DNA of 64,000 nt from Desulfobulbaceae bacterium BRH_c16a (lineage in GTDB: Bacteria; Desulfobacterota; Desulfobulbia; Desulfobulbales; Desulfocapsaceae), in NCBI GenBank assembly GCA_000961725.1, contig LADS01000058.1:62001-126000 (forward strand). The letters are read 5' to 3'. Numbering within the stretch: the first letter of the stretch is position 1; the number at the start of each line of letters is the position of its first letter. A model generated the notes under the pieces. That model saw only the letters and a list, made by a program, of their open reading frames with translations, was not told the origin of the DNA and made no database searches. The position numbers were made by a program, and so were the translations under genes. Below are positions 1 through 64,000 of this stretch, piece after piece.

Positions 1-8
1 ACTTATAT

Positions 9-42
9 AAAAAGGGGATGGTGTTTCACCATCCCCTTTTTT
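9..42. terminator. Rho-independent bidirectional terminator
   Basis: A 14-bp perfect stem (AAAAGGGGATGGTG at 10-23, complement at 27-40) closes a TTT loop and is flanked by A and T runs. It can end transcription in both directions and lies just past the 3' end of the leftward ATP-grasp operon. Confidence 0.9.
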
Positions 43-82
43 ATTTGCCGTCGCAACCCCGAATTGTATTTCGGGGTCTGAA

Positions 83-853
83 TCAACCGATTTGCCACCT
101 CGCAAGCTCTTGCATGTGAATTTCATCCATTTTCTTTCGGTAGTCTTCACCCGATATTTTCGCACCCTGCAGCCCGCCGCGGAGATTGATTTCCGTAAGA
201 TGGCATTTTGACTCGGGGGTGATCATGAGATCGAGGTGTGCGTAGGGGAAGGCGCCGCGCTTCATAACCTCCCGACAGAAACTTATGTATCGATCCTCGA
301 GCAAATACGGTGTTGATTTACCTCCGCAGTGCAGATTCTGGCGAAAATTGTCAGTATTGATTCGCTCGTAGGACTCGATGTAGTCATCTAAAACGATAAC
401 CCGGATATCGCGGTATTCTTTCTGAAAGGGCTGGATGATAAACGGGAAGAAAGAGATGCTGCCGCTTACCTGGTTATAAAGATCTTCAATGCTGTTGAAC
501 AGATGAACCCCAAGACCGCCATTTTTCCTGTCTTGTTTCAGGACGACTTGCGTGTAATCGAGTCTTCGGTACAGAGAGGTGGCGAGAAGCAGTGTATGGA
601 TATCATAGATTGGCAGAGTGTCCGGCAGCATGAAGTCGCTGAATATTCTGGCCTGGAAGGCTTTTGATCTGCTTGCCAGTTGCGATGTTGCGGAAGGGAT
701 GAGTCGTATCCTCCTCTCGACAAGATCGGTCAGCAGGTGCTCTTCTCCAGGATTGAGCCGGATACGGCCGTAGATGATGTCGTTTGCTTTGAGTTGATTA
801 TATGTGGCGAAAAGAGTTTGATTGTCCCTGACGATAGTGAGTGGACCTTTCAA
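83..853 (-). CDS. ATP-grasp (RimK/glutathione synthetase-like) protein
   Basis: A 256-residue protein whose C-terminal part reads HLDLMITPES...HLTEINLRGG (E221, N223, R225). This is the Mg-ATP binding strand of ATP-grasp ligases, and a Lys-rich ATP-binding region lies near residues 105-115. ATP-grasp enzymes join a carboxylate to an amine or thiol through an acyl-phosphate, but the substrate cannot be read here. The start is a TTG overlapping the stop of the upstream zinc-ribbon gene (TTGA), with a GGAGA Shine-Dalgarno just before it, so the two are probably translationally coupled. The operon ends at the terminator at 9-42. No signal peptide is visible. The fold is fairly sure, the function unknown. 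Confidence 0.7.
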   Translation of the reverse strand: MKGPLTIVRDNQTLFATYNQLKANDIIYGRIRLNPGEEHLLTDLVERRIRLIPSATSQLASRSKAFQARIFSDFMLPDTLPIYDIHTLLLATSLYRRLDYTQVVLKQDRKNGGLGVHLFNSIEDLYNQVSGSISFFPFIIQPFQKEYRDIRVIVLDDYIESYERINTDNFRQNLHCGGKSTPYLLEDRYISFCREVMKRGAFPYAHLDLMITPESKCHLTEINLRGGLQGAKISGEDYRKKMDEIHMQELARWQIG

Positions 854-1119
854 AAAATCATCTCCGAGAACCGTTGATAAAACGATGAGAGGTCTTCTTC
901 GCAGTTGCCGCAGAAGAGTTTGACATCACCCAGGGCTTGAGAGCTTTTCTCTTCGATAGTAAAGCTGCCATCCTCGTTCTGGATGTAGTGGGTAGTTGTA
1001 ATGACATCGTCGGTAATCTCAAAGAAGCTTTTCTCATTGCCGCAATACGGGCACTTCAGGAGATTTGCTACTTTGGTCGGTCGTAATGACATGGGTGGGA
1101 TCCGTATTTTCGGGTTCAA
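850..1119 (-). CDS. Small zinc-ribbon protein
   Basis: An 89-residue protein with two Cys pairs, CPYCG near residue 23 and CGNCEE near residue 70. They are spaced as in a rubredoxin-like zinc ribbon with an acidic beta-rich insert between them. The start is uncertain: a TTG at 1119 follows an AGG, while an ATG lies at 1092. It overlaps the next gene by 4 bases and so likely works with the ATP-grasp enzyme, perhaps as a protein substrate or partner. That is inference from coupling only. I do not recognise a named family. Confidence 0.6.
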   Translation of the reverse strand: MNPKIRIPPMSLRPTKVANLLKCPYCGNEKSFFEITDDVITTTHYIQNEDGSFTIEEKSSQALGDVKLFCGNCEEDLSSFYQRFSEMIF

Positions 1120-1128
1120 TCGAAAAAC

Positions 1129-1557
1129 CTATTTCGTGTCCGAGCCGGCGAGGAGCGGTGCAGTCTTTTTTTCAGTCGCCTTCAGTTCCTGGACCGCCAC
1201 TTGAATTTCACCTTTAAGAGCTGCTCCCGGTTCGACGGTCAAGCTCCCCGCCTCAAGTTTTCCATTGATGGAACAACTCTTTCTCGCTGTAAGCATGTTG
1301 GCTTTGATATTGCCTTCGATCATACCATAACAGTTGAATGACGCTACATTTATGTCGCCGTTTATACGACCGGACTCACTGAGGATCAGGTGTTCGCCAT
1401 CGATATTGCCGTTGACCGTTCCGTCTATGCGGGCTTTGCCCTTGAAAGAGATTTCGCCTTTGATGGTCATGCTTTTATCGATGATCGAAGAAATAGCCTC
1501 GCTCTCGACTTTTTTCATTTCCTGTTCAACATTCATCGTTTTGCCAAACATTCCCAT
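1129..1557 (-). CDS. Bactofilin (polymer-forming cytoskeletal protein)
   Basis: A 142-residue protein with the bactofilin (DUF583) right-handed beta-helix. Repeating short strands run from about residue 30 to 115 (for example GEISFKGKARIDGTVNGNIDG and later copies), with a hydrophilic N-tail and a disordered C-tail. Bactofilins polymerise on the inner membrane without nucleotide and place cell-wall enzymes. The gene begins inside the stop of the upstream M23 peptidase gene (shared base at 1557). Pairing bactofilin with a LytM/M23 peptidase is a known cell-shape arrangement (CcmA/Csd in Helicobacter, BacA/LmdC in stalked bacteria). Confidence 0.9.
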   Translation of the reverse strand: MGMFGKTMNVEQEMKKVESEAISSIIDKSMTIKGEISFKGKARIDGTVNGNIDGEHLILSESGRINGDINVASFNCYGMIEGNIKANMLTARKSCSINGKLEAGSLTVEPGAALKGEIQVAVQELKATEKKTAPLLAGSDTK

Positions 1558-2519
1558 TACTGTCCTTTCTCCGGCGAAGAAGTATGTGATTCCGATAAAC
1601 TGGCGACCTGCATAAAAGGATAAGGATTTATCGGCTTGTTATCCAGAGTAATTTCATAATGCAGGTGCGGACCGGTCGACCGACCGGTATTACCGACGAG
1701 TCCGATGAGCTGGCCTCTCTGTACTTTTGCTCCGGCACGGACCATGATTTTCTGCATATGAGAGAAAGAGGTCGAATATCCGTTGCCGTGCTCGATGAGG
1801 ATAAAATTGCCGTGGCCGCCGTTATATAAGGCTTTTTTGATTACGCCGTCAGCCGTGGCGTAGATTTTGTCCCCTCTGCTGCTGCGAAAATCGATACCGG
1901 TGTGGAAGGCGGATTTTCCGTTGACCGGGTCCTTGCGTTTGCCGAAACCCGAGGTAATCGGACCATCGACCGGTCTGCCGAACGGCAGGTAACGAATGGT
2001 TTTCAGATAACGGTCGGCTTTAAAAAGGAGTTCATCCCGCTCGGTATCTTCCATCTTGATAAAAGGGCCGCCGCTGTTTTTACCGTCATCCTCCGTTGGC
2101 AGTTCAATGCCGATGCTGTCGATCATCCTGCCGATAAGTTCGCTCCGCTCGGCAAGTTCGCTTACGGCGTTGGTAAGGATTTCCTCTTTTTCTTCTCGGA
2201 ATTCAGCAGCCTGTCTTACGTTGCTTAGTTCCAGCTTGGCAACCTTCAGTTTGAGCCTCAGTTGCTGTTCCTCGCTCATTCTTTTGTGTTCGGCGATGAT
2301 TCCTGCGCTGGTCCTGAGTTGTTCGCGCAATTCATCCAGCTGGCCGGTTACCGAACGGTTTTCAGTGAAAAGTGAAATGGAAAAAATACTGGTGATGGAG
2401 AGAAAAACTAGAAAAACGGCAGAGAGGGCGAAGAGGATACCGAATTTTTTTCGAGAGCAAGGCAGTCTGAACACTTTGCCCCTGTCACCTGTGATGATGA
2501 TATGGAGTTGATCTTCCAT
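1557..2519 (-). CDS. Membrane-anchored M23 (LytM-type) peptidoglycan peptidase
   Basis: A 320-residue protein with a cytoplasmic N-tail, one transmembrane helix at about residues 27-50, a long coiled coil (about 58-130) and a C-terminal M23 domain (about 185-300). The zinc ligands are visible: HTGIDF gives His and Asp, and GPHLHYE gives the HxH pair, so the enzyme looks catalytically intact. It would cut peptide cross-links in the periplasm. The short cytoplasmic tail before the helix could bind the bactofilin encoded immediately downstream. This is inferred from related pairs, not shown here. Confidence 0.9.
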   Translation of the reverse strand: MEDQLHIIITGDRGKVFRLPCSRKKFGILFALSAVFLVFLSITSIFSISLFTENRSVTGQLDELREQLRTSAGIIAEHKRMSEEQQLRLKLKVAKLELSNVRQAAEFREEKEEILTNAVSELAERSELIGRMIDSIGIELPTEDDGKNSGGPFIKMEDTERDELLFKADRYLKTIRYLPFGRPVDGPITSGFGKRKDPVNGKSAFHTGIDFRSSRGDKIYATADGVIKKALYNGGHGNFILIEHGNGYSTSFSHMQKIMVRAGAKVQRGQLIGLVGNTGRSTGPHLHYEITLDNKPINPYPFMQVASLSESHTSSPEKGQ

Positions 2520-2798
2520 TAAGCAAGTCCAAAACAGTTGTGAATACCGAAAACAAAAAGTATGATATTTGTCGCCTCTGGAAATGACTCTATATAAATA
2601 TTACTGAAGAATTCGGTATAGCTTATACTAAGCTGAAGTAAATTAAGCAACAAGAAAAAGCCTCCCTCGAGCTCCTGAATAATCGGCTGAACATACTGTA
2701 TCTGCTACATTTTTGGATCCTACCAACTCGATGTCCCATCACCTGTCGTGACCTGTGGCCGGGATGCCTTTATCGATACTATCACTTTTCTATACATC

Positions 2799-4634
2799 AT
2801 GGCAAATCTCATAACCTGTAAAAATCTCGCAAAGTCGTTCGGGGCTCAGACCCTGTTTAAAAATATTAACCTGATGGTCAACGGCGGAGAAAAAATAGGA
2901 GTTATCGGACCGAACGGCTCGGGTAAATCGACACTCCTGAAAATCATCTGCGGAATGGAGGATGCGGATGCCGGGCAGGTGGTCTGCCAGAAATTCGTTC
3001 GCCTCAGTTATCTCGCGCAGGAGGATGTTTTTCTTGAGGATAAAGGTGTCGCAGCCAACCTGATGGAGACGCTTGCCGGTGAGAATCTTGAAGAAACAGC
3101 CAAATATAACCGGGTGGACACTCTGGTAAGCCGGGCTGAATTTCCCGATATCGAGGCACCGGTACGAAACCTCTCCGGCGGCTGGCGCAAGAGGTTGTCC
3201 ATCTGCCGGGCGATGATGCTTTCGCCCGATGTGCTGGTCATGGATGAACCCACCAACCATCTGGATATTGAAGGTATTCTCTGGCTGGAGAAGATGCTTG
3301 GCGGCGGAATGGCTCCGGCGGCCTATCTGCTGGTGAGCCATGATCGCCATTTTCTTGAAAACTGCACCAATAGAATCATCGAATTATCGGCGGTATATCC
3401 GGAAGGAACGTTGCAGATAAACGGATCGTATTCGCAGTTTCTCCAGGAAAGGGAAGAGTTCCTTGTCGGCCAGATGCAGGAGGAAGAACGTCTGGCCAAC
3501 AAAGCCAGGCGGGAGATCGAGTGGTTGCGGAGAGGCCCGAAGGCCAGAGCCACCAAGGCCAAATACCGTATCGATGAGGCGCACAAGCTTACCGGCGAAC
3601 TGGCGGAGGTAAAAGCGAGGAACAGGTCGATTTCCAGTGTGCAGATAGATTTTGAGGCAACCGGCCGGAAGACCAGAAAACTGCTGGAGGCGCAGGGGCT
3701 GACAAAATCCTACGGGGACCGGGTGTTGTTCTCGGACCTCGACATCATCCTCTCGCCCGGCAGCCGTCTGGGTCTGTTGGGGAGAAACGGCTGCGGCAAA
3801 TCGACCTTGATGAAGATAATCGCCGGCGCGGCAGACCGTTCGGAAGTGGTTGCCGACGCCGGGACGGTGAAAACGGCGGACGGGGTCAAGATCGTCACCT
3901 TCGACCAGAATCGTACGGCAATCGACCCCACGGTTACCCTGCGCAGAGCCCTTGCCCCCGAGGGCGATGCCGTGGTGTATTGCGGCAGGTCGCTGCATGT
4001 CGCGAGCTGGGCTAAAAAATTCCTCTTTCGCCCCGATCAGCTGGAGACCCCGGTCGGGCAGCTGTCCGGCGGCGAGCAGGCGCGGATTCTTATTGCCGGC
4101 CTGATGCGGCAGCCGGCCGACATTCTCTTGCTCGACGAGCCGACCAACGACCTCGATATTGCCTCTCTTGACGTTCTTGAGGCAAGTCTGGTGGAATTTC
4201 CGGGAGCCCTGATCCTCGTTACCCATGACCGTTTCCTTCTTGACCGGGTGTGTCAGCGGCTGCTCGGCTTCGGCGGCCGGAACGGGGTCTCGTTTTACGC
4301 CGATTATGAGCAATGGCTCGAAGATCTTGCCGAACCTGCTAAAAAAGAAGAGGTGAAGGAAAAAAACGGGCAAAAGGGCGGCAAAACCGCAGAGCAGGCA
4401 AAAAGCAAAAACCGGCTGTCCTATATGGATCAGCGGGAGTATGATCGGATTGAGGAGAATATTACAGTTAAGGAGAGCCTTGTCGTGGAGCTGGAAAATA
4501 TGATGGAACGGCCGGATGTGGTCTCCGATCCGCATAGACTCGCCGAATGCTGGCAGGGCCTTGAATCGGCCCGGGCGGAGGTCGAGCGGCTTTACCATCG
4601 CTGGGATGAGCTGGAGGAAAAAAAAGGTGAGTAA
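2799..4634 (+). CDS. uup: ABC-F ATPase, Uup-like
   Basis: Two ABC domains in one soluble chain of 611 residues. The first has Walker A GPNGSGKS and signature LSGGWRKRL; the second has GRNGCGKS and LSGGEQARI. Each has a Walker B LL/VMDEPTN. A linker lies between them, and a charged coiled-coil C-terminus (last about 90 residues) is typical of Uup. ABC-F proteins act on ribosomes, and Uup also affects transposon excision and DNA structure. The ATG at 2799 is chosen because the domain begins right after it and upstream codons show no family resemblance. The next gene starts 9 bases downstream. Confidence 0.9.
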   Translation: MANLITCKNLAKSFGAQTLFKNINLMVNGGEKIGVIGPNGSGKSTLLKIICGMEDADAGQVVCQKFVRLSYLAQEDVFLEDKGVAANLMETLAGENLEETAKYNRVDTLVSRAEFPDIEAPVRNLSGGWRKRLSICRAMMLSPDVLVMDEPTNHLDIEGILWLEKMLGGGMAPAAYLLVSHDRHFLENCTNRIIELSAVYPEGTLQINGSYSQFLQEREEFLVGQMQEEERLANKARREIEWLRRGPKARATKAKYRIDEAHKLTGELAEVKARNRSISSVQIDFEATGRKTRKLLEAQGLTKSYGDRVLFSDLDIILSPGSRLGLLGRNGCGKSTLMKIIAGAADRSEVVADAGTVKTADGVKIVTFDQNRTAIDPTVTLRRALAPEGDAVVYCGRSLHVASWAKKFLFRPDQLETPVGQLSGGEQARILIAGLMRQPADILLLDEPTNDLDIASLDVLEASLVEFPGALILVTHDRFLLDRVCQRLLGFGGRNGVSFYADYEQWLEDLAEPAKKEEVKEKNGQKGGKTAEQAKSKNRLSYMDQREYDRIEENITVKESLVVELENMMERPDVVSDPHRLAECWQGLESARAEVERLYHRWDELEEKKGE

Positions 4635-4643
4635 GAGGGCCTG

Positions 4644-5369
4644 ATGAAAATCGCCGTGCTTTCAGACATTCACGGGAATATCGAAGCACTTGAGGCAGTG
4701 AATCTCGATCTGCAGCAGCGTGGCGCCGATCGGGTATTCTGCCTGGGCGACAATATCGGCTACGGACCGGACCCCGAAGCGGTGATCCAGCTGGTACGGC
4801 GGCAGGGCTACACCTCCATTCTCGGCAATCATGAGCTCGCCCTTCGCGACGAAAGGGCGCGAAAATGGTTCAATTTCCAGGCGGCGGAAAACAATAGTGC
4901 AACGGCAAGGCTGTTGTCGCCTGCCAGTCTTGCGTACTGCGATACCCTGCCGAAGTATTTTGAATTCTGCGGGGCGCGGTTTGTTCATGGTTTCCCCCCG
5001 GCCTCCGTCTTTCAGTATCTCAGTCGACAGTCGGACGTAAAGCTGGTGACTATTCTGGCTAACGCTGCCGTTTCCTTGTTCTTTCTCGGTCATACCCATA
5101 CCCTCGAGATTGTCAGCCTGGAAGGCGGGGCGATCAGGAGACAGCCGCTGAAGCAGGACAGGATTATCCTCATTCCGGGGCAGAAATATATCGTCAATGC
5201 CGGCAGTGTCGGCCAGCCTAGGGAGAGCGACAAGCGGGCCAAATATCTGTTGTGGGACAATGAGGCGGGGACTCTCGATACCCTGTTCGTGGCATATGAC
5301 TGCCGCAGAACTATGGAGAAAATCAGAGCCCTGGGTTTTCCGGAAAGCTATGCGTCACGCCTTGGGTGA
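4644..5369 (+). CDS. Calcineurin-like metallophosphoesterase
   Basis: A 241-residue protein with the full metal-site pattern: SDIHGN near residue 7, GDNIGYGPDP near 35, GNHE near 59, HG near 113 and GHTHT near 152. These five motifs bind the two-metal centre of calcineurin-like phosphoesterases, in the YfcE/diadenosine-tetraphosphatase-like group. It sits between the ABC-F gene and a Ser/Thr kinase gene (3-base gap). A role as protein phosphatase or nucleotide phosphatase opposite the kinase is possible but unproven. Confidence 0.85.
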   Translation: MKIAVLSDIHGNIEALEAVNLDLQQRGADRVFCLGDNIGYGPDPEAVIQLVRRQGYTSILGNHELALRDERARKWFNFQAAENNSATARLLSPASLAYCDTLPKYFEFCGARFVHGFPPASVFQYLSRQSDVKLVTILANAAVSLFFLGHTHTLEIVSLEGGAIRRQPLKQDRIILIPGQKYIVNAGSVGQPRESDKRAKYLLWDNEAGTLDTLFVAYDCRRTMEKIRALGFPESYASRLG

Positions 5370-5372
5370 GAC

Positions 5373-6752
5373 ATGAAAAAAATCGGCAGATACGAAATTG
5401 TCGGTCGTCTGGGCCGGGGAGGCATGAGCACGGTGTATAAAGCCAGGGCGCCGGTCACCGGCCGTCTGGTTGCCTTGAAGGTGCTCCAGCCGCGAAACGA
5501 AATCTTTGCCGAGCTTGTCGGCGAAGAGCGCTTGAAGGAGATCTTCGTGGAGGAGGCGAAAATCATGGGCGGGCTATGTCACGATCATGTTGCCAAGGTG
5601 CTCGACTGTGACGAACATGAAGGCCGGCCCTTCATCGTTCTTGAATATTTTGCCCATTCGATCGGCGCCTTTATCGGCGAATCCTACCGGGTCGAGGCAC
5701 CGTCTCGGATCATTTCCGTGGCCAAGACCAGGTCCTATCTAATACAGGCCCTGAAAGGACTGGAAAGGCTGCATTTTTCCGGGATAGTCCACCGCGATAT
5801 CAAGCCCTTCAATCTGATGCTGACCAGTGACGACCGGATCAAGATCATCGACTTCGGTCTTTCACGGGTGCGGGGGGAGGAGAAAATGGCAATCCCCGGG
5901 ATGCAGGTCGGTTCTCCGTACTACGCGGCCCCCGAGCAGGAAAATAATCCGCAGCAGGCGGATGGCCGGGCGGATCTGTTCAGTCTCGGCATTATGGGTT
6001 TCCGCATGCTGACCGGTCGGCTGATCGACTTTCGCCGGGACGGGGATTTGGTTCCCAGTGCGCTCAATCCGGTACTCTCGTCGCGCTGGGATGCCTGTAT
6101 CATGCGGAGTATCTCGATAAATCCGGATGACAGATACAGCAATGCCCAGGAAATGCGCCTGGCGGTTGAAGCACTGCCTCTTGTCGAGAAGAAGCAAGGG
6201 CCCGGTGGCAGGGGCAGCGTCCCGGAAACCCGCAGTCTTGCCAGGCGGCCGGTAAGATCCGAGCCGGCCCGGGTGATGTATAAGGACATCGCGACGGCCC
6301 TCGGACTGGACCCACTGTTGCGGCCGCGCACGTATGCGGTCCAGAACTTTCAGGTGGTTGGGCCGCAGGTGGCCTATGAGCGAAATACCCGGCTTTTCTG
6401 GCAGCGGCGCGGCTCAGGCTTTACCCTTGACTGGCACATGGCCAAAGAATATGTCCGGCACCTCAACAGCAGCCGCTGGCAGGGGATAAACAGCTGGCGG
6501 CTGCCTACCATTGAGGAAATATTCACGGTTCTCAGGCCGCCTCTCCATGGCGCTTTTTGTTCGGAGTGGCCGCTCTTCGACGACACTCTCCACTGGCTCT
6601 GGACGAGTGACCACTGCACCAAAAAACAAGCCTGGATGGCCGATGTGGTCGAAAGCTTTTTCGACCGCCTCGATATGGACGGAATTGCTTCCGTCTGCGC
6701 GGTCAGTTCGGCATCCACGGATTCACATCAAGCCCGGCAGGAACAGGGATAA
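5373..6752 (+). CDS. Eukaryotic-like Ser/Thr protein kinase with C-terminal DUF1566 domain
   Basis: Residues 1-270 form a Hanks-type kinase. It has a glycine loop GRLGRGGMSTVY, Lys36 in VALK, catalytic HRDIKPFN (Asp142), DFG at 160-162 and an APEQ segment. No transmembrane helix is seen, so the kinase is cytoplasmic. Residues about 320-445 match the DUF1566/Lcl-C fold (NTRLFWQRR, SWRLPTIEE, WLWTSD), a lectin-like output or sensor domain. The last 10 or so codons run over the antisense end of a dead dctM gene. The natural 3' end may therefore have been replaced by that rearrangement, although the domain itself looks nearly complete. Confidence 0.9.
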   Translation: MKKIGRYEIVGRLGRGGMSTVYKARAPVTGRLVALKVLQPRNEIFAELVGEERLKEIFVEEAKIMGGLCHDHVAKVLDCDEHEGRPFIVLEYFAHSIGAFIGESYRVEAPSRIISVAKTRSYLIQALKGLERLHFSGIVHRDIKPFNLMLTSDDRIKIIDFGLSRVRGEEKMAIPGMQVGSPYYAAPEQENNPQQADGRADLFSLGIMGFRMLTGRLIDFRRDGDLVPSALNPVLSSRWDACIMRSISINPDDRYSNAQEMRLAVEALPLVEKKQGPGGRGSVPETRSLARRPVRSEPARVMYKDIATALGLDPLLRPRTYAVQNFQVVGPQVAYERNTRLFWQRRGSGFTLDWHMAKEYVRHLNSSRWQGINSWRLPTIEEIFTVLRPPLHGAFCSEWPLFDDTLHWLWTSDHCTKKQAWMADVVESFFDRLDMDGIASVCAVSSASTDSHQARQEQG

Positions 6753-6851
6753 CTGCGGAATACAGATTAACAGTATGAGTCCGATTACATCTGTTATCAA
6801 AAACGGGATGACGCCACGGAAAATCGTCGGCATGGGAACCTTGGTAATTTC
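6723..6851 (-). pseudogene. Remnant of TRAP large permease (dctM) C-terminus
   Basis: Read leftward, 43 codons give a TRAP DctM tail containing PTIFRGVIPFLITDVIGLI and QLSLFLPGLM followed by a TGA at 6725-6723. Nothing upstream in this frame restores the other 11 or so helices, so only the C-terminus survives. It overlaps the last 30 bases of the kinase gene on the other strand. Confidence 0.75.
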
Positions 6852-6995
6852 GTGAATGAATCTATCGTCGGGATATTGGCAACCTTGGCGGCAACAGTGT
6901 TGGCTCTCATGATGTTTCTGATGGCAGCCGATGTATTTTGCCGGTATTTCTTCAATTCGCCAATCCCCGGAGGTTCGTCACTCTGCACTGCATAG
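6852..6995 (+). pseudogene. Remnant of TRAP small permease (dctQ) N-terminus
   Basis: A 47-codon frame from a GTG reads as the first helix of a DctQ protein (ILATLAATVLALMMFLMAAD, then VFCRYFFNSPIPG). It loses similarity after PGGSS and stops. It is in opposite orientation to the neighbouring dctM remnant, so a deletion was accompanied by an inversion. Neither is expected to make a functional transporter. Confidence 0.7.
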
Positions 6996-7008
6996 AATGC
7001 ATATTATA

Positions 7009-7018
7009 TTACATGTAA
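7009..7018. promoter_or_regulatory. Palindromic operator copy 1 (TTACATGTAA)
   Basis: A perfect 10-bp palindrome, followed on the + strand by AATTGATGACATTT. This resembles the operator/-35 arrangement at 8413-8434. No intact gene follows, so it may be a relic promoter of the decayed transporter. Confidence 0.55.
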
Positions 7019-7111
7019 AATTGATGACATTTGGACCCATCGTTCGGTTGATCTTCCCAATCGTCGCATAATGTATCGTATGATGGAATATGATACCAAC
7101 ATATGGAATGA

Positions 7112-7156
7112 ATAAAACACTGGTGCCATCACATGTCAAGGGCAATTTACATGCAA
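7112..7156 (-). promoter_or_regulatory. Leftward promoter with upstream operator (copy 2)
   Basis: Read leftward: TTGCATGTAA (7156-7147), 7 bases, TTGACA (7139-7134), 16 bases, TTTTAT (7117-7112). The same operator and -35 with the same 7-base gap occur before the cyclase genes at 37098-37054. It points at the dctM remnant and probably once drove that TRAP operon. Apart from this and operator copy 1, I see nothing in 6996-7411. Confidence 0.55.
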
Positions 7157-7411
7157 TTGCCGACTATTTCTTCAACAATATCCTATAAATTCAATAAAAT
7201 AGTACAAAATTGAAAAAATAAACGGTCATGCAGGAGTTACGCAACAATCCGATATTCGATTGTTCCGACATGCGGAACAACAGTTTATGTTGGGAAGGGT
7301 GGTTTCACGCATCAATTGAATTTTCAAAGGGGAGCTATAAAAGTAAAGCGACACATTGGAAACCAGCAAATCGACAGTTCACACAGCCGCTCACAGTTCG
7401 ATATGGAGCAA

Positions 7412-8230
7412 TCAGAAATACAGCTGCTTGGCGATCTTTTCCGCAGTGGACTTCAAGGGAAGTATTGCCGACTGCAAAAACTGATCGGTCAGCCGAAAGG
7501 CGGGCCCGGCCACCACTACTGCGGCTTTTGGTGGTCCTGCGAAGTTTTGAATGGGGACTGCCATCGCGTGGGTATCTTTGTATCGCTCCCCCCGGTCATA
7601 GGCGATTCCGGTTTGTTTGATTTCTTTCAGGAGCTTTCGGTATTCTTCCTTCGACACGATGGTGTTCTCGTTAAAATGCTCGAATTCCTGCTCGAGACAC
7701 AGTTCCAGAAAGACGGGATCGCTGTGTGACAGGATGACTTTGGCGCCGGCCGCGACATTGATCGGCACCTGTTCGCCCTGCTGAAAATTGAAACGAATAT
7801 GGCTTGGTCCTTCCACGTGCAGGGCGAGCACGACGTTGGTGCCGGTGAGCAACTCCAGAGCAACGCTTTCGCCGAGGAGCTGCGAGAGTTCGGTCAGGCA
7901 TGGCTGGGCGATAGCCAGCAGCTTGCTGTCGAGCGACCTGGTGGTAGCGTTGCCTATTTTAACTGCCGATCTGCCCAGCATATACTTTTTGGTGAGCGGG
8001 TTCTGCTGAAGAAAATGCGTTGCCACCAGTAGCTTGATCAGCCTGCTGGTGGTCGATTTATGCATTCCCAGCCTGATACTGAGGTCGGTCGTACCCATTT
8101 CGTTATTATATGGGGTAAAGGCCAACAGGATGTTGAGAGCTTTTTCTGCGGAAGAGCAACTGGCATCTTCATTTAGTTTTTTTTTCTTATCCGGCAAAGT
8201 GTCGACCCCGCATGCAGTAAATGTTCCCAT
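7412..8230 (-). CDS. IclR-family transcriptional regulator
   Basis: A 272-residue protein with an N-terminal winged helix (about residues 28-85: AEKALNILLAF, LSIRLGMHKSTTSRLIKLL). A C-terminal IclR effector domain (about 100-265) includes GESVALELL and DRGERYKDTHAMAVPI. IclR proteins bind small acids or aromatic catabolic intermediates and act as repressors or activators. It diverges from the Mo enzyme operon starting at 8722 with a 490-base intergenic region carrying operators. The most likely job is sensing a substrate or product of that pathway. The first 25 residues are unlike the family, so the true start may lie slightly downstream. Confidence 0.9.
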   Translation of the reverse strand: MGTFTACGVDTLPDKKKKLNEDASCSSAEKALNILLAFTPYNNEMGTTDLSIRLGMHKSTTSRLIKLLVATHFLQQNPLTKKYMLGRSAVKIGNATTRSLDSKLLAIAQPCLTELSQLLGESVALELLTGTNVVLALHVEGPSHIRFNFQQGEQVPINVAAGAKVILSHSDPVFLELCLEQEFEHFNENTIVSKEEYRKLLKEIKQTGIAYDRGERYKDTHAMAVPIQNFAGPPKAAVVVAGPAFRLTDQFLQSAILPLKSTAEKIAKQLYF

Positions 8231-8412
8231 AGGTGAGACCGGTTCGGGTACTCGCCTTCAAGTTGTTTCAGATACGAACATCCTGTCTCGTATGTTGCAA
8301 CTAAATAGAGTGTCGGCAACAATCTGTCAAGATTAATTCCTGTCTGTTTTTGGTAATAATTATCTAACATCTTGAAGTCATTGGATTTAATAAATTGTCC
8401 GTCAGGGTGAGA

Positions 8413-8456
8413 TTACATGTAAAAGCTCTTGACATGGGCGTGGAGCAGTGTATTAT
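8413..8456 (+). promoter_or_regulatory. Promoter of Mo enzyme operon A with operator copy 3
   Basis: TTACATGTAA (8413-8422), a 6-base gap, TTGACA (8429-8434), 16 bases, TATTAT (8451-8456). This gives a leader of about 260 bases before the gene at 8722. The leader holds a 7-bp hairpin with TAAT loop at 8539-8556 and repeated GCGTATTG elements. Confidence 0.75.
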
Positions 8457-8609
8457 TAGTTCCGTATGTCGGTATTGTATTTCAGTATGCGATACAAAAG
8501 CCATCAATCTTGCGTATTGCCCGATCTATACCAATGTGACCAGGGTAATCCCTGGTGATTGAGCATAAAGCAGTTTTGCAGGTTGGATTGAGCTGCAATG
8601 AAATGATCA

Positions 8610-8644
8610 GCGTATTGTTTACATGCAATAAGATACGCAATACG
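8610..8644. promoter_or_regulatory. Operator copy 4 inside a larger dyad
   Basis: TTACATGCAA (8619-8628) lies between GCGTAT (8610-8615) and ATACGC (8633-8638), giving a dyad centred close to the operator. GCGTATTG also occurs at 8512-8519 and inverted at 8638-8644. These repeats are candidates for the divergently encoded IclR protein. Position inside the leader suggests repression by roadblock or looping with copy 3. Confidence 0.5.
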
Positions 8645-8721
8645 TCGCATGGCATTATCGAGACAAAAGACGCGAGTATTTACAGCGGATAAAAGCAAGA
8701 AGGAAAATGCCGGGAGGTTAA

Positions 8722-11241
8722 ATGATGAGTGAACAAGTTTTTACCAACTGTACCAACGCCGGACCTGTCAGCGTATATGTAAAAGATGGTAAAGTAACCC
8801 GTATGCGGCCATTGGTCGCAGCAGAGGGCGATTTCAAGCCTTGGACCATTGAAGCGGACGGCAAAAAATATTCACCGCCGAAAAAATTCGCCCTGGCGCC
8901 CTATGTCCACGCCGACCGGCGCAGACTGTATTCGGAAGAGAGAATACAATATCCGATGCGACGGGTCGACTTTGACCCAAACGGCGAGCGCAACCCGCAA
9001 AACCGCGGGAAATCACCCTATGTCCGTATTTCCTGGGATGAAGCTTTGGATATCGTGTCTTCCGAGATTAAACGAGTCAAAGAGCAGTACGGCGGCTCGG
9101 CAATCAGTGGAATGACCTCCTCGCACCACAACTGGGGAATCGTCGGCTACAAGATGGGGCCTTTCGCCCGCTTCATGAATTTACTTGAATTCACCCCGGT
9201 CCTCGATAACCCCGACAGCTGGGAAGGCTGGCACTGGGGAGCGACGCATACCTACGGTTTCTACTGGCGGCTGGGCATGCCGGAACAGTACGACCTGCTC
9301 GAAGACTCCCTGAAAAACGCCGAGATGATCGTGCTGTGGTCGAACGACCCCGATTCTACCCGCGGCACCTACACCGGGCAGGAATCCGCACTCTGGCGTC
9401 AGTGGCTGAAGGAAAAAGGGGTGAAGATGGTTTTCATCGATCCTTTCCATAATTATACAGCAGGGGTCATGGAAGGCAAATGGATCGCTCCGCGGATCGG
9501 CACCGATACCTGCCTGGCCATGGCGATTGCCCATGTATGGATCACTGAAGACATCTATGACAAGGACTATGTGCGGGACCGGACCATCGGCTTCGACGAA
9601 TTCAAGAAATACGTCATGGGTGAGACCGACGGCCAGGCTAAAACTCCTGAGTGGGCGGAAAACGAATCCGGGGTGAAGGCAAGAGTCATCAGGGCGCTCG
9701 CCCGCGAGTGGGCGGCAAAGCGAACCGTGTTATCGGGCGGAGCCCGGGGTGGAGAAGGCGGAGCCTGTCGTCAGGCATACGGCACCGAATGGGCGAGGAT
9801 GATGGTCCTGCTCCAGGCCATGCAGGGACTCGGCAAGCCGGGCCGCACCATCTGGGGGACGACCATGGGAGCCCCTTCCGATGTCAATCACTGGTTCCCG
9901 GCCTACGCCGACCTGCAGGGCAGGGTTTCGACGGCGAAGATCGCCCATTTCATTCCGACCAACCCGACTAAGCAGCGACTGTACCGGCTTACTTTGCCCG
10001 ATGCTGTTCTGAGTCCGCCGGTCAGCTGGTACGGCGAGGGATTCTGCGGTCAGTCGCTCGAGCAGCAGTTCACCCATTTCGAGTATCCGATGCCCGGCTA
10101 TTCCGAGATTAAACTGTTCTATCGTTACGGCGGCTCTTTCATCGGCACCATGAGCGATACCACCAAATGGGTGAGGATGTACCAGAGTCCTAAGCTCGAG
10201 TTCGTTGTCAATCAGGACGTCTGGTTCAACGGCGAAACCCGGATGGCCGACATCATCCTTCCCGCCTGCAGCAACTTCGAGCGTGACGATGTCGGCGAAT
10301 GGGGGGCCTGCGGCGGCTACACCTGTCATGCCAGCAGCGGCTGCAACTACCGGATCGTCGTCCGCCAGCAGAAATGTATCGAACCCCTGTGGGAATCCAA
10401 ATCGGATTATGAGATTCTCACCCTGATCTCCGAACGACTCGGCATGAAGGAACAGTTCACCGACGGGCGGACGGAACTCGATTGGGTACAGGCATTTTTC
10501 GATTCTTCCGATCTGCCGAAACTCATCAGCTGGGAAGAGTTTAACAAAAAAGGCTATCACATCATCAATATTCCAGACGATTATAAGTCGACGCCGTCGC
10601 TCAGGTGGTTTGCCGAAGGACGGCCCTGCGATACCCCCGATACCAACAATCCCAAAAGAAAAACCGAGAAGGCGAAAGAACTAGGAACCTACAGCGGCAA
10701 GATCGAATTCGTCTCGGAGAGTCTAAAGTCGAAGTTCCCCGATGATGAGGAGCGGCCGATTTCGCCACGCTATATCCCGAGCTGGGAGGGGCACCGGAGC
10801 GAGCTGTTCAAGAGCTATCCCTTGCAGCTGCTGTCGCCCCATCCGCGATTTACCTTCCACTGTCACTATGACAAGCACACCGACTGGCTTGATGACATCC
10901 CGGTCCATCGCATCAAAAAAGACGGCTATGCCTGGTGGCCGGCACGGATCAATCCCGACGATGCCCGTCTGCGCAACATCCAGAGCGGCGATATCGTCCG
11001 ACTTCATAACGATAGGGCTAGCGTGCTCTGTATTGCGGTGGTCACAGAGCGGGTACGGCCCGGCGTGATCCACAGTTATGCCTCGTCGGCAAAATACGAT
11101 CCGCTCATCCCCGGCAACGCCGATTCACCGGATAAAGGCGGTTGCGTCAACATGCTCACGCCTTCGCGGATGGTTTCCAAGAATGCCCCGGGCATGACCC
11201 CGAATTCATGTCTCATTGAAATAGAAAAATGGGAGGTCTGA
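8722..11241 (+). CDS. Pyrogallol-phloroglucinol transhydroxylase-like Mo enzyme, large subunit
   Basis: An 839-residue DMSO-reductase-family protein. By recall it aligns throughout with the large subunit of Pelobacter acidigallici transhydroxylase: YPMRRVDFDPNGERNPQNRG, SSHHNWG, NPDSWEGWHWG, GKPGR, ADIILPACSNFER, LTPSRMVSK. The residues known there as catalytic His144, Asp174, Mo-ligand Ser175 and Tyr404 correspond to His135, Asp165, Ser166 and Tyr395, so chemistry on a polyphenol ring is plausible. There is no N-terminal Fe-S motif and no Tat signal, so it is cytoplasmic. GGGAGG precedes ATGATG; the second ATG (8725) is the better spaced start. The Fe-S subunit follows after 2 bases. The exact phenol substrate is unknown. 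Confidence 0.88.
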   Translation: MMSEQVFTNCTNAGPVSVYVKDGKVTRMRPLVAAEGDFKPWTIEADGKKYSPPKKFALAPYVHADRRRLYSEERIQYPMRRVDFDPNGERNPQNRGKSPYVRISWDEALDIVSSEIKRVKEQYGGSAISGMTSSHHNWGIVGYKMGPFARFMNLLEFTPVLDNPDSWEGWHWGATHTYGFYWRLGMPEQYDLLEDSLKNAEMIVLWSNDPDSTRGTYTGQESALWRQWLKEKGVKMVFIDPFHNYTAGVMEGKWIAPRIGTDTCLAMAIAHVWITEDIYDKDYVRDRTIGFDEFKKYVMGETDGQAKTPEWAENESGVKARVIRALAREWAAKRTVLSGGARGGEGGACRQAYGTEWARMMVLLQAMQGLGKPGRTIWGTTMGAPSDVNHWFPAYADLQGRVSTAKIAHFIPTNPTKQRLYRLTLPDAVLSPPVSWYGEGFCGQSLEQQFTHFEYPMPGYSEIKLFYRYGGSFIGTMSDTTKWVRMYQSPKLEFVVNQDVWFNGETRMADIILPACSNFERDDVGEWGACGGYTCHASSGCNYRIVVRQQKCIEPLWESKSDYEILTLISERLGMKEQFTDGRTELDWVQAFFDSSDLPKLISWEEFNKKGYHIINIPDDYKSTPSLRWFAEGRPCDTPDTNNPKRKTEKAKELGTYSGKIEFVSESLKSKFPDDEERPISPRYIPSWEGHRSELFKSYPLQLLSPHPRFTFHCHYDKHTDWLDDIPVHRIKKDGYAWWPARINPDDARLRNIQSGDIVRLHNDRASVLCIAVVTERVRPGVIHSYASSAKYDPLIPGNADSPDKGGCVNMLTPSRMVSKNAPGMTPNSCLIEIEKWEV

Positions 11242-11243
11242 TA

Positions 11244-12080
11244 ATGTCCCGATACGCCATATTAATAGATATCAAGAAGTGCAATGGTTGCTACAGCTGT
11301 TTTCTTGCCTGCCGGGATGAATATTACGGCAACGAATATCCGGAATATTCTGCCGCCCAGCCTCTGAACGGCCAGTTCTGGATGCAGGTTCAGGAAATTG
11401 AGCGGGGCGAGTACCCGAAGCCGAAAGTTGCCTATATCGCCAAGCCCTGCCTGCACTGCGAGAATGCGCCGTGCATGGATGCGGCAAAAGACGGCGCGAT
11501 CTATCGTCGCCCGGACGGCATCGTCATGATCGATCCGGTCAAAGCCAAAGGTCAGGAAGCCATCGTCAATGCCTGCCCCTACCGGGTGATCTTCTGGAAC
11601 GCCGAACTCCAGCTTCCCCAGAAATGCACGCTCTGCGCACATCGCCTGGACGACGGAGAGAAACTGCCGCGCTGCGTCGAGTCGTGCCCCACCGGCGCTC
11701 TGGTTTTCGGCGATCTCGACGATCCATCCAGTGAAATATCCCAACTTTCCGCGACACTGCCGGTTGAAGACCTTCATCCGCAATTTGCCACCAGACCCCT
11801 GGTGCGATATGTAGGGATTCCGCGGCGGTTTATCGCCGGCGAGGTGGTATTCAAGGATAAGGAAGGCGAATGCCCGGAGGGGGTGCAGGTGAGTTTGTCC
11901 GGAGGCGGATTGAATCTTGCCACGGCGACCGACCTCTTCGGCGATTTCGAATTTGAGGATATGAAGAAGAACGAGAAATACCAGGTGACGGTCAGCGCCG
12001 CAGGTTACAAAGACAGGATACTTGAATGTGTTACCCAGAAGGACGTCAACTTAGGCGAAATCGTCCTGGAGCGTAAATAG
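11244..12080 (+). CDS. Transhydroxylase-like Fe-S subunit with C-terminal Ig-like domain
   Basis: A 278-residue electron-transfer subunit. Cys motifs are CNGCYSCFLAC, CLHCENAPC and, near residue 145, CTLCAH with CVESCPTG. The fourth Cys of motif 2 is Ala, and the first three of motif 3 are absent (KGQEAIVNACP). Those four Cys would build one cluster, so three [4Fe-4S] clusters remain, as in the Pelobacter enzyme. Residues about 200-278 form a carboxypeptidase-regulatory/Ig-like beta domain (TATDLFGDFEFED). The ATG at 11244 is preceded by GGGAGG inside the large-subunit stop region. Confidence 0.88.
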   Translation: MSRYAILIDIKKCNGCYSCFLACRDEYYGNEYPEYSAAQPLNGQFWMQVQEIERGEYPKPKVAYIAKPCLHCENAPCMDAAKDGAIYRRPDGIVMIDPVKAKGQEAIVNACPYRVIFWNAELQLPQKCTLCAHRLDDGEKLPRCVESCPTGALVFGDLDDPSSEISQLSATLPVEDLHPQFATRPLVRYVGIPRRFIAGEVVFKDKEGECPEGVQVSLSGGGLNLATATDLFGDFEFEDMKKNEKYQVTVSAAGYKDRILECVTQKDVNLGEIVLERK

Positions 12081-12168
12081 TTGCTAGAAGGTTTGGCGAC
12101 TCCGGCCGGTGCAATGGACGGAGTCGCCGATTCAGCTTTTCATCCTCAGCTGCGAGGTGCATAAAAAA

Positions 12169-12498
12169 ATGATCAGTGTAAAAGACACGGAAGGCACGCC
12201 GTATGACGCGGCCAAACATTCCGGGGTATACGGTTTGCAGAAAATAACCGAGGCTCAATCCAAGCGTACGACAGTCTGTTATTCCTACTTCCACCCGAAC
12301 GGCGGTGCGGAAATGGGCTCTTCGCCGAAAGAGCGGGTCTACCACGTGGTAAAGGGCTCGATCACGGTAAGGGGGCATAACGAGACGCATGTCTTAAATG
12401 AAGGCGACCTCATTTATATCGCACCCGGCGAGGAGCGCGATATGGTCATTAACGGCGGCAAGCCGGCAGAGGTTCTGGTATTCATAGTCACTCCATAG
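12169..12498 (+). CDS. Cupin-domain protein
   Basis: About 109 residues with a single cupin barrel. The motif GSSPKERVYHVVKGSITVRG is followed by NEGDLIYIAPGEERDM. Metal ligands are only partly canonical, with one His in motif 1 and none obvious in motif 2, so it may bind ligand rather than catalyse. It sits directly after the Mo enzyme subunits and before the SDR, so a role in the same pathway is likely. The ATG at 12169 is chosen because the earlier in-frame ATG at 12109 lacks a ribosome site and adds an unconserved tail. Confidence 0.7.
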   Translation: MISVKDTEGTPYDAAKHSGVYGLQKITEAQSKRTTVCYSYFHPNGGAEMGSSPKERVYHVVKGSITVRGHNETHVLNEGDLIYIAPGEERDMVINGGKPAEVLVFIVTP

Positions 12499-12510
12499 TC
12501 GCGCTTGCGG

Positions 12511-12520
12511 TTGCATGTAA
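12511..12520. promoter_or_regulatory. Operator copy 5 (TTGCATGTAA)
   Basis: It lies in the 72-base gap between the cupin and SDR genes, suggesting the SDR-to-thiolase genes can also be transcribed on their own. No good -35 is visible beside it, so a full promoter here is unproven. Confidence 0.5.
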
Positions 12521-12570
12521 AATCGCATGAAGCAGACTCGGAGAATCATGAGATTGGAGGAAAAGAAGGA

Positions 12571-13338
12571 ATGAAAAACATATTCAAGCTGGATGGAAAA
12601 ATAGCCATTGTCACCGGCGGGGCCGGCGGAATAGGCGAGGCTCTTGCGCTTGGCTTGGCCGTGCATGGGGCAACTGTCGTGGTCTCCAGTCGCAACCAGG
12701 AGACAATTGCCCGGGTGGCGGAAAAAATCTCCGAGGAGTCCGGCAACAAAGCATTTGCCATCGCCTCGGATGTGACCGATGAAGCAAGTGTGCAGAACCT
12801 CGTCGATCAGGTGGTGAAGAAATTCGGCCGGGTCGACATCCTCGTCAATGCCATGGGGATGAATATCAAGCGCGATGCCTTCGAATACTCGATGGAGGAC
12901 TGGGACAAGCTGTTTGCCGTCAATGTCAAGGGAACCATGGTGGCATGCAAGGCGGCAGGCAAGGTTATGCGGGAGCAGAAGGGCGGCGCCATCGTCAATC
13001 TCTCCTCGGTCCGGGGAATACGCGGCTATACCGGCGGCAACAGCGGCTATTGCGCCACCAAAGGCGCGGTTGAGCTGATAACCAAATCTCTCGCGCTCGA
13101 ATGGGCCCCGCACGGCATCCGGGTCAACGCCCTGGGACCGGCTTTAGTCATCACCCCCGGTACCAAACATATCGCCGAGGATCCGAAACTTGCAGCCAAA
13201 TATGCCGCAGCGGTGCCGATGGGCAGGATAGGAATGCCGGCGGATATGGTCGGCGCGGTGATTTACCTGGTATCCGAGGCGGCGAGTTTCGTCACCGGTC
13301 AGACCATCTACGTCGATGGTGGCTTGACTGCCGGTTGA
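12571..13338 (+). CDS. Short-chain dehydrogenase/reductase (FabG-like)
   Basis: A 255-residue Rossmann protein with TGGAGGIG near residue 14, NAMG near 92, a catalytic SSVRG segment and Tyr160/Lys164 in YCATK. It ends in a VTGQTIYVDGG tail. These are all the elements of a classical NAD(P)-dependent SDR. In this operon it could reduce a ring ketone, as phloroglucinol reductase does, or oxidise a 3-hydroxyacyl compound. The sequence does not decide. Start at 12571 is supported by AAGAAGGA 5 bases upstream. Confidence 0.88.
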   Translation: MKNIFKLDGKIAIVTGGAGGIGEALALGLAVHGATVVVSSRNQETIARVAEKISEESGNKAFAIASDVTDEASVQNLVDQVVKKFGRVDILVNAMGMNIKRDAFEYSMEDWDKLFAVNVKGTMVACKAAGKVMREQKGGAIVNLSSVRGIRGYTGGNSGYCATKGAVELITKSLALEWAPHGIRVNALGPALVITPGTKHIAEDPKLAAKYAAAVPMGRIGMPADMVGAVIYLVSEAASFVTGQTIYVDGGLTAG

Positions 13339-13355
13339 TCGATTGACCTGAATTT

Positions 13356-13411
13356 GTAGGGTGCACTGTGTGCACCATTCCGGTTTCCATGGTGCACACA
13401 GTGCACCCTAC
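13356..13411. repeat. REP-like palindrome (GTAGGGTGC family), copy 1
   Basis: Inverted arms of 23 bases start with GTAGGGTGCACTGTGTGCAC and end with the complement, spaced by 10 bases. A related palindrome lies at 16481-16529 in the same operon. The head GTAGGGTGC is typical of REP sequences mobilised by Y1 (RAYT) transposases. None is encoded in the window. Confidence 0.75.
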
Positions 13412-13476
13412 GAAAGCTAACATTGCTAGGAGGTTGTCCGAGAATAGCCTCCTGGAACTACTGCGAGGATACATCA

Positions 13477-14172
13477 ATGACAACAGCTCGAATTATGAGT
13501 CGCGCAAGAGAAGAAAAGCGCACGGTGCTCACGGAAATTGAGGCCAAGGAAATTCTCGGCGAGGCCGGTATACCCTGCACCAGGACCGTGCTGGCCACTA
13601 CCAGAGAAAAGGCAGTATCGATAAGCGAGGAGATAGGCTATCCGGTGGTCCTGAAGGTTTCGTCGGTGGATATCAGCCATAAAAGCGATGCGGGCGGAGT
13701 GAAGATCAATCTGCAGAACAAAGAAGCGGTTGAGAAGGCCTATGACGATATCATGACCTCCTGCCGGGCGTATGCACCGGATGCAGACATCGAAGGTGTC
13801 GCCGTTCAGTCCATGGCAAAAGTCGGAGCCGAGATCATCATGGGCATGATTAAAGACCCAAGCTTTGGTCCGGTTGTAATGTTCGGACTCGGCGGCGTGC
13901 TGGTAGAGGTGTTAAAGGATGTGTCTTTTCGAATCGTGCCGATAGACAAGGCGGATGCCGAAGACATGACCGGCGAGATTAAAGGCAAAAAACTTCTGCA
14001 GGGATATCGGGGGCAGGATCCGGCGGATGTGCCGTGTCTTCAGGATATGCTGGTTAAACTTTCCGACTTTGTGAATGAAACGCCGGGCATCGAAGAGATC
14101 GATATGAACCCGGTGTTTGCGTATAAAGATGGCGCCGTGGTCGTAGATGCCAGAATTATCTTATCCGCGTAA
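13477..14172 (+). CDS. ADP-forming acyl-CoA synthetase, beta (ATP-grasp) subunit
   Basis: A 231-residue ATP-grasp_5 protein. LTEIEAKEILGEAGIPC, VVLKVSSVDISHKSDAGGV and the tail EEIDMNPVFAYKDGAVVVDARI match the beta chain of acetate-CoA ligase (ADP-forming). With the alpha chain downstream it converts acyl-CoA, ADP and phosphate to acid, CoA and ATP. That conserves energy at the end of a fermentative or syntrophic pathway. It may also run backward to activate an acid. An ATG at 13477 after GAGGATAC is taken as start. Confidence 0.88.
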   Translation: MTTARIMSRAREEKRTVLTEIEAKEILGEAGIPCTRTVLATTREKAVSISEEIGYPVVLKVSSVDISHKSDAGGVKINLQNKEAVEKAYDDIMTSCRAYAPDADIEGVAVQSMAKVGAEIIMGMIKDPSFGPVVMFGLGGVLVEVLKDVSFRIVPIDKADAEDMTGEIKGKKLLQGYRGQDPADVPCLQDMLVKLSDFVNETPGIEEIDMNPVFAYKDGAVVVDARIILSA

Positions 14173-14184
14173 ATCACAAATTTT

Positions 14185-14260
14185 TAGTACCTTAGAAATT
14201 CGTTCTTTGTTTTCTAAGACGAATTTCGTGAAGGTACTTATCCCCCTTTGTGGGGGGCCC
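14185..14260. repeat. Dispersed palindromic repeat family 2, copy 1
   Basis: TAGTACCTTAGAAATTC is followed by a short spacer and GAATTTCGTGAAGGTACTTA, then a CCCCCTTTGTGGGGGG hairpin. Close copies are at 48337-48375 and 57126-57190, each also followed by a C-run/G-run hairpin. It lies between the two synthetase genes. Confidence 0.75.
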
Positions 14261-14288
14261 AATCAGACGACTCAAGGAAGGTGCACTC

Positions 14289-15671
14289 ATGATGGATCTT
14301 TTTTTTAAACCCAAATCTATTGCTGTCATCGGGGCCAGCGGAACTCCCGGCAAGCTGGGCTATGTAATCGTAAATAATATCAAGGGCAGCGATTTTGCCG
14401 GCGATGTGTATCCGGTTAATCCAAAATCGGACGAGATCCTGGGCTATAAGGTATATAAGTCGCTTACAGAAATACCCGGCGACGTCGACCTGGTCGTCAC
14501 AGCTCTGCCGACCCCGAAACTCACTGTGGCAACGGTTGCGGAATGTGCAGGGAAAGGAGTCAAGGCAATAATTATCGAGTCTGCGGGCTTTGCTGAAATG
14601 GGTGGAGAAGGAAAAGCTTTTCAGCAGCAGATCGTAGAAATTGCCAAAAAAAACAATATCCGGGTGATGGGTCCGAACTGTTCCGGTATCGTTTCACGCG
14701 ATATTGTCACCTCCATTTACCCGATGACCAAAAAAGTTCCCAGGGGCAACGTGGTGCTCATCGGTCAATCCGGCCTTTTAGCTGCTGGGATGGCCGCGGA
14801 TATCGTCGCAAATGAAAGCTTGAATATCAGCAAGGTGTGTTCGATCGGCAACAAATGCGATGTCAATGAAAACGATCTGCTGGAATACTTCGGCAACGAA
14901 GAGGGCGTCGATGTCATTTCGATGTATCTGGAAACCATCAGCGACGGCCGAAACCTTACCAGGATTGCCAAACAGGTCGCCGCCAGAAAACCGGTAATTT
15001 TCCTCAGCGGCGGGCGCACGGAAGCAGGCGCCAGGGCCGCCATGAGCCATACCGGCAGTATTGCCAGCAACGCCAAGATCGTCGAAGCGGCAGTCAAACA
15101 GACCGGGATGATCATGGCCGATGACTTTACCGAATTGAAAGATTTCGCCAAGGTTTTTTCCACCCAGCCGCTTCCCAAAGGCAATCGCGTCGCCGTCATC
15201 ACCCTTGCAGGCAGCGTCGGTGTTGTCGTTTCCGACCTGTGTGCGAATTTTGGCCTGGAACTCCCCCGGCTGACTCCGGAGACGACCGAAAAATTGAAGG
15301 ACATGTTCGACACGCCTGTATCGAATCCTGTCGACCTCTATTTTTCCGTAACCAAAATCGGTTTTACCAAGACCCTGGAAACCACTTTCCCCGACGCACT
15401 GAGAGACCCGAACATAGATGCCGCAGTACTTATCCTGGCCGGTTTCGAATATACCCAGGAGGCTGTGCAGAAAAAGGTCATTCAGAAAATCGTGAAAGAG
15501 GTCGGCAAGCCGGTGGTCGTCTGTATGATCGTCGGATACAACCAGTACAAAAACATCATAATGGACGAAATGGGCAAAGAGCTGCCGGTGTTCCCTTCTT
15601 TGATCTCCGGGGTGAAGGCTTTAAGTAAATTGTGCGAGTACGGCGTCCGCCGACAAAAATTATCAGCGTAA
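14289..15671 (+). CDS. ADP-forming acyl-CoA synthetase, alpha (CoA-binding) subunit
   Basis: About 460 residues. An N-terminal CoA-binding Rossmann domain (PKSIAVIGASGTPGKLGY) leads into a succinyl-CoA-ligase-like region with GPNCSGIVS and GQSGLLAAGMA. The segment AAMSHTGSIASNAK carries the His that is phosphorylated in this family. It pairs with the beta chain upstream; in many bacteria the two are fused. The repeat inserted between them has not broken either frame. ATGATG at 14289/14292 is the start region with GGAAGG upstream. Confidence 0.9.
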   Translation: MMDLFFKPKSIAVIGASGTPGKLGYVIVNNIKGSDFAGDVYPVNPKSDEILGYKVYKSLTEIPGDVDLVVTALPTPKLTVATVAECAGKGVKAIIIESAGFAEMGGEGKAFQQQIVEIAKKNNIRVMGPNCSGIVSRDIVTSIYPMTKKVPRGNVVLIGQSGLLAAGMAADIVANESLNISKVCSIGNKCDVNENDLLEYFGNEEGVDVISMYLETISDGRNLTRIAKQVAARKPVIFLSGGRTEAGARAAMSHTGSIASNAKIVEAAVKQTGMIMADDFTELKDFAKVFSTQPLPKGNRVAVITLAGSVGVVVSDLCANFGLELPRLTPETTEKLKDMFDTPVSNPVDLYFSVTKIGFTKTLETTFPDALRDPNIDAAVLILAGFEYTQEAVQKKVIQKIVKEVGKPVVVCMIVGYNQYKNIIMDEMGKELPVFPSLISGVKALSKLCEYGVRRQKLSA

Positions 15672-15685
15672 ATGGGGGAAAGCGT

Positions 15686-16453
15686 ATGGTCTACGAGAAC
15701 ATTATTCTGGAAAAAGAAGAGAATATCGCTGTCATTACCTTCAACCGTCCGGAGGCGATGAATGCGTTGAACAACCAGACCAGGGCCGAATTCCGCGACG
15801 CCATTGGTGACGTGGCCGCCGACGACTCGATCAAGGTGCTCATTCTCACCGGCAGCGGCAAGGCCTTTGTCGCCGGCAGCGATATTAAAGAGTTCAACAA
15901 GACCACACCCTATGCCGCCCACAACATCATGCGGCTGGGAGAAATGGTCGAAAAGCTGGAAAAGCCGGTCATTGCGGCCGTCAACGGCTTCTGCCTCGGC
16001 GGTGGCTGCGAAATCGCCATGGGCTGCGACATCATCATCGCTTCCGACAAGGCCAAATTCGGCCAGACCGAAATCAACATCGGCATTATTCCGGGAGGTG
16101 GCGGCACCCAGCGGCTGCAGCGGCTTATCGGGGTATGCCGGGCCAAAGAGTTGATCTTCACCGGCGATATCATCCGTGCCGAAGAAGCCGACCGCATCGG
16201 CCTTATCAACCGCGTGGTGGGGGTGGATGAACTGATGCCCACGGCCAAGGAGATGGCGAAAAAGATCGCTTCCAAAAGTGCGGCGGCTTTAAAACTTGCC
16301 AAAACCGCAATCAACCGCGGCATGCAGACCAATCTCGAAAGCGGTTTGAAGTACGAGTATGAGCTCTACAGTCTATCGTTGAGCCTGGAAGATAAGGTGG
16401 AAGGTGTCAATGCTTTCCTTGAAAAAAGGCCGCCGAAGTTTGTCGGCCGCTAA
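15686..16453 (+). CDS. Enoyl-CoA hydratase/isomerase (crotonase family)
   Basis: A 255-residue crotonase. The oxyanion-hole segment is GSGKAFVAGSDIKEF, and GFCLGGGCEIAMGCD carries one catalytic Glu. GQTEINIGIIPGGGGTQRL carries the second. Both hydratase glutamates are present, so it should add water to an enoyl-CoA rather than act only as isomerase. It follows the synthetase alpha gene by 14 bases and precedes the DUF35/thiolase pair. This fits a short CoA-dependent beta-oxidation-like tail of the pathway. Confidence 0.9.
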   Translation: MVYENIILEKEENIAVITFNRPEAMNALNNQTRAEFRDAIGDVAADDSIKVLILTGSGKAFVAGSDIKEFNKTTPYAAHNIMRLGEMVEKLEKPVIAAVNGFCLGGGCEIAMGCDIIIASDKAKFGQTEINIGIIPGGGGTQRLQRLIGVCRAKELIFTGDIIRAEEADRIGLINRVVGVDELMPTAKEMAKKIASKSAAALKLAKTAINRGMQTNLESGLKYEYELYSLSLSLEDKVEGVNAFLEKRPPKFVGR

Positions 16454-16480
16454 TAGCTTTTTCAATGAAGGAATAAGCAG

Positions 16481-16529
16481 GTAGGGTGCACTTTGTGCAC
16501 CAATAATGGTGCGCGAAGCGCACCCTACC
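16481..16529. repeat. REP-like palindrome (GTAGGGTGC family), copy 2
   Basis: GTAGGGTGCACTTTGTGCACC faces GGTGCGCGAAGCGCACCCTAC across a 7-base spacer. It shares the head sequence with the copy at 13356 and lies between the hydratase and DUF35 genes. Confidence 0.75.
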
Positions 16530-16584
16530 CTAAACGAGGTCTGGAAATTGTTCATAACCATTTAAAAACAATTAGGAAAAAACG

Positions 16585-17019
16585 ATGGAAAACATGGCAA
16601 ATAAAGTAGCTCGTATACCAAATTTAGTCGACTGGTCGACCGGCGAAGTCAGATTGATGAGCGCAAAATGCAACTCCTGCGGAACTTACTTCTTTCCGAA
16701 GGAACATTATCAACATCGCCCCGGTTGCTCAAGAGAAGGTGTGGAAGATGTCCTGCTTCCCAAAAAAGGCAAGCTGGCGAGTTACACCATTCAATATTAT
16801 CCCTGTCCCGCACCCTTTAAAACAGAGCAGAAGATTACTCCGTACGGGATCGGTCTGGTTGAGTTTGCAGACGAAAAAATTCAGGTTACCGGCATTATAA
16901 CGGGTACCGATCTGAAATCCCTCAAGCTGGGGATGGAAATGGAAACGACCATTCTTGAGATGTATACCAACGAGGAAAAGCAGCAAGTGGTCACCTGGGC
17001 GTTTCGTGCCGTTAAATAA
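16585..17019 (+). CDS. DUF35 OB-fold protein, thiolase partner
   Basis: A 144-residue protein with an N-terminal rubredoxin-like zinc element (CNSCGTYFFP, later Cys in HRPGCSREG) and a C-terminal OB fold (KGKLASYTIQYY, YGIGLVEFAD, KLGMEMETTI). DUF35 proteins bind thiolase-fold enzymes. They shuttle CoA intermediates in archaeal thiolase/HMG-CoA synthase complexes, or complete the Ltp2 aldolase in steroid degradation. It lies 27 bases before the thiolase-like gene, the usual arrangement for an obligate complex. Confidence 0.85.
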   Translation: MENMANKVARIPNLVDWSTGEVRLMSAKCNSCGTYFFPKEHYQHRPGCSREGVEDVLLPKKGKLASYTIQYYPCPAPFKTEQKITPYGIGLVEFADEKIQVTGIITGTDLKSLKLGMEMETTILEMYTNEEKQQVVTWAFRAVK

Positions 17020-17046
17020 TATTTGCGAAAAATAGAATAGGGGATA

Positions 17047-18234
17047 ATGACAATGAGAGATGTCTATATAATTGGAACCGGAATACACCCCTGGATGGGT
17101 TTCTCTGAGAAAGTATTTGCCGATTTCGCCGCAGTGGCGGTTGACGGTGCTCTGAAAGACGCAAACATCGAATGGCAGAAGATCCAGGCAATCATGGCCG
17201 GGATTTTTATTTACGGCGGCAACGCCGGTCACCTTTCCGGTCAATATCTGGAGTCCATTTTCGGTGAAACCGGCATCCCGGTGGTCAACGTCTACAATGC
17301 CTGCGCTACCGGCTCCGCCGCCATCAGAATGGCGTACAACAGTGTTGCCGCCGGCGAAACCGAGACAGCTCTTGCCTTTGGCGCCGACGTCTCGCCGAAA
17401 GGTTTTCTGACCGCCAAGTCGGACAACGCGGTGCAGGACCGCGACGTGATCAGGTGGAAAATGGGCGGCTTGCCCAACCCGATCTACTGGGCGCTGGAAT
17501 GCCGGAAAAGGATGGAAAAATACGGCACCACCGAAGAGGATCTGGCACTGGTCAAGGTCCTGATGAGCGAGTATGGTTCAAAAAATCCGCACGCCAGGTT
17601 CAAGAAGACTTATACTCTTGAAGAGGTGTTGAACTCCGCTTACGTCTGTGATCCGCTCAGGCTGTATGAGATCTGCCCGGTAAGTACCGGTGCTGCGGCG
17701 GTTATTATTACCGCCGACAAGGATTTGATCGCAAAAGCCGACAAACCGGTGAAGATCAACGCCACCACCATGGGCAGCGCCATCTATGGTGACCCGACCA
17801 TTCGAATTTCCGCGCTGTCCTGCCCGTCCGTTGCCGAGGCCCCCATGCTCAGTGAGAGCTACTCGGCTTCCCGGCAGGCCTATGAAAAATCCGGCCTTGG
17901 TCCCGAGGATATCGACGTGCTGGAACTGCCCGACAACAGCTCCTGGCATTACCTGGTCTACCTGGAAACATGCGGGTTCTGTAAAGAGGGAGAAGCGGAT
18001 AAGATGCTGCGTGACGGGATGACGAAAATCGGCGGGAAACTGCCGGTCAACCCAAGCGGCGGATTTTCTTCCCATGGCGAGGCGCTTTCAGCGCAAGCTC
18101 TCTGGCAGGTTATCGAATGTGCCAATCAACTGAGGGGTAGATGCGGCGCCCGTCAGGTGGAAGGCGCAAAAGTTGCCATGGCGCAGACCTACGGTTTGAT
18201 GGGCAATAGCGGTACGACAATTATGACGATCTAA
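17047..18234 (+). CDS. Atypical thiolase-fold enzyme (SCP2-thiolase/Ltp2-like)
   Basis: A 395-residue thiolase-superfamily protein. The nucleophile segment VYNACATGSAA keeps the Cys near residue 85. The normal NPSGGxxxxGHPxGxxG block reads NPSGGFSSHGEALSAQA, so the catalytic His position holds Glu with His two residues earlier. The final CxG Cys is missing (YGLMGNSGTT). Together with the DUF35 partner this looks more like a retro-aldol or modified C-C lyase acting on a CoA thioester than a standard acetyl-CoA acetyltransferase. It is the last gene of operon A. A start at 17053 is also possible. Confidence 0.8.
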   Translation: MTMRDVYIIGTGIHPWMGFSEKVFADFAAVAVDGALKDANIEWQKIQAIMAGIFIYGGNAGHLSGQYLESIFGETGIPVVNVYNACATGSAAIRMAYNSVAAGETETALAFGADVSPKGFLTAKSDNAVQDRDVIRWKMGGLPNPIYWALECRKRMEKYGTTEEDLALVKVLMSEYGSKNPHARFKKTYTLEEVLNSAYVCDPLRLYEICPVSTGAAAVIITADKDLIAKADKPVKINATTMGSAIYGDPTIRISALSCPSVAEAPMLSESYSASRQAYEKSGLGPEDIDVLELPDNSSWHYLVYLETCGFCKEGEADKMLRDGMTKIGGKLPVNPSGGFSSHGEALSAQALWQVIECANQLRGRCGARQVEGAKVAMAQTYGLMGNSGTTIMTI

Positions 18235-18244
18235 GTGTGATGGT

Positions 18245-18272
18245 CCCGCCGGGTTTTCCCGGCGGGAAAAAA
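18245..18272. other. GC-rich hairpin after operon A
   Basis: CCCGCCGGG-TTTT-CCCGGCGGG forms a 9-bp stem just after the thiolase stop. It is followed by an A run rather than a T run, so it is not a canonical rightward intrinsic terminator. It may protect the 3' end of the mRNA. Confidence 0.6.
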
Positions 18273-18292
18273 CTCCGCATTAGAGCATAAGG

Positions 18293-19573
18293 ATGGAAAC
18301 GATGGGCGATACCTGGGAAGAGCTGAACGGCATGACTATTGACTCCATGCAGAAACAACAGTACCAGGAGGCGCTGCAGTCGGGCCGGGCGGCGGTCGAG
18401 GCTGCCGTGCGCGAATTCGGTGAAGTGCACCCGAATGTGGCGGTTTCCTATCATAATCTCGGTGAAATTCACAGTATCGTCAATGACCGCGATGAGGCGG
18501 AAAAAGCCTTCCGCAAATCTCTTGGCATTTATGAAGCGGTAAACGGCCCGGACTCCATCGAAGTGGCCGACGCTCTGATAAACCTCGCCGCCATCGACAT
18601 CGGGAAAGGGCGTCTGGAGCCGGCCGAGCGCAGCCTGCGCCGGGCGCTGGTCATCTACGAAAAAACGGTCGGACCTCAGGATCCGGGCTTTGCCGCCATC
18701 CTCTGGGATCTGACGGAAATCTACCTCGCCAGGGGCGAATATGCCGTTGCCGAACCCCTGCTGCATCAGGTGGTCGATATTCTGAACAGAGCTCTGCCGG
18801 AAAACCATCCGCAGATCGCCAAAGTGCTGGAACGGCTGGCGGAACTCTACGCAGTAACCGGCAAGATCGACAAGGCCGAGTCTCTGTTGCAGCAAGCGGC
18901 GAAGATCTATTCTGTCTCTTTGGGCGAGGACAATGCCGATCTGGCCCAATGCCGGAACAGCCTCGCCGAACTCTATCTCAATACCGGCAAGGCCGAGGCC
19001 GCCGCCCCGCTTCTGGAGAAGTCCCTGCGGGTCCGCGAGCAGGCGCTGGGCGGCAAGCATCCGGCGCTGGCCCAGTCCTACAATAACTTCGGCGTGCTGC
19101 ACAGCCTGCGCGGCGAGTATGTCCTCGCCCTGAAACAGCACAGCCGGGCTCTTGCCATCCGGGAACAGGCTTTCGGTGAGGAGCATCCGGCGATCACCCA
19201 GTCGCTTGACAATCTTGCAGCCATCTGCAGGGAGCAGGGCAGACTCGACGAGGCTGAAAAATATCTCAAAAGGTCTCTGTCCATCTGGGAAAAAGCCGAA
19301 GGACCTTTACATCCGGCCACGGCTCAGAGCTATCACAATCTCGGCACGCTGTATGTGATGACCGGCCGGTACGACGAAGCCGAGAAGACGCTGCTCACTT
19401 CACGCAAAATTCTCGAGAAAGGCCCCGAGGCCGGCAGGATGCACCTGCTCGTCGTCTTCGAAACCCTGGCAGGCCTCTATCAAAAGATGGGCCGGCCGGC
19501 GGAAAGCAGCGAGTATGCCGCCCGAATTCATAAGATCCGCAAGCCTGAACAGATGCGGCGCGGCGCCATTTGA
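18293..19573 (+). CDS. TPR (kinesin-light-chain-like) repeat protein
   Basis: A 426-residue protein made almost wholly of about nine 42-residue tetratricopeptide repeats of the TPR_10/12 type. Examples are HPALAQSYNNFGVLHSLRG and HPAITQSLDNLAAICREQG. There is no signal peptide and no enzymatic domain. Such arrays are protein-binding scaffolds. It is separated from operon A by the hairpin at 18245. It could still be co-transcribed, but its role here is unknown. Start ATG 18293 or 18302. Confidence 0.85.
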   Translation: METMGDTWEELNGMTIDSMQKQQYQEALQSGRAAVEAAVREFGEVHPNVAVSYHNLGEIHSIVNDRDEAEKAFRKSLGIYEAVNGPDSIEVADALINLAAIDIGKGRLEPAERSLRRALVIYEKTVGPQDPGFAAILWDLTEIYLARGEYAVAEPLLHQVVDILNRALPENHPQIAKVLERLAELYAVTGKIDKAESLLQQAAKIYSVSLGEDNADLAQCRNSLAELYLNTGKAEAAAPLLEKSLRVREQALGGKHPALAQSYNNFGVLHSLRGEYVLALKQHSRALAIREQAFGEEHPAITQSLDNLAAICREQGRLDEAEKYLKRSLSIWEKAEGPLHPATAQSYHNLGTLYVMTGRYDEAEKTLLTSRKILEKGPEAGRMHLLVVFETLAGLYQKMGRPAESSEYAARIHKIRKPEQMRRGAI

Positions 19574-19645
19574 GCCCCAGAGACTCGCCCATTTTTCGAC
19601 CCGTAAGGCACCAAATCGCACTGCTACTGCACCCTTTGTAAGCCT

Positions 19646-20443
19646 ATGTTTGAAGTTTTTTCGGATTATTCGTTAGCCTTCTGGATCAGCGCGCTGGCCT
19701 CGGTCACTCTCATCGGGATTTCTAAAGCAGGCTTTGGGGCGGGAGTTGGGGTTATCGCAACTCCCCTCATGGCCCTGACAATTCCCACAGCAGAAGCAGC
19801 CGCTCTGCTGTTGCCAATCCTCATTATCTCCGATCTCATTGCCATCCGTCAGTATCGGGCACGTTTCGACCGACACAACCTGACGATCATAGTTCCTGGT
19901 GCCATCCTTGGTATTGTGGTCGCCTGGTTCTTTTTCGGTTATTTCCGTGGCAACGAACGGATTCTGAAAATTGGCATCGGATTACTGGCTCTGGCCTTTG
20001 TCGCTTTTCAGCTGGGTTACGCGCATTTGGTCGGAGTGCTCAAGGGACGCAAATCAAGCGTTCCCGAAGGACTTTTCTGGGGAACACTGTCGGGTTTTAC
20101 TTCGACGCTTGCCCACGTCGGCAGCCCGCCGATAATGGTCTATCTCCTGCCGCAGAACCTGCCGCGCGATATCTATGTCGGCACCACAATCTATTTCTTC
20201 ACCATTACCAACATTGTCAAATTGATTCCCTACGCCCAGCTTAATCTGCTGCACGTCGGCAATTTGTCCATCGTGATGTTGCTTTTGCCGGTCTCTTACC
20301 TTGGGCTGAAACTCGGCTTTTTGCTCAATCAGCGGTGCAGCGACAAGTGGTTCAAGCGGCTGATCTACGGCTTATTGTTTTTGACCGGCATCCAACTGCT
20401 GTTTGGCATTGACATCATTGGCATCATCAGCATGTTGAAATGA
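19646..20443 (+). CDS. TSUP/TauE-SafE-type sulfite or organic-acid exporter
   Basis: A 265-residue polytopic membrane protein with eight or so hydrophobic helices. It has the TSUP repeat signature near the N-terminus (GISKAGFGAGVGVIATPLMAL) and a related one midway (GTLSGFTSTLAHVGSPPIMVY). The family moves sulfite, sulfoacetate and similar anions. The following SLC13 remnant was also an anion carrier. No regulator is adjacent, so the substrate is open. Confidence 0.88.
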   Translation: MFEVFSDYSLAFWISALASVTLIGISKAGFGAGVGVIATPLMALTIPTAEAAALLLPILIISDLIAIRQYRARFDRHNLTIIVPGAILGIVVAWFFFGYFRGNERILKIGIGLLALAFVAFQLGYAHLVGVLKGRKSSVPEGLFWGTLSGFTSTLAHVGSPPIMVYLLPQNLPRDIYVGTTIYFFTITNIVKLIPYAQLNLLHVGNLSIVMLLLPVSYLGLKLGFLLNQRCSDKWFKRLIYGLLFLTGIQLLFGIDIIGIISMLK

Positions 20444-20445
20444 CA

Positions 20446-20940
20446 ACCGGGGATTTGTGCTTGGGCACGTTGGCCGGCTTCAGCAGCCCGGCCGTGGTCA
20501 CCGTATGGGCATTATTTATCCTTTCCGCCGGGCTGACGCATACAGGCATTGCCCACCAGATCGGACAGCCACTGCAGCGCTATCACGCCAGCCAGCATCT
20601 TCAGGTCGAGTCACCCGAACGTGTTCAGGATAAACTCTGGGAGTCTTTGTTGATGGCAGAAGGGCGTGTCAAGGAGGGATCGCCACTGCTTGGAGCCACG
20701 CTGGCCGAGAGCGGCCTGCGTCGGGAGTATCGCGTTCATGTACTGATTGCATGGTTCAACTGAAAGCGAGGTTAAGGATCTGCGGCGGCATCAACTTGCA
20801 GCTTGTCGGATGCTTGAGTATGGAGGAAGCTATCGGGCCATTGAGTGGAAGGTGGTCTTTCTCATTGCCAGTATGCATGCTGCCGCTCGGAGCTGCCATT
20901 GAAAACACCGGGGCAGCGCAGATGAGAGCGGCAGCTTTGA
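20446..20940 (+). pseudogene. Decayed SLC13-family (DASS) anion permease
   Basis: Three separated pieces of one SLC13 permease can be read. A helix piece FSSPAVVTVWALFILSAGL is followed by a TrkA-C-like piece (EGSPLLGATLAESGLRREY). After a stop, IEWKVVFLIAS continues in another frame as MLPLGAAIENTGAA. The frame change sits where ATGCATGC appears duplicated near 20875. Most transmembrane segments are deleted. The rest of 20940-21180 shows only a weak leftward frame. Confidence 0.75.
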
Positions 20941-20976
20941 TCGCGGCTGTCAAAAATTCCCGCAATCAAACAACAT

Positions 20977-21171
20977 TTAAAAGCCGCCACTTTTTGTCAT
21001 TTTCATGCCCCCGGTAACTGGGGATCTTCTGGACCATCCTTTTTTGTCTGCAGTCCTTGATAACATTCCACACAGCATAGCAACCAGGAATGCAAAGGGC
21101 GAGCTGGTCGTAATGGCAGTAAGAAAAAAAGCGAAACACAAGATTGCAAAAATATTTCTATAAAATTTCAT
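20977..21171 (-). CDS. Possible small membrane protein
   Basis: A 64-codon leftward frame starting 9 bases after the dctM stop. It has one hydrophobic stretch at residues 7-36 (FAILCFAFFLTAITT...LVAMLCGML) and a basic polar tail. It could be a small accessory subunit of the TRAP operon or chance. There is no clear ribosome site and I recognise no family. Confidence 0.25.
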   Translation of the reverse strand: MKFYRNIFAILCFAFFLTAITTSSPFAFLVAMLCGMLSRTADKKGWSRRSPVTGGMKMTKSGGF

Positions 21172-21180
21172 ATTTCAAAC

Positions 21181-22503
21181 TTACCAAGGTGTGCCCATAA
21201 TATAATGCGGCAGGAATAAGGAAACTTTTGGAAAAAAGACTGTTATAAAGAGTACGGGGCCCCAGCATAATAAGATGAACCATAAGCATGGTTTCATCAT
21301 TTCATCGATAGGGGCGGAACCTAAACGTCCGGAAAGATACAAGACTGGTGCCGCTGGTGGAGTAATACATCCAAGGCCGGTATTGACGCCGACTATTGCA
21401 GCATAATGAATGGGGTTGAACCCTAACTCCATAATAATGGGCATGAGGATAGGTGTTGTAAGGACCACTACACTGATATCATCCATGAGCATTCCCATGA
21501 TAACAAGGAAGATGTTAATCATGAACATGATAATGAGGGGGTTGTCGGATATCGCATAGAACACGGAAAGCAGCATACCCGGAAGATCTTCCAGAATATA
21601 AAGGCGACTCAGCATGGCAACCGAGTAAAGCATGACCATGATGACACCCGTGGTTATGGCGGTCTCGACAATTACCTCGTAGGTGTTTTTCAGGTTGAGC
21701 CCTTTATAGACAAACATTCCGATCGGGATAGCGTACAGCACAGCCATCGCCGATGCTTCAGTGGTGGTCATTATCCCACCATATATGCCTCCTAGAACTA
21801 TAAACGGAAGCATAAGAGCCGGAATGGCAAGTTTTCCTCTCTCCTGGAAAAGTCGTACTTTGTCCGCACCAGTTCTGTTGCTCTTGTCGATTTTCAGGAC
21901 AATGTTGCTGCGTCGGAGAAGCCACCCGTTCACCAGGCATATGAGCACTATTGTAATGAAACCGGGAACCACAGTTGCGAGAAAACATGCAAGCACCGAC
22001 TGGCCGCTTATCCAGGCAAATATAATAAGTGTAGCATTGGGAGGGATGAGAAGGCCAAGAAGAGATGCATTTGCCAAAAGTGCTGCAGCCAACCCCCTTG
22101 GATACCCCTCTGCTTTGAACCTTGGGAACATGATGGAACCAACGCACGACAAGGTGGCGCAGGCAGCCCCGCAGATAGATCCGACGATGGCGCAGGAGAT
22201 AGTGGCTACAATTCCTAAGCCTCCCTTCTTGTGGCCGACAAAGACATCGACGAAATCTATCAGTTTCTCACCAATCTTGCCCCGCTCCATAATGCCGCCT
22301 GCGGCAATGAAAAGGGCAATCGCGATCAGTGAAACTGAATTCATCTGGGCGTAACCATAAGGAAGGAGCTGAGATGCCTGGTAGCCCTCACCCGCAGGAC
22401 CCCCGAAAAATATCAACCATGCTGCCGACGCCATGAAGCTTACCGGCACAGGGACCCCGATAATCAAGCAGAGCATGAGAATTACGAGTGCGACAAAAAT
22501 CAT
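21181..22503 (-). CDS. dctM: TRAP transporter large permease, system 1
   Basis: A 440-residue membrane protein of the DctM family with about 12 helices. Typical segments include GPAGEGYQASQLLPYG, CAIVGSICGAACATLSCVGS and PPNATLIIFAWISGQS. It is the catalytic channel of a sodium-driven tripartite transporter for organic acids. Its ATG overlaps the dctQ stop (ATGA, 22500-22503), giving coupling. Operon order P-Q-M on the minus strand. Confidence 0.93.
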   Translation of the reverse strand: MIFVALVILMLCLIIGVPVPVSFMASAAWLIFFGGPAGEGYQASQLLPYGYAQMNSVSLIAIALFIAAGGIMERGKIGEKLIDFVDVFVGHKKGGLGIVATISCAIVGSICGAACATLSCVGSIMFPRFKAEGYPRGLAAALLANASLLGLLIPPNATLIIFAWISGQSVLACFLATVVPGFITIVLICLVNGWLLRRSNIVLKIDKSNRTGADKVRLFQERGKLAIPALMLPFIVLGGIYGGIMTTTEASAMAVLYAIPIGMFVYKGLNLKNTYEVIVETAITTGVIMVMLYSVAMLSRLYILEDLPGMLLSVFYAISDNPLIIMFMINIFLVIMGMLMDDISVVVLTTPILMPIIMELGFNPIHYAAIVGVNTGLGCITPPAAPVLYLSGRLGSAPIDEMMKPCLWFILLCWGPVLFITVFFPKVSLFLPHYIMGTPW

Positions 22504-23093
22504 CTCTCTTTCCTCCTGAACAGTATCCGCATGCTATGGATAAGATCTCTGGTGAAGTAGATGGCCATAAAGACCAGCCCTATGAATACCGACAGATATC
22601 CAACCCACAAACTTATTCTCCAGACAGTTGTTTTGGGAATGGCGATTCCCGTCCCCAAAGGGCCCTGAAACCCAAACATGAAAAACTCATACCCGTACCA
22701 GGCAAAGAGAAGAGATACACCGACTGTGACAAGGTTTTTCAGGAATGCCAGAGCTTCTTTGATCTTCCCCTCTGGAAGATAGGCGTTGACAAGGTCGGCG
22801 GAAACGTGGGTGCGGTTATAGGAACCGATGGCGGCTCCGAGAAAGTACAGCCAGAAAGCGAGGATTTTGACCCATTCTTCATACCCATACAAATCCCCTT
22901 TAACAACGTAGCGGAAAAAGGTGGCGGCACAGATGATAAGAGTCAGTGCAACAGTACTGAAGAAGCAGGCAACGGAAAAACCATTAATGGCTATGCGATC
23001 GAAGAGATTTTTTGGTGGGCTGAAATGACTGAGGCATTCAGGACTGTTGATGCATGTATTTTCATTATTGTAGTCTGACACAACGAACTCCAT
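22500..23093 (-). CDS. dctQ: TRAP transporter small permease, system 1
   Basis: About 197 residues with four helices and the DctQ core (ATFFRYVVKGDLYGYEEWVK, later FIGLVFMAIYFTRD). The tract from 23144 is open, but an ATG there lies inside the 17-bp stem at 23103-23146. The internal ATG at 23093 (MEFVVSDYNNEN) is therefore preferred. It joins the large permease to the membrane complex that receives substrate from DctP. Confidence 0.9.
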   Translation of the reverse strand: MEFVVSDYNNENTCINSPECLSHFSPPKNLFDRIAINGFSVACFFSTVALTLIICAATFFRYVVKGDLYGYEEWVKILAFWLYFLGAAIGSYNRTHVSADLVNAYLPEGKIKEALAFLKNLVTVGVSLLFAWYGYEFFMFGFQGPLGTGIAIPKTTVWRISLWVGYLSVFIGLVFMAIYFTRDLIHSMRILFRRKER

Positions 23094-23102
23094 GGCATAA
23101 TT

Positions 23103-23146
23103 ATGAGATGCGGGAAATAGAAAGCCCCATTTCCCGCATCTCATAT
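23103..23146 (-). other. Stable intercistronic hairpin between dctP and dctQ
   Basis: A 17-bp perfect stem (23103-23119 with 23130-23146) and 10-base loop, without a T run. Such structures stabilise the 3' end of the binding-protein message or attenuate read-through, making DctP more abundant than the permease. Confidence 0.8.
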
Positions 23147-23182
23147 ATTAATGAAAGTCTACCACGAGAAAGACGGAGAAAA

Positions 23183-24196
23183 TCACTTAGGAGCAAGCTC
23201 TCTTCTGAAATCGTCCATGAGTTCTTTGGTCATGTTTTTTTCGAGTTTTGGCCAGGTGGAGGCACTTGCCTTCATGATAGGAGCAAGCTCTTCCTTGGAA
23301 TACGTAAAAACCTGGATACCTTTCTCCTTCATCAGGGACATGTAATGCTCATCGACATTCCTGGCATTTTCGATACTGTTGGTAGTTGCTCGTGCGAGAA
23401 TGTCTTTGATGACAGCCTGGTCTTCCGGCTTGATCTTCGCCCAGCTTATGCCACTGATCATGAAGTTGAGAACTTCAACCGAATAGTTGGTCATATACCA
23501 GTATTTGAGAACATCTCCGAGAGCGGTATATGCAGCGGCAACAGGGTAGCCATTTACGCCATTGACGACGCCGGTCTGGATTGCCTGGTAAACATCGGCA
23601 TAGGGGACGGTGACGGTACTATACCCCATTGCTTCCGCCGCCAGTTTATAAACGTCCATATTCGGAACACGAATAAGGACATCCTGTTTTACTGCAGGAT
23701 TGAGCGGATCTTTTGCCGGTTTGGTAGTTCCGGTGCCGATCATACCCTCGACGAAGAAACCAAGGAGTTTGACACCAAGTCTCTCATTATACTCGTTCAT
23801 TTTGCCGAAGAGCCATCCATCCTGGGCAAAGACCTTTTTGGCATCCTCGTAGTCGCTGACGTATCCGTTGATGTAGATTAATTCCATCCGTGGATCGAAC
23901 TGGCTGGGAACGGAAATACATGACATGTCTATAGTTCCGCGGATCTGCTCCTCATAAACCAGACTATAGTCGCCAAGCTGGTTGGCAGGATACACCTTAA
24001 CCTCGATACGGCCGCTTGTTTTCTCACCAATCTCCTTGGCAATGTCGTTCATGAGTTGGGTTGCTGGATGATCGGCTGCACTTTGGCCCGCAAATTTAAG
24101 AACCATCTCAGGTGCTGCGAAGGCTATACCGCCGCCAAACGCAGGAAGCATGCTTACCAAGGTGATACAGACAATAGATTTGAATTTATGATACAT
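23183..24196 (-). CDS. dctP: TRAP transporter substrate-binding protein, system 1
   Basis: About 337 residues with a Sec signal peptide (MYHKFKSIVCITLVSMLPAF...AFAAPE) and a periplasmic DctP fold. LKFAGQSAADHPATQLMNDIAKEIGEK and the ligand-contact block VLIRVPNMDVYKLAAEAMG are visible; in the family an Arg here binds the substrate carboxylate. The substrate is probably a carboxylate, not further resolved. The ATG at 24196, preceded by GGGAGA, is chosen over the upstream in-frame start because it begins the signal peptide. Confidence 0.92.
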   Translation of the reverse strand: MYHKFKSIVCITLVSMLPAFGGGIAFAAPEMVLKFAGQSAADHPATQLMNDIAKEIGEKTSGRIEVKVYPANQLGDYSLVYEEQIRGTIDMSCISVPSQFDPRMELIYINGYVSDYEDAKKVFAQDGWLFGKMNEYNERLGVKLLGFFVEGMIGTGTTKPAKDPLNPAVKQDVLIRVPNMDVYKLAAEAMGYSTVTVPYADVYQAIQTGVVNGVNGYPVAAAYTALGDVLKYWYMTNYSVEVLNFMISGISWAKIKPEDQAVIKDILARATTNSIENARNVDEHYMSLMKEKGIQVFTYSKEELAPIMKASASTWPKLEKNMTKELMDDFRRELAPK

Positions 24197-24508
24197 TCTG
24201 GGTCTCCCGGTTATTATAAATTTTAGAGTTATTACCATTAACTAAGACGAACTACGATATGCTCCTCCCTGTACGTATGAGTTAAAAATTAATGGGGCTG
24301 CACAGTGTAACAAGCACCCCATGTTAATGCTTTAGACGGTACACAATATATGTATACATGATTTGTCTTCACACAGCAACCCCTTTGGTTCAATTGTCAG
24401 ACCAACGATTGATGTTCAGAATAATGCGAATATTTTTAAAGATTAAGTCGGCCAGCCGAAAAATCCTTGACACGAGCGGTCACGTTGCGTGCAATATGCA
24501 CTCATATA

Positions 24509-24518
24509 TTGTATGCAA
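24509..24518. promoter_or_regulatory. Operator-like palindrome (TTGTATGCAA)
   Basis: A near-match to the shared palindrome with one changed base, lying 312 bases upstream of dctP of system 1. It sits in a stretch with further TGCAATATGCA symmetry. It is the weakest member of the set. Between 24197 and 24500 I see nothing else. Confidence 0.35.
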
Positions 24519-24576
24519 TCCAGCTCAGCCATCCCGCCCTCCTTGCCTGGCGTTATCTGAACGAAGAAGACCCGCC

Positions 24577-24731
24577 ATCATGCCCGGCAAGATCCATAAG
24601 CCGGGCGGCCGGTCGGCGTGGTATCCCGCTCCGGCACCTTGACCTATGAAGCGGTCGATCAGTTGACCAAGCTCTGCGTCGGCATCGGCGACGATCCGGT
24701 GAACGGCACCCCGGGATTTGATCGAGACTAA
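24577..24731 (+). pseudogene. Remnant of succinyl-CoA ligase alpha (sucD)
   Basis: [10 protein letters not shown] reads in one frame. After a one-base shift within GGGCGGCCGG it continues as [21 protein letters not shown], then [17 protein letters not shown] few residues of the usual GIGQST stretch are lost. This is the central part of SucD. Flanking SucD sequence is absent, so it is a dead fragment of a transferred or duplicated gene. Confidence 0.8.
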
Positions 24732-24773
24732 GAATTTAAAACGGCAGCGAAAAAATGACGATTTGAGTAGCTC

Positions 24774-24802
24774 GTAGATGGTGCATTTGATGCACCATCT
24801 AC
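24774..24802. repeat. Perfect 13-bp palindrome, REP-like
   Basis: GTAGATGGTGCAT-TTG-ATGCACCATCTAC forms a perfect hairpin. It resembles the GTAGGGTGCAC elements at 13356 and 16481 but with a different head. It may act as terminator or REP variant beside the sucD remnant. Confidence 0.6.
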
Positions 24803-24860
24803 TGCATGTGAGCGATAGTCTACTTTAGGCATTGGCAATCCTATCGGCAAAGCCCGTGAT

Positions 24861-25424
24861 TCAATTGACCAGCTTAACTGTAACGGGAACTGTGTTTGTT
24901 ACCATGTCAAAAACTGGCGAGAACTGCGAACAGCTCATTACTTCTTGTTTTTGCTCTTCACTCAGATCGCCAGTGAGCCGCACATTAAATGTAATATTCT
25001 TGAAACCCTTGCGCACGTCTGGGTCTAAGCCCAGGAAACCATGCAGATCGAGCTCTCCCTCCAAGTGGGACTCAACAGCTTCCAAAGGGATTTTTCTTGC
25101 TGCTGCATGATATACCATTGACGTGGTAACGCAGGCTGCCAGGGCATGAAGAAGATGCTCTACCGGATTGGCGGCTTGGTCTCCGCTGAGCAGGATTGGC
25201 GGCTCATCGGCTTGCATAGTGAACTTTCCCTCACGATCCGGAAACTCCTGTCCGGCTCCGTAGGAGGCGTTGACCGTCGTCTGGTTAAGGCCGCCACCTT
25301 GCCATTTATTTGAAATCCGAAACTTGAAGTCGGCTATGGACGGGGTTTCCTTTATGGCTTGAATGGTCTCTGCCAATTTGCCAACGTCGATACCATTTAC
25401 GGTTTTTGTGGTTTGTTCTTTCAT
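24861..25424 (-). CDS. OsmC/Ohr-family protein
   Basis: A 187-residue OsmC-fold protein. The first conserved Cys lies in the helix ALAACVTTSMVYHA and the second in SCSQFSPVFDMV, near the C-terminus. These are the two thiols that reduce hydroperoxides in OsmC/Ohr peroxidases. EHLLHAL is the usual lead-in. It probably protects against organic peroxides. It stands alone on the minus strand with GGAGG before its ATG. Confidence 0.88.
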   Translation of the reverse strand: MKEQTTKTVNGIDVGKLAETIQAIKETPSIADFKFRISNKWQGGGLNQTTVNASYGAGQEFPDREGKFTMQADEPPILLSGDQAANPVEHLLHALAACVTTSMVYHAAARKIPLEAVESHLEGELDLHGFLGLDPDVRKGFKNITFNVRLTGDLSEEQKQEVMSCSQFSPVFDMVTNTVPVTVKLVN

Positions 25425-25748
25425 GGTCTTGCCTCCTTGTTACTTAATGCGCTCCTTCATCCCTGAAGGCATTCCTCGGTCTGCCTTTGATTTAACCCTC
25501 AATGAGGAAAATATTATCGTTAAAAAAAATATCAAGTATTGCTACTGAAAATAGTCAGGGACAAATCTTTCTGGGCAGTGGTGAGGTGAAGTACACTTTC
25601 TTGGGGGAGGTTTGGTGATCACTCGCATATAAATGTGGATTTTGGTATACCTTTGGCCTGTGGATCGGCAACCGGAAGAGTGGTTTCATCGTATGGGAAC
25701 CCGGCAAGTATCCGAAAAAATAACTATGAAAATGGAGACAAAGTATTC

Positions 25749-26105
25749 ATGAAATGTGTCGACCCTTGTATAACGCAATGTATTGCCCTGGGCGCCAAGA
25801 GCTATCTTGTAAATGATAAAAATTATCTCAAAAATTTTGCTGATTGGGATGAACGGATAAGGGACTGGCTTGCCTCGGCAGAGAAGATTGAGTTGACCCC
25901 GGAGCATCTTTACATCATCGATCTGCTTCGCAGGCTTTTTGCAAAGACAGAAAAGCATCCGGTTCTCAGAATGGTTACCACTGACATTACAAGTCAGTTC
26001 GGAGCGGAAAGAGGCACAGTAAAATATTTCCATAGCCTTTTCCCGGGGGGGCTTCACCAGGCGTTCCTCATTGCCGGTCTGCCCATGCAGGATAGCTGTT
26101 GTTAA
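25749..26105 (+). CDS. DsrC/TusE-like sulfur-carrier-family protein
   Basis: A 118-residue protein whose second half follows the DsrC fold: DWDERIRDWLASAEKIELTPEHLYIIDLLRRLF, then HPVLRM, LFPGG and IAGLPMQDSCC. The conserved C-terminal Cys is present, here doubled. The second DsrC Cys about 11 residues earlier is replaced (HQAFLIAGL), so the trisulfide chemistry of true DsrC is not expected. It belongs with TusE/RspA-like members that may carry sulfur or regulate. An N-terminal C-x3-C-x3-C stretch (CVDPCITQC) is unusual. Start chosen at the ATG after GGAGA. Confidence 0.75.
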   Translation: MKCVDPCITQCIALGAKSYLVNDKNYLKNFADWDERIRDWLASAEKIELTPEHLYIIDLLRRLFAKTEKHPVLRMVTTDITSQFGAERGTVKYFHSLFPGGLHQAFLIAGLPMQDSCC

Positions 26106-26135
26106 ATAGTTAAACGTACAAGCGTATTTTTAAAG

Positions 26136-27686
26136 TCATGATCGACCTGACCGCTCTTTTATCCTGCGGCCGTACTCAATGCCGAGTTTCAGCATTCGGT
26201 TGCGCAGGGTGTTGGGGTGAACGCCCAAGAGGGCGGCCGCTCCGCTCCCGCCATTGATTTTGCCTCCTGCTGCCTGCAGGGCCTTAAGAATATGACTGCG
26301 GATCATCTCATCCAGCGAGTTCATATGCGGTGAGACTTGAATTGCCGGTTGGCTGCGATTGTCAGGGCGAAGCTCCTGGGGGCGATGAAAAGAGAGCGGT
26401 CCCTGGCGATGCTGGATCAGCGACCGCTCCACCGCGTTTTCCAGTTCCCGGACATTGCCCGGCCACGCCTGCTGGAGAAGACTGTGCATGGCTTCCGGGG
26501 CGAGCTGCGGGACGGGCGAGATTCCCAGTTCCTTCGATTTCTTGGCCATGAAATAATTGGTGAGCAGGGGGATGTCCGAGACTCGGTCGCGAAGTGGTGG
26601 GATCGAGAGGGGAAACATGTTGATGCGAAACCACAGATCTTCTCTGAACTGACCGTCGTCCACCATTTTCTGCAGGTCGCGGTGGGTTGCGGCAATCACC
26701 CGGATATCGAGCTTTATCGGCGGCGAGCCGCCGACCCTTTCAATTTCCTGGGTCTGCAGGACCCTGAGCAGCCTGATCTGCGCCCAGGACGGCAACTCGC
26801 CGATCTCATCCAGAAAGATAGTCCCCTTGTGGGCCCTTTCGAACCGCCCGCGTTTTTGTTTGACCGCGCCGGTAAAGGCGCCCTTTTCATGGCCGAAAAG
26901 TTCGCTGTCGATCAGGTTCTCCGGAATGGCGCCGCAGTTGACCTTGATGAAAGGCTCATTTTTACGCGGCGATTGGCGGTGAATGGCATTGGCGATGACC
27001 TCTTTGCCGGTGCCGGTTTCACCGAGAATCAAGACCGTGTTTTTCAGGTGGGCGATCTGTGCCACCTTGGTCATGACTTCCTGCAGGCCGCTCTCCGCGC
27101 CCACTACCTCATCGCCGGAGTGGGAAATAAGCTCGCTGTGCAGATAACGGTTGTCGGAAATCAGTTTTTCCTTGAGGTCGATGAGCTCCTGATGTTTCAG
27201 GGCATTGGCCATGGCGATGGCGAACGGTTCGCGCAGCTGGCTGAAAAGCCCGGCGTCATCAAGGGAAAAACGGTCATGTCCCCTGGCAAAGAGATCGATT
27301 ACCCCCAGCCGGTGGCCCTCTATTATCAGTCGCAGGGCGATGAAGGAGTGGTCGGCAAGGCCGAGTTCGGCAGTAATGATCCGGCCCATGGGATCCCGGT
27401 CGGGCCGGTTGATGATCAGATAGTCCTTGAGTCGCCGGCCGCTTTCTATGGCGTCAATCAGGTCGGCGGTCAGTTTGATCGATTTCTCGATTTTTCGCCC
27501 GCCGCGGCCATCGGCCATGGCGACATACCGGATCCCGCTGATGCCGGGTTCATAGATGTTGAGATACATGGCGTCGGCGGGCAGGAAGGTGCGGATGAAC
27601 TGAAAACAGCGGGAAAGCGATACTTCAACATCAAGGCTGCTGCAGATAAGCAGGGTTGCTTGTTTGAAAAACAGATTTTCGTCCAT
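26136..27686 (-). CDS. Sigma-54-dependent activator with N-terminal GAF domain
   Basis: A 516-residue enhancer-binding protein. Residues about 1-170 form a GAF sensor domain, 195-430 an AAA+ domain with Walker A GETGTGKE (222-229), GAFTGA (269-274) and Walker B IFLDE. A C-terminal Fis-type helix-turn-helix covers about 465-510 (GAAALLGVHPNTLRNRMLKLG). The GAFTGA loop shows that it contacts sigma-54. No phosphoreceiver is present, so a small ligand probably binds the GAF domain. It diverges from the Mo enzyme gene at 27882, whose -24/-12 promoter and repeated upstream sites lie between them. Confidence 0.93.
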   Translation of the reverse strand: MDENLFFKQATLLICSSLDVEVSLSRCFQFIRTFLPADAMYLNIYEPGISGIRYVAMADGRGGRKIEKSIKLTADLIDAIESGRRLKDYLIINRPDRDPMGRIITAELGLADHSFIALRLIIEGHRLGVIDLFARGHDRFSLDDAGLFSQLREPFAIAMANALKHQELIDLKEKLISDNRYLHSELISHSGDEVVGAESGLQEVMTKVAQIAHLKNTVLILGETGTGKEVIANAIHRQSPRKNEPFIKVNCGAIPENLIDSELFGHEKGAFTGAVKQKRGRFERAHKGTIFLDEIGELPSWAQIRLLRVLQTQEIERVGGSPPIKLDIRVIAATHRDLQKMVDDGQFREDLWFRINMFPLSIPPLRDRVSDIPLLTNYFMAKKSKELGISPVPQLAPEAMHSLLQQAWPGNVRELENAVERSLIQHRQGPLSFHRPQELRPDNRSQPAIQVSPHMNSLDEMIRSHILKALQAAGGKINGGSGAAALLGVHPNTLRNRMLKLGIEYGRRIKERSGRS

Positions 27687-27706
27687 CGAGCCTCCTTCGA
27701 TCTTTT

Positions 27707-27772
27707 TACCGTATATGGTGTTTGGTGAATAAAACTACCGAATATCGTAAAAAATATCTACCATATTTCGTA
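27707..27772. promoter_or_regulatory. Three tandem UAS sites for the sigma-54 activator
   Basis: TACCGTATATGGTG (27707-27720), TACCGAATATCGTA (27736-27749) and TACCATATTTCGTA (27759-27772) share a palindromic TACC-N6-(G/C)GTA-like plan with centres 29 and 23 bases apart. They lie 52 bases or more upstream of the -24 element and directly before the activator's own start, suiting both enhancer binding and autoregulation. Confidence 0.7.
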
Positions 27773-27823
27773 CATACTCTGCGAGCATGTGGTCATACTT
27801 TTGAAAATATACGGAAAATTTTG

Positions 27824-27839
27824 TGGAACGAGGATTGCA
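27824..27839 (+). promoter_or_regulatory. Sigma-54 (-24/-12) promoter
   Basis: TGGAACG-AGGA-TTGCA, with GG at 27825-27826 and GC at 27837-27838 separated by exactly 10 bases, as required for sigma-54. Transcription would start near 27850, leaving a leader of about 30 bases before the AGAGGA ribosome site and ATG at 27882. Confidence 0.85.
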
Positions 27840-27881
27840 ACGTGAGAGAATATCGGCACTCACTTACAGAGGAAAAGCTCC

Positions 27882-30800
27882 ATGACAAGACGATGGATAG
27901 ACAGGGCGTTGAACGGATCAGAGACTCTGGCCACAATAATGATGCAATGGTTGTTATTTGCTTTATACCTGGCGATGAGGGCAAAAAATCAGTTCAGCCC
28001 CTCGTTCCACCATCGTTTACAGGAAAAAGACCTGACCGCGCAGATCAAGATCCGCGGTGACTCCTGCGGCCGCACCTTTATCATCAAAAACGGCACGCTC
28101 AGTTCTACCAGGGAAATCACCGCCACGCCCGATGTGGTCATGATCTTCACGGATGCAGCGACGGCGGTGAAATTGATGCTTGCGCCGCGCGATTATCTGA
28201 AGCAGATCAACGCGATGAAAAATTTTCGGGTGGATGTGCAGGGGCCGGACGAACAGGTCGTCTGGTTCATGCAGACCCTGAAAAGTCTGGAGAGTTTCTC
28301 CGATATTCCGAAATACGGCATCGCCATGGGTGATGGAATAACCCGCTATGTCAACAATACCAACGGCGGGCCGGTGTTCGTCTATGTCCGGGACGGCAAA
28401 ATCCTGCGCATCACCCCGATCGAATTCGACGAGACCGATGGCCGGTCGTGGACCATCCATGCCCGCGGCAGATCGTTTACCCCGCCCCGCAAAGGCACGG
28501 TCAATCCTTATGTTTTCGCTCTGAAATCGCTGATCTATTCGAAAGACCGCCTTCTCTATCCGATGAAACGGGTCGATTTCGATCCGAACGGCGAGCGGAA
28601 CTGCGCAAATCGGGGGATTTCCGGTTATGAGCGGATAAGCTGGGATGAAGCCCTCGACATCGTCGCCGGCGAAATAAAAAGAGTCAAGACGGAACACGGC
28701 CCCGGCGCGATCATGAACGGCGGCGGGTCCCACCACACCTGGGGCAATATCGGCTACTGGCTGAGCGCCAAAACCCGGTTCATGAACTCCATCGGCTCAA
28801 GCCACATGATTCACAATCCCGACAGCTGGGAGGGCTGGTACTGGGGCGCCATGCATCACTGGGGCAACAGTATCCGCAACGGCGCGACCGACACCTACGG
28901 CACCGTCGAAGACTGCCTGAAAGAGGCGGAGATGATTGTCTTCTGGTCGAGCGATCCGGAATCGACCAGCGGCGTCTACGGCGCCTTCGAGGGCACGGTG
29001 CGGCGTCAGTGGGCCAAGTCGCTCGGCATCAGGATGGTCCATATCGACCCTTATTACAATCATACCGCGGCGCTCCTCGGCGGCAAGTGGATCGCACCGA
29101 GGCCGGACACCGGCAACGCCATGGCGCTGGCCATCGCCTATGTATGGATTGTCGAAGATCTTTACGATAAAGAGTATGTGCGGGAGCGAACCACGGGGTT
29201 CGACAAGTGGCGCGAATATATCCTCGGCAAAGACGACGGGATCCCGAAAAATCCCGAATGGCAGGAGCCGGAAACCAATGTTCCGGCGCGAATCGTGCGG
29301 TCTCTCGCCCGCCAGTGGGGCAGCCGCAAGACCTATCTGTCGCCGGGCGGTCTGGTCGGTTTCGGCGGGGCCTGCCGCTGCGCCACCGGCATCGAATGGG
29401 CCAGATCCATGGTCTGCCTGATGGCCATGCAGGGCCTGGGCAAACCCGGGGTGAATATGGGCTGTCTGCAGCAGGGGGCGCCGCTTGATACCAATTTCTA
29501 TTTCCCCGGCTATGCCGAAGGAGGCCTTTCCGGCGATCTCGATTACACCGGTCTGCGGGTGAGCATGTACCAGCGCATGCCGCAGCTGCCGTCGATGAAC
29601 TCTGTCTCGCAGATGATTCCCCGGCTGCGCATCCCGGAAGCCATTCTCAATCAGGCCTGCGAGGGCTATCCAACCGATCCCAAAAGCATCGAGGGTCAGT
29701 TTAAAAAAATCATATATCCTGCGCCCGGCCATTCGCCGGCGAAAATGTACTATAAATACGGCGGCTCCCATTTCGGCACCATGGCCGACTCCAACCGCTA
29801 CGCCAGGGCGTATCGCAGCGACAACCTGGAATTTGTCGTCAATCAGTCGATCTGGTTTGAAGGGGAGGCCAAATTTGCCGACATCCTTTTGCCCGCCTGC
29901 ACCAATTTCGAGCGCTGGGATATCGGCGAGACCGCCAATTCAGGCGGCTACAGTCACCAGCAGTTTATCCAGTGGAATCACCGTGTTATTACCATGCAGC
30001 ATAAATGCATCGAACCGCTGGGCGAGTCGCGCTCCGATTATCAGATCTTTCTCGACCTGGCTCAGCGTCTCGGTCTCGGCACCCTGTTTTCGGAAGGGAT
30101 GACCGAACTGGGCTGGTGCCGGAGGCTGTTTGAGGCGAGCGATCTGCCGACGGTCACCTCCTGGCGCAAATTCCTGCGCAAAGGATACTACGTGGTTCCG
30201 GCTCCGAGCGAAGAAAACCGAGCGCCGGTATCGTACCGCTGGTTTGCCGAGGGAGGCAAAAAAAATGTGCCGGAACTGTCGCCGCTGCCCTCGGACTATA
30301 CCAAGGAATGGCGAAGGGGACTGCAGACCCAGTCGGGCAAGCTTGAGTTCGAATCGTCGAGCCTGAAACGATTTGCCCCGGATGATCCGGAGCGTCCGCC
30401 GCTGCCGACCTTCATACCGTCATGGGAAGGGCATCATGACCGCGAATTGTATGAAAAATATCCGCTGAATCTGATCTCGCCCCATCCGCGCTACAGTTTT
30501 CATACGATGTTCGACGGCAAAGACGCCATTGTCAACGATGTGAAGGATCACCGGGTGCTGATCGACGGCTGGTACTACTGGATTGTGAGGATCAATCCTG
30601 AGGATGCGGAGCGGCGCGGTATTACCGGCAACAGTCTGGTCAAGATATTCAACGATCGCGGCGAGGTGATCTGCGCCGCCCATGTCACCGACCGGCTGCC
30701 GCCGGGCACCGTGCAGTCGCCGGAAGGCTCAGCCATCTACCAGCCGATAGGCGAACCTGGGAACTCGGCGGACAGGGGAGGATGTATCAACCTTTTAACC

Positions 30801-30884
30801 CCGAGCCGGAACATAATCAGCAAATCGCACTCCACCGCCTCGAATTCCTGTCTGGTGCAGATTGAACGCTGGCAAGAGAGTTAA
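27882..30884 (+). CDS. Transhydroxylase-like Mo enzyme large subunit with N-terminal SCP2-like domain
   Basis: A 1000-residue protein. Residues about 155-1000 align with Pelobacter transhydroxylase large subunit; His284 (GSHHTWG), Asp314 and Ser315 (HNPDSWEGWYWG) and Tyr544 (FPGYAEGG) match its catalytic set. Residues about 35-140 look like an SCP2 sterol-carrier fold (AQIKIRGDSCGRTFIIKNG, PDVVMIFTDAATAVKLML, FRVDVQGPDEQVV), preceded by a hydrophobic helix (about 17-33). The long form is supported by the sigma-54 promoter and AGAGGA placed for the ATG at 27882. There is no Tat motif. The extra domain may bind a hydrophobic or CoA-like substrate or dock the enzyme; this is inference. Confidence 0.85.
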   Translation: MTRRWIDRALNGSETLATIMMQWLLFALYLAMRAKNQFSPSFHHRLQEKDLTAQIKIRGDSCGRTFIIKNGTLSSTREITATPDVVMIFTDAATAVKLMLAPRDYLKQINAMKNFRVDVQGPDEQVVWFMQTLKSLESFSDIPKYGIAMGDGITRYVNNTNGGPVFVYVRDGKILRITPIEFDETDGRSWTIHARGRSFTPPRKGTVNPYVFALKSLIYSKDRLLYPMKRVDFDPNGERNCANRGISGYERISWDEALDIVAGEIKRVKTEHGPGAIMNGGGSHHTWGNIGYWLSAKTRFMNSIGSSHMIHNPDSWEGWYWGAMHHWGNSIRNGATDTYGTVEDCLKEAEMIVFWSSDPESTSGVYGAFEGTVRRQWAKSLGIRMVHIDPYYNHTAALLGGKWIAPRPDTGNAMALAIAYVWIVEDLYDKEYVRERTTGFDKWREYILGKDDGIPKNPEWQEPETNVPARIVRSLARQWGSRKTYLSPGGLVGFGGACRCATGIEWARSMVCLMAMQGLGKPGVNMGCLQQGAPLDTNFYFPGYAEGGLSGDLDYTGLRVSMYQRMPQLPSMNSVSQMIPRLRIPEAILNQACEGYPTDPKSIEGQFKKIIYPAPGHSPAKMYYKYGGSHFGTMADSNRYARAYRSDNLEFVVNQSIWFEGEAKFADILLPACTNFERWDIGETANSGGYSHQQFIQWNHRVITMQHKCIEPLGESRSDYQIFLDLAQRLGLGTLFSEGMTELGWCRRLFEASDLPTVTSWRKFLRKGYYVVPAPSEENRAPVSYRWFAEGGKKNVPELSPLPSDYTKEWRRGLQTQSGKLEFESSSLKRFAPDDPERPPLPTFIPSWEGHHDRELYEKYPLNLISPHPRYSFHTMFDGKDAIVNDVKDHRVLIDGWYYWIVRINPEDAERRGITGNSLVKIFNDRGEVICAAHVTDRLPPGTVQSPEGSAIYQPIGEPGNSADRGGCINLLTPSRNIISKSHSTASNSCLVQIERWQES

Positions 30885-30887
30885 CGG

Positions 30888-31739
30888 ATGAAAAAATACT
30901 GCTTTGTCATAGATGTGGCCAAATGCGAGAACTGCAACAACTGCTTTCTCTCCTGCAAGGATGAACATTGCGGCAACGACTGGCCAGGCTACAGCCAGGC
31001 CCAGCCCCTGCACGGGCATCGCTGGATGAATATTCTGACCAGGGAAAGAGGAGCATTTCCCTTTGTCGATGTCGCCTATCTGCCGAAGCCCTGCGGCCAC
31101 TGCGACGACGCACCCTGCCTGCGGGCGGCAGCAGATGGCGCGGTCCATAAGCGCGCCGATGGGATAGTGCTGATCGACCCTGTGAAAGCGAAAGGGAGGA
31201 AGACCCTCGTCGGCGCCTGCCCCTATGGCGTGATCTGGTGGAATGAGACGCTGCAGCTCCCGCAAAAATGCACTTTCTGCGCCCATCTGCTCGATGGGGG
31301 CTGGCACCAGCCGCGATGCGTGCAATCCTGTCCGACCGGCGCACTGTCCATCCTGCATGCGACGGATGAGGAACTGGCAGGAATTGTGCAAGCCGAGGGA
31401 CTGGAGGTGCTTGATTCGGGCAGTACTGCGACCAGGCCCAGATGCTACTATAAAAATCTGTACCGTTTCACCGGTGACTGCATCGTCGGCAGCGTCGCTG
31501 CCACTGTGGGAGATATTACCGAATGTGTGATCGGCGCGAACGTCAGCCTGCACGAAGGAAGCAAAAGCCTGGGTGAGCGGGTAACTGATGAATTTGGTGA
31601 CTTCAAGTTCGACAGGCTGCCGACGGGCGTTGCCGACTATGAGTTGACGATTGCCCATGGCGACCGTCAAGCAACTCGGCTTAAGGTCAGTAAAAAAGAG
31701 AGCCTGTCACTCGGCACGATCTGGATTGAGGAGTTGTAG
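30888..31739 (+). CDS. Fe-S subunit of second transhydroxylase-like enzyme
   Basis: A 283-residue protein paralogous to the one at 11244. It has CENCNNCFLSC, CGHCDDAPC and CTFCAH with CVQSCPTG. The fourth Cys of motif 2 (Ala) and the first three of motif 3 (KGRKTLVGACP) are again absent, giving three [4Fe-4S] clusters. A C-terminal Ig-like domain (about 200-283) ends in TIWIEEL. It starts 3 bases after the large subunit. The loss pattern shared with operon A and the Pelobacter enzyme marks true transhydroxylase relatives. Confidence 0.88.
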   Translation: MKKYCFVIDVAKCENCNNCFLSCKDEHCGNDWPGYSQAQPLHGHRWMNILTRERGAFPFVDVAYLPKPCGHCDDAPCLRAAADGAVHKRADGIVLIDPVKAKGRKTLVGACPYGVIWWNETLQLPQKCTFCAHLLDGGWHQPRCVQSCPTGALSILHATDEELAGIVQAEGLEVLDSGSTATRPRCYYKNLYRFTGDCIVGSVAATVGDITECVIGANVSLHEGSKSLGERVTDEFGDFKFDRLPTGVADYELTIAHGDRQATRLKVSKKESLSLGTIWIEEL

Positions 31740-31859
31740 GGCTGCACCAAGAAAATGCGAGGAAGGAAGGGGCGGAGAGTCGGAAAATGGCTGAGGGAGT
31801 GGTTTGCTCTCGAGTCGCAGGAACGTCCTGAAGGGCCAACAAAATAACACCGAAATACA

Positions 31860-31887
31860 TTGACAAAGAAAAATTTACATGTAATTT
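31860..31887 (+). promoter_or_regulatory. TRAP system 2 promoter with overlapping operator
   Basis: TTGACA (31860-31865), 16 bases ending in TTTACATG, TAATTT (31882-31887). The palindrome TTACATGTAA (31875-31884) covers the end of the spacer and the -10, as expected for repression. The remaining leader to 32306 is about 420 bases with no further gene seen. Confidence 0.75.
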
Positions 31888-32305
31888 TACATAGCATGGT
31901 GAGAGGATTTGCAGGCTTTCAGGCCGTTGCGATTTTTTGATCTTTTTGATCTTCATAAAAGGTTTTTCTGCCGGCGGCCGGAGTGTTCTCGACGGGTGAG
32001 CGATACGTTGTGGTAATTGTGCGTGCAGACCGAAAACGGGTCCTGACGGAGATACCTTGACGATGCCCTGCGCAATAAGTTAACAAACTATATTGTTGAA
32101 GATAAAAATAAGTTAAAAGAGGGAGTGCTATCAATTAAAAGCAAGACTGAGATTATCCGTGTCTGTGCCTGCATTACCCATGTATGGATAAACACCCCAG
32201 GAAAACGACGGTCGGACAGAGTAATCTTGATTTGCTATAAGGAGGATGTAAGAAGAAAAGTGTCGTGTCGGTAGTTCAAGCAACCCACATCTAAGGAGGC
32301 TGTGC

Positions 32306-33325
32306 ATGAAAAAGAACGATTTTTCCCGTATATTGATCCTGGCGTCTTTCGCAATATTCATGGTGTCCCCGGCCGTTTCGACCGCGGAAACCGTAACCCT
32401 GAAGTACAGTAACTTCTTTCCCCCAACCCACATTCAAAGCAAATTGGCAGAATCCTGGGGGCAGGAAGTTGAAAAACGAACCGAAGGCCGTGTCAAGGTG
32501 GAGTATTATCCGGGCGGCAGCCTGCTCAAACTGAAGCAGACCTATGACGGGGTTGTCGATGGTATCGCCGATGTCGGCTTATCAGGTCTGGCTTACACCC
32601 TTGGCAGGTTTCCCGAGATGACGGCTATGGATCTTCCTTTTGGCTTCCCGAGCGGCGTAGTCGCCACCAAGGTTGCCAACGATGTGTACAACAAACTGCA
32701 GCCAAAAGAGTTTTCCGACACGAAAATAATGTATTTCCATGGTCATGGTCCCGGCTATATCCATACCAGAGAAAAGACCGTGACAAAACTGGAAGATCTG
32801 AAGGGCTTGCGCATTCGCTCGACCGGCATGAGTGCCGATATCGTCACGGCACTTGGCGGCACTCCGGTTGCCATGGGGATGTCCGATGCCTATCAGAGCC
32901 TGCAGAAAGGTGTCGTCGACGGCACCGCCAATCCGATCGAGGCCAATCAGGGGTGGAAATTGGGCGAGGTCACCAAGTGTGTCGTACGCTGCAATGAGGT
33001 TTCGTATACCACCACCTTTTTTGTCACCATGAACAAGGACAAATGGGCGGCAATCGACGGCAAGGACCAGCAGGTCATTGAGCAGATCAACAAGGAATGG
33101 GCGGACAAACACGGCGAAGCCTGGGACAGCAGTGATCGCGATGGTCTGGCCTTTTTCACGGAGCGGGGTAATACCGTCATCGATCTCGAACCGCAGGAAG
33201 CCGAGAGATGGAAGCAGGCTGTCGCTCCGGTTATCGATAAATATGCAGCCGAGCTGAAGACCAAAAACATCGACGGTGACGCTGTAGTGAAGACTATCCG
33301 CGACTCGATGAAAGTCAATATGTAG
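32306..33325 (+). CDS. dctP: TRAP transporter substrate-binding protein, system 2
   Basis: A 339-residue DctP with a signal peptide cut near residue 27 (VSPAVSTAET). Core blocks are LKYSNFFPPTHIQSKLAESW, VEYYPGGSLLKL and the ligand-contact region LKGLRIRSTGMSADIVTALG. YTTTFFVTMNKDKW follows later. It is only distantly like the system 1 protein, so another substrate is likely. GGAGG precedes the ATG. It heads a P-Q-M operon under the 31860 promoter, placed between the second Mo enzyme and the cyclases, and likely imports the compound they act on. Confidence 0.92.
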   Translation: MKKNDFSRILILASFAIFMVSPAVSTAETVTLKYSNFFPPTHIQSKLAESWGQEVEKRTEGRVKVEYYPGGSLLKLKQTYDGVVDGIADVGLSGLAYTLGRFPEMTAMDLPFGFPSGVVATKVANDVYNKLQPKEFSDTKIMYFHGHGPGYIHTREKTVTKLEDLKGLRIRSTGMSADIVTALGGTPVAMGMSDAYQSLQKGVVDGTANPIEANQGWKLGEVTKCVVRCNEVSYTTTFFVTMNKDKWAAIDGKDQQVIEQINKEWADKHGEAWDSSDRDGLAFFTERGNTVIDLEPQEAERWKQAVAPVIDKYAAELKTKNIDGDAVVKTIRDSMKVNM

Positions 33326-33403
33326 AGACTTTTCAGGCACGGGGCCGGCTGGTTGAACGTCGGCCCCTTCCCCAAATGCATACTCGTAGGGCGCGGCAAT
33401 CCA

Positions 33404-33889
33404 ATGGAATTATATCAAAAAATATTCTCGTTTCTTTCGGACAAACTGAAGATGATCGGTGCGTTCTGCCTCTTTGGCATGGCGGCTTTGACCTGTGTCG
33501 ATGTCATCGGCAGATTTTTCAAGCATCCAATCTTTGGTTCCGTTGAGCTGGTCAGCTTCCTGGGGGTCATTGCCATCGCCACGACCCTTTCCTTCACCCA
33601 TGAGCACAAAGGGCATATCGGGGTCGAACTCTTTGTCCGGAAACTGTCGAGCAGAACACGGAACATCATCGATCTGTGTACCGGCTCGATCACGCTGGCC
33701 CTGTTTGCCGTGGTTACCTGGCGAATGTTCGATTACAGCTTGAAGATGAAAAGCTCGGGAGAGCTGTCGATGAACCTCAAGTTACCGGAATATATTATCA
33801 TATTTCTACTTGCGTGCTGCTTTTTCATTTACTGCGGAACAATCCTCAGCAGTATTTTTCAAACTCTTGCAAAACTTGGAAAGCGATGA
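33404..33889 (+). CDS. dctQ: TRAP transporter small permease, system 2
   Basis: About 161 residues, four helices, with the DctQ pattern DVIGRFFKHPIFGSVELVSFLGV. A periplasmic-side turn THEHKGHIGVELFV follows. The stop overlaps the dctM start (ATGA, 33886-33889). The ATG at 33404 begins the hydrophobic protein; the frame upstream is open but not family-like. Confidence 0.9.
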   Translation: MELYQKIFSFLSDKLKMIGAFCLFGMAALTCVDVIGRFFKHPIFGSVELVSFLGVIAIATTLSFTHEHKGHIGVELFVRKLSSRTRNIIDLCTGSITLALFAVVTWRMFDYSLKMKSSGELSMNLKLPEYIIIFLLACCFFIYCGTILSSIFQTLAKLGKR

Positions 33890-35202
33890 ATCCCACATTA
33901 TTAGGTGTAACCGGAATAGTGCTGATGATCATGGTTTTCATGACACGCATGCCGGTAGCGTATGTCATGACCACAGTAGGCATTCTGGGTTTTTCCATGC
34001 TCAGCAGCCCCAAGGCCGGTTTGAACCTGCTTGCCAAGGATTTTTACGATGTCTTTTCCTCCTATGACCTGACAACCGTTCCCCTCTTTATTCTCATGGG
34101 ACAGCTGGCATTCAATGCGGGGATCAGCAGCAAGTTGTACGCAACAGCCTACAAGTTCCTTGGTCAAACCAGAGGCGGGCTGGCAATCGCCACCGTTACG
34201 GCATGCACTGCCTTCGGAGCAGTCTGCGGTTCAAGCGCGGCGACAGCCGCAACGATGGCGACAGTTGGTCTTCCGGAGATGAAGAAATTCAAGTATGCCG
34301 ACGAGCTGGCCGCAGGCTCGGTTGCTTCCGGCGGTGGTCTTGGCATGATCATGCCGCCAAGCGTGGTGTTGATCGTCTACGGAATCTTGACCGAACAGTC
34401 CATCGGCAGGTTGTTCATGGCGGGAATCCTTCCGGCTCTTCTCGTGACTGTGCTGTTTATCATCACGGTCGTTATCTGGTGCAGTTTACTGCCGGAGCAG
34501 GGTCCGCGTGGGCAGGCCTTCACCTGGAAGGAGAAAATCAAATCCCTCGGCGGCATGGGCGAAACGCTGGCAGTCTTTGCCCTGGTCATGGGGGGCATGT
34601 TCTATGGATTGTTTACCCCTACCGAAGCAGCCGGAGTCGGTGTTTTCGGAGTCCTGACGGTAGCTGTTCTCCGCAGGCAGCTGTCCTGGGAAAAATTCGT
34701 CGATGCACTGTATGAGACCCTGAAGACCTCCTGCATGGTCATGATGCTGGTGGCGGGAGCGACTTTTTTCGGTAAATTTCTTGCAGTTACCCGGATACCT
34801 TACGATATTGCCAGCTGGATCGGCGGCTTTGACATGCCGCCGCTGTTCATCCTCTTTGTCATCATCTTCGTCTATTTTCTCGGCGGCTGTTTCATGGATT
34901 CGCTCGCCCTGGTCATGCTGACCGTGCCGATCTTTTTTCCGCTGGTCATGGGACTGGGATACGATCCGATCTGGTTTGGAATTATCATAGTCATGGTTAC
35001 CGAGATGGGGGTTATCAGCCCACCGGTCGGCTTGAATGTCTATGTCGTCTATGGCGTTGCGAGGGGGATGCCTGGCGGAGGGATATCCCTTGAGTCGATT
35101 TTTAAAGGCATTGCCCCGTTCATGCTGGCGGTCTTTATCGGTATCGTTATCCTCGCTGTCTTTCCGCAGATTGTCCTGGTGTTGCCGAATATGATGTATT
35201 AG
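33886..35202 (+). CDS. dctM: TRAP transporter large permease, system 2
   Basis: A 438-residue DctM with about 12 helices. Family blocks include GILGFSMLSSPKAGLNLLAKDFYD, CTAFGAVCGSSAATAATMATVGLPEM and GGGLGMIMPPSVVLIVYG, and it ends in LPNMMY. A sodium-driven carboxylate importer subunit. The gene is followed by the C-run/G-run hairpin at 35311 and convergent cyclase genes. Confidence 0.93.
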   Translation: MNPTLLGVTGIVLMIMVFMTRMPVAYVMTTVGILGFSMLSSPKAGLNLLAKDFYDVFSSYDLTTVPLFILMGQLAFNAGISSKLYATAYKFLGQTRGGLAIATVTACTAFGAVCGSSAATAATMATVGLPEMKKFKYADELAAGSVASGGGLGMIMPPSVVLIVYGILTEQSIGRLFMAGILPALLVTVLFIITVVIWCSLLPEQGPRGQAFTWKEKIKSLGGMGETLAVFALVMGGMFYGLFTPTEAAGVGVFGVLTVAVLRRQLSWEKFVDALYETLKTSCMVMMLVAGATFFGKFLAVTRIPYDIASWIGGFDMPPLFILFVIIFVYFLGGCFMDSLALVMLTVPIFFPLVMGLGYDPIWFGIIIVMVTEMGVISPPVGLNVYVVYGVARGMPGGGISLESIFKGIAPFMLAVFIGIVILAVFPQIVLVLPNMMY

Positions 35203-35310
35203 GGCTCGTCAGGCAATCAGAAACGGAAAGGGATGGTGGCATGAAAAATCAGCCCGTTACTCGATAAGTGGAGTTTCCCAGGTTACACATCGAACTCGAT
35301 TTCGATTTGG

Positions 35311-35376
35311 CCCCCCTCAAGGGCCTCGTCTTCAGCACTCCTTGAGGGGGGAAACAAGACATGAATTTCTAAGGTA
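35311..35376. terminator. Hairpin plus half of repeat family 2 between convergent operons
   Basis: CCCCCCTCAAG (35311-35321) pairs with CTTGAGGGGGG (35341-35351) across 19 bases. It is followed by GAATTTCTAAGGTA, one arm of repeat family 2. The place between converging genes suits a shared terminator, though no T run is present. Confidence 0.5.
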
Positions 35377-36159
35377 TCAAAGACCTGTTTCGAAACGGAA
35401 TGTCTGATCCGGGTCGATGACCGCCAGAACCCGCACGGTACATCCTTCACCGCCCTGCCAGCGCCAGGGAAAGGCCATGAAGGTGCAGCGTTTGCCGGTA
35501 ACCTTGTTGAGGTCGCCGCCGACGTTCTCGATGCCGGGGATGCCGCCTTTTACCATGAGGGTTTTGTGACCGGCTTCCCAGTCGGGAAAATCCTCTTTGG
35601 GATCACGGCCGAAGTACTGCTTATATTCCTCTATCAGATGGGGGTGGGTCGGTCCCAGGCCATGGTCGACGAGTTTGGTGGCCATCGGATGATCGTTTGC
35701 CTGGACATCATATCCTACCATTTTGACTTTCCGGTCAACCAGCCATTGCGCGCCTTCCCGGTAAATCCCCGGCGAATAGGCATAGTATTCGTCGGTGTCG
35801 GCCATTTTGGTGTGCATGCCGGTATTGATCATGACGATATCCCCCTCCCGGATTTGGGGGCGGGCGTTCTCAAGATCCTCGGCGGTGATAACCTCCCATT
35901 TCTTTTTCGGAATGGAGACCGCGACACCGGTACCGAAAAATCGCCACAGTGGATATCCCATCAGGCACGGCGTATTCTCGGTGACGTGCAGAGGCGCGTC
36001 GACATGGGTGCCGCGGTGCATGATCCCTTCAAATTCAGTCTGATAGAAACCGTCTTTGGCATGGAATTTTTTGACATGTACATTGATTCCCGGAGTAGAC
36101 GGCCATTCCGGCATGTGGTGGCCCCACGGCTGACTTAAATTGTATATCTGCAGGCTCAT
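35377..36159 (-). CDS. Cyclase-family (PF04199) metal-dependent hydrolase
   Basis: A 260-residue protein of the kynurenine formamidase/isatin hydrolase superfamily. The metal motif HRGTHVDAPLH (near residue 48) has the full HxGTHxDxPxH pattern, and DIVMINTG and GCTVRVLAVID are typical. Members hydrolyse cyclic amides, lactones or diones, usually with Mn or Zn. It lies 21 bases after a paralogue. In a Mo transhydroxylase region it is a reasonable candidate for opening a reduced ring such as a cyclic 1,3-dione. That substrate is an inference. Confidence 0.87.
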   Translation of the reverse strand: MSLQIYNLSQPWGHHMPEWPSTPGINVHVKKFHAKDGFYQTEFEGIMHRGTHVDAPLHVTENTPCLMGYPLWRFFGTGVAVSIPKKKWEVITAEDLENARPQIREGDIVMINTGMHTKMADTDEYYAYSPGIYREGAQWLVDRKVKMVGYDVQANDHPMATKLVDHGLGPTHPHLIEEYKQYFGRDPKEDFPDWEAGHKTLMVKGGIPGIENVGGDLNKVTGKRCTFMAFPWRWQGGEGCTVRVLAVIDPDQTFRFETGL

Positions 36160-36180
36160 TGTGTTCTCCTTACCATTGGC

Positions 36181-36993
36181 TTATTCCGATTTGCCCGCTT
36201 CAATGCGGCAGGTTCCGCTTGGATCGGTCAGGGCCACAAAACGGACCTGACAGGCATCGCCCTGTTTCCAGTTCCATGGGGTTGCCGCGAGCGTAGCCCG
36301 TCTGCCAAGCAGCGTATTGACATCACCGCCGACCTGTTCAATGGTCGGTATCCCAGCTGCGAGAATGGTTTTATGGGCAATATTCCACTCCGGATGCTCT
36401 TTTTTGGGATCAAGCCCTGTCTCGGTTGCATACTTGGCGGGGAGACGGTTCATCAGCGGCCCGCCGCGGTGTGGGCCGAAAGAGGTGGCAAGCGGATGGT
36501 CGATCTGCGGAGTATCGATTGCCACCAGTCTGCAGCCTTTATCCACCAGCCATTGTGCACCGTCTTTCGACAGGCCCGGAGCTTCGCCGAAGTATTCGAG
36601 ACTGTCGGAATACTTGCTGTGCCAGCCGGTGACAATGACGACAAAATCGCCTGGGCGAACCTCGGGCCGGGCGGTACCGAGATCTCCGGCCGTCACCAGT
36701 TCCCAGCGTTTTTTCGGAATATCGAGGATGACCCCGTTGCCGAAAAAATGGTCGAGAGCTATGTCGGCTGCCCCGGCCCCTTGCTGGATCAGATGCAGCG
36801 GGGTGTTCATATGGGTACCGGAATGCATCACCATTTTCAGCCGTTGCGCCATCACGCCATGCTGTGCGTGTTTGACTGAACGGTACATGATCACATCGGC
36901 ATCGCCCGGCATGGAAGGGGCGTTATGCCCCCATACATGGCTGAGTTCCACCAGTTGCAGCCCGCTGTACGGGTCTTTAGTCACTGTTGTCAT
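36181..36993 (-). CDS. Second cyclase-family hydrolase, altered metal motif
   Basis: A 270-residue paralogue of the next gene. Its metal motif reads HSGTHMNTPLH, with Asn where the family has Asp; the three His are kept. Two different cyclases may form a hetero-oligomer or act on successive substrates, or this one may have changed specificity. The start at 36993 (after AGGAGAGAAC) is taken because the longer frame would begin upstream of the predicted transcription start. Confidence 0.85.
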   Translation of the reverse strand: MTTVTKDPYSGLQLVELSHVWGHNAPSMPGDADVIMYRSVKHAQHGVMAQRLKMVMHSGTHMNTPLHLIQQGAGAADIALDHFFGNGVILDIPKKRWELVTAGDLGTARPEVRPGDFVVIVTGWHSKYSDSLEYFGEAPGLSKDGAQWLVDKGCRLVAIDTPQIDHPLATSFGPHRGGPLMNRLPAKYATETGLDPKKEHPEWNIAHKTILAAGIPTIEQVGGDVNTLLGRRATLAATPWNWKQGDACQVRFVALTDPSGTCRIEAGKSE

Positions 36994-37053
36994 ACTGTTC
37001 TCTCCTCTAGACAATGTTCCATATGTTGAAACAGCAGTGTTGGAATATGAAAC

Positions 37054-37098
37054 ATTGTACAATCCTCGGAAAACATGTCAAGAATATTTTACATGCAA
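37054..37098 (-). promoter_or_regulatory. Promoter of cyclase operon with upstream operator
   Basis: Leftward: TTGCATGTAA (37098-37089), 7-base gap, TTGACA (37081-37076), 16 bases, TACAAT (37059-37054). It has the same operator and -35 with the same 7-base gap as the relic promoter at 7156-7112, and the first 10 bases before and after -35 are nearly the same. Confidence 0.8.
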
Positions 37099-37195
37099 TG
37101 TTTTATGTTTTATTTATTAAGTAATGAATATATAATGTCAAAAGTAAATATGGACCATGGTGTGAAGTTGAGGAATCCCTTGGGGATGAGAAAAT

Positions 37196-38410
37196 ATGAA
37201 TGACGATTATGCCGACTATGAATGCCCCATGCCCGAATCCTTTCAGGATAAAATCGGCATAACCCTTTTTCTTGCATGGCTTTTTTATCTGGGTTTCGTT
37301 TCCCGGATTCTCTTTGCCCCCCTTATGCCGGAAATCGAAAAAGATCTCGGCATCACCCATGGTCAGGCCGGCGGGCTGTTTCTGTTGATGTCGGTGGGGT
37401 ACATGTTCGCTCCGGTGTGTTCGGGGGTGATATCCTCACGCTTCGATCATCGTGGCACATTGATGTTTTCGGCCTGGCTGGTGGGGTTGTCCCTCATGGC
37501 TTTCAGCTTTATCGACAATGTGTGGGGGATGGGGGCGCTCTTGCTGGGTATCGGTTTTGCCGGAGGAATTCATCTCCCTTCCGCAATCGCCACCATAACC
37601 GCAGAAATTCAGAAATCCGACTGGGGCAAGGGCTTGAGTGTCCATCAGTGTGCGCCGCCTCTCAGTTTTGTTTCCGCCCCGCTGATCGCTGCGGTACTCC
37701 TGCGCTGGTATTCCTGGCGGCAGATTCTGTTGATCTGGGCGATTCTCAGCCTGGTTGCCGCCCTGCTGTACACTTTCCGAGGGCGGGGCGGCGAGTTTCC
37801 CGGGCGGACGGTAAATGTCGCCAATGTGAAGATTGTCGGTTCAAGCCTCTCGTTCTGGATTATGGTTGTACTGTTAAGCATGGCCTTCAGCGGCAATGCC
37901 GGGATATTTGCCATGCTCCCGCTTTTTCTGGTCAACGAGCGAGGCTATGATCTGACATGGGCCAATACCTTGATCGGGCTGTCTCAGCTCTCAGGCCTCG
38001 CGGTGGTGTTTGTCACCGGCTGGCTGAGTGACAGGATCGGCCAGCAGAAGGTGATGGGAGTATCGCTTCTGGCAACCGGGACTCTGACCCTGCTTATGCC
38101 CTGGAGCGATGGCGGAGCGCTTGTTCTTGTTTTATTTCTTCAGGCGGCAGCACTCACCGCTTTTTTCCCGGCCGGGTTTGCTGCGCTCTCCCGAGTCACT
38201 TTGCCTTCTTTGCGCAGTGTCGCCAGCGCCTTGGGACCACCCCTCGCTTTTCTTGTCGGCGGCGGGCTTATGCCGACATTGATCGGTTATCTTGCCGATA
38301 TACATTCATTTACTGCGGGTATTCATGTTGCAGGCGGCTTTATTCTGCTTGGTCCCCTGTTGGTCTGCCTCCTCAGCCTGGGGCAGTATGACGGTCAAAC
38401 CGGATGCTGA
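37196..38410 (+). CDS. MFS transporter
   Basis: A 404-residue protein with 12 predicted helices. MFS landmarks include PLMPEIEKDLGITHGQAGGLF after helix 1 and the cytoplasmic loop GWLSDRIGQQKVMG between helices 8 and 9. It diverges from the cyclase operon with the operator at 37089 in the shared region, so it is probably in the same regulon and may carry the substrate or a product such as an organic acid. GGGGATGAG precedes the ATG. Confidence 0.88.
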   Translation: MNDDYADYECPMPESFQDKIGITLFLAWLFYLGFVSRILFAPLMPEIEKDLGITHGQAGGLFLLMSVGYMFAPVCSGVISSRFDHRGTLMFSAWLVGLSLMAFSFIDNVWGMGALLLGIGFAGGIHLPSAIATITAEIQKSDWGKGLSVHQCAPPLSFVSAPLIAAVLLRWYSWRQILLIWAILSLVAALLYTFRGRGGEFPGRTVNVANVKIVGSSLSFWIMVVLLSMAFSGNAGIFAMLPLFLVNERGYDLTWANTLIGLSQLSGLAVVFVTGWLSDRIGQQKVMGVSLLATGTLTLLMPWSDGGALVLVLFLQAAALTAFFPAGFAALSRVTLPSLRSVASALGPPLAFLVGGGLMPTLIGYLADIHSFTAGIHVAGGFILLGPLLVCLLSLGQYDGQTGC

Positions 38411-38491
38411 GGCCTGTGGCGAGGAACCAAGAACGCGGGCTACATGGAGAAGTACTTTGCCTTATTTTATTACGTATGGGAGAACAACATT

Positions 38492-39016
38492 ATGCTGAAA
38501 CCAATCCAGTCGATCCTTTTTGCCACAGATCTCACACCGAATTGCCAGCAGGCGCTCGATTTTACCATCGTCCTGGCTACACGGTTCAAGGCGACCATCT
38601 ATATGCTGCATGTCATCGAAAGACTCCCGAACAACATGGATGAGAAGTTGAAAGACCTGCTTGGCAAGCATCAGTGGGAAGATCTTGTCAGTTCGCATCA
38701 GGCCAATGCACGACGGTCGCTGCTTGGCAAACAATCGACCAACAGCCGGGTCAGGGAGGCCGTCAATAATTTTTGCAAAGAAGTCGGTATCGCAGACGAT
38801 GCCTGCGATTTTCACTCCAGTGAAATTATCATAAGCGACGGCGAAATAGTTGAAGAAATCCTGGCCAAAGCAGTCGACAATGAGTGCGATCTGATTGTTC
38901 TCGGCGGACATAAGAACTTATTTTCAGATTCCTCTGCTTTTGGCAGTACGACCAAAGCCGTGTTGAAAAGGGCCAAAATCCCGGTGACGATAGTTCCGCC
39001 CGCAGCATTATCATGA
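38492..39016 (+). CDS. Universal stress protein (UspA family)
   Basis: About 174 residues with the Usp fold: ILFATDLTPNCQQALDF at the start. GGHKNLFSDSSAFGSTTKAVLKRAKIPVTIV at the end includes the GH...GST nucleotide pattern. An insert in the middle makes it longer than the usual 145 residues. Its stop overlaps the glutaredoxin start (ATGA), so it heads a small redox operon. Confidence 0.88.
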   Translation: MLKPIQSILFATDLTPNCQQALDFTIVLATRFKATIYMLHVIERLPNNMDEKLKDLLGKHQWEDLVSSHQANARRSLLGKQSTNSRVREAVNNFCKEVGIADDACDFHSSEIIISDGEIVEEILAKAVDNECDLIVLGGHKNLFSDSSAFGSTTKAVLKRAKIPVTIVPPAALS

Positions 39017-39270
39017 ATGGAGAAAGGAAAATCAAACTGTACTCCCTGAGCACCTGCAGCCACTGCAGGGCCATCAAGAAGCTGCTGGAGGACGATGCCA
39101 GGATGTTTGAGTTTGTCGATGTCGATCTTCTCCAAGGCAAAGAGCGCAGGGTGATTCTGGAAGAGGTGCGACAGCTCAACAGACGCTGCTCTTTTCCGAC
39201 CATGCTGATTGGCGATACTATCATTGTCGGGTATCGGTTAAATGACATTCGGGAGGCACTTGGGATATGA
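39013..39270 (+). CDS. Glutaredoxin-like protein
   Basis: An 85-residue thioredoxin-fold protein with the active site CSHC near residue 16 and a cis-Pro in SFPTMLIGD. Both Cys make it a dithiol glutaredoxin/NrdH-like reductant. It overlaps the preceding Usp and the following ferredoxin:thioredoxin reductase genes by 4 bases each, so it is the likely electron acceptor of that reductase. Confidence 0.88.
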   Translation: MNGERKIKLYSLSTCSHCRAIKKLLEDDARMFEFVDVDLLQGKERRVILEEVRQLNRRCSFPTMLIGDTIIVGYRLNDIREALGI

Positions 39271-39599
39271 CCAGAGAAGAACAGCTGTATGCCAACCTGA
39301 AAAAGTCCCAGGAGAAGCTGGGGTATTGTTTCAACAACGATCTGCCGCTGACCATGGATCTTATCCGGGGATTGCTTGCAAACCGGGAGCGCTACGGCTA
39401 CATGTCCTGTCCATGCCGGCTGGCCTCTGGAGTCGTTGCAAACGACCGGGACATCGTCTGCCCCTGCCACTACCGCGCGGCGGATATCAGCGAGTACGGC
39501 AGCTGTTACTGCGGACTCTATGTGTCGCATGATTGGAATGACGGGGCGGCAGACCATGTATATGTGCCGGAGCGGCGACCGGCCGAAAAAATCATTTAA
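39267..39599 (+). CDS. Ferredoxin:thioredoxin reductase catalytic chain-like
   Basis: A 110-residue protein with the FTR-beta cysteine pattern CPCRLASG...VCPCHYRAADISEYGSCYCGLYV. It holds a [4Fe-4S] cluster next to a redox disulfide. It can pass single electrons from ferredoxin to a disulfide such as the adjacent glutaredoxin. No variable subunit is present, as is common outside phototrophs. It lies in a tight Usp-Grx-FTR-FKBP operon. Confidence 0.88.
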   Translation: MTREEQLYANLKKSQEKLGYCFNNDLPLTMDLIRGLLANRERYGYMSCPCRLASGVVANDRDIVCPCHYRAADISEYGSCYCGLYVSHDWNDGAADHVYVPERRPAEKII

Positions 39600-39615
39600 G
39601 AAAAAAGAGGACAGT

Positions 39616-40044
39616 ATGAAAACAGCAGAGAAAGGGACGACCGTGACGATCCAATTTTCAATCCTGCTCGATAACGGCTCTATCGTTGGCGGCCCCGAGA
39701 ATAAAACCCCTCTGACCTTCACCGTCGGAAAAGGGAAAGTTCTGCGCAAACTGGAAGATGGCATTCTCGGAATGGCAGTGAAGGAAAACAGGAAAATCCA
39801 CATTGACCCCGCCGAAGGATACGGTGAGTACAACAAGGATCTTGTCCTGCGGGTTGAGCGCAAACATTTCCCCCCCGACATCAAGCTGATCCCGGGACGA
39901 ACCGTACAGTATCAAAACAGATCGGGAGAGAGGGTCAATTTCGTCGTCAACGACGTCGATGAAAAGACGGTTACCATCGACGGCAATCATCCGCTGGCCG
40001 GTTTGAATTTAACCTATGATGTCGAACTGCTGGAGGTGCGCTGA
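39616..40044 (+). CDS. FKBP-type peptidyl-prolyl isomerase (SlyD-like)
   Basis: A 142-residue protein of the SlyD type. VTIQFSILLDNGSIVGG, LRKLEDGILGMAVKENRKIHI, PAEGYGEYN and the insert-in-flap domain (FPPDIKLIPGRTVQYQ) end in HPLAGLNLTYDVELLEV. No His-rich metal tail is present. It folds proteins by proline isomerisation and acts as chaperone. The ATG at 39616 is preceded by AGAGGA. Confidence 0.9.
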   Translation: MKTAEKGTTVTIQFSILLDNGSIVGGPENKTPLTFTVGKGKVLRKLEDGILGMAVKENRKIHIDPAEGYGEYNKDLVLRVERKHFPPDIKLIPGRTVQYQNRSGERVNFVVNDVDEKTVTIDGNHPLAGLNLTYDVELLEVR

Positions 40045-40056
40045 AGTCATTCGAAT

Positions 40057-40530
40057 TTATTGTCCGACTGCCAGTTCAATAAGCTGGGGCTCAAGCATTC
40101 CATTCTTCACGTAAATCAACGCTGCACTGACCGGCAATGTAAACCTTCGTGGTCCCGCACTGCCGGGATTGAGCAAAAGAATGTCATTGAGGGTCTGAAT
40201 GGAGGGACGATGCGAGTGCCCGCTGATGACGGCGCTGAATCCCGCCGCAGCAGGATCAAGATCGAGATCGTTGAGATCGTGGATGACATAGAGCGATATA
40301 CCTGCGATTTCGACAACTTCCCACTTCGGCAGGGCCTGCGCCCATTGTCCTTTGTCGATATTGCCCCGTACAGCCACGACGGGTGCTATGGACCGCAAAC
40401 TTTCGAGTACCTGCGGGCTGCCGATATCCCCGGCATGAATAATCAAGGTAGAGCCCTTCAAGGCCTGCAGGGCTTCCTTCCGCACAAGACCATGGGTATC
40501 CGATATGACTCCGATCAGCTGTTTATCCAT
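40057..40530 (-). CDS. YfcE-type metallophosphoesterase
   Basis: About 157 residues with SDTHG, HAGDIG, RGNID and SGHSH: the metal ligands of small calcineurin-like phosphoesterases. The ATG at 40530 follows GGAAGA and starts right at the fold; an ATG at 40557 overlapping the upstream stop is an alternative. It is likely co-transcribed with the acetyl-CoA hydrolase/GNAT gene. The substrate is unknown. Confidence 0.87.
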   Translation of the reverse strand: MDKQLIGVISDTHGLVRKEALQALKGSTLIIHAGDIGSPQVLESLRSIAPVVAVRGNIDKGQWAQALPKWEVVEIAGISLYVIHDLNDLDLDPAAAGFSAVISGHSHRPSIQTLNDILLLNPGSAGPRRFTLPVSAALIYVKNGMLEPQLIELAVGQ

Positions 40531-40553
40531 GTCGTCTTCCGGTTGGGGCCGGC

Positions 40554-42458
40554 TCATTTGGGCGGGGAACCCTCGGGTGGGACGTTTTTCTTGTGAAAAT
40601 TCATCCTGACCTCGCATTCATCCCCCTTTCTGACAACCTTGGCATCCGGGTAATTTTTCCGGCAAAGATGTATCATCCCGGTGTTTTCCGGAAAAATTGT
40701 TGCATGGAAGCTGTCGAACCCATTGGCGGAGGCAACTCGTTCCAGTTCTTTGAAGATATAGCCGGCAATCCCCTGGTTTTGAAAATCTTCCCGAACCACG
40801 AATGCCACTTCAGCGCATTTTTCTTCCATTTCGGCGTATGTTCCTATTGCGACTATCTCCTTGTTGCCCTTGTCCTGGACAATGCCTATCAGGGAGATAT
40901 TTTTTCGATAGTCCATGGCGGCCCAATGATCCTGGGCCATTTTGCGGGAAAAAATGGCGACGGTATGGAAAAACCGCATGTAGATCGTTTCTTTCTGCAG
41001 GGAATAAAAGAAATTGCGGTAGGCTATCTCATCGGAAGGTAAAAGCGGACGCACCAGCATGCTTTTGCCGCTTTTCAGGGCCATTCTGCTCTTGTACTCT
41101 TCGATAAAGATGAGATCTTCGGCAAGTGGGGGCAACTGATCGGGAAAGATGTAATGATTTTTCTTTGCCTCATCGATAAGACTCGCCCGGAAGTCCGGAT
41201 GGGCTATCTGGCTCAACTCAATGACCCGCTGACTGATGCTCTTGCCTTTGAGCTGGGCTATGCCGAATTCGGTGACGACAAAATTTGCATCGGTTCTGAG
41301 GGTAGCCACGCCTGCCCCGGCACTGAGGTTGGCAACAATCCGGGAAACCTTGCCGCCCTTGGCGGTTGAGGGCAGCGCGATGATCGACAAGCCGCCTTTC
41401 GACAGCGTTGCCCCCCTGATGAAGTTGGCCTGATCGCCGGTCCCGCTGAAAAATTGCCGGCCCACCGAATCGGAACATACCTGTCCGGTCAAGTCGACCT
41501 CCAGGGCGGAACTGATGGACCTGAAGTTGTCGTTCCTGCCGATGATGCCAGGCGTATTGACCCAATCCGCCGTACCGAAATAGAATTGAATGTTGTTGTC
41601 GATGTAATCGTAGGCAATGCGCGACCCCATGCAAAAGGTGGCGACCGCCCGATCCGTCATGAAATTTTTGTACTTATTGGTGATAATGCCCTTCTGCATG
41701 AGGGGGATAAAGGCATCGGAAATCATGTGGGTATGGATGCCGAGGTCATTTTTATTGCCGAAATATTTCAGCAGCGCATAGGGCATATGGCCATACCCGA
41801 CTTGCAAGGTGTTGCCATCGTCGATCAACTCGCTGACATACTGGGCGATGCGGCCGGCTATTTCCTCTTCAACTGTTTCCTGATCGAGAACGATCAGTTC
41901 CTCCTCATATGGCACAAGATAGTCAATGTCGCTCACATGGAGAAAGCCGTCACCATGGGTGCGGGGCATCCGGGGATTGATCTGGGCGATAACTGTTTTC
42001 GCACTTTTTACGGCTTCGAGAGTGACATCGACGGAAACTCCGAGACTCGCTATGCCAAAGCGGTCGGGAGGGCTTATCTGGATAAGAACCGTTTCGATGC
42101 AGATCTGCTTGCTTCTGAAAAGCTGCGGCAGCTGAGAAAGATATGTCGGGATATAATCGACTTTCCCTTCAAATGCCGCCTGCTGCATCTTTATGGGTAC
42201 AAAAAACAGGTTTACGACAAAGCGCTCGAGAAAGGAGGGATAGTCCAGATAATCCGCCAAAGTATGAGCCAACATCTGAAAGATCATTATGTCGTTCATA
42301 TTGCGATTGCCGACAAGGGCGTGAATGAGATGCCGGGGTTCGCCACAGCCCGATCCGATAAAGATACGGCTGCCGTTTTTAATGGTCGATATCGCCTCAT
42401 CCGCCGTGACCACTTTTCCCTTGTATTCTTTGTCGATCGTCAGAATTAGTTCTCTCAT
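40554..42458 (-). CDS. Acetyl-CoA hydrolase/transferase fused to GNAT domain
   Basis: About 634 residues. Residues 1-430 match acetyl-CoA hydrolase/CoA-transferase (IKNGSRIFIGSGCGEP, GRNDNFRSISSALEVDLTGQV, SAGAGVATLRTDANFVVTEFG, where a family Glu precedes GIA). Residues about 465-620 are a GNAT acetyltransferase (LRPL-like start, EVAFVVREDFQNQGIAGYIF). The fusion suggests an acyl-CoA transferase whose product or lysines are acetylated, known as a two-domain architecture in Desulfobacterota-like genomes. It follows the HD-GYP gene by 4 bases. Confidence 0.88.
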   Translation of the reverse strand: MRELILTIDKEYKGKVVTADEAISTIKNGSRIFIGSGCGEPRHLIHALVGNRNMNDIMIFQMLAHTLADYLDYPSFLERFVVNLFFVPIKMQQAAFEGKVDYIPTYLSQLPQLFRSKQICIETVLIQISPPDRFGIASLGVSVDVTLEAVKSAKTVIAQINPRMPRTHGDGFLHVSDIDYLVPYEEELIVLDQETVEEEIAGRIAQYVSELIDDGNTLQVGYGHMPYALLKYFGNKNDLGIHTHMISDAFIPLMQKGIITNKYKNFMTDRAVATFCMGSRIAYDYIDNNIQFYFGTADWVNTPGIIGRNDNFRSISSALEVDLTGQVCSDSVGRQFFSGTGDQANFIRGATLSKGGLSIIALPSTAKGGKVSRIVANLSAGAGVATLRTDANFVVTEFGIAQLKGKSISQRVIELSQIAHPDFRASLIDEAKKNHYIFPDQLPPLAEDLIFIEEYKSRMALKSGKSMLVRPLLPSDEIAYRNFFYSLQKETIYMRFFHTVAIFSRKMAQDHWAAMDYRKNISLIGIVQDKGNKEIVAIGTYAEMEEKCAEVAFVVREDFQNQGIAGYIFKELERVASANGFDSFHATIFPENTGMIHLCRKNYPDAKVVRKGDECEVRMNFHKKNVPPEGSPPK

Positions 42459-42462
42459 TTTA

Positions 42463-44478
42463 TTAATGCCTGTTTTTTTGATCGGCATGCTTCTGGCTGA
42501 TGACCCAGAATTCATCTTCCAACGCCTCGAACACATCTACAATTTCAGGGTCGAAATGAGTACCCCGACTGTTGCGGATTATGTCGGCAACTGCTTCGTG
42601 ACTCATGGCTTTTTTATAAACACGTTCAGAAATAAGTGCATCGTACACATCGGCTAAAGCCATGAGTCTGCCGCTTAAGGGGATATCCTTGCCTTTAACG
42701 CCGTGGGGATAACCGGTGCCATCCCATTTTTCATGATGAGTCAGGGCAATTTCCCGGGCTGTTTTCAGAAAGGATGTGTCGTCCGAGATGCCGGACACCG
42801 ATTCGGCCCTGGCCAGGGCTTCGGCACCGTAAAGAGTATGCTTTTTCATTGCCTCGAACTCCGGGAGGGTAAGCGGTCCCGGTTTGAGCAGAATGGAATC
42901 GGGCACCCCTACTTTTCCTACATCATGAAGTGGGGAGGATTTGAAAAGCAGGTCGACTTCCTTTGGTTGAAGTCGATAGTCAAGGCTCTTGTGATGCACA
43001 AGATGTCGAGCCATGGCTTGTACATACTTTTGTGTACGTAATATGTGGTTTCCGGTTTCTGCGTCGCGGGTTTCCGCCAGGGATGCCAACCCTACGATTG
43101 CACAATCTCTGGCCGCTGCAAGTTGCCGTTCGCGATGCAGAACACGGAGTTCCTCGCTGCGAAAACGCGTTATGGCAAGCAGGGCGAAGGATAAAATACA
43201 TACTGCCATGGTTGAAACCGGCGAAATAAACACATGATGGCTTTTGAGCAACATTGCGGAAGATAAAGGAACAATGAAAAGAAATCCTAGCAATGTCAGT
43301 GCGGTAGCCCATGTTGAAAACCATAACACGATCGTCAGTGACAGCAGAACCGAAAGAAGCACGCCAATTCCCTGCGCTCCGGAGGTCCATGCTGGTGTGG
43401 AAATAAAGTCGTGATCCAGAATAGCGCCGACCATTGTCGCATGGACTTCAACTCCGGACAGGCGACGATCAAAAAGAGTCGCATGGAGATCCTTAAGACC
43501 CTCGGCGGAGGAACCGACGAATACGATTTTTCCGTAAAACGCATCCTTCGAAATTGTACCATCCAGCACATCTGATGCAGAAATGTGTGGATAGGTTCCG
43601 GAAGGGCCGCGAAAACGCAAGCCGACAAAACCCTGTTTGTCGACAGGAATGAGAGTTTCGCCTGCTTTGATTGAAACGAGGCCTCCCTTATCGGATTGAA
43701 TAACCATGTTCTTACTTTTTTGCGACCGCATGTACGTGGCCAGCGCGAGAGAGGGATATAACGTGTTGCCGTACTGGATGAACAGCGGCACACGACGGAT
43801 GACTCCGTCAGTATCCGGAGCGGCGTTGACGAAACCTGATCCATCGGCTGATACTGCAAGTTGTGGCAGGGCGGCCACCACACCGTCGGCGACGGGAAAA
43901 GGGTGTATCCCTTCGCCATCACGGCTGAGATGGGTGACGACCAATCGGCTGTCCGGCAATTCGACCTGTGTCTGATTTTTCTCTCCGAAACGAAACATGA
44001 CCCCCAGATAGAAGGAGCCGCGATTTAAAGTGCTTGAGAGAGCCCAGTCGTGGTCCACTCTTTCCGGCGGCATGCTGGAGATATCGAGTTCCGTGCCGAA
44101 CTCCGTCTTAAGATCCCTGTTCACAAACATCAGGGAGGAGCGATCCGGTTCTGCAAAGAGGATGTCGATACCCACGGAGTCAGGTGTGCCGTCACGTACA
44201 ATGCCGAGCAGCCGGGCAACAAGATGGCGAGGCCACGGCCACTGCCCGTAACGGGCCAGACTCGCCTCATCTATATCTACGATCAGCACTTTGGGATTAT
44301 GAGGTTTTCCTCCCAGTCTCTGCAGCATGAAATCGTAGCTGATTCGGTCGAGTTGTCGGAGAGGTTCAGGCGCAATCACAGCTAAGATTGCTGCCATCAC
44401 ACCTATAAACAAACCGACAGTAAGAATCCATTTGCTCGTTCGATCGGTCGATTGTTTAAAGACGGAGAGGGAGCGCAT
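42463..44478 (-). CDS. CHASE2 sensor with HD-GYP cyclic-di-GMP phosphodiesterase
   Basis: A 671-residue membrane protein. It has one N-terminal helix (about 17-37), an extracytoplasmic CHASE2 domain (about 45-350: DIDEASLARYGQWPWPRHL, GSSAEGLKD), two or three helices (about 365-440) and a C-terminal HD-GYP domain. The catalytic motifs SSPLHDVGKVGVPD and THHEKWDGTGYP are complete. It should sense an external signal and degrade cyclic-di-GMP. FecR and OmpA-like genes lie directly upstream in the same direction, a recurrent partner set for CHASE2 proteins. Confidence 0.92.
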   Translation of the reverse strand: MRSLSVFKQSTDRTSKWILTVGLFIGVMAAILAVIAPEPLRQLDRISYDFMLQRLGGKPHNPKVLIVDIDEASLARYGQWPWPRHLVARLLGIVRDGTPDSVGIDILFAEPDRSSLMFVNRDLKTEFGTELDISSMPPERVDHDWALSSTLNRGSFYLGVMFRFGEKNQTQVELPDSRLVVTHLSRDGEGIHPFPVADGVVAALPQLAVSADGSGFVNAAPDTDGVIRRVPLFIQYGNTLYPSLALATYMRSQKSKNMVIQSDKGGLVSIKAGETLIPVDKQGFVGLRFRGPSGTYPHISASDVLDGTISKDAFYGKIVFVGSSAEGLKDLHATLFDRRLSGVEVHATMVGAILDHDFISTPAWTSGAQGIGVLLSVLLSLTIVLWFSTWATALTLLGFLFIVPLSSAMLLKSHHVFISPVSTMAVCILSFALLAITRFRSEELRVLHRERQLAAARDCAIVGLASLAETRDAETGNHILRTQKYVQAMARHLVHHKSLDYRLQPKEVDLLFKSSPLHDVGKVGVPDSILLKPGPLTLPEFEAMKKHTLYGAEALARAESVSGISDDTSFLKTAREIALTHHEKWDGTGYPHGVKGKDIPLSGRLMALADVYDALISERVYKKAMSHEAVADIIRNSRGTHFDPEIVDVFEALEDEFWVISQKHADQKNRH

Positions 44479-44483
44479 GACGC

Positions 44484-45077
44484 TTATCGGACGATGACTT
44501 CGACCCGACGATTTCGTGGTTCAGGGATATTATCCGCTGTTGGCACAAGAGGGTTACTTGAGCCCTGGGAGATGGCTGTGATGATGGACGGGGCAACACC
44601 GTGCTTCTCCAACATACTCCTGACATGTTTCGCCCGTTGAAACGATAAGTCGTAGTTATAGTCGGCTTCTCCTTTCAGGTCTGTGTGCCCAATTACGCTG
44701 ATGTCCATTGAATGTCTGTCCTTGATCGCTTGCAGTATCTTGGGGATTTCGGATTCACCTTCCGGCTTTGGCTGGCTGGAATCGGTATTGAAATAAAGCA
44801 GGAATCTGGCAGGAGGTAACGGTTGGATGTCCAAGGCCTTGCCGAAGAGTGACAGGATCTCCGCCTCCTCCATAATTTCGACATTGCCTGGCCTCTCTGT
44901 TTTGCTCTTGATGACCACGGATTGTCGAGCCTGGCTGAGCGTCTTGGTGCCTTTCAGATGAGTGATCATGATTTTGCCGACGCTTCCACTGGGATCGGGC
45001 AACAGCACGAAAGTAGTTTTTTGCGCACAACCTGCAAGGATCAAACAGGTCAGCAAAGTCACTATCAGAGTTTGCAT
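44484..45077 (-). CDS. OmpA-family lipoprotein
   Basis: About 197 residues. A lipoprotein signal ends in LILAGC, so Cys18 or so is lipidated. A C-terminal OmpA domain (about 100-195) has VIGHTDLKGEADYN, LSFQRAKHVRSML and NRRVEV for peptidoglycan binding. It tethers the envelope to the wall and may relay cell-wall state to the CHASE2 protein next door. The ATG at 45077 after GAAGAG gives the correct signal peptide; the earlier in-frame start overlaps the FecR gene. Confidence 0.88.
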   Translation of the reverse strand: MQTLIVTLLTCLILAGCAQKTTFVLLPDPSGSVGKIMITHLKGTKTLSQARQSVVIKSKTERPGNVEIMEEAEILSLFGKALDIQPLPPARFLLYFNTDSSQPKPEGESEIPKILQAIKDRHSMDISVIGHTDLKGEADYNYDLSFQRAKHVRSMLEKHGVAPSIITAISQGSSNPLVPTADNIPEPRNRRVEVIVR

Positions 45078-45090
45078 CAATCTCTTCGTC

Positions 45091-45558
45091 TTATTTTTCA
45101 ACGTTGAGGAGAAAATGATCTTCAATTTTGAGAAGAAAATGGGTGCCGCGAATAGCCACCATGCCTACCGGTGTTTCTACCTTGACCGATTCGGGATTGA
45201 GTTTGGCAATTGTCCCGGAAATATATGTAAAAGTTCCCTTAAGAAACCTGGTCAGCATGCTGAACCGTCCCTCTTCGGGTTGAAATACGAAATCGACAAG
45301 AACCATCCGGCTATTCGGGCCCATGGAGATAATGGTGTCATCCTGCATTATTATGCCCATGGCTCCATCGGTATCGGTCTTCATAATGTCATTGACCATG
45401 AGGCTCTCACCTGCCTTGGCGGGAATCTGAGCTTCTCCGCGTATAATCCATGCCTGTCCTTCTGAATTCTTGACGCTGCCCACGTTTGCAGCAGATGCTG
45501 GGTCAAAAACCATTAGAATGAGAATAAACAGGAAAATCGATAGACTAAATGATTTCAT
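45091..45558 (-). CDS. FecR-domain periplasmic protein
   Basis: About 155 residues with a signal peptide (cleavage near SAA at 24) and a FecR beta domain: GQAWIIRGEAQIPAKAGESL, TDTDGAMGIIMQDDTIISMG, ending in TPVGMVAIRGTHF. The last 16 codons contain an imperfect duplication, HFLLKIED followed by HFLLNVEK, right before the stop. That suggests a small tandem duplication or truncated tail. ACGGAGG precedes the ATG at 45558. It is first gene of the FecR-OmpA-CHASE2 set. Confidence 0.85.
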   Translation of the reverse strand: MKSFSLSIFLFILILMVFDPASAANVGSVKNSEGQAWIIRGEAQIPAKAGESLMVNDIMKTDTDGAMGIIMQDDTIISMGPNSRMVLVDFVFQPEEGRFSMLTRFLKGTFTYISGTIAKLNPESVKVETPVGMVAIRGTHFLLKIEDHFLLNVEK

Positions 45559-45728
45559 GAAAACCTCCGTTCCATAATTTGGCATGTTTTTGCAGTTGTG
45601 CATATGGCGTGCACCAGACTCGTTTAATGTTTTCCTCTCTCCAGGTTCACGATCAGTAACATCTTTGCCTTATTTGAAGAATTCCTGCAACATCTATGTG
45701 ATAAAGAAAATCTCTGGAAAAATGGACA

Positions 45729-48119
45729 TTACGGATAATTCTCATTGAGCAGCAGCTCGGAATTCCGGTCCAGTACATTCTGAATTTTGGCGGCGAGATC
45801 TTTCATGGCGAACGGTTTTTGGATGAAATCCATCCCCTCGTCGAGCACGCCGTGATGAGCAATGATGTTATCGGTATAACCGGAGGTAAACAGGCATTTG
45901 AGACCCGGCTGCATACCTGTTACAATGTTGGCCAGATCCCGGCCATTCATCTCAGGCATGACCACATCGGTCATCATGACATCGATCCCACCGGCGTGTT
46001 CCCTGGCCAGACCGATTGCCGCAGTTGGGCTTGGGGCGGGCAACACTGTGTATCCCAGCTGTTCAAGCATCAGTTGGGTCATTTTTAGGATAGACGCTTC
46101 ATCCTCGACCAGGAGGATCGTCCCCCGGCCTCTTCCGTCTAAATCCGCCGGTGCTTTTCTATGCTTCTGCACAGCTTTGCCGTGATACCTGGGCAGGTAG
46201 ATTTTGAAGGTCGTACCCTGGCCGGGTTCGCTGTAGACGCAAATAAATCCATTGTTCTGCCTGACGATACCGTGAATCACGGCAAGTCCCAGGCCGGTGC
46301 CCTGGCCGAGTTCCTTGGTCGTGAAAAAAGGATCGAACAGCTTGTCGAGAATGTCCCTGTCCATGCCGCAACCGTTATCGCTCACAGCCAGCAACACATA
46401 TTCACCGGGGGCCGCTTCGCAATGGGTGGTGCGATATGCTTCATCGATGACGACACATTCCGTTTCGATGGTGATCCTCCCGATACCGGCGATGGCATCC
46501 CGGGCATTGACACTCAAATTGGCGAGGATCTGATCGATCTGCGACGGATCCATCTTGACAGGCGACAGTTTTCTGCCGGGCAGCCAGACCAGCTCGATAT
46601 TCTCGCCAATGAGACGGTATAATAACTTGAGCATTCCTTCAACGATCTCGTTCAGGTCGAGGACCTTGGGGGTGATCGTCTGCTTGCGGGCAAACGCCAG
46701 CAATTGTCCGGTAAGGTTGGCGGAACGTTCGGCCGCTTTACGAATTTCCTGAAGATCGGTAAAAACCGGCAGGGCCGGATCTGTCGTACACATAATCATT
46801 TCGGTGTGACCAAGGATCACTCCGAGCATGTTGTTGAAGTCGTGGGCTATGCCGCCTGCCAGCCGTCCCACCGACTCCATCTTGTGGGCCTGGAGTAGTT
46901 GGGCATGCAGCTTTTCCCGTTCCGCTTCGTCCCGGTTCCGCTCGCTGATGTCAAGGGCGGTAAAGGTGACCCCGGCAGTCAGGTCGTCGGGATTTATCGG
47001 CGAGGAACTCATAAGTATATCTATGGTTTCCCCGTCTTTCCGCTGCCAGCGCGTTTCGACGGTACCGGTACCGAATTCCTTGATTTTTTCATATTTTTCC
47101 TTGCCGACAAACTCATACTCCATATCGTTCAGGTAGAGCATGCGGCTATTCTTCCCGACCAGTTCCTCCTTGCTGTAGCCGGTCATCGTGCAGATGCGGT
47201 CATTGACGGTAATGAAAATACGGTTGCTCACCACACCAATGGCCGTGGGCGCAGTGCGAAAAATGCTGCTGAGCATGTTCTCGCCGGCACGCAGGGCTTC
47301 CAGTGCCTCCATGTGATCGGTCATGTCGCGGGTAATCGAACTTATATGGGGAACACCCTCCAGCAGGATGACCCGTGCGGACATGCGGCCGTGGCAGATT
47401 CTGCCGTCCTTTCGGCGAAATTTTGCTTCAAGACCGTTGACATGACCGTTTTCCTGCAATCCTTTGACAAGCTTCCGGCGATCTCTGAGGTCGTGCCAGA
47501 TATCCAGGTCGGTCGATTTCCTGCCGATAACATCTGCCCGGCTATAGCCGGTTAAACTGGTGAACCCGGGGTTGATGTCTACATACATGCCGTCGATGAG
47601 GCGGTTGATGTTTATCGCGTCGGGGCTGGCCTGAAAGGTCAGGCGGAAGCGCTCCTCACTTTGCCGTAAAGCCTCGTCCGCCATCTTACGTTCGGTGATA
47701 TCGCTGAAAGTGACATAGACCTGCGAGGGGCGGTCCTCTCCGGCGCAGGACTCCGGCACCGCATCCACCGACAGCCAGAGATGCCGGTTTTCCACGGGAT
47801 TGAAAATTTCCAGGATGGTGTTCAGGACCGGCTGCCCCGTCGTCAATGCCTGCATCGAGGGATGCTCCGATTCAGGCAGCTCCGAGCCGTCTTCATGCAG
47901 AGCCCGCAAGAGGAGGTCCTTTGCCGTCAGGCTCTGCATCTGGCTGAGGCTTAAGCCGAGAATACGTTCCGCCGCCGGATTGGCCGAAATGATAGCCCCA
48001 TCGGCCGACTGATAGATCACACCCTGGGGTATGGACATAAACAGATTGGAGGAGATTTTCCGTTCTTCTTTGTCAGCCTGATTTCTTCCGGCGGGAGATT
48101 CGGTATGAACGTTCGTCAT
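45729..48119 (-). CDS. PAS-containing hybrid histidine kinase with C-terminal receiver
   Basis: A 796-residue soluble protein. Three PAS domains (about 25-145, 150-270, 275-395) precede a HisKA domain with GGIAHDFNNMLGVILGH. A HATPase domain with NARDAI, DNGCGMD and GLGLAVIHGIV follows, and a REC domain (about 675-790) has phospho-Asp in MMTDVVMPEMNG. No transmembrane helix is present, so signals are internal, for example redox or a bound cofactor. The phosphorelay target is not encoded next to it; the gene is alone on its strand. Confidence 0.93.
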   Translation of the reverse strand: MTNVHTESPAGRNQADKEERKISSNLFMSIPQGVIYQSADGAIISANPAAERILGLSLSQMQSLTAKDLLLRALHEDGSELPESEHPSMQALTTGQPVLNTILEIFNPVENRHLWLSVDAVPESCAGEDRPSQVYVTFSDITERKMADEALRQSEERFRLTFQASPDAININRLIDGMYVDINPGFTSLTGYSRADVIGRKSTDLDIWHDLRDRRKLVKGLQENGHVNGLEAKFRRKDGRICHGRMSARVILLEGVPHISSITRDMTDHMEALEALRAGENMLSSIFRTAPTAIGVVSNRIFITVNDRICTMTGYSKEELVGKNSRMLYLNDMEYEFVGKEKYEKIKEFGTGTVETRWQRKDGETIDILMSSSPINPDDLTAGVTFTALDISERNRDEAEREKLHAQLLQAHKMESVGRLAGGIAHDFNNMLGVILGHTEMIMCTTDPALPVFTDLQEIRKAAERSANLTGQLLAFARKQTITPKVLDLNEIVEGMLKLLYRLIGENIELVWLPGRKLSPVKMDPSQIDQILANLSVNARDAIAGIGRITIETECVVIDEAYRTTHCEAAPGEYVLLAVSDNGCGMDRDILDKLFDPFFTTKELGQGTGLGLAVIHGIVRQNNGFICVYSEPGQGTTFKIYLPRYHGKAVQKHRKAPADLDGRGRGTILLVEDEASILKMTQLMLEQLGYTVLPAPSPTAAIGLAREHAGGIDVMMTDVVMPEMNGRDLANIVTGMQPGLKCLFTSGYTDNIIAHHGVLDEGMDFIQKPFAMKDLAAKIQNVLDRNSELLLNENYP

Positions 48120-48336
48120 GATGCCAATCGATGATAAGGTTGGAATAGCATGGATCTGTGAGGGCTCGTCTCATGAATTTAATCACACAAACCATGTGGA
48201 ATGTCAATATACTACATTGTAGTAATGAGGGCGTGGGATTGCGGATTTATGTTGCCAAAATCGGATAAATATCCATATCCTTTGGAGGGGAAAACTTTAC
48301 GGGGTCGGATTTGATTCAAACTGAATGGTGAGCCTT

Positions 48337-48410
48337 TTAGTACCTTAGAAATGAATTTCGTGAAGGTACTTATCCCCTCTGTTGTGGGCTGTTGTGGGAG
48401 GGGATCATAA
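48337..48410. repeat. Dispersed palindromic repeat family 2, copy 2
   Basis: TAGTACCTTAGAAATGAATTTCGTGAAGGTACTTATCCCC, a shorter form with the two arms fused, is followed by a G-rich stretch as at 14185 and 57126. It lies in the 332-base gap between two divergent kinase genes; nothing else is seen there. Confidence 0.7.
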
Positions 48411-48451
48411 CCCTTGGGTTGCGTGCGTTAGCCCGCTTTAGGTGTAAAGGT

Positions 48452-49510
48452 ATGGCAAACAATTTCAATCAAAGATGTCCCGAGATGATGGCGCTTTTAC
48501 GTCACTCGGAGGATTCCATATTCTTCAAGGATATGGACGGGAGATTTACTTTGGTGAGTGAAGCCAAAGCGAGAAGATCGGCAGTCCGTTGGGAAGAAAT
48601 GATCGGGAAATCCGATTTTGATTTTCTTCCCCTGGAGGAGGCCAGAAAATGCCGGGACGACGAAATTTTCATTATGGAAACAGGAAAGTCGATTGTTGAC
48701 AAGGAAGAAGAACTGACTCGTCCGGATGGAAGCCAATCCTGGATCTCGGTTTCTAAATTTCCCTGGAAAGATCTAGACGGAGAGATTATCGGAGTCATTG
48801 GAATTTCCCGTGATATAACAAGGCGCAAGAAACTGGAGAAACATATTCTGCGAATGCTCTGCATCGCAACACACGATATGCGGTCTCCCATTGTCTCCAT
48901 CGCTTCGACAATTAAACTGCTGGCCAGAGGAAGATTTGGCCAGGTGAGCGAAAGCGTTCAACAGACGCTGAACGACGTCTTTAATCGGATGATTAAACTC
49001 GAGAAGATTGTCGGCGAATATCTGACCAAATCAAGCGTAATGAACTCCAGTGAAATCGGCAGGAAAGAGACGCTTGATCTTCGCGAGGATATTATCGATC
49101 CTATTCTTGGCGAATTTTCCCAGGAAATTGAGAGAGGGGAGATTCAAATCGACAATCGTCTCGGCGGAATACCGGGCGACAAAATCTTTGTTTCCGCCAA
49201 CAAGAACTGGCTGGGCATCGTTTATCGAAATCTTCTTTCCAACGCCATTCGTTACACTCCCAAAGGAGGGACAATTGCTTATGGCTTCGAAGATATAGGC
49301 AATATGTATCGCCTTAATGTTTTCAACAACGGACAACCGATTCCGGCGGAGAAGAGAAAATCCATTTTTGAAATGTTTGACAGCGAGTTCAGTTCCGGAG
49401 TTGGTCTGCCCGTCATTCGCGAGCTTGTCAGACGCCACGGAGGGGACTTATGGTGCGAAGAATCTCCCGGCGGGCACCCCAATTTTGTTTTTACTCTTCC
49501 AAAGGAATGA
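48452..49510 (+). CDS. PAS-domain histidine kinase
   Basis: About 352 residues. A PAS domain (about 15-130; FFKDMDGRFTLVSEA, GKSDFDFLP) precedes a HisKA helix with CIATHDMRSPIVSIAST. The HATPase has NLLSNAIRYTPKGG and a somewhat short G box (SSGVGLPVIRELVRRHGG). It is cytoplasmic, with no receiver fused. The ATG at 48452 is preferred over the open upstream frame, which shows no conservation. It may share a response regulator with the hybrid kinase upstream. Confidence 0.87.
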   Translation: MANNFNQRCPEMMALLRHSEDSIFFKDMDGRFTLVSEAKARRSAVRWEEMIGKSDFDFLPLEEARKCRDDEIFIMETGKSIVDKEEELTRPDGSQSWISVSKFPWKDLDGEIIGVIGISRDITRRKKLEKHILRMLCIATHDMRSPIVSIASTIKLLARGRFGQVSESVQQTLNDVFNRMIKLEKIVGEYLTKSSVMNSSEIGRKETLDLREDIIDPILGEFSQEIERGEIQIDNRLGGIPGDKIFVSANKNWLGIVYRNLLSNAIRYTPKGGTIAYGFEDIGNMYRLNVFNNGQPIPAEKRKSIFEMFDSEFSSGVGLPVIRELVRRHGGDLWCEESPGGHPNFVFTLPKE

Positions 49511-49538
49511 AAATTTACAGGCAAACGCGCCGGAAAAA

Positions 49539-49573
49539 GGGCCTGAAAAGAAGCTTTGCACTTTTTCAGGCCC
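49539..49573. terminator. Intrinsic terminator-like hairpin between convergent genes
   Basis: GGGCCTGAAAA pairs with TTTTCAGGCCC across a 12-base loop, 30 bases after the kinase stop. It is A/T rich at the loop side and lacks a strong T run, but placed to end both the kinase and the leftward Fe-S subunit genes. Confidence 0.65.
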
Positions 49574-49610
49574 TTGGTTATTGATCCCAGATGTTAAAGT
49601 ATACCAAAAA

Positions 49611-50441
49611 CTAGCGATTGCCTCCCATGTCCATGGCAATGTCGCCAAGGCCGCGATCGATATCGGTCGTCAGTCCGGCGATGGTTTTGGTCACGCCGTC
49701 TTTTTTGAAGGTAAGGGTGTAGCTGCGGTTATCCGGCAGTTCTTTCAGCCAGAAGTCACCGAAGTTGCTGGTTGATTCGGTGAAAGTCTCGCCGGAGGCT
49801 TCGTCTTGCAGGGTACATTCTGCGCCGATGATGACTTCCTTTGCCGCCGGATCATATAAAGTGCCGGCCACAAACTTTTTCGGCAGACCCTTGTAGTAGA
49901 GCCGCGATTTGGTCCCGGCCGCCGGGTTGATCAACTCGGCGGCTTTGATGAAATCGCTGAAGTCTTCCTCTTCGCCAAAACGCAGAGCCTCGGTCGGGCA
50001 TTGATCGACACAGCGCGGCACGGTCCATTCCGGATCATTGTCGAGAAGGTGGGTGCAGGCGGTGCATTTTTGGGCGATATTGAGCTGCTCGTTCAAAAAA
50101 ATGACGTTGTGCGGGCAGGTATCGACACAGAGTTTGCAGCCGGTGCATTTCACCGGATCGATGATCACAATGCCGTCGTCGCGTTTATAGATTGCCTCGG
50201 CCTTGCAGTCGGCGATACACGGCGCATCATCGCAGTGGTGACACAGCTGCGGGATATACGTGACTTTGACATGCGGGACATGGCCCCGGACCTGCTCGGA
50301 CAGGCCGATCCAGAACTGGCCGGTATCGGGCTGCGGTTTGGCATAGGGGGTCCAGTCATTGCCGACATGCTCGTCTTTACAGGCGATCTGACAGCAGTAG
50401 CAGCCATTACACCGGGAGAGATCAACGGTAAATACTTTCAT
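49611..50441 (-). CDS. Fe-S subunit of third Mo enzyme, four clusters
   Basis: A 276-residue protein related to those at 11244 and 30888 but with every Cys motif intact: CNGCYCCQIAC, CHHCDDAPCIADC, CTGCKLCVDTCP and CTACTH with CVDQCP. It should hold four [4Fe-4S] clusters. The C-terminus (about 200-276) is the same Ig-like domain (ESTSNFGDFWLKEL). Its ATG overlaps the large-subunit stop (ATGA). Full ligation suggests electrons leave the enzyme to a partner, unlike redox-neutral transhydroxylases. Confidence 0.88.
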   Translation of the reverse strand: MKVFTVDLSRCNGCYCCQIACKDEHVGNDWTPYAKPQPDTGQFWIGLSEQVRGHVPHVKVTYIPQLCHHCDDAPCIADCKAEAIYKRDDGIVIIDPVKCTGCKLCVDTCPHNVIFLNEQLNIAQKCTACTHLLDNDPEWTVPRCVDQCPTEALRFGEEEDFSDFIKAAELINPAAGTKSRLYYKGLPKKFVAGTLYDPAAKEVIIGAECTLQDEASGETFTESTSNFGDFWLKELPDNRSYTLTFKKDGVTKTIAGLTTDIDRGLGDIAMDMGGNR

Positions 50442-53056
50442 GATTTTTTACCTCCGTCAACAATCCAGGCATCAACACGAAGGCCTGCTGCCGGATCATA
50501 CTTTCGTGAAAACGCGTCGGGAAATTCCCGTCGCCACTTATCCATCTCTTCGCCGCTTACTTTCTGCACCTCGACCAGATAGCCGCCGCCGATCTGGCCG
50601 ACGCAGTTTTCCGAAGTCACGGCGCCGGGGGTAATGGTGTTGATGGCGCCGCCGCGCTCGATTTCGCCGGTCTTGATCGGATCGTGTCTGGCCCCGTGAT
50701 CGACATATGCGACTCCCGGACGCACTCTTTCAGTGATGTATGCCCCTGTCAGAACAATTCCGCGTTCGTTGAAGACCTTGACGATGTCACCGGATTGTAT
50801 GCCGCGCTTTTCCGCCTCCGAAGGATGCAGCCAGCACGGTTCGTATTTATAGCCGTCCGGGCCGGTCACCTTCATGGTCGGCGTTTCCCGGGTCCAGGTG
50901 ATGTCGTCGCACTGGGCGTGTACACGCCAGCGGCCGTGGTTTGACATGATCAGAAGAGGGAACATCTTGGCGCGATGACTGGTGAGTCGCTCGTCATGAT
51001 TGTGGCTTTTCTCGACCCATTTGGGAATCGGCCCTCTTTCCTTGTCGTCCGGATATGCTTTGGCTAGAGCCTCGGAATAAAACTCGAGCTTGCCGGTCGG
51101 GGTATTGAGCTTGTGTTTTTCAGGATCCAGGTAAAACTCACGGAATCCCGGCGGATCGTTTTCCCAGTCCGGGTGCGTGTTGTACATCCAGTAGCCTTTT
51201 TCCTTCAGTTGTTCCCAGGACACCAGTTTTTCTCCGCCCATATAGCCCCAGATGGCTTTCTGCAGATCCGCGGTGGTTTTCCCTTCGGTCATCTGCTGTT
51301 CCATTCCCTCGAACTGCTTGGCTACTTCGAGCACGCACTGGGCGTCGCTTTTCGATTCGCCGACCGGTTCGATGGCTTTTTCGGTGAGCATGATGTTCGG
51401 CTGCATCGTGCCCTGGCGAATGTTGGTGACGATGTCGTCGACTTCCATGTGAGTATTGGCGGGCAGGACGATGTCGGCATAAAGACAGTCGTTTTCGAAC
51501 CACGGGTGCTGAGCGACGAAAAATTCGATTTCCGGGCTGCGCATCGCCAGTTCGGTCTCATGGCCGAAATTCCAGCACGTGATGCGGCACGGGCTGTCGG
51601 CCCAGATCATATGGATTCTCGAACCTTTTTCTTCTTTTGAGATCGGGAAAGTGTACTCGACGAACTGGTCGTGGGTGAGGGCGTTCTGGGCTCCGGTGCC
51701 CCGGAACTTGATCGGTTCGGTGCCCATAATGGCATTCTGGATCAGGGTCTTCGGAATAACCTGCTGCTGCCAGGCACTTACCGCACTGAGAACCGGCAGG
51801 GCGATCCGCTCCTCGATTTCCGGATTCCAGAAGAATGTGCCGCCGAGGCCCTCAGCCCTCGGCAGGCCGAAATAGGTGAACTGATGCTGATGCACGCCCG
51901 GTCCGCCGAGACCCTGCATGCCGAGCAGAATACACTCGAGACGGGCGGGTTCGTGGGAGAAGGGTCCGCGAATGAAACCGCCGCCGAAATAGTGGGCGAT
52001 AGAGGTAGTTTTCGCGGCAAATTCGCGGGCCAGTGCCTTGATCGTCCAGACCGGCACGCCGCATTTCGGCGAGGCCCACTCCGGCGTTTTAGGTACAGCG
52101 TCTTCCTTGCCGAGCACGTAATCGGCTACTTTATCCATACCGACGGTATGGGTTTTTACGTATTCCTTGTCATAGGTTCCTTCGGTCAGCCACATATAGA
52201 TGATGGCCAGCTGGAGGGCGGCATCGGTATTGGGCAGAACCGGAATCCACTTGTCGGCGTGGATCGCCGCGCCGTAGTTGCAGTCCGGACAGATATAGAC
52301 CTGTTTGATGCCGACTTCGGTAAAATAGTAGCACAGCCGGCTGGCAAACTGGCCGACAAATCCCCAGGGAGTTGTTTCCGGGTCACAGCCCCAGAACAAA
52401 ACCATGTCGGAATGCTCGATGGTATCTTTGACGATATTGGCGGCAGGATACATGATGCCCTGGGCACCCTGGCCCCAGACATGTTTGGCGCCCCAGTACC
52501 AGCCTTCCCAGCTGTCGGGGTTTCGGACCTGGAGGGTAAAACCGCCGAGGTACTCGAGGAGGACGCCCGGGTGGCCGTGCGGGGTATTGATGGTTTTGCA
52601 TTCGCCGTGGCCGTCGCCCTGCATCAGGATGGCATTAGGGCCGTACTCCTTGTGCACTCTCCTGATCTCGTCTGCAATGAGCTTTGATGCTTCGTCCCAG
52701 GAGATTCGCACAAACTTGCTCTTGCCGCGGTTCTGGGGGTTGCGCTCGCCGTTTGGGTCCCAGTCCACTCTTTTCATAGGAAAAGGAACGCGGTTTGGCG
52801 AGTAGACGCGCTTTTTGTAGGCGAGAGAGAAAGGGCCGGGCAGAGATTTCCAGGTGGGCTCAATAGTCTTGCCGTTTCGTTCCATTTTCCACTGGCGAAC
52901 CTCTTCCTTCTTGTATTTCCACCCATACTGCATCGGGCGCACACGGACAATCTTGCCATCTTTGACATCTACCATTCCTTCGGCCCCACCTCCGAAGTAA
53001 CCGCCGAGTCCCAGGGATCTCAAGACTGTTTTGTCTTTTGTTTTGATTGGTTTCAT
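50438..53056 (-). CDS. Divergent transhydroxylase/resorcinol-hydroxylase-like Mo enzyme, large subunit
   Basis: An 872-residue bis-MGD protein. It keeps FPMKRVDWDPNGERNPQNRG and RNPDSWEGWYWG, so Asp and the Mo-ligand Ser are present. The SHH motif is replaced by GDGHGE, and the FPGY Tyr region reads TYFGLPRAEG, so the transhydroxylase Tyr is not evident. That argues for another reaction, for example ring hydroxylation as by the resorcinol hydroxylase RhLS, a family relative. There is no Tat signal or N-terminal Fe-S motif. The ATG at 53056 follows AGAGGAGA; the frame open to 53194 overlaps operator sequence. Confidence 0.82.
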   Translation of the reverse strand: MKPIKTKDKTVLRSLGLGGYFGGGAEGMVDVKDGKIVRVRPMQYGWKYKKEEVRQWKMERNGKTIEPTWKSLPGPFSLAYKKRVYSPNRVPFPMKRVDWDPNGERNPQNRGKSKFVRISWDEASKLIADEIRRVHKEYGPNAILMQGDGHGECKTINTPHGHPGVLLEYLGGFTLQVRNPDSWEGWYWGAKHVWGQGAQGIMYPAANIVKDTIEHSDMVLFWGCDPETTPWGFVGQFASRLCYYFTEVGIKQVYICPDCNYGAAIHADKWIPVLPNTDAALQLAIIYMWLTEGTYDKEYVKTHTVGMDKVADYVLGKEDAVPKTPEWASPKCGVPVWTIKALAREFAAKTTSIAHYFGGGFIRGPFSHEPARLECILLGMQGLGGPGVHQHQFTYFGLPRAEGLGGTFFWNPEIEERIALPVLSAVSAWQQQVIPKTLIQNAIMGTEPIKFRGTGAQNALTHDQFVEYTFPISKEEKGSRIHMIWADSPCRITCWNFGHETELAMRSPEIEFFVAQHPWFENDCLYADIVLPANTHMEVDDIVTNIRQGTMQPNIMLTEKAIEPVGESKSDAQCVLEVAKQFEGMEQQMTEGKTTADLQKAIWGYMGGEKLVSWEQLKEKGYWMYNTHPDWENDPPGFREFYLDPEKHKLNTPTGKLEFYSEALAKAYPDDKERGPIPKWVEKSHNHDERLTSHRAKMFPLLIMSNHGRWRVHAQCDDITWTRETPTMKVTGPDGYKYEPCWLHPSEAEKRGIQSGDIVKVFNERGIVLTGAYITERVRPGVAYVDHGARHDPIKTGEIERGGAINTITPGAVTSENCVGQIGGGYLVEVQKVSGEEMDKWRREFPDAFSRKYDPAAGLRVDAWIVDGGKKS

Positions 53057-53169
53057 CGATACGATTCTCCTCTGGTTGAAAATTCGATGCATTGCAATGG
53101 CCAATGCCTCTATGTAAGCCCGCAACACTCTTGGAAAGGTAAATTGTCCTGTCTTGTCTGCATGAAAAA

Positions 53170-53179
53170 TTACATGCAA
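53170..53179. promoter_or_regulatory. Operator copy in module C leader (TTACATGCAA)
   Basis: It lies downstream of the leftward promoter at 53260-53233 and about 115 bases before the large-subunit start. As a second site it may help repression together with 53236-53245. Confidence 0.6.
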
Positions 53180-53232
53180 TAAAGGGTTGAACAAAAAAAT
53201 GCACTCATGGCCTTGGTGATTTGTAAGCTGTT

Positions 53233-53260
53233 ATTTTACATGAAACACATGCCGTGTCAA
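53233..53260 (-). promoter_or_regulatory. Leftward promoter of third Mo enzyme with overlapping operator
   Basis: TTGACA (53260-53255), 16 bases ending TTTCATG, TAAAAT (53238-53233). The imperfect palindrome TTACATGAAA (53236-53245, + strand) overlaps the -10 and spacer end in the same phase as at 31860-31887. Confidence 0.75.
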
Positions 53261-53344
53261 TATCTTTTTCTCAGTCAATCGCCGAGATATACTTGAGAAA
53301 AAAATGGAATTGCCACTGCGGGATGACCCGGATGTCTGTAATCA

Positions 53345-53354
53345 TTGCATGCAA
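53345..53354. promoter_or_regulatory. Operator copy (TTGCATGCAA)
   Basis: It lies within the 12-bp palindrome ATTGCATGCAAT at 53344-53355, just beyond the stop of the IscA-like gene and about 85 bases upstream of the module C promoter. It is the only fully symmetric TTGC version. Confidence 0.6.
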
Positions 53355-53376
53355 TTATCCTTGCCCTCCGATAGCT

Positions 53377-53889
53377 TTAAAGCCATGCTGCTTTACGCTG
53401 TTTTCGCCGCGATCTGATCTTTAATCCGGTCGGGCATGGAGCCTCGCAGGTAACGCAGACTCCGGTACAGCGCGATCCGCCCCTGGTGCCGCACTGGAAG
53501 GCGCAGGTGCCGCAACCTGTCAGCGGAGAGATTCCTTTGCCGCTCAGCCGGAAGGCAAAGCCGTCGCTGTCTATTTTTATCGGGCCGTATTGTTTTAAAA
53601 TTCTCCGCTCGACCACACAGGTGAAGCCATCTCTTTTAAAAACCGCATCGGCAGGCTGGAGGGCTTCCGGGCTTATGCCGAAGGATTGCATGCCGCATCC
53701 GCCGATCGTGAGAAAGATGCGGATCGGCAGGGTGTCCTTGCCCTGCAGGTACTCCCTGAGCAGCAGCGCCGCCTTGGGGGTAACCTCAAGGCCGGATACT
53801 TCACGTTCAACGGAGTATTCCAGGGCAGGCAGGAGCGACGAGCATTGCTCTGCCGGTATTTCAGGAATAACCGTGGCTGATTGGGTCAT
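53377..53889 (-). CDS. IscA/HesB-like protein with Cys-rich tail
   Basis: A 170-residue protein. Residues about 32-130 follow the IscA/HesB fold (LEVTPKAALLLREYL, IRIFLTIGGCGMQSFGI, FTCVVERRIL, GFAFRLSG). The C-terminal part carries nine Cys in about 30 residues (CGTCAFQCG, CTGVCVTCEAPC). The tail could bind an extra Fe-S or zinc site. It is transcribed after the MoeA-like gene, 25 bases downstream, and may help supply clusters or sulfur to the Mo enzymes. I know no named family with this exact tail. Confidence 0.7.
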   Translation of the reverse strand: MTQSATVIPEIPAEQCSSLLPALEYSVEREVSGLEVTPKAALLLREYLQGKDTLPIRIFLTIGGCGMQSFGISPEALQPADAVFKRDGFTCVVERRILKQYGPIKIDSDGFAFRLSGKGISPLTGCGTCAFQCGTRGGSRCTGVCVTCEAPCPTGLKIRSRRKQRKAAWL

Positions 53890-53914
53890 GGCGCTCGCCT
53901 CCTTGGCCTCGTGT

Positions 53915-54943
53915 CTATTTACCGAAGGGACAGACGGGATACGTACATGTCCTGCACTGGAGGCAGAGCCCGCCGTGGCCGAGTCCCGCTATCTCCTTTC
54001 TGGTTATCTTTTCCCCGGCGAGAACCCGCGGAAAGACAAGATCGAGGACGGTGCGGGAGGCGTACATCCCGCAGGCCGGAATGCCGAGTACCGGAATGTC
54101 GCCAAGGTAGGCGACCATGAACATCGCCCCGGGGAGCACCGGCGTACCGTAGACGATATCCTTAACCCCGGCCTGCTGCAGCGCGTGGCGGGTGCGGTCG
54201 TCCGGATCGACGCTCATTCCTCCGGTGGTGATAAGAAGATCTGCGCCCCGGCTCACCAGGCCTGTGGTTGCCTCGGCAATCATCGTGTCGTCATCCGGGA
54301 GAAAAACGACATCCAGCACCTCTCCTCCAAGCTCGGCCACTTTCTTTGTGATAATCGGTTCGAATTTGTCTTTGATCAGGCCGGAAAAAACCTCGTTGCC
54401 GGTTATCATGATGCCGACCTTCGGTTTTCGCAGGGGGACGACGGTCAACACATGGTTCTTGGCTTCAAGGGCTGCGGCAACGGCGGCTTCGACTTTTTTC
54501 CGGGCCACCACCAGCGGAATGGCTCTGGTGGCTGCAACCGTATCTCCGGTTTTGACCATGGTATTGTCGTGCCGGGTCGCACACATTACTTCGCCATGCA
54601 TGTTGAACGCCATGAGGGCTTCGATATCGACCTTAAAAAGCCCGTCCCTGGTCGCCTTCAGGTTGATTTTGCCCTCGCGCGGTGCGTCCTGCCAGCCCAC
54701 TCCCGGTCCACAGAGCGCAGTGGCTAAAGCCTCGGCGGCTTCGTCTTCGTGCATTTCGTCAGGCGTGGTTCGAATAATAAAGAGATTATTTTTGCCGAGC
54801 CGGCGCAGATGGTCGAGGTCGTCCTTTTTCAGGATATGGCCTTTATGGAACGCGGCCCCTTTAAATTCGCCGGGGCGGATCTCGGTAATATCGTGAGCCA
54901 GCGGGAAACCGACTGCTTCTTCCAGAGTGACGACCTGTTTCAT
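53915..54943 (-). CDS. MoeA-like molybdopterin-binding protein with Cys-rich C-terminus
   Basis: A 342-residue protein. The central MoCF-biosynthesis domain (about 170-310) has VGIMITGNEVFSG, LLITTGGMSVDPDDRTRHAL and GTPVLPGAMFMVAYLGDIPVLGIPACG, the MPT-binding fold of MoeA/MogA. An N-terminal segment recalls MoeA subdomains (EAVGFPLAHDIT), though it is shorter than MoeA (about 410). A CLQCRTCTYPVC tail is added. It likely inserts or handles molybdenum cofactor for the bis-MGD enzymes of this region. Its promoter shares the operator at 55013. Confidence 0.82.
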   Translation of the reverse strand: MKQVVTLEEAVGFPLAHDITEIRPGEFKGAAFHKGHILKKDDLDHLRRLGKNNLFIIRTTPDEMHEDEAAEALATALCGPGVGWQDAPREGKINLKATRDGLFKVDIEALMAFNMHGEVMCATRHDNTMVKTGDTVAATRAIPLVVARKKVEAAVAAALEAKNHVLTVVPLRKPKVGIMITGNEVFSGLIKDKFEPIITKKVAELGGEVLDVVFLPDDDTMIAEATTGLVSRGADLLITTGGMSVDPDDRTRHALQQAGVKDIVYGTPVLPGAMFMVAYLGDIPVLGIPACGMYASRTVLDLVFPRVLAGEKITRKEIAGLGHGGLCLQCRTCTYPVCPFGK

Positions 54944-55009
54944 GGTTTTCTTTCCTCCGGGACTGGTGCGGGTGAAAATGAACGAGATTTTTTACAATCA
55001 TTGTATGAT

Positions 55010-55037
55010 ATATTGCATGTAATTATCGCGGTGTCAA
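55010..55037 (-). promoter_or_regulatory. Leftward promoter of moeA-like gene with overlapping operator
   Basis: TTGACA (55037-55032), 16 bases ending ATTACATG, CAATAT (55015-55010). The palindrome TTGCATGTAA (55013-55022, + strand) covers the spacer end and -10. A second palindrome TACAATCATTGTA lies at 54992-55004. The remaining stretch to 55378 shows no gene. Confidence 0.7.
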
Positions 55038-55378
55038 GCGATTAATGCGCAGGTTCTTTCATGGCGCCGGACAGTCGACGCGCGCCATTACCCACCGCCC
55101 TGGTACTCAACAGCACGGAATACCCGGGGAATAATGAAACGAGTGCCGGATTTTTACGGCCGAGTTTGAAAGTACTTGTTTGACCGGCAGCATGGACATT
55201 GTAACCTTATTGACATACCTTACATTATGTAATAAATATCTCTGCCAGCTCCTCCTGAATGGATCTGCAAGACCTTACTATTCCAAAAGGTTTCGGATCC
55301 CCGGATCGTAAAGAGGAGAGAGGCGTTTCTCTCTGTTCCGAGGGCTCTCCCGATTCATTGCATTAAGAGGTAACAGTA

Positions 55379-56029
55379 GTGAAGAAAACCAGTAACCTCA
55401 CCCTGAAGGTGTATCAGCGGATAATTGAGTTGATGCTCAATTATGAGATAGTGCCGGGCCAGCGACTGGTCTTTATCGATCTGGCCAAACAACTGGGAGT
55501 CAGCAGGACCCCGGTGAATAATGCCTTGAGCATTCTCGCCCAGGAAGGCTACCTTGACTTCGTCCCCAACCAGGGGTATTCGGTCCATCGATTGAACCTG
55601 AAGGAAGCGGAAAACCTCTACGATATACGCGAGGTGCTTGAGGTAGGTTTTATCGGACCGGCGATCCGCGGCATGACCGATAAAAAGATGCAGGCCTTGA
55701 AAAAGCGGAAGAATGATTATGAAAAGGCCATTTCCACCCATGTCGATCGCAAGCTCTTCATCCTCGACACGGAGTTCCATGCCGGGGTCCTCGATATGGT
55801 CGGCAATGACATTTTATCCTATCGCTATCGGGAAATATGTCAGAAAATATTTCTGCGGTTCCGGACCGAGGATCTGCGGCTGAATCGGATCATGGAGATA
55901 AGGGACGAGCATAATGAGATCTTCGAGGCGATCAGCATCAAGGATGTCGAACGTTCAAAGGAGCTTGTGAAAACCCATCACAAGAACTCCCGGAAAAACC
56001 TCTTCCCCATCATTTTTCCGGGCGAATAA
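55379..56029 (+). CDS. GntR-family regulator with FCD domain
   Basis: A 216-residue protein starting with GTG after GAGGT. The N-terminal winged helix (about 8-75) reads RIIELMLNYEIVPGQRLVFIDLAKQLGVSRTPVNNALSIL. The C-terminal FCD helical domain (about 85-210) keeps the metal-binding Asp/His pattern (DTEFHAGVLDMVGND, KTHHKNS). FCD-type GntR proteins bind short palindromes and respond to organic acids. The shared TT(A/G)CATG(T/C)AA element is of this kind, and one copy lies between this gene and the divergent moeA-like gene. It is the best candidate for its regulator, with IclR as alternative. Confidence 0.9.
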   Translation: MKKTSNLTLKVYQRIIELMLNYEIVPGQRLVFIDLAKQLGVSRTPVNNALSILAQEGYLDFVPNQGYSVHRLNLKEAENLYDIREVLEVGFIGPAIRGMTDKKMQALKKRKNDYEKAISTHVDRKLFILDTEFHAGVLDMVGNDILSYRYREICQKIFLRFRTEDLRLNRIMEIRDEHNEIFEAISIKDVERSKELVKTHHKNSRKNLFPIIFPGE

Positions 56030-56058
56030 GAGACGCCCGGAGTCGTCGGGCCCCGGGG

Positions 56059-57087
56059 TCAAGGTCTCCTCTGGAAAGAAAAGAATTCGGCGAATTGCGC
56101 CAGAATGTATTGGATATCCTCGGGATGGACATCGAGGTGGGTGACCAGCCGGGTCGTTTTACCGGGGCTGATGAGGATGTTGCGATCCCGGAGAAATTCG
56201 GCAAGTGCCGCGGTGGTGTCAGCCGCCGCACTGAAAAAAACCATGTTGGTTTGGGCCGGATCGTTCTCGACCGCAAGCGCTTCGAACTGCGTGAGCCCAG
56301 CCGTCAGCAATTCGGCATGGCGGTGATCCTGAGCCAGGCGGTCGATGTTGTTTGTCAGGGCGTAGATCCCGGCCGCAGCTAGTATCCCTGCCTGACGCAT
56401 TCCGCCGCCGGTCATCTTTCGCCATTTGCGCGCCTCTTCGATAAAACCTTTCGCACCGCAGAGCAGCGAGCCGACCGGCGCCCCCAGCCCTTTGGAAAGG
56501 CAGACGGAGACCGAGTCGAAATGGCGGGTGATCTTCCGGGCATCGACCTGCTGTTTGACTGCCGCATTGAACAGCCTGGCCCCGTCGAGGTGGAGCCGGA
56601 GGTTTTTGGCCGCAGCAAAGCTCGCGGCCTCTGCCAGATAGTTCAAAGGCAGGGCCTTGCCATTCCGGGTATTTTCGAGGCAGAGCAGGCGCGTTCTGGC
56701 GAAGTGGATATCGTCCGGTTTGATCTTTTCTTCGACCTTCGCAAGCGATAAAGTGGAATCCGCTTCAAATTCAATCGGCTGGGGCTGGACGCTGCCCAGT
56801 ACCGCGGCGCCGCCCCCTTCATATTTATAGGTGTGGGCGAGCTGGCCGACGATATATTCATCGCCCCGGCCGCAGTGGGATAAGATGCTGACGAGGTTGG
56901 CCTGGGTGCCGCTGGCGGTAAAAAGCGCCGCTTCAAAACCGAGCAGTTCGGCAGCATACGCCTCCAGTTTGTTCACCGTCGGATCATCACGGTAAACATC
57001 GTCGCCAACCTCGGCCTCCGCCATGGCCGAACGCATTGCCTCGGAGGGTCTGGTGACGGTGTCGCTGCGCAGATCGATTGTTCTCAT
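56059..57087 (-). CDS. ltaE: Low-specificity L-threonine aldolase
   Basis: A 342-residue fold-type I PLP enzyme. It has IDLRSDTVTRPSEAMR at the start, VGDDVYRDDPTVNKLE, ENTRNGKALPL and HLDGARLFNAA. The PLP Lys lies in SVCLSKGLGAPVGS near residue 200. It cleaves threonine and allo-threonine to glycine and acetaldehyde, and may act on beta-hydroxy amino acids generally. It stands alone between the GntR gene and repeat family 2. Confidence 0.93.
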   Translation of the reverse strand: MRTIDLRSDTVTRPSEAMRSAMAEAEVGDDVYRDDPTVNKLEAYAAELLGFEAALFTASGTQANLVSILSHCGRGDEYIVGQLAHTYKYEGGGAAVLGSVQPQPIEFEADSTLSLAKVEEKIKPDDIHFARTRLLCLENTRNGKALPLNYLAEAASFAAAKNLRLHLDGARLFNAAVKQQVDARKITRHFDSVSVCLSKGLGAPVGSLLCGAKGFIEEARKWRKMTGGGMRQAGILAAAGIYALTNNIDRLAQDHRHAELLTAGLTQFEALAVENDPAQTNMVFFSAAADTTAALAEFLRDRNILISPGKTTRLVTHLDVHPEDIQYILAQFAEFFSFQRRP

Positions 57088-57125
57088 AATCTCGTTCCTC
57101 CGGTTGTACCTTCTCGAAAAAAGTA

Positions 57126-57236
57126 TTAGTACCTTAGAAATTCATTTCTTGTTTTTTAGGAATGAATTTCGTTAAGGTACTTATACCCCTCAAGGGGGCA
57201 CTGAAATGAGTACCCCCTTGTGGGGTGTTAGAATTC
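57126..57236. repeat. Dispersed palindromic repeat family 2, copy 3
   Basis: TAGTACCTTAGAAATTC, a spacer with its own inverted TTCATTTC/GAATGAA arms, then GAATTTCGTTAAGGTACTTA. It is followed by C-run/G-run hairpins (CCCCTCAAGGGGG, CCCCCTTGTGGGG). It is the fullest copy, lying between divergent genes. Confidence 0.75.
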
Positions 57237-57336
57237 CTCTGCAGTTGCAACCCCGCTTTCGGCAAACGCCCAGGGCGTCCGGGGCGGGATGATTCATCTT
57301 CCAGAAAATATGTACAGGAGAAAAAATAAAAAAGCG

Positions 57337-59322
57337 ATGGCTAAAAGTCTGGGGCTGAGTCCCGCTCAGCATGAAATATTGGCCGAGGCGGAGTTCAATC
57401 TCACCGCCCTGTCGGAGCAGGAACTGCTGGCTATCGCCGAGGGGGATATCGATCTTGACCGTGTCGATGACGACCAGCTGATCGAGTTGTTGAATGTCGC
57501 CAATCTCCTTTATCGGGGCGGGGAGCTGCTGATATCCGATGAGCTCTATGATTTTACTTACCTGGCCGAACTGAAGAGGAGGATCCCCGACCACCCTTTT
57601 CTGCATACGGTGGAACCCGAACCGTACCCCGGCGCAAAAACCGTGGAGCTGCCGGTGCGCATGCTGTCCACGGAAAAGGCCTACAATTTCAACGCGATTG
57701 AGCGATGGGCCAAACGGATTGAAAAGGCGGCCGGAGAGTGCGGCGTCGATTTCGCCGGCCTTATCTTCCGGGCGACACCGAAACTTGACGGCTTTGCCGC
57801 CTACGATGACGGCAAGACCCTCTATACCCGCGGTGACGGCCGGCGCGGCACGGATATCACCCGGGTCTTCGAGCGCGGCCTGCAGGTTGCCAAAGCCGGG
57901 GCCCGTGGTCTCGGAGCGGGGGAGGTTGTCGTCAGCCGCAGCTACTTTCAGGCGCACCTCGCACCTTTTTTTGATAATTCAAGAAACTTCCAGGCGAGCC
58001 TTATCAAGGAAAAGGAGCTTGAACCACATGCTGTCGAGGCGATCAAATCGGGTCATGCGGTCTTCTTTCCGTTTGCTCTTCTGCCCTGCTGGGAAGGGGA
58101 ATGGTCTCTTCTTGCCGCCGACTTCGACGGTGTAGTCGACAGGCTGTGGCAGGCGATGGATTTCGATGTCGACGGCATCGTCCTCGATATCGACGACGAA
58201 AGAATACGGCAATACATGGGGGCCACCCGCCATCACCATCGCTGGCAGATTGCTTTCAAGAAAAACACCGAAACCGCGGAGGTCAAGGTTTTGCGGGTCA
58301 TCGCCCAGACCTCGAGGTCCGGCCGGGTAAACCCGGTGGCTGAGGTCGAGCCGACGAGGCTCTCAGGCGCCCTCATCCAGCGGGCTACAGCCCACCACTA
58401 TAATATGGTTAGAGAGAAAGGGATCGGTCCGGGTGCGGTCATCAGGCTGTCGCGAAGCGGCGAGGTGATCCCGAAGATTGAAGAGGTGCTGGTGCCGGTG
58501 GTGCCCGAGCTGCCCGAAGAGTGTCCGAGCTGCGGTTCGCCGCTCGTCTGGGAAAATGACTATCTTCTCTGCATCGACACCTTGAAATGCCCGGCCCAGA
58601 TAACCAATGGCATCGAACATTTTTTCAAGGTCCTCGGTAACGTCGATGGTTTCGGCCAGTCGTCGATCCGCAAGATCTTTGCCGGCGGTATCCGGTCGCT
58701 GCCGGAGATCTACGCTCTTGCCGAGGAGCAGCTGGTCGATCTCGGATTCGGGCCGAAACAGGCCGAGAATATGGTGGCCCAGCTGCAACGCAGCCGCATG
58801 GAGCCGATCGAGGACTGGCGCTTTCTCGCCGCCTTCGGCAATTATCGGATGGGGATGGGGAATTGCGAAAAGCTTCTCTCGGTTTTTCCTCTGGAAAGGG
58901 TTTTCCTGCTCACCAAAGAAGAGATTGTCGCTATCAGGGGCTTCAGCGATAAAACCGCCGACGAGATGCTCGCCGGCTTGCGGGCGACGGCCGATCTTTT
59001 TACCGCCGTATACGGGCTGGGCTTTAACCTCATAGCCACGCCGCTCGAGACCGATCAGGCGATATCGGGCAATGGACCGCTGGCAGGCAAGCTCATTGTC
59101 TTTACCGGAACCATGCGGCAGGGCAGCCGGGAAGACATGAAAAAGCAGGCCAAGGCACTTGGCGCAAAGGTTGGCGACGCGATTACCGGCAAAACCGATC
59201 TGCTGGTGTGCGGCGAAAAAGTGGGTGCTGCCAAGTTGAACAAAGCCAGGGGGCTCGGGGTGCGGATCGTGTCGGAAGAGGACTATGTGCAGCAGCTGCT
59301 GGAAAGCGGTGCAGGACAATGA
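57337..59322 (+). CDS. NAD-dependent DNA ligase (LigA-type), divergent
   Basis: About 661 residues. It has an N-terminal Ia-like segment (ISDELYDFTYLAEL), adenylation motif KLDG with Lys149, and IAFKKNTETAEVKVLRV leading into the OB fold (SRSGRVNPVAEVEP). A C4 zinc finger CPSCG...CIDTLKCPAQ, helix-hairpin-helix repeats and a C-terminal BRCT domain (LAGKLIVFTGTMRQGSR) follow. All domains are present, but the usual SLDNAF lead-in is MLSTEKAYNF. It may therefore be a second ligase beside the housekeeping LigA. Starts at 57289 and 57310 are possible. Confidence 0.85.
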   Translation: MAKSLGLSPAQHEILAEAEFNLTALSEQELLAIAEGDIDLDRVDDDQLIELLNVANLLYRGGELLISDELYDFTYLAELKRRIPDHPFLHTVEPEPYPGAKTVELPVRMLSTEKAYNFNAIERWAKRIEKAAGECGVDFAGLIFRATPKLDGFAAYDDGKTLYTRGDGRRGTDITRVFERGLQVAKAGARGLGAGEVVVSRSYFQAHLAPFFDNSRNFQASLIKEKELEPHAVEAIKSGHAVFFPFALLPCWEGEWSLLAADFDGVVDRLWQAMDFDVDGIVLDIDDERIRQYMGATRHHHRWQIAFKKNTETAEVKVLRVIAQTSRSGRVNPVAEVEPTRLSGALIQRATAHHYNMVREKGIGPGAVIRLSRSGEVIPKIEEVLVPVVPELPEECPSCGSPLVWENDYLLCIDTLKCPAQITNGIEHFFKVLGNVDGFGQSSIRKIFAGGIRSLPEIYALAEEQLVDLGFGPKQAENMVAQLQRSRMEPIEDWRFLAAFGNYRMGMGNCEKLLSVFPLERVFLLTKEEIVAIRGFSDKTADEMLAGLRATADLFTAVYGLGFNLIATPLETDQAISGNGPLAGKLIVFTGTMRQGSREDMKKQAKALGAKVGDAITGKTDLLVCGEKVGAAKLNKARGLGVRIVSEEDYVQQLLESGAGQ

Positions 59323-59349
59323 GTTTCCCGCACCGCACGGTTGTCGGGG

Positions 59350-59538
59350 TTACTTGGGTGGTTCGAGGAGATTGCCGGCCTTGGCGATATTCTCGTGGGC
59401 GACTTCGTCAATGAAAATGAGCACCGCCTCGGGCGGCTTATTGGCTTCTCTGCAGATGACTTCGGTGACGCCTTTGCTGATTTTTTGTTTCTGTTCTTTG
59501 GTCAGGGTTCCGGCGACCCGGATATTGACGTAAGGCAT
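59350..59538 (-). CDS. 4-oxalocrotonate tautomerase-family protein
   Basis: A 62-residue protein beginning [10 protein letters not shown]. Pro2 becomes the N-terminal catalytic base after Met removal. [20 protein letters not shown] and [14 protein letters not shown] are typical of this tautomerase family. It could interconvert enol and keto forms of ring-derived acids, but it lies away from the catabolic operons. AGAGGAGA precedes the ATG at 59538. Confidence 0.88.
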
Positions 59539-59772
59539 GATTTCTCCTCTCGGTGTTTTTTGTTGTATTTGAGCAGGGGTGATTTCCAAAGATGGCCGGT
59601 TCCGACCATTATTTTTTCTGAATGTACCTCCTTTTATTGTTCTGAAAAAGGGCTAAATCATCTTCAAGGCGGCACGAGGGGGATCGGAGGGATCCTTTGT
59701 GGTTGTTTTTGCTCCTCTGGTGTGTTATCTCCTGGAGAACAAAAGTTAAAATATTATAAGAATGAGGTGAGC

Positions 59773-60807
59773 ATGCATATTCTCGTGACCGGCGGGGCAG
59801 GATATATCGGCAGTCATACCTGCCTTGAACTCCTCGAAGCCGGGTATACAGTGACGGTTGTCGACAACCTCTCCAACGCCAGCAGGGAGTCGCTTAACCG
59901 GGTGGAGGAATTAACCGGGCAGAAGATCGCCTTCTTTCAGGTCGATCTCCTCGACAGGGAGCGCCTGGCCGAAGTCTTTGCGGGCATCCCCGGGAAAATC
60001 GATGCAGTGATTCACTTCGCCGGCAAGAAGGCGGTGGGGGAATCGGTTGAAAAACCGCTGCTCTATTATTCCAACAATCTGACGGGGACCCTTAACCTCT
60101 GCGAGGTGATGGCTGCTGCAGGAGTGAAAAACATCATTTTCAGCTCTTCGGCGACGGTCTACGGCGATCCGGCAACGGTGCCGATCATGGAGGATTTTCC
60201 CCTTTCCTGCACAAATCCCTACGGGCGAACCAAGCTCATGGTCGAAGAAATCCTGCAAGATGTCTATCATGCCGACAATGAGTGGAATGTCTGCCTGTTG
60301 CGCTACTTCAATCCGGTCGGAGCCCATGCGAGCGGCCGGATCGGCGAGGATCCGGACGGCATTCCCAATAATCTGGTGCCCTATATTGCCCAGGTGGCGG
60401 TGGGCAAACTCGCCCGGCTTGCCGTTTTCGGCAATGACTATCCGACCACGGACGGCACCGGAGTGCGGGATTATATCCATGTGGTCGATCTCGCCCGTGG
60501 TCATGTCAAAGCCATCGATCGACTGCTGCAGCGGCCGGGTGTGGTGATTTACAATCTCGGTACCGGCAAGGGATACAGCGTGCTCGAGATGGTCAGGGCT
60601 TTTGCCGAGGCCAGCTGCCGGGAAATACCCTACTCCATTGCCGGCCGCAGACCGGGTGATATTGCAGCCTGCTACGCCGACCCGACCAAGGCATTGGTCG
60701 AGTTGGGCTGGCAGGCCGGCTACGGACTGCGCGAGATGTGTGAAGACACCTGGCGCTGGCAGAAGAACAACCCGCAGGGCTATTCTTCTGAACCCCTGTC
60801 TTCTTGA
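59773..60807 (+). CDS. galE: UDP-glucose 4-epimerase
   Basis: A 344-residue extended [22 protein letters not shown] binds NAD, and Ser in [10 protein letters not shown] with Tyr150 and Lys154 (NPYGRTK) form the catalytic set. [15 protein letters not shown] and [14 protein letters not shown] are GalE signatures. It supplies UDP-galactose for envelope polysaccharide. GAGGTG precedes the ATG at 59773; the longer open frame runs through the tautomerase region and is not used. Confidence 0.94.
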
Positions 60808-60830
60808 AAGAATCGTTTCTCTCCAAAATC

Positions 60831-60858
60831 ATGCATCCGAGTGCTCGCTCGGATGCAT
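60831..60858 (+). terminator. Terminator hairpin after galE
   Basis: ATGCATCCGAG pairs with CTCGGATGCAT over a 6-base loop; a TTTTT run follows 8 bases later. I see nothing further up to the start at 61150 apart from A/T-rich DNA around 61000-61060 suited to a promoter. Confidence 0.65.
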
Positions 60859-61149
60859 TCCCCAGTTTTTCATAAGACCATTGCATTACACTCATACACC
60901 TCTTAAGAGGTTGGAAAACCGGTACTGATCCGGCGTTTCACATGAAAGTCTACGGACTTCATGAGGTTATGCGACATTGTGGCACTTATGAGTTTTCCTT
61001 AATACAAACTTAAAAAAAAATGGGCATTTTATCCTAATAGTTTCGATATCATGACATATGTGCTGTTATTACACTTAAAAACAGTATTGCACTTCCATTC
61101 GCCTAATGGTATTTTCCCAAAAATTCAATCAAGAGGCACTGTTTGCACA

Positions 61150-61644
61150 ATGCGACCAATTAAAAATAGAGCGATGATTTTTGGCTGCGGGAACATCATC
61201 ATGGGTGACGATGGGTTCGGTCCTGCAGTTGTCGACGATTTGCAGGCACGTTATATACTCCCTGAAGATGTCCAGGCGATTGATGCCGGCACATGTATTC
61301 GTGAATACCTGTTCGATTATCTGCTGATGGAGGAGGGGCGGCCGGAGAGAATCATCGTCCTCGACGCCGTCGACTTCGAGGGTCGAAAGCCCGGCGAAGT
61401 GTTCGAGATCCTTCCCTCCGAGATTCCCGCCAAAAAAATTCATGATTTTTCCCTCCATCAATTTCCCACAGTCAACCTTTTGCAGGAGCTTGCTGATAAT
61501 ACCGGGATTCCCGTGTTGATTCTCGCTGCGCAAATTGAGTATATCCCGGAAGAAATTGCCCCGGGGCTTTCTTCCGCCATGGTCAAAGCCGTTACTGAAG
61601 CATCTGAAAAAATAGCACAAATTCTTTTTTTAACTGTCAAATGA
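61150..61644 (+). CDS. Hydrogenase maturation protease
   Basis: A 164-residue protein of the HycI/HyaD/FrcD peptidase family. It has IFGCGNIIMGDDGFGPAVV near the start, whose Asp binds nickel, DAGTC then VLDAVDF, and a His in DFSLHQFPT. It trims the C-terminus of a NiFe hydrogenase large subunit after nickel insertion. It sits just before the Hdr genes, so the substrate is probably a cytoplasmic Mvh-type hydrogenase encoded beyond the right edge. The open frame extends upstream to 61051, but the ATG at 61150 begins the fold. Confidence 0.88.
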   Translation: MRPIKNRAMIFGCGNIIMGDDGFGPAVVDDLQARYILPEDVQAIDAGTCIREYLFDYLLMEEGRPERIIVLDAVDFEGRKPGEVFEILPSEIPAKKIHDFSLHQFPTVNLLQELADNTGIPVLILAAQIEYIPEEIAPGLSSAMVKAVTEASEKIAQILFLTVK

Positions 61645-61655
61645 GGTGACCTTTT

Positions 61656-63107
61656 ATGATGTACGAATTTAAAGTCAGCGAGCTTGCAGAAGAATTTGGG
61701 GTTCATCGAAACACCATAAGGAACTGGATCAACGCCGGAACCCTTTCCGCCAAGGAAGGTCCCGGTCGCAAGTACCTTATGAAGTTTCATGATTACCAGA
61801 AACTCTGCGAAAAGTTTGGGCGTGAGCCGCATGTCCATCCATCCAACAATGTCAGCCAGAAGGCCCTCGGTGCTTTAGAGAAAACCGACAGGGAGCCGCT
61901 GGCAATCGATGGTGTGAAAAGTCAGATTGCTCTTGATCCGGCCTGGGCCGATGCCTGTCTTACCTGCGGCACCTGCGCCGGCGCCTGTCCGATTTCAGGA
62001 GTTGATGGGCTTGACCCGCGCAAGATCGTCCGCATGGCGGTGCTGGGCATGGACGAAGAGCTGGTGCAGTCGAACTGGCCCTGGAAGTGTACAATGTGTG
62101 CCAAGTGTGAGGAAGCCTGTCCTGCCAATATCCAGATCACCGCGCTGATGCGGAAGATCCGCGGCACCAGAAAGCGTGCCGCTGTTCCCGGTCCCATCCA
62201 TAAAGGTGTTGTCATGTGCCTCGAGCGCGGCAACAATCTCGGCATCCCCAAAGACGATTTTGTCTTCCTCTGCGAAGATCTGGGCGATGAGCTCGCAGAA
62301 GATTGCTGTCCCGGTTTCAAAACCCCCATGGATGTGCATGGCGCGAGGGTGCTGGTGACGGTGAACTCCAAAGAGCCTTTCGGCGAACCGGACGACATGA
62401 AGTGGTGGTGGAAGATCTTCTATGCCGCCGGCGAATCATGGACCCTTTCCTCCGAGTACTGGGAAGGCGTCAACTGGGGTCTGTTCTCCGGTGACGACGA
62501 GTCGATGAAAACCGTGGTCGGCCGGATAGTCGACAACATGCGGAGGCTGAACTGCAAGGTTCTCCTCCTCCCCGAGTGAGGCCACGCATATTTTGCAACC
62601 CGGTCCGGGTTGAACAAGTGGTACCCTGAAGCACTCAACGAATTCAAAATCGTCACCGTCTTCGATCTGCTCCTCGAATACATCCAGGAAGGCAAGATTC
62701 AGCTGAACAAGGCGGTACACTCCATGGCCGTTGCCTATCATGATCCCTGCAACTACGGCCGCAAATCCCTCAAAGCCTTCGGACAGGCCTATTTCGAAGA
62801 AGGGCGGGCCGTCACCAGGGCCTGCTGCGACGACGTCCGTGAACTGAATCCCAATCGCAATGGCGCGTACTGCTGCGGAGCCGGCGGCGGAGCCTGGGCC
62901 ATGCCGTTCTCAGACGAACGGGTTTTCTATGGCCGCATCAAGGCCCGGCAGATAGCCGAGTCCGGAGCCCACCTTGTTGTCGCGCCCTGCCATAACTGCC
63001 GGGATCAGATCATGAAGTCGTTGAACAAAGAGTATGATCTGAATGTTGAAGTGAAGTACATCTGGGAGCTTGTCGCCGATTCATTGATTATGCCAAACAA
63101 GCAATAG
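61656..63107 (+). CDS. Selenocysteine-containing HTH-HdrC/HdrB fusion (heterodisulfide-reductase-like)
   Basis: A 483-codon gene read through TGA at 62577-62579. Residues about 5-50 form a MerR/excisionase-like helix-turn-helix (VSELAEEFGVHRNTIRNWI). Two [4Fe-4S] motifs follow (Cys101-104-107-111 and 145-148-151-155), as in HdrC. The TGA falls where HdrB/HdrD-type proteins have Cys in PECGHA: LLLPE-U-GHAYFATRSG, in frame, then a complete CCG domain (HDPCNYG, AYCCGAGGG, PCHNC). Calling the TGA a stop would cut both halves of a continuous fold. The product should pass electrons between ferredoxin, hydrogenase and a thiol/disulfide partner with HdrA. Confidence 0.88.
62577..62611 (+). promoter_or_regulatory. 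Candidate SECIS element in hdrB-like gene
   Basis: From the TGA at 62577, a perfect inverted repeat AACCCG-GTC-CGGGTT spans 62597-62611, with GU of the loop about 24 bases past the TGA. The position and GGUC apex resemble the E. coli fdhF SECIS recognised by SelB. Confidence 0.7.
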
Positions 63108-63220
63108 AGGCAATTTCAAAAGGTTCAAACCTTTGAAATTAAAAGCGGACGAATCCAAATATTCTATTGCTGTAAGTTGCTAGGATATTGTTACGAAAAT
63201 TGAGAGAGGAGACACCTATC

Positions 63221-64000
63221 ATGCTGGACACAAAGAAAGTTGGGTCGGTAATGATTGTGGGAGGTGGAGTCACAGGGATGCAGGCAGCCCTGGATCTCGC
63301 CGATTCCGGGTATTACGTATACCTGGTTGAAAAGTCGGGAGCCATCGGCGGAGCCATGGCGCAACTGGACAAGACTTTCCCTACCAATGACTGCTCGATG
63401 TGAATCATCGCGCCAAAATTGGTCGAGTGCGGTCGGCACTTAAATATAAAGTTGATGACCCTCAGCGAGGTCACGAAGGTAGACGGCGTCGCTGGGAATT
63501 TTTCAGTAACCGTTAAAGAATCACCACGTTATGTGGACATGGAAAAGTGCATCGCCTGCGGCGCCTGCACCGAGAAATGTCCGAAAAAAGTGGACAGCGA
63601 GTATGATGCCGCTACCGGCAAGCGCAAGTCGATCTATGTGAAATACGCTCAGGCGGTACCGCTGAAGTATCAGATCGATGCCGATTCCTGTATCCGTCTG
63701 CAAAAACCGGGTGCGTGCGGCTTCTGTGAGAAGGTGTGCGATGCCGGGGCGATAAATTTCGATGACCGGGAGAAAATCCATCAGATCAATGTCGGCGCCG
63801 TGGTGCTGGCTCCCGGCTTTGAGGCTTTCGACCCGACAGAGGCTAAAGTGTGGGGATACGGGGTGCATAAGAATGTCATTACCTCCCTCCAGCTTGAACG
63901 CTATCTGTCCGCTTCCGGTCCGACCGAAGGTCATCTGGTACGCCCTTCGGACGGCAAGCCGGTCAACAAGGTCGCCTTCCTCCAGTGTGTCGGTTCAAGA
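63221..64000 (+). CDS. hdrA: Selenocysteine-containing HdrA (partial, runs off window)
   Basis: The first 260 codons of HdrA, read through TGA at 63401-63403 (codon 61). The N-terminal FAD site is IVGGGVTGMQAALDLADSG. FPTNDCSM-U-IIAPKLVECGRHLNI places Sec at the conserved Cys of the HdrA insert, followed by CIACGACTEKCP and a second Cys group (CIRLQKPGACGFCEKVC). HdrA carries the bifurcating flavin between hydrogenase/ferredoxin and HdrBC. Sec at this position is known in some methanogen HdrA. GAGAGGAGA precedes the ATG. The C-terminal part lies beyond 64000. Confidence 0.9.
63401..63440 (+). promoter_or_regulatory. Candidate SECIS element in hdrA
   Basis: AGTGC-GGTCG-GCACT (63426-63440), a 5-bp stem extendable by one G-U pair, has a GGUCG loop. 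The loop GU lies about 29 bases past the TGA at 63401. It has the same GGUC apex as the hairpin in the preceding gene. Confidence 0.65.

Follow-up and report, generated by a model that had tools for sequence, protein, structure and literature searches.

The palindromic operator TTRCATGYAA recurs across the window, the 64-kb stretch of DNA analysed here, where it occupies two fixed positions relative to promoters. It is most likely read by the GntR-family regulator encoded at 55379..56029 (+), which we favour over the IclR-family regulator encoded at 7412..8230 (−). Judging from the sequences compared, class-1 promoters most likely belong to both GntR and IclR and class-2 promoters to GntR alone, the pairing of proteins with motifs being predicted.

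The window contains 10 exact copies of TTRCATGYAA (7009, 7147, 8413, 8619, 12511, 31875, 37089, 53170, 53345, and 55013) against 0.20 expected, a number reached by none of 100 shuffled windows. With one mismatch allowed there are 20 sites against 5.75 expected, and site 53236 (TTACATGAAA) is one mismatch off. The 6.5-Mb genome holds the motif at 29 places (6 for the reversed-pattern control), and the 19 sites outside the window would predict 0.19 per 64 kb, which bears out the clustering of a shared operator described in the initial annotation. The 82 unique sites from this genome and its relatives read TTRC-AT-GYAA, and the extended form of the operator is ATTRCATGYAAT. Genome-wide counts in relatives are a weak test, as they often resemble those of reversed-pattern controls (e.g., 12 vs. 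20 in G014). One-mismatch sites are also present near 24485–24509, where a clear target gene was not seen. A literature search of open-licence papers did not find a description of the motif or its regulon, nor was the exact string ‘ttgcatgcaa’ found in the open-licence literature examined.

All 11 listed window sites are intergenic in our gene model, as had been stated. Three of them (12511, 37089, and 53170) lie inside listed open frames, which the model trims at the SDR gene (start 12571) and at AthL3 (start 53056) or rejects, as for the plus-strand frame over Cyc2. Genome-wide, the expected separation of coding and intergenic positions was seen only in part: 8 of the 19 sites outside the window fall inside open frames of at least 250 aa and resemble background, and two of these eight frames score as coding with a gene caller trained on the window. 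At the class offsets an exact TTGACA is absent from all 19, and in three a TTGACA with one mismatch stands at or close to these positions.

The gene island of this sulfate-reducing bacterium, which probably breaks down plant phenols, encodes three Mo modules of a pyrogallol-hydroxytransferase-like large and an Fe-S small subunit: AthL1 and AthS1 (8722..12080, +), AthL2 and AthS2 (27882..31739, +), and AthL3 and AthS3 (49611..53056, −). PF21423, PF00384, and PF01568 were found in all three large subunits and Fer4_11 in all three small ones, which gives the modules the AhtL-like first domain, the molybdopterin domains, and the Fe-S small subunit that characterise the pyrogallol hydroxytransferase family. 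The modules are 33–49% identical to each other; AthL1, AthL2, and AthL3 match PDB 4v4c with 925, 1028, and 391 bits, respectively, AthL3 being the most distant. Also encoded are two PF04199 cyclase-family genes (Cyc1 and Cyc2; 35377..36993, −) and an IscA/HesB-like gene with a MoCF_biosynth (molybdopterin-binding) gene (53377..54943, −). The operator was first thought to link all three modules, and this holds for modules 1 and 3. Module 2 has no operator at its own promoter in the window, and site 31875 is assigned to the TRAP transporter genes that follow the module; two relatives do have one, and in G011 and G015 sites lie between the sigma-54 activator and AthL2. A riboswitch (e.g., of the Mo-cofactor type) was rejected, as no Rfam match was found in the window at gathering scores.

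Both promoter geometries were borne out and are seen again in relatives. In class 1 (8413, 37098–37089, and 7156–7147) TTGACA begins 16–17 bases past the operator start, leaving a gap of 6–7 bp between the two. In class 2 (31875, 53245–53236, and 55022–55013) TTGACA begins 15 bases ahead of the operator, whose CATG closes a 16-base spacer, and the operator lies in the spacer/−10. The two fixed geometries initially proposed were confirmed at all six of these sites and among the TTGACA offsets of the relatives. At the other 5 of the 11 sites (7009, 8619, 12511, 53170, and 53345), neither geometry is matched by an exact TTGACA. Within 70 bp of the 82 unique sites, exact TTGACA was counted 51 times, with 14 at +16/+17, 27 at −17 to −11, 4 at −27, and 6 elsewhere. 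Among 320 other W-W-N-N-CATG-N-N-W-W sites, a control set that includes some degenerate operators, 58 TTGACA were counted, with 11 in the range −17 to −11 and 2 in the range 15 to 18; a reversed-pattern geometry control comprised one site and is uninformative. At GntR/MoCF or AthL1 promoters, seven one-mismatch hybrids were chosen from PWM hits; in each, TTGACA stands at −15, −16, or +16, and the five variant operators ahead of AthL3 in L128, L133, L134, L135, and L138 all have it at −15.

At the AthL1 operon promoter the exact class-1 operator (8413..8422, +) is followed by TTGACA (8429–8434), a 16-bp spacer, and TATTAT (8451–8456), and this promoter (8429..8456, +) shows a footprint in 10 genomes. 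The operator counterpart is exact in seven relatives (G010, G011, G012, G014, G015, G025, and G028) and a one-mismatch hybrid in two (G003 and G005). A further exact site is found in the AthL1 leader (8619..8628, +), as also in G011, G015, and G028. The leftward promoter of the two cyclase genes keeps the 6–7 bp phasing (operator 37089..37098, −; TTGACA 37081–37076; TACAAT 37059–37054). A third class-1 operator, also exact (7147..7156, −), belongs to an orphan leftward promoter without a gene downstream, and the exact site at 7009..7018 has no exact in-phase −35. Class-1 promoters in the window combine TTGACA with TATTAT, TACAAT, or TTTTAT at 16 bp, and from these boxes the core promoters would be strong enough without an activator.

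Among the class-2 promoters, that of the TRAP transporter (operator 31875..31884, +; TTGACA 31860–31865) has its −15 phase repeated at TRAPp2 in G003, G010, G011, G015, and G028. The AthL3 promoter (operator 53236..53245, −; TTGACA 53260–53255) has exact sites both upstream of it (53345..53354) and between it and the gene (53170..53179), and seven relatives (G009, G010, G011, G012, G014, G015, and G028) also have an exact site ahead of AthL3. The promoter of the MoCF/IscA-like operon (operator 55013..55022, −; TTGACA 55037–55032) is divergent from gntR. In some relatives the gntR promoter itself shows TTGACA with a half-site-like ATGTAA, which is insufficient for claiming a gntR self-operator. 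The exact operator ahead of the SDR gene (12511..12520; gene 12571–13338) has no in-phase promoter.

A second palindromic operator (motif 2), approximately GTTYCRTATGTYGRAAC, was missed by the initial annotation. Of 21 class-1 promoters, 20 have it downstream of the −10, as against none of 35 class-2 promoters, and class-1 promoters therefore appear to answer to two regulators. With a PWM built from the iclR-proximal sites of 10 genomes, 20 of the 21 class-1 promoters score at least 7.8 and none of the 35 class-2 promoters scores above 6.1 (99% null, 6.4); 18/21 class-1 matches occupy one of two fixed places. At the AthL1 promoter a putative IclR site is found directly 3′ of the −10 (8459..8475, +; PWM 15.7, outside the training set), with a second copy at 8479..8495 (−; 11.4). 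The cyclase promoter has the window’s highest score (37016..37032, +; 24.8), and the orphan promoter has two sites within 7073..7109 (14.6 and 11.3) and a third at 7262–7278 (22.7), all outside the training set. Motif 2 also occurs ahead of iclR, where the site near the gene start (8285..8301, +; 24.3, a training site) may serve autoregulation and has a counterpart in 10/10 IclR–AthL1 intergenic regions.

From its Pfam domains and the distribution of motif 2, the IclR regulator is the likely reader of this motif. Its HTH_IclR (45.1 bits) and IclR_C (105.8 bits) matches are above cut-off and place it in the IclR family, and a family-wide search gave IclR matches in 20 of 93 genomes at E 1e-60. 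L151 has motif 2 and no GntR-type site, while L150 has an exact GntR-type site with no in-phase TTGACA. Motif 2 was not found at a score of at least 12 by the distant IclR orthologues L155–L157 (52–57% identity). The single regulator postulated at the outset is thus supported as one regulator with two geometries, except that class 1 carries an additional palindrome associated with IclR.

The Pfam matches of the GntR regulator, GntR at 45.4 bits and FCD at 60.2 bits, exceed their cut-offs and give it the architecture of the GntR/FCD subgroup, a winged helix of the GntR type at the N terminus and an FCD domain at the C terminus. It is favoured as reader of TTRCATGYAA because the exact motif is held by 24 of 31 GntR-orthologue loci, counts that are not independent as orthologues are related by descent, and because three of these loci are in genomes without an IclR match (E 0.001). 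In these three (G063, G065, and G066) the motif adjoins gntR, and the 12-mer occurs 3, 2, and 10 times against 0, 0, and 1 for the control. No exact site was found at the GntR loci L141 and L142 (genomes without IclR) and L148. Residues D130, H134, H178, and H200 are invariant in 14 aligned GntR sequences and follow the pattern Asp-x3-His … His … His; we take them to be the FCD ligand-site residues. The recognition helix reads SRTPVNNAL, compared with SRTPVRSA in other FCD proteins under the same search pattern, and hybrid half sites TTGTA are found in G001, G003, and G005. The invariant R43 of this helix matches FadR Arg-45, the recognition-helix Arg contacting G, and the altered pair N47–N48 corresponds to FadR Arg-49/Glu-50, given as backbone contact and salt-bridge partner (PMC4494728, Table 1). 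A loss of the G-reading arginine through the NN pair was rejected, since R43 is kept when roles are aligned with that table.

Several other readings were weighed. That IclR reads TTRCATGYAA is the least probable of them: iclR adjoins four sites (7009, 7147, 8413, and 8619), and GntR and IclR occur in the identical 11 of 56 relatives, where presence alone cannot separate the two and co-occurrence was dropped as a discriminator. Yet the motif stands beside gntR in genomes without IclR, a better candidate motif lies ahead of iclR, and no exact site is found in the intergenic regions of a 59–60% IclR paralogue (G001, G003, G005, and G009). Of the two candidates named initially, GntR is therefore preferred and IclR is assigned to the second operator. 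Hardly more credible is a third regulator, e.g., the sigma-54 activator at 26136–27686 or one encoded elsewhere. This activator lies inside the island and adjoins the G011 and G015 sites, but the operators sit in sigma-70-type promoters (TTGACA), and motif-bearing GntR loci such as L145, L146, and L147 have no sigma-54 activator relative in the examined stretch.

It is also improbable, if a little less so, that GntR is bound at class 1 with little effect and IclR alone controls these promoters. The one-mismatch hybrids at the class-1 site in G003 and G005 would suit this, yet the same hybrid is found at gntR/MoCF in both genomes in exact class-2 phase, and the class-1 hybrid therefore seems to drift with the regulator rather than decay. 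A stronger contender, though still an unlikely one, is a dual regulator like Escherichia coli FadR, repressing class 2 and at class 1 activating by aiding polymerase against IclR repression. The FadR placement rule is alike: sites at −10/+1 repress and sites upstream of the −35 activate, with iclR one of the activated genes (PMC9329746). The position upstream of the −35 fits class 1, and the phasing is conserved from the AthL1 to the cyclase promoters. Against it, class-1 promoters already own TTGACA and good −10 boxes, opposite signs under one effector make little physiological sense for two apparently catabolic gene sets, and the AthL1 leader with its further operator in four genomes suits repression.

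The reading we prefer, and hold to be reasonably probable, is that GntR reads TTRCATGYAA and represses class 2, while class 1 is a two-key GntR and IclR promoter. As was first suggested, class 2 has the appearance of a repressor site, its operator lying inside the promoter. At the TRAP transporter, AthL3, and MoCF/IscA-like promoters, GntR in the spacer/−10 would exclude RNA polymerase until released by an effector; this is probably a phenolic compound or a carboxylate that binds the metal site of the FCD domain. At the AthL1 catabolic and cyclase operons, IclR would sit on and directly after the −10 and GntR 6–7 bp ahead of a perfect −35, the two operators in fixed phase, and the promoter would open only once both regulators are satisfied. 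The iclR product would also control its own gene. The motif, its geometry and conservation, the separation of the classes by motif 2, and the genes around the sites are observed; we infer which protein binds which motif, class-2 repression, the effectors and, as the weakest step, double repression at class 1; a regulator near −47 is not at an obvious repressor position, which speaks against this explanation.

The three pyrogallol-hydroxytransferase-like Mo enzymes of the island, its transporters, and its Mo-cofactor gene would thereby form one predicted regulon with named sites, a likely regulator assigned to each, and promoter types shown by comparison to differ in the second operator. The altered operator and helix are well suited to studies of the GntR recognition code. 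The predicted regulon lends itself to direct testing and offers a way to study when anaerobes turn on polyphenol breakdown. As a local regulon it is unexceptional, with a tidy layout of two operators. We regard it as doubtful that it represents an FCD-GntR clade of sulfate-reducing bacteria with a changed DNA code (SRTPVNNAL with TTRCATGYAA, no GT...AC boxes) and a GntR/IclR AND gate for anaerobic polyphenol breakdown, possibly via contact across the polymerase site.

The ligand domain of FadR is not an FCD domain. The E. coli FadR regulon resembles the island in having GntR-family sites on the −10/+1 or upstream of the −35 and in its tie to an IclR-family regulator (PMC9329746). Unlike the island, FadR activates from upstream of the −35, controls opposing pathways, and is not autoregulated, while in the island two operators share one promoter. 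TTRCATGYAA also lacks the TKGT/ACMA boxes of the FadR-subfamily consensus NyGTM-N0-1-KACNy (PMC4494728). Closer are the FCD-type GntR regulators (closest solved chains 7xp0, 3fms, and 3sxy; best PDB match 64 bits), which share the GntR HTH, the FCD domain, and local catabolic targets. The large subunits resemble pyrogallol-phloroglucinol transhydroxylase (PDB 4v4c). PF04199 cyclases, an MFS transporter, and a regulator are likewise present in the phloroglucinol cluster of C. scatologenes (PMC10470551). The island, as predicted from sequence, differs from both in its three Mo modules, CoA-ligase/thiolase operon, and IclR–GntR pair. Among IclR-family catabolic regulators, the NCBIfam models BhcR (114 bits) and PcaR/PcaU (97 bits) match below cut-off. 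The island’s iclR is, like these, divergent from its presumed target operon with a palindromic site between, but unlike them its site lies on the −10/start, a repressor position, beside a GntR operator.

The palindrome TTRCATGYAA is found exactly 10 times in the window against 0.20 expected, and 29 times in the whole genome (6.51 Mb in 72 contigs; the window is C13:62001–126000), where the reversed pattern, used as control, is found 6 times. The initial annotation listed 11 sites as intergenic, and all 11 are so in our gene model, which trims or rejects some open frames. Genome-wide this placement did not hold, as 8 of the 19 sites outside the window lie within long open frames; since none of the 19 has an exact TTGACA in phase either, they look like background. 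One of these, TTACATGTAA (locus L032:3828–4851, contig C72), lies between a second FCD-type GntR gene, whose recognition helix retains the usual Arg (VRTA), and a divergent operon encoding LarA-like and TRAP binding proteins. Within the window, 24485–24518 holds a pair of one-mismatch operators 24 bp apart, with TTGACA 18 bp upstream of the first and no clear target gene.

The three Mo large subunits of the island (AthL1–3) match pyrogallol hydroxytransferase (4v4c) with 925, 1028 and 391 bits and share pairwise identities of 49, 34 and 33%. A carboxypeptidase-regulatory-like domain, weak in the second, forms the end of all three Fe-S subunits (11244–12080, 30888–31739, 49611–50441). The island also contains two TRAP systems, one MFS gene, genes for an SDR, a CoA-ligase, an enoyl-CoA hydratase, a thiolase and two PF04199 cyclases, a molybdopterin-binding gene (MoCF), an IscA-like gene, and as regulators an IclR (7412–8230), a sigma-54 activator and an FCD-type GntR (55379–56029). 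In the relative G028 (L081–L082), AthL2, TRAPm2 and MFS each show up in two pieces, through frame breaks or sequencing errors. The SDR and PF04199 cyclase pairing resembles the phloroglucinol pathway of C. scatologenes (PMC10470551); the substrate here is a prediction.

Two fixed geometries had been proposed, with the operator 6–7 bp upstream of TTGACA (class 1) or in the spacer/-10 (class 2). TTGACA is in phase at six of the 11 window sites (3 + 3), but not at the other five. Exact TTGACA lies within 70 bp of the 82 unique sites in 51 cases, at offset -15 (15), elsewhere from -17 to -11 (12), at +16/+17 (14), at -27 (4) or at other positions (6), counts that take in close relatives and are not independent. 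Variant sites examined later were in phase in 12 of 12 cases (7 hybrids and 5 AthL3 variants), as were 3 of 5 further exact sites adjoining IclR orthologues (L150 and L155 were out of phase). Geometry goes with promoter identity, being class 1 at the AthL1 and cyclase promoters and class 2 at those of TRAP and MoCF. The MoCF offset varies across relatives from -17 to -11, and in Desulfofustis the TRAP site is shifted to -27, still covering the -10.

GntR orthologues were found in 11 of 56 relatives (best E 4e-98 or better), and IclR orthologues in the same 11. In the fetched stretches, exact sites precede AthL1 (G010, G011, G012, G014, G015, G025, G028), AthL3 (G009, G010, G011, G012, G014, G015, G028), the TRAP operon (G003, G010, G011, G015, G025, G028) and AthL2 (G011, G015). 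One-mismatch hybrids such as TTGTATGTAA occur at gntR/MoCF in G001, G003 and G005, and at AthL1 too in the latter two. The core is flanked by A before and T after at 73% each (82 unique sites).

A single regulator, GntR or IclR, had been suggested. With the GntR alignment as query, 31 loci were found in two orders of sulfate reducers, and 24 have at least one exact site (45 sites altogether). Five of 17 genomes examined have no IclR match; three of them (G063, G065 and G066, Desulfamplus magnetovallimortis) still have sites beside gntR, with 3, 2 and 10 genomic 12-mer copies against 0, 0 and 1 for the control, while the fetched loci of G061 and G062 have none. In the Desulfobacula genome that contains locus L144, all IclR relatives are remote (27% or less); there a GntR-type site is retained at AthL1, but a class-1 promoter and the second motif described below are both missing. 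From these patterns we conclude that TTRCATGYAA goes with GntR, its predicted reader; the single-regulator view falls short in that IclR appears overlaid through a second operator.

This operator emerged from comparative footprinting of IclR–AthL1 intergenic regions in 10 genomes. On the AthL1 side, the order is TTRCATGTAA (or a hybrid), 6–7 bp, TTGACA, 16–17 bp and a TATTAT-like element, with a palindrome close to GTTCCGTATGTCGGTAT coming next; on the side facing iclR stands GTTCCGTATGTTGGAAC, also directly after a -10. A matrix built from ten iclR-facing sites, chosen by eye, was applied to independent promoters. Its top new window matches are 37016 in the cyclase promoter (24.8) and 7262 (22.7); an intragenic match at 44627 scored 15.2. 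Among all phased promoters scored, 20 of 21 of class 1 reached at least 7.8 (L138 being the exception) and 0 of 35 of class 2 exceeded 6.1 (null 99% = 6.4). Scores of at least 12 were found at five of six additional loci encoding IclR relatives with 70–79% identity (L149–L153, not L154) and at 0 of 3 with 52–57% (L155–L157). An IclR paralogue (59–60% to that of the window) in G001, G003, G005 and G009 (L108, L103, L097, L106), divergent from an SDR-cyclase-cyclase operon, has no TTRCATGYAA and only weak second-motif matches at its locus; specificity drift is possible.

The match at 7262–7278 belongs, with 7060–7156 (-), to a full class-1 promoter. This orphan is equipped with two operators and a number of putative IclR sites, has no recognisable gene to drive and is perhaps a rearrangement remnant. 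Adjoining it, an open stretch at ~6840–6990 (+) resembles a truncated TRAP DctQ membrane subunit, its translation judged by eye. In G011 (L117:1737–3436) a class-1 promoter and putative IclR site precede a TPR protein gene whose product is 48% identical to that of 18302–19573, which has no such site in the window.

For class 2, GntR bound on the spacer/-10 would repress sterically, and the repressor role proposed initially fits what looks like a textbook operator position. At class 1, IclR most likely represses, as its predicted site covers the start region, while GntR would sit near -47 (estimated). That GntR activates there has precedent in FadR (PMC9329746), but we consider it less likely: with a perfect -35 and a near-consensus -10 an activator should not be needed, and it is improbable that a single effector would switch the halves of one catabolic programme in opposite directions. 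We thus prefer double repression by GntR and IclR, one possible means being looping to the AthL1 leader site (8619), which has counterparts in G011, G015 and G028.

The motif and its geometry are real and conserved. A local GntR regulon with IclR control superimposed, each protein being a predicted reader, explains them well; the regulon is new in detail and ordinary in kind. In all GntR orthologues caught by our pattern the helix is SRTPVNNAL (18 different strings); in other FCD proteins so caught it is SRTPVRSA (5 strings). In the GntR orthologues the Arg-49/Glu-50 of FadR are replaced by Asn-Asn, which may account for the unusual operator; the G-reading arginine is kept.
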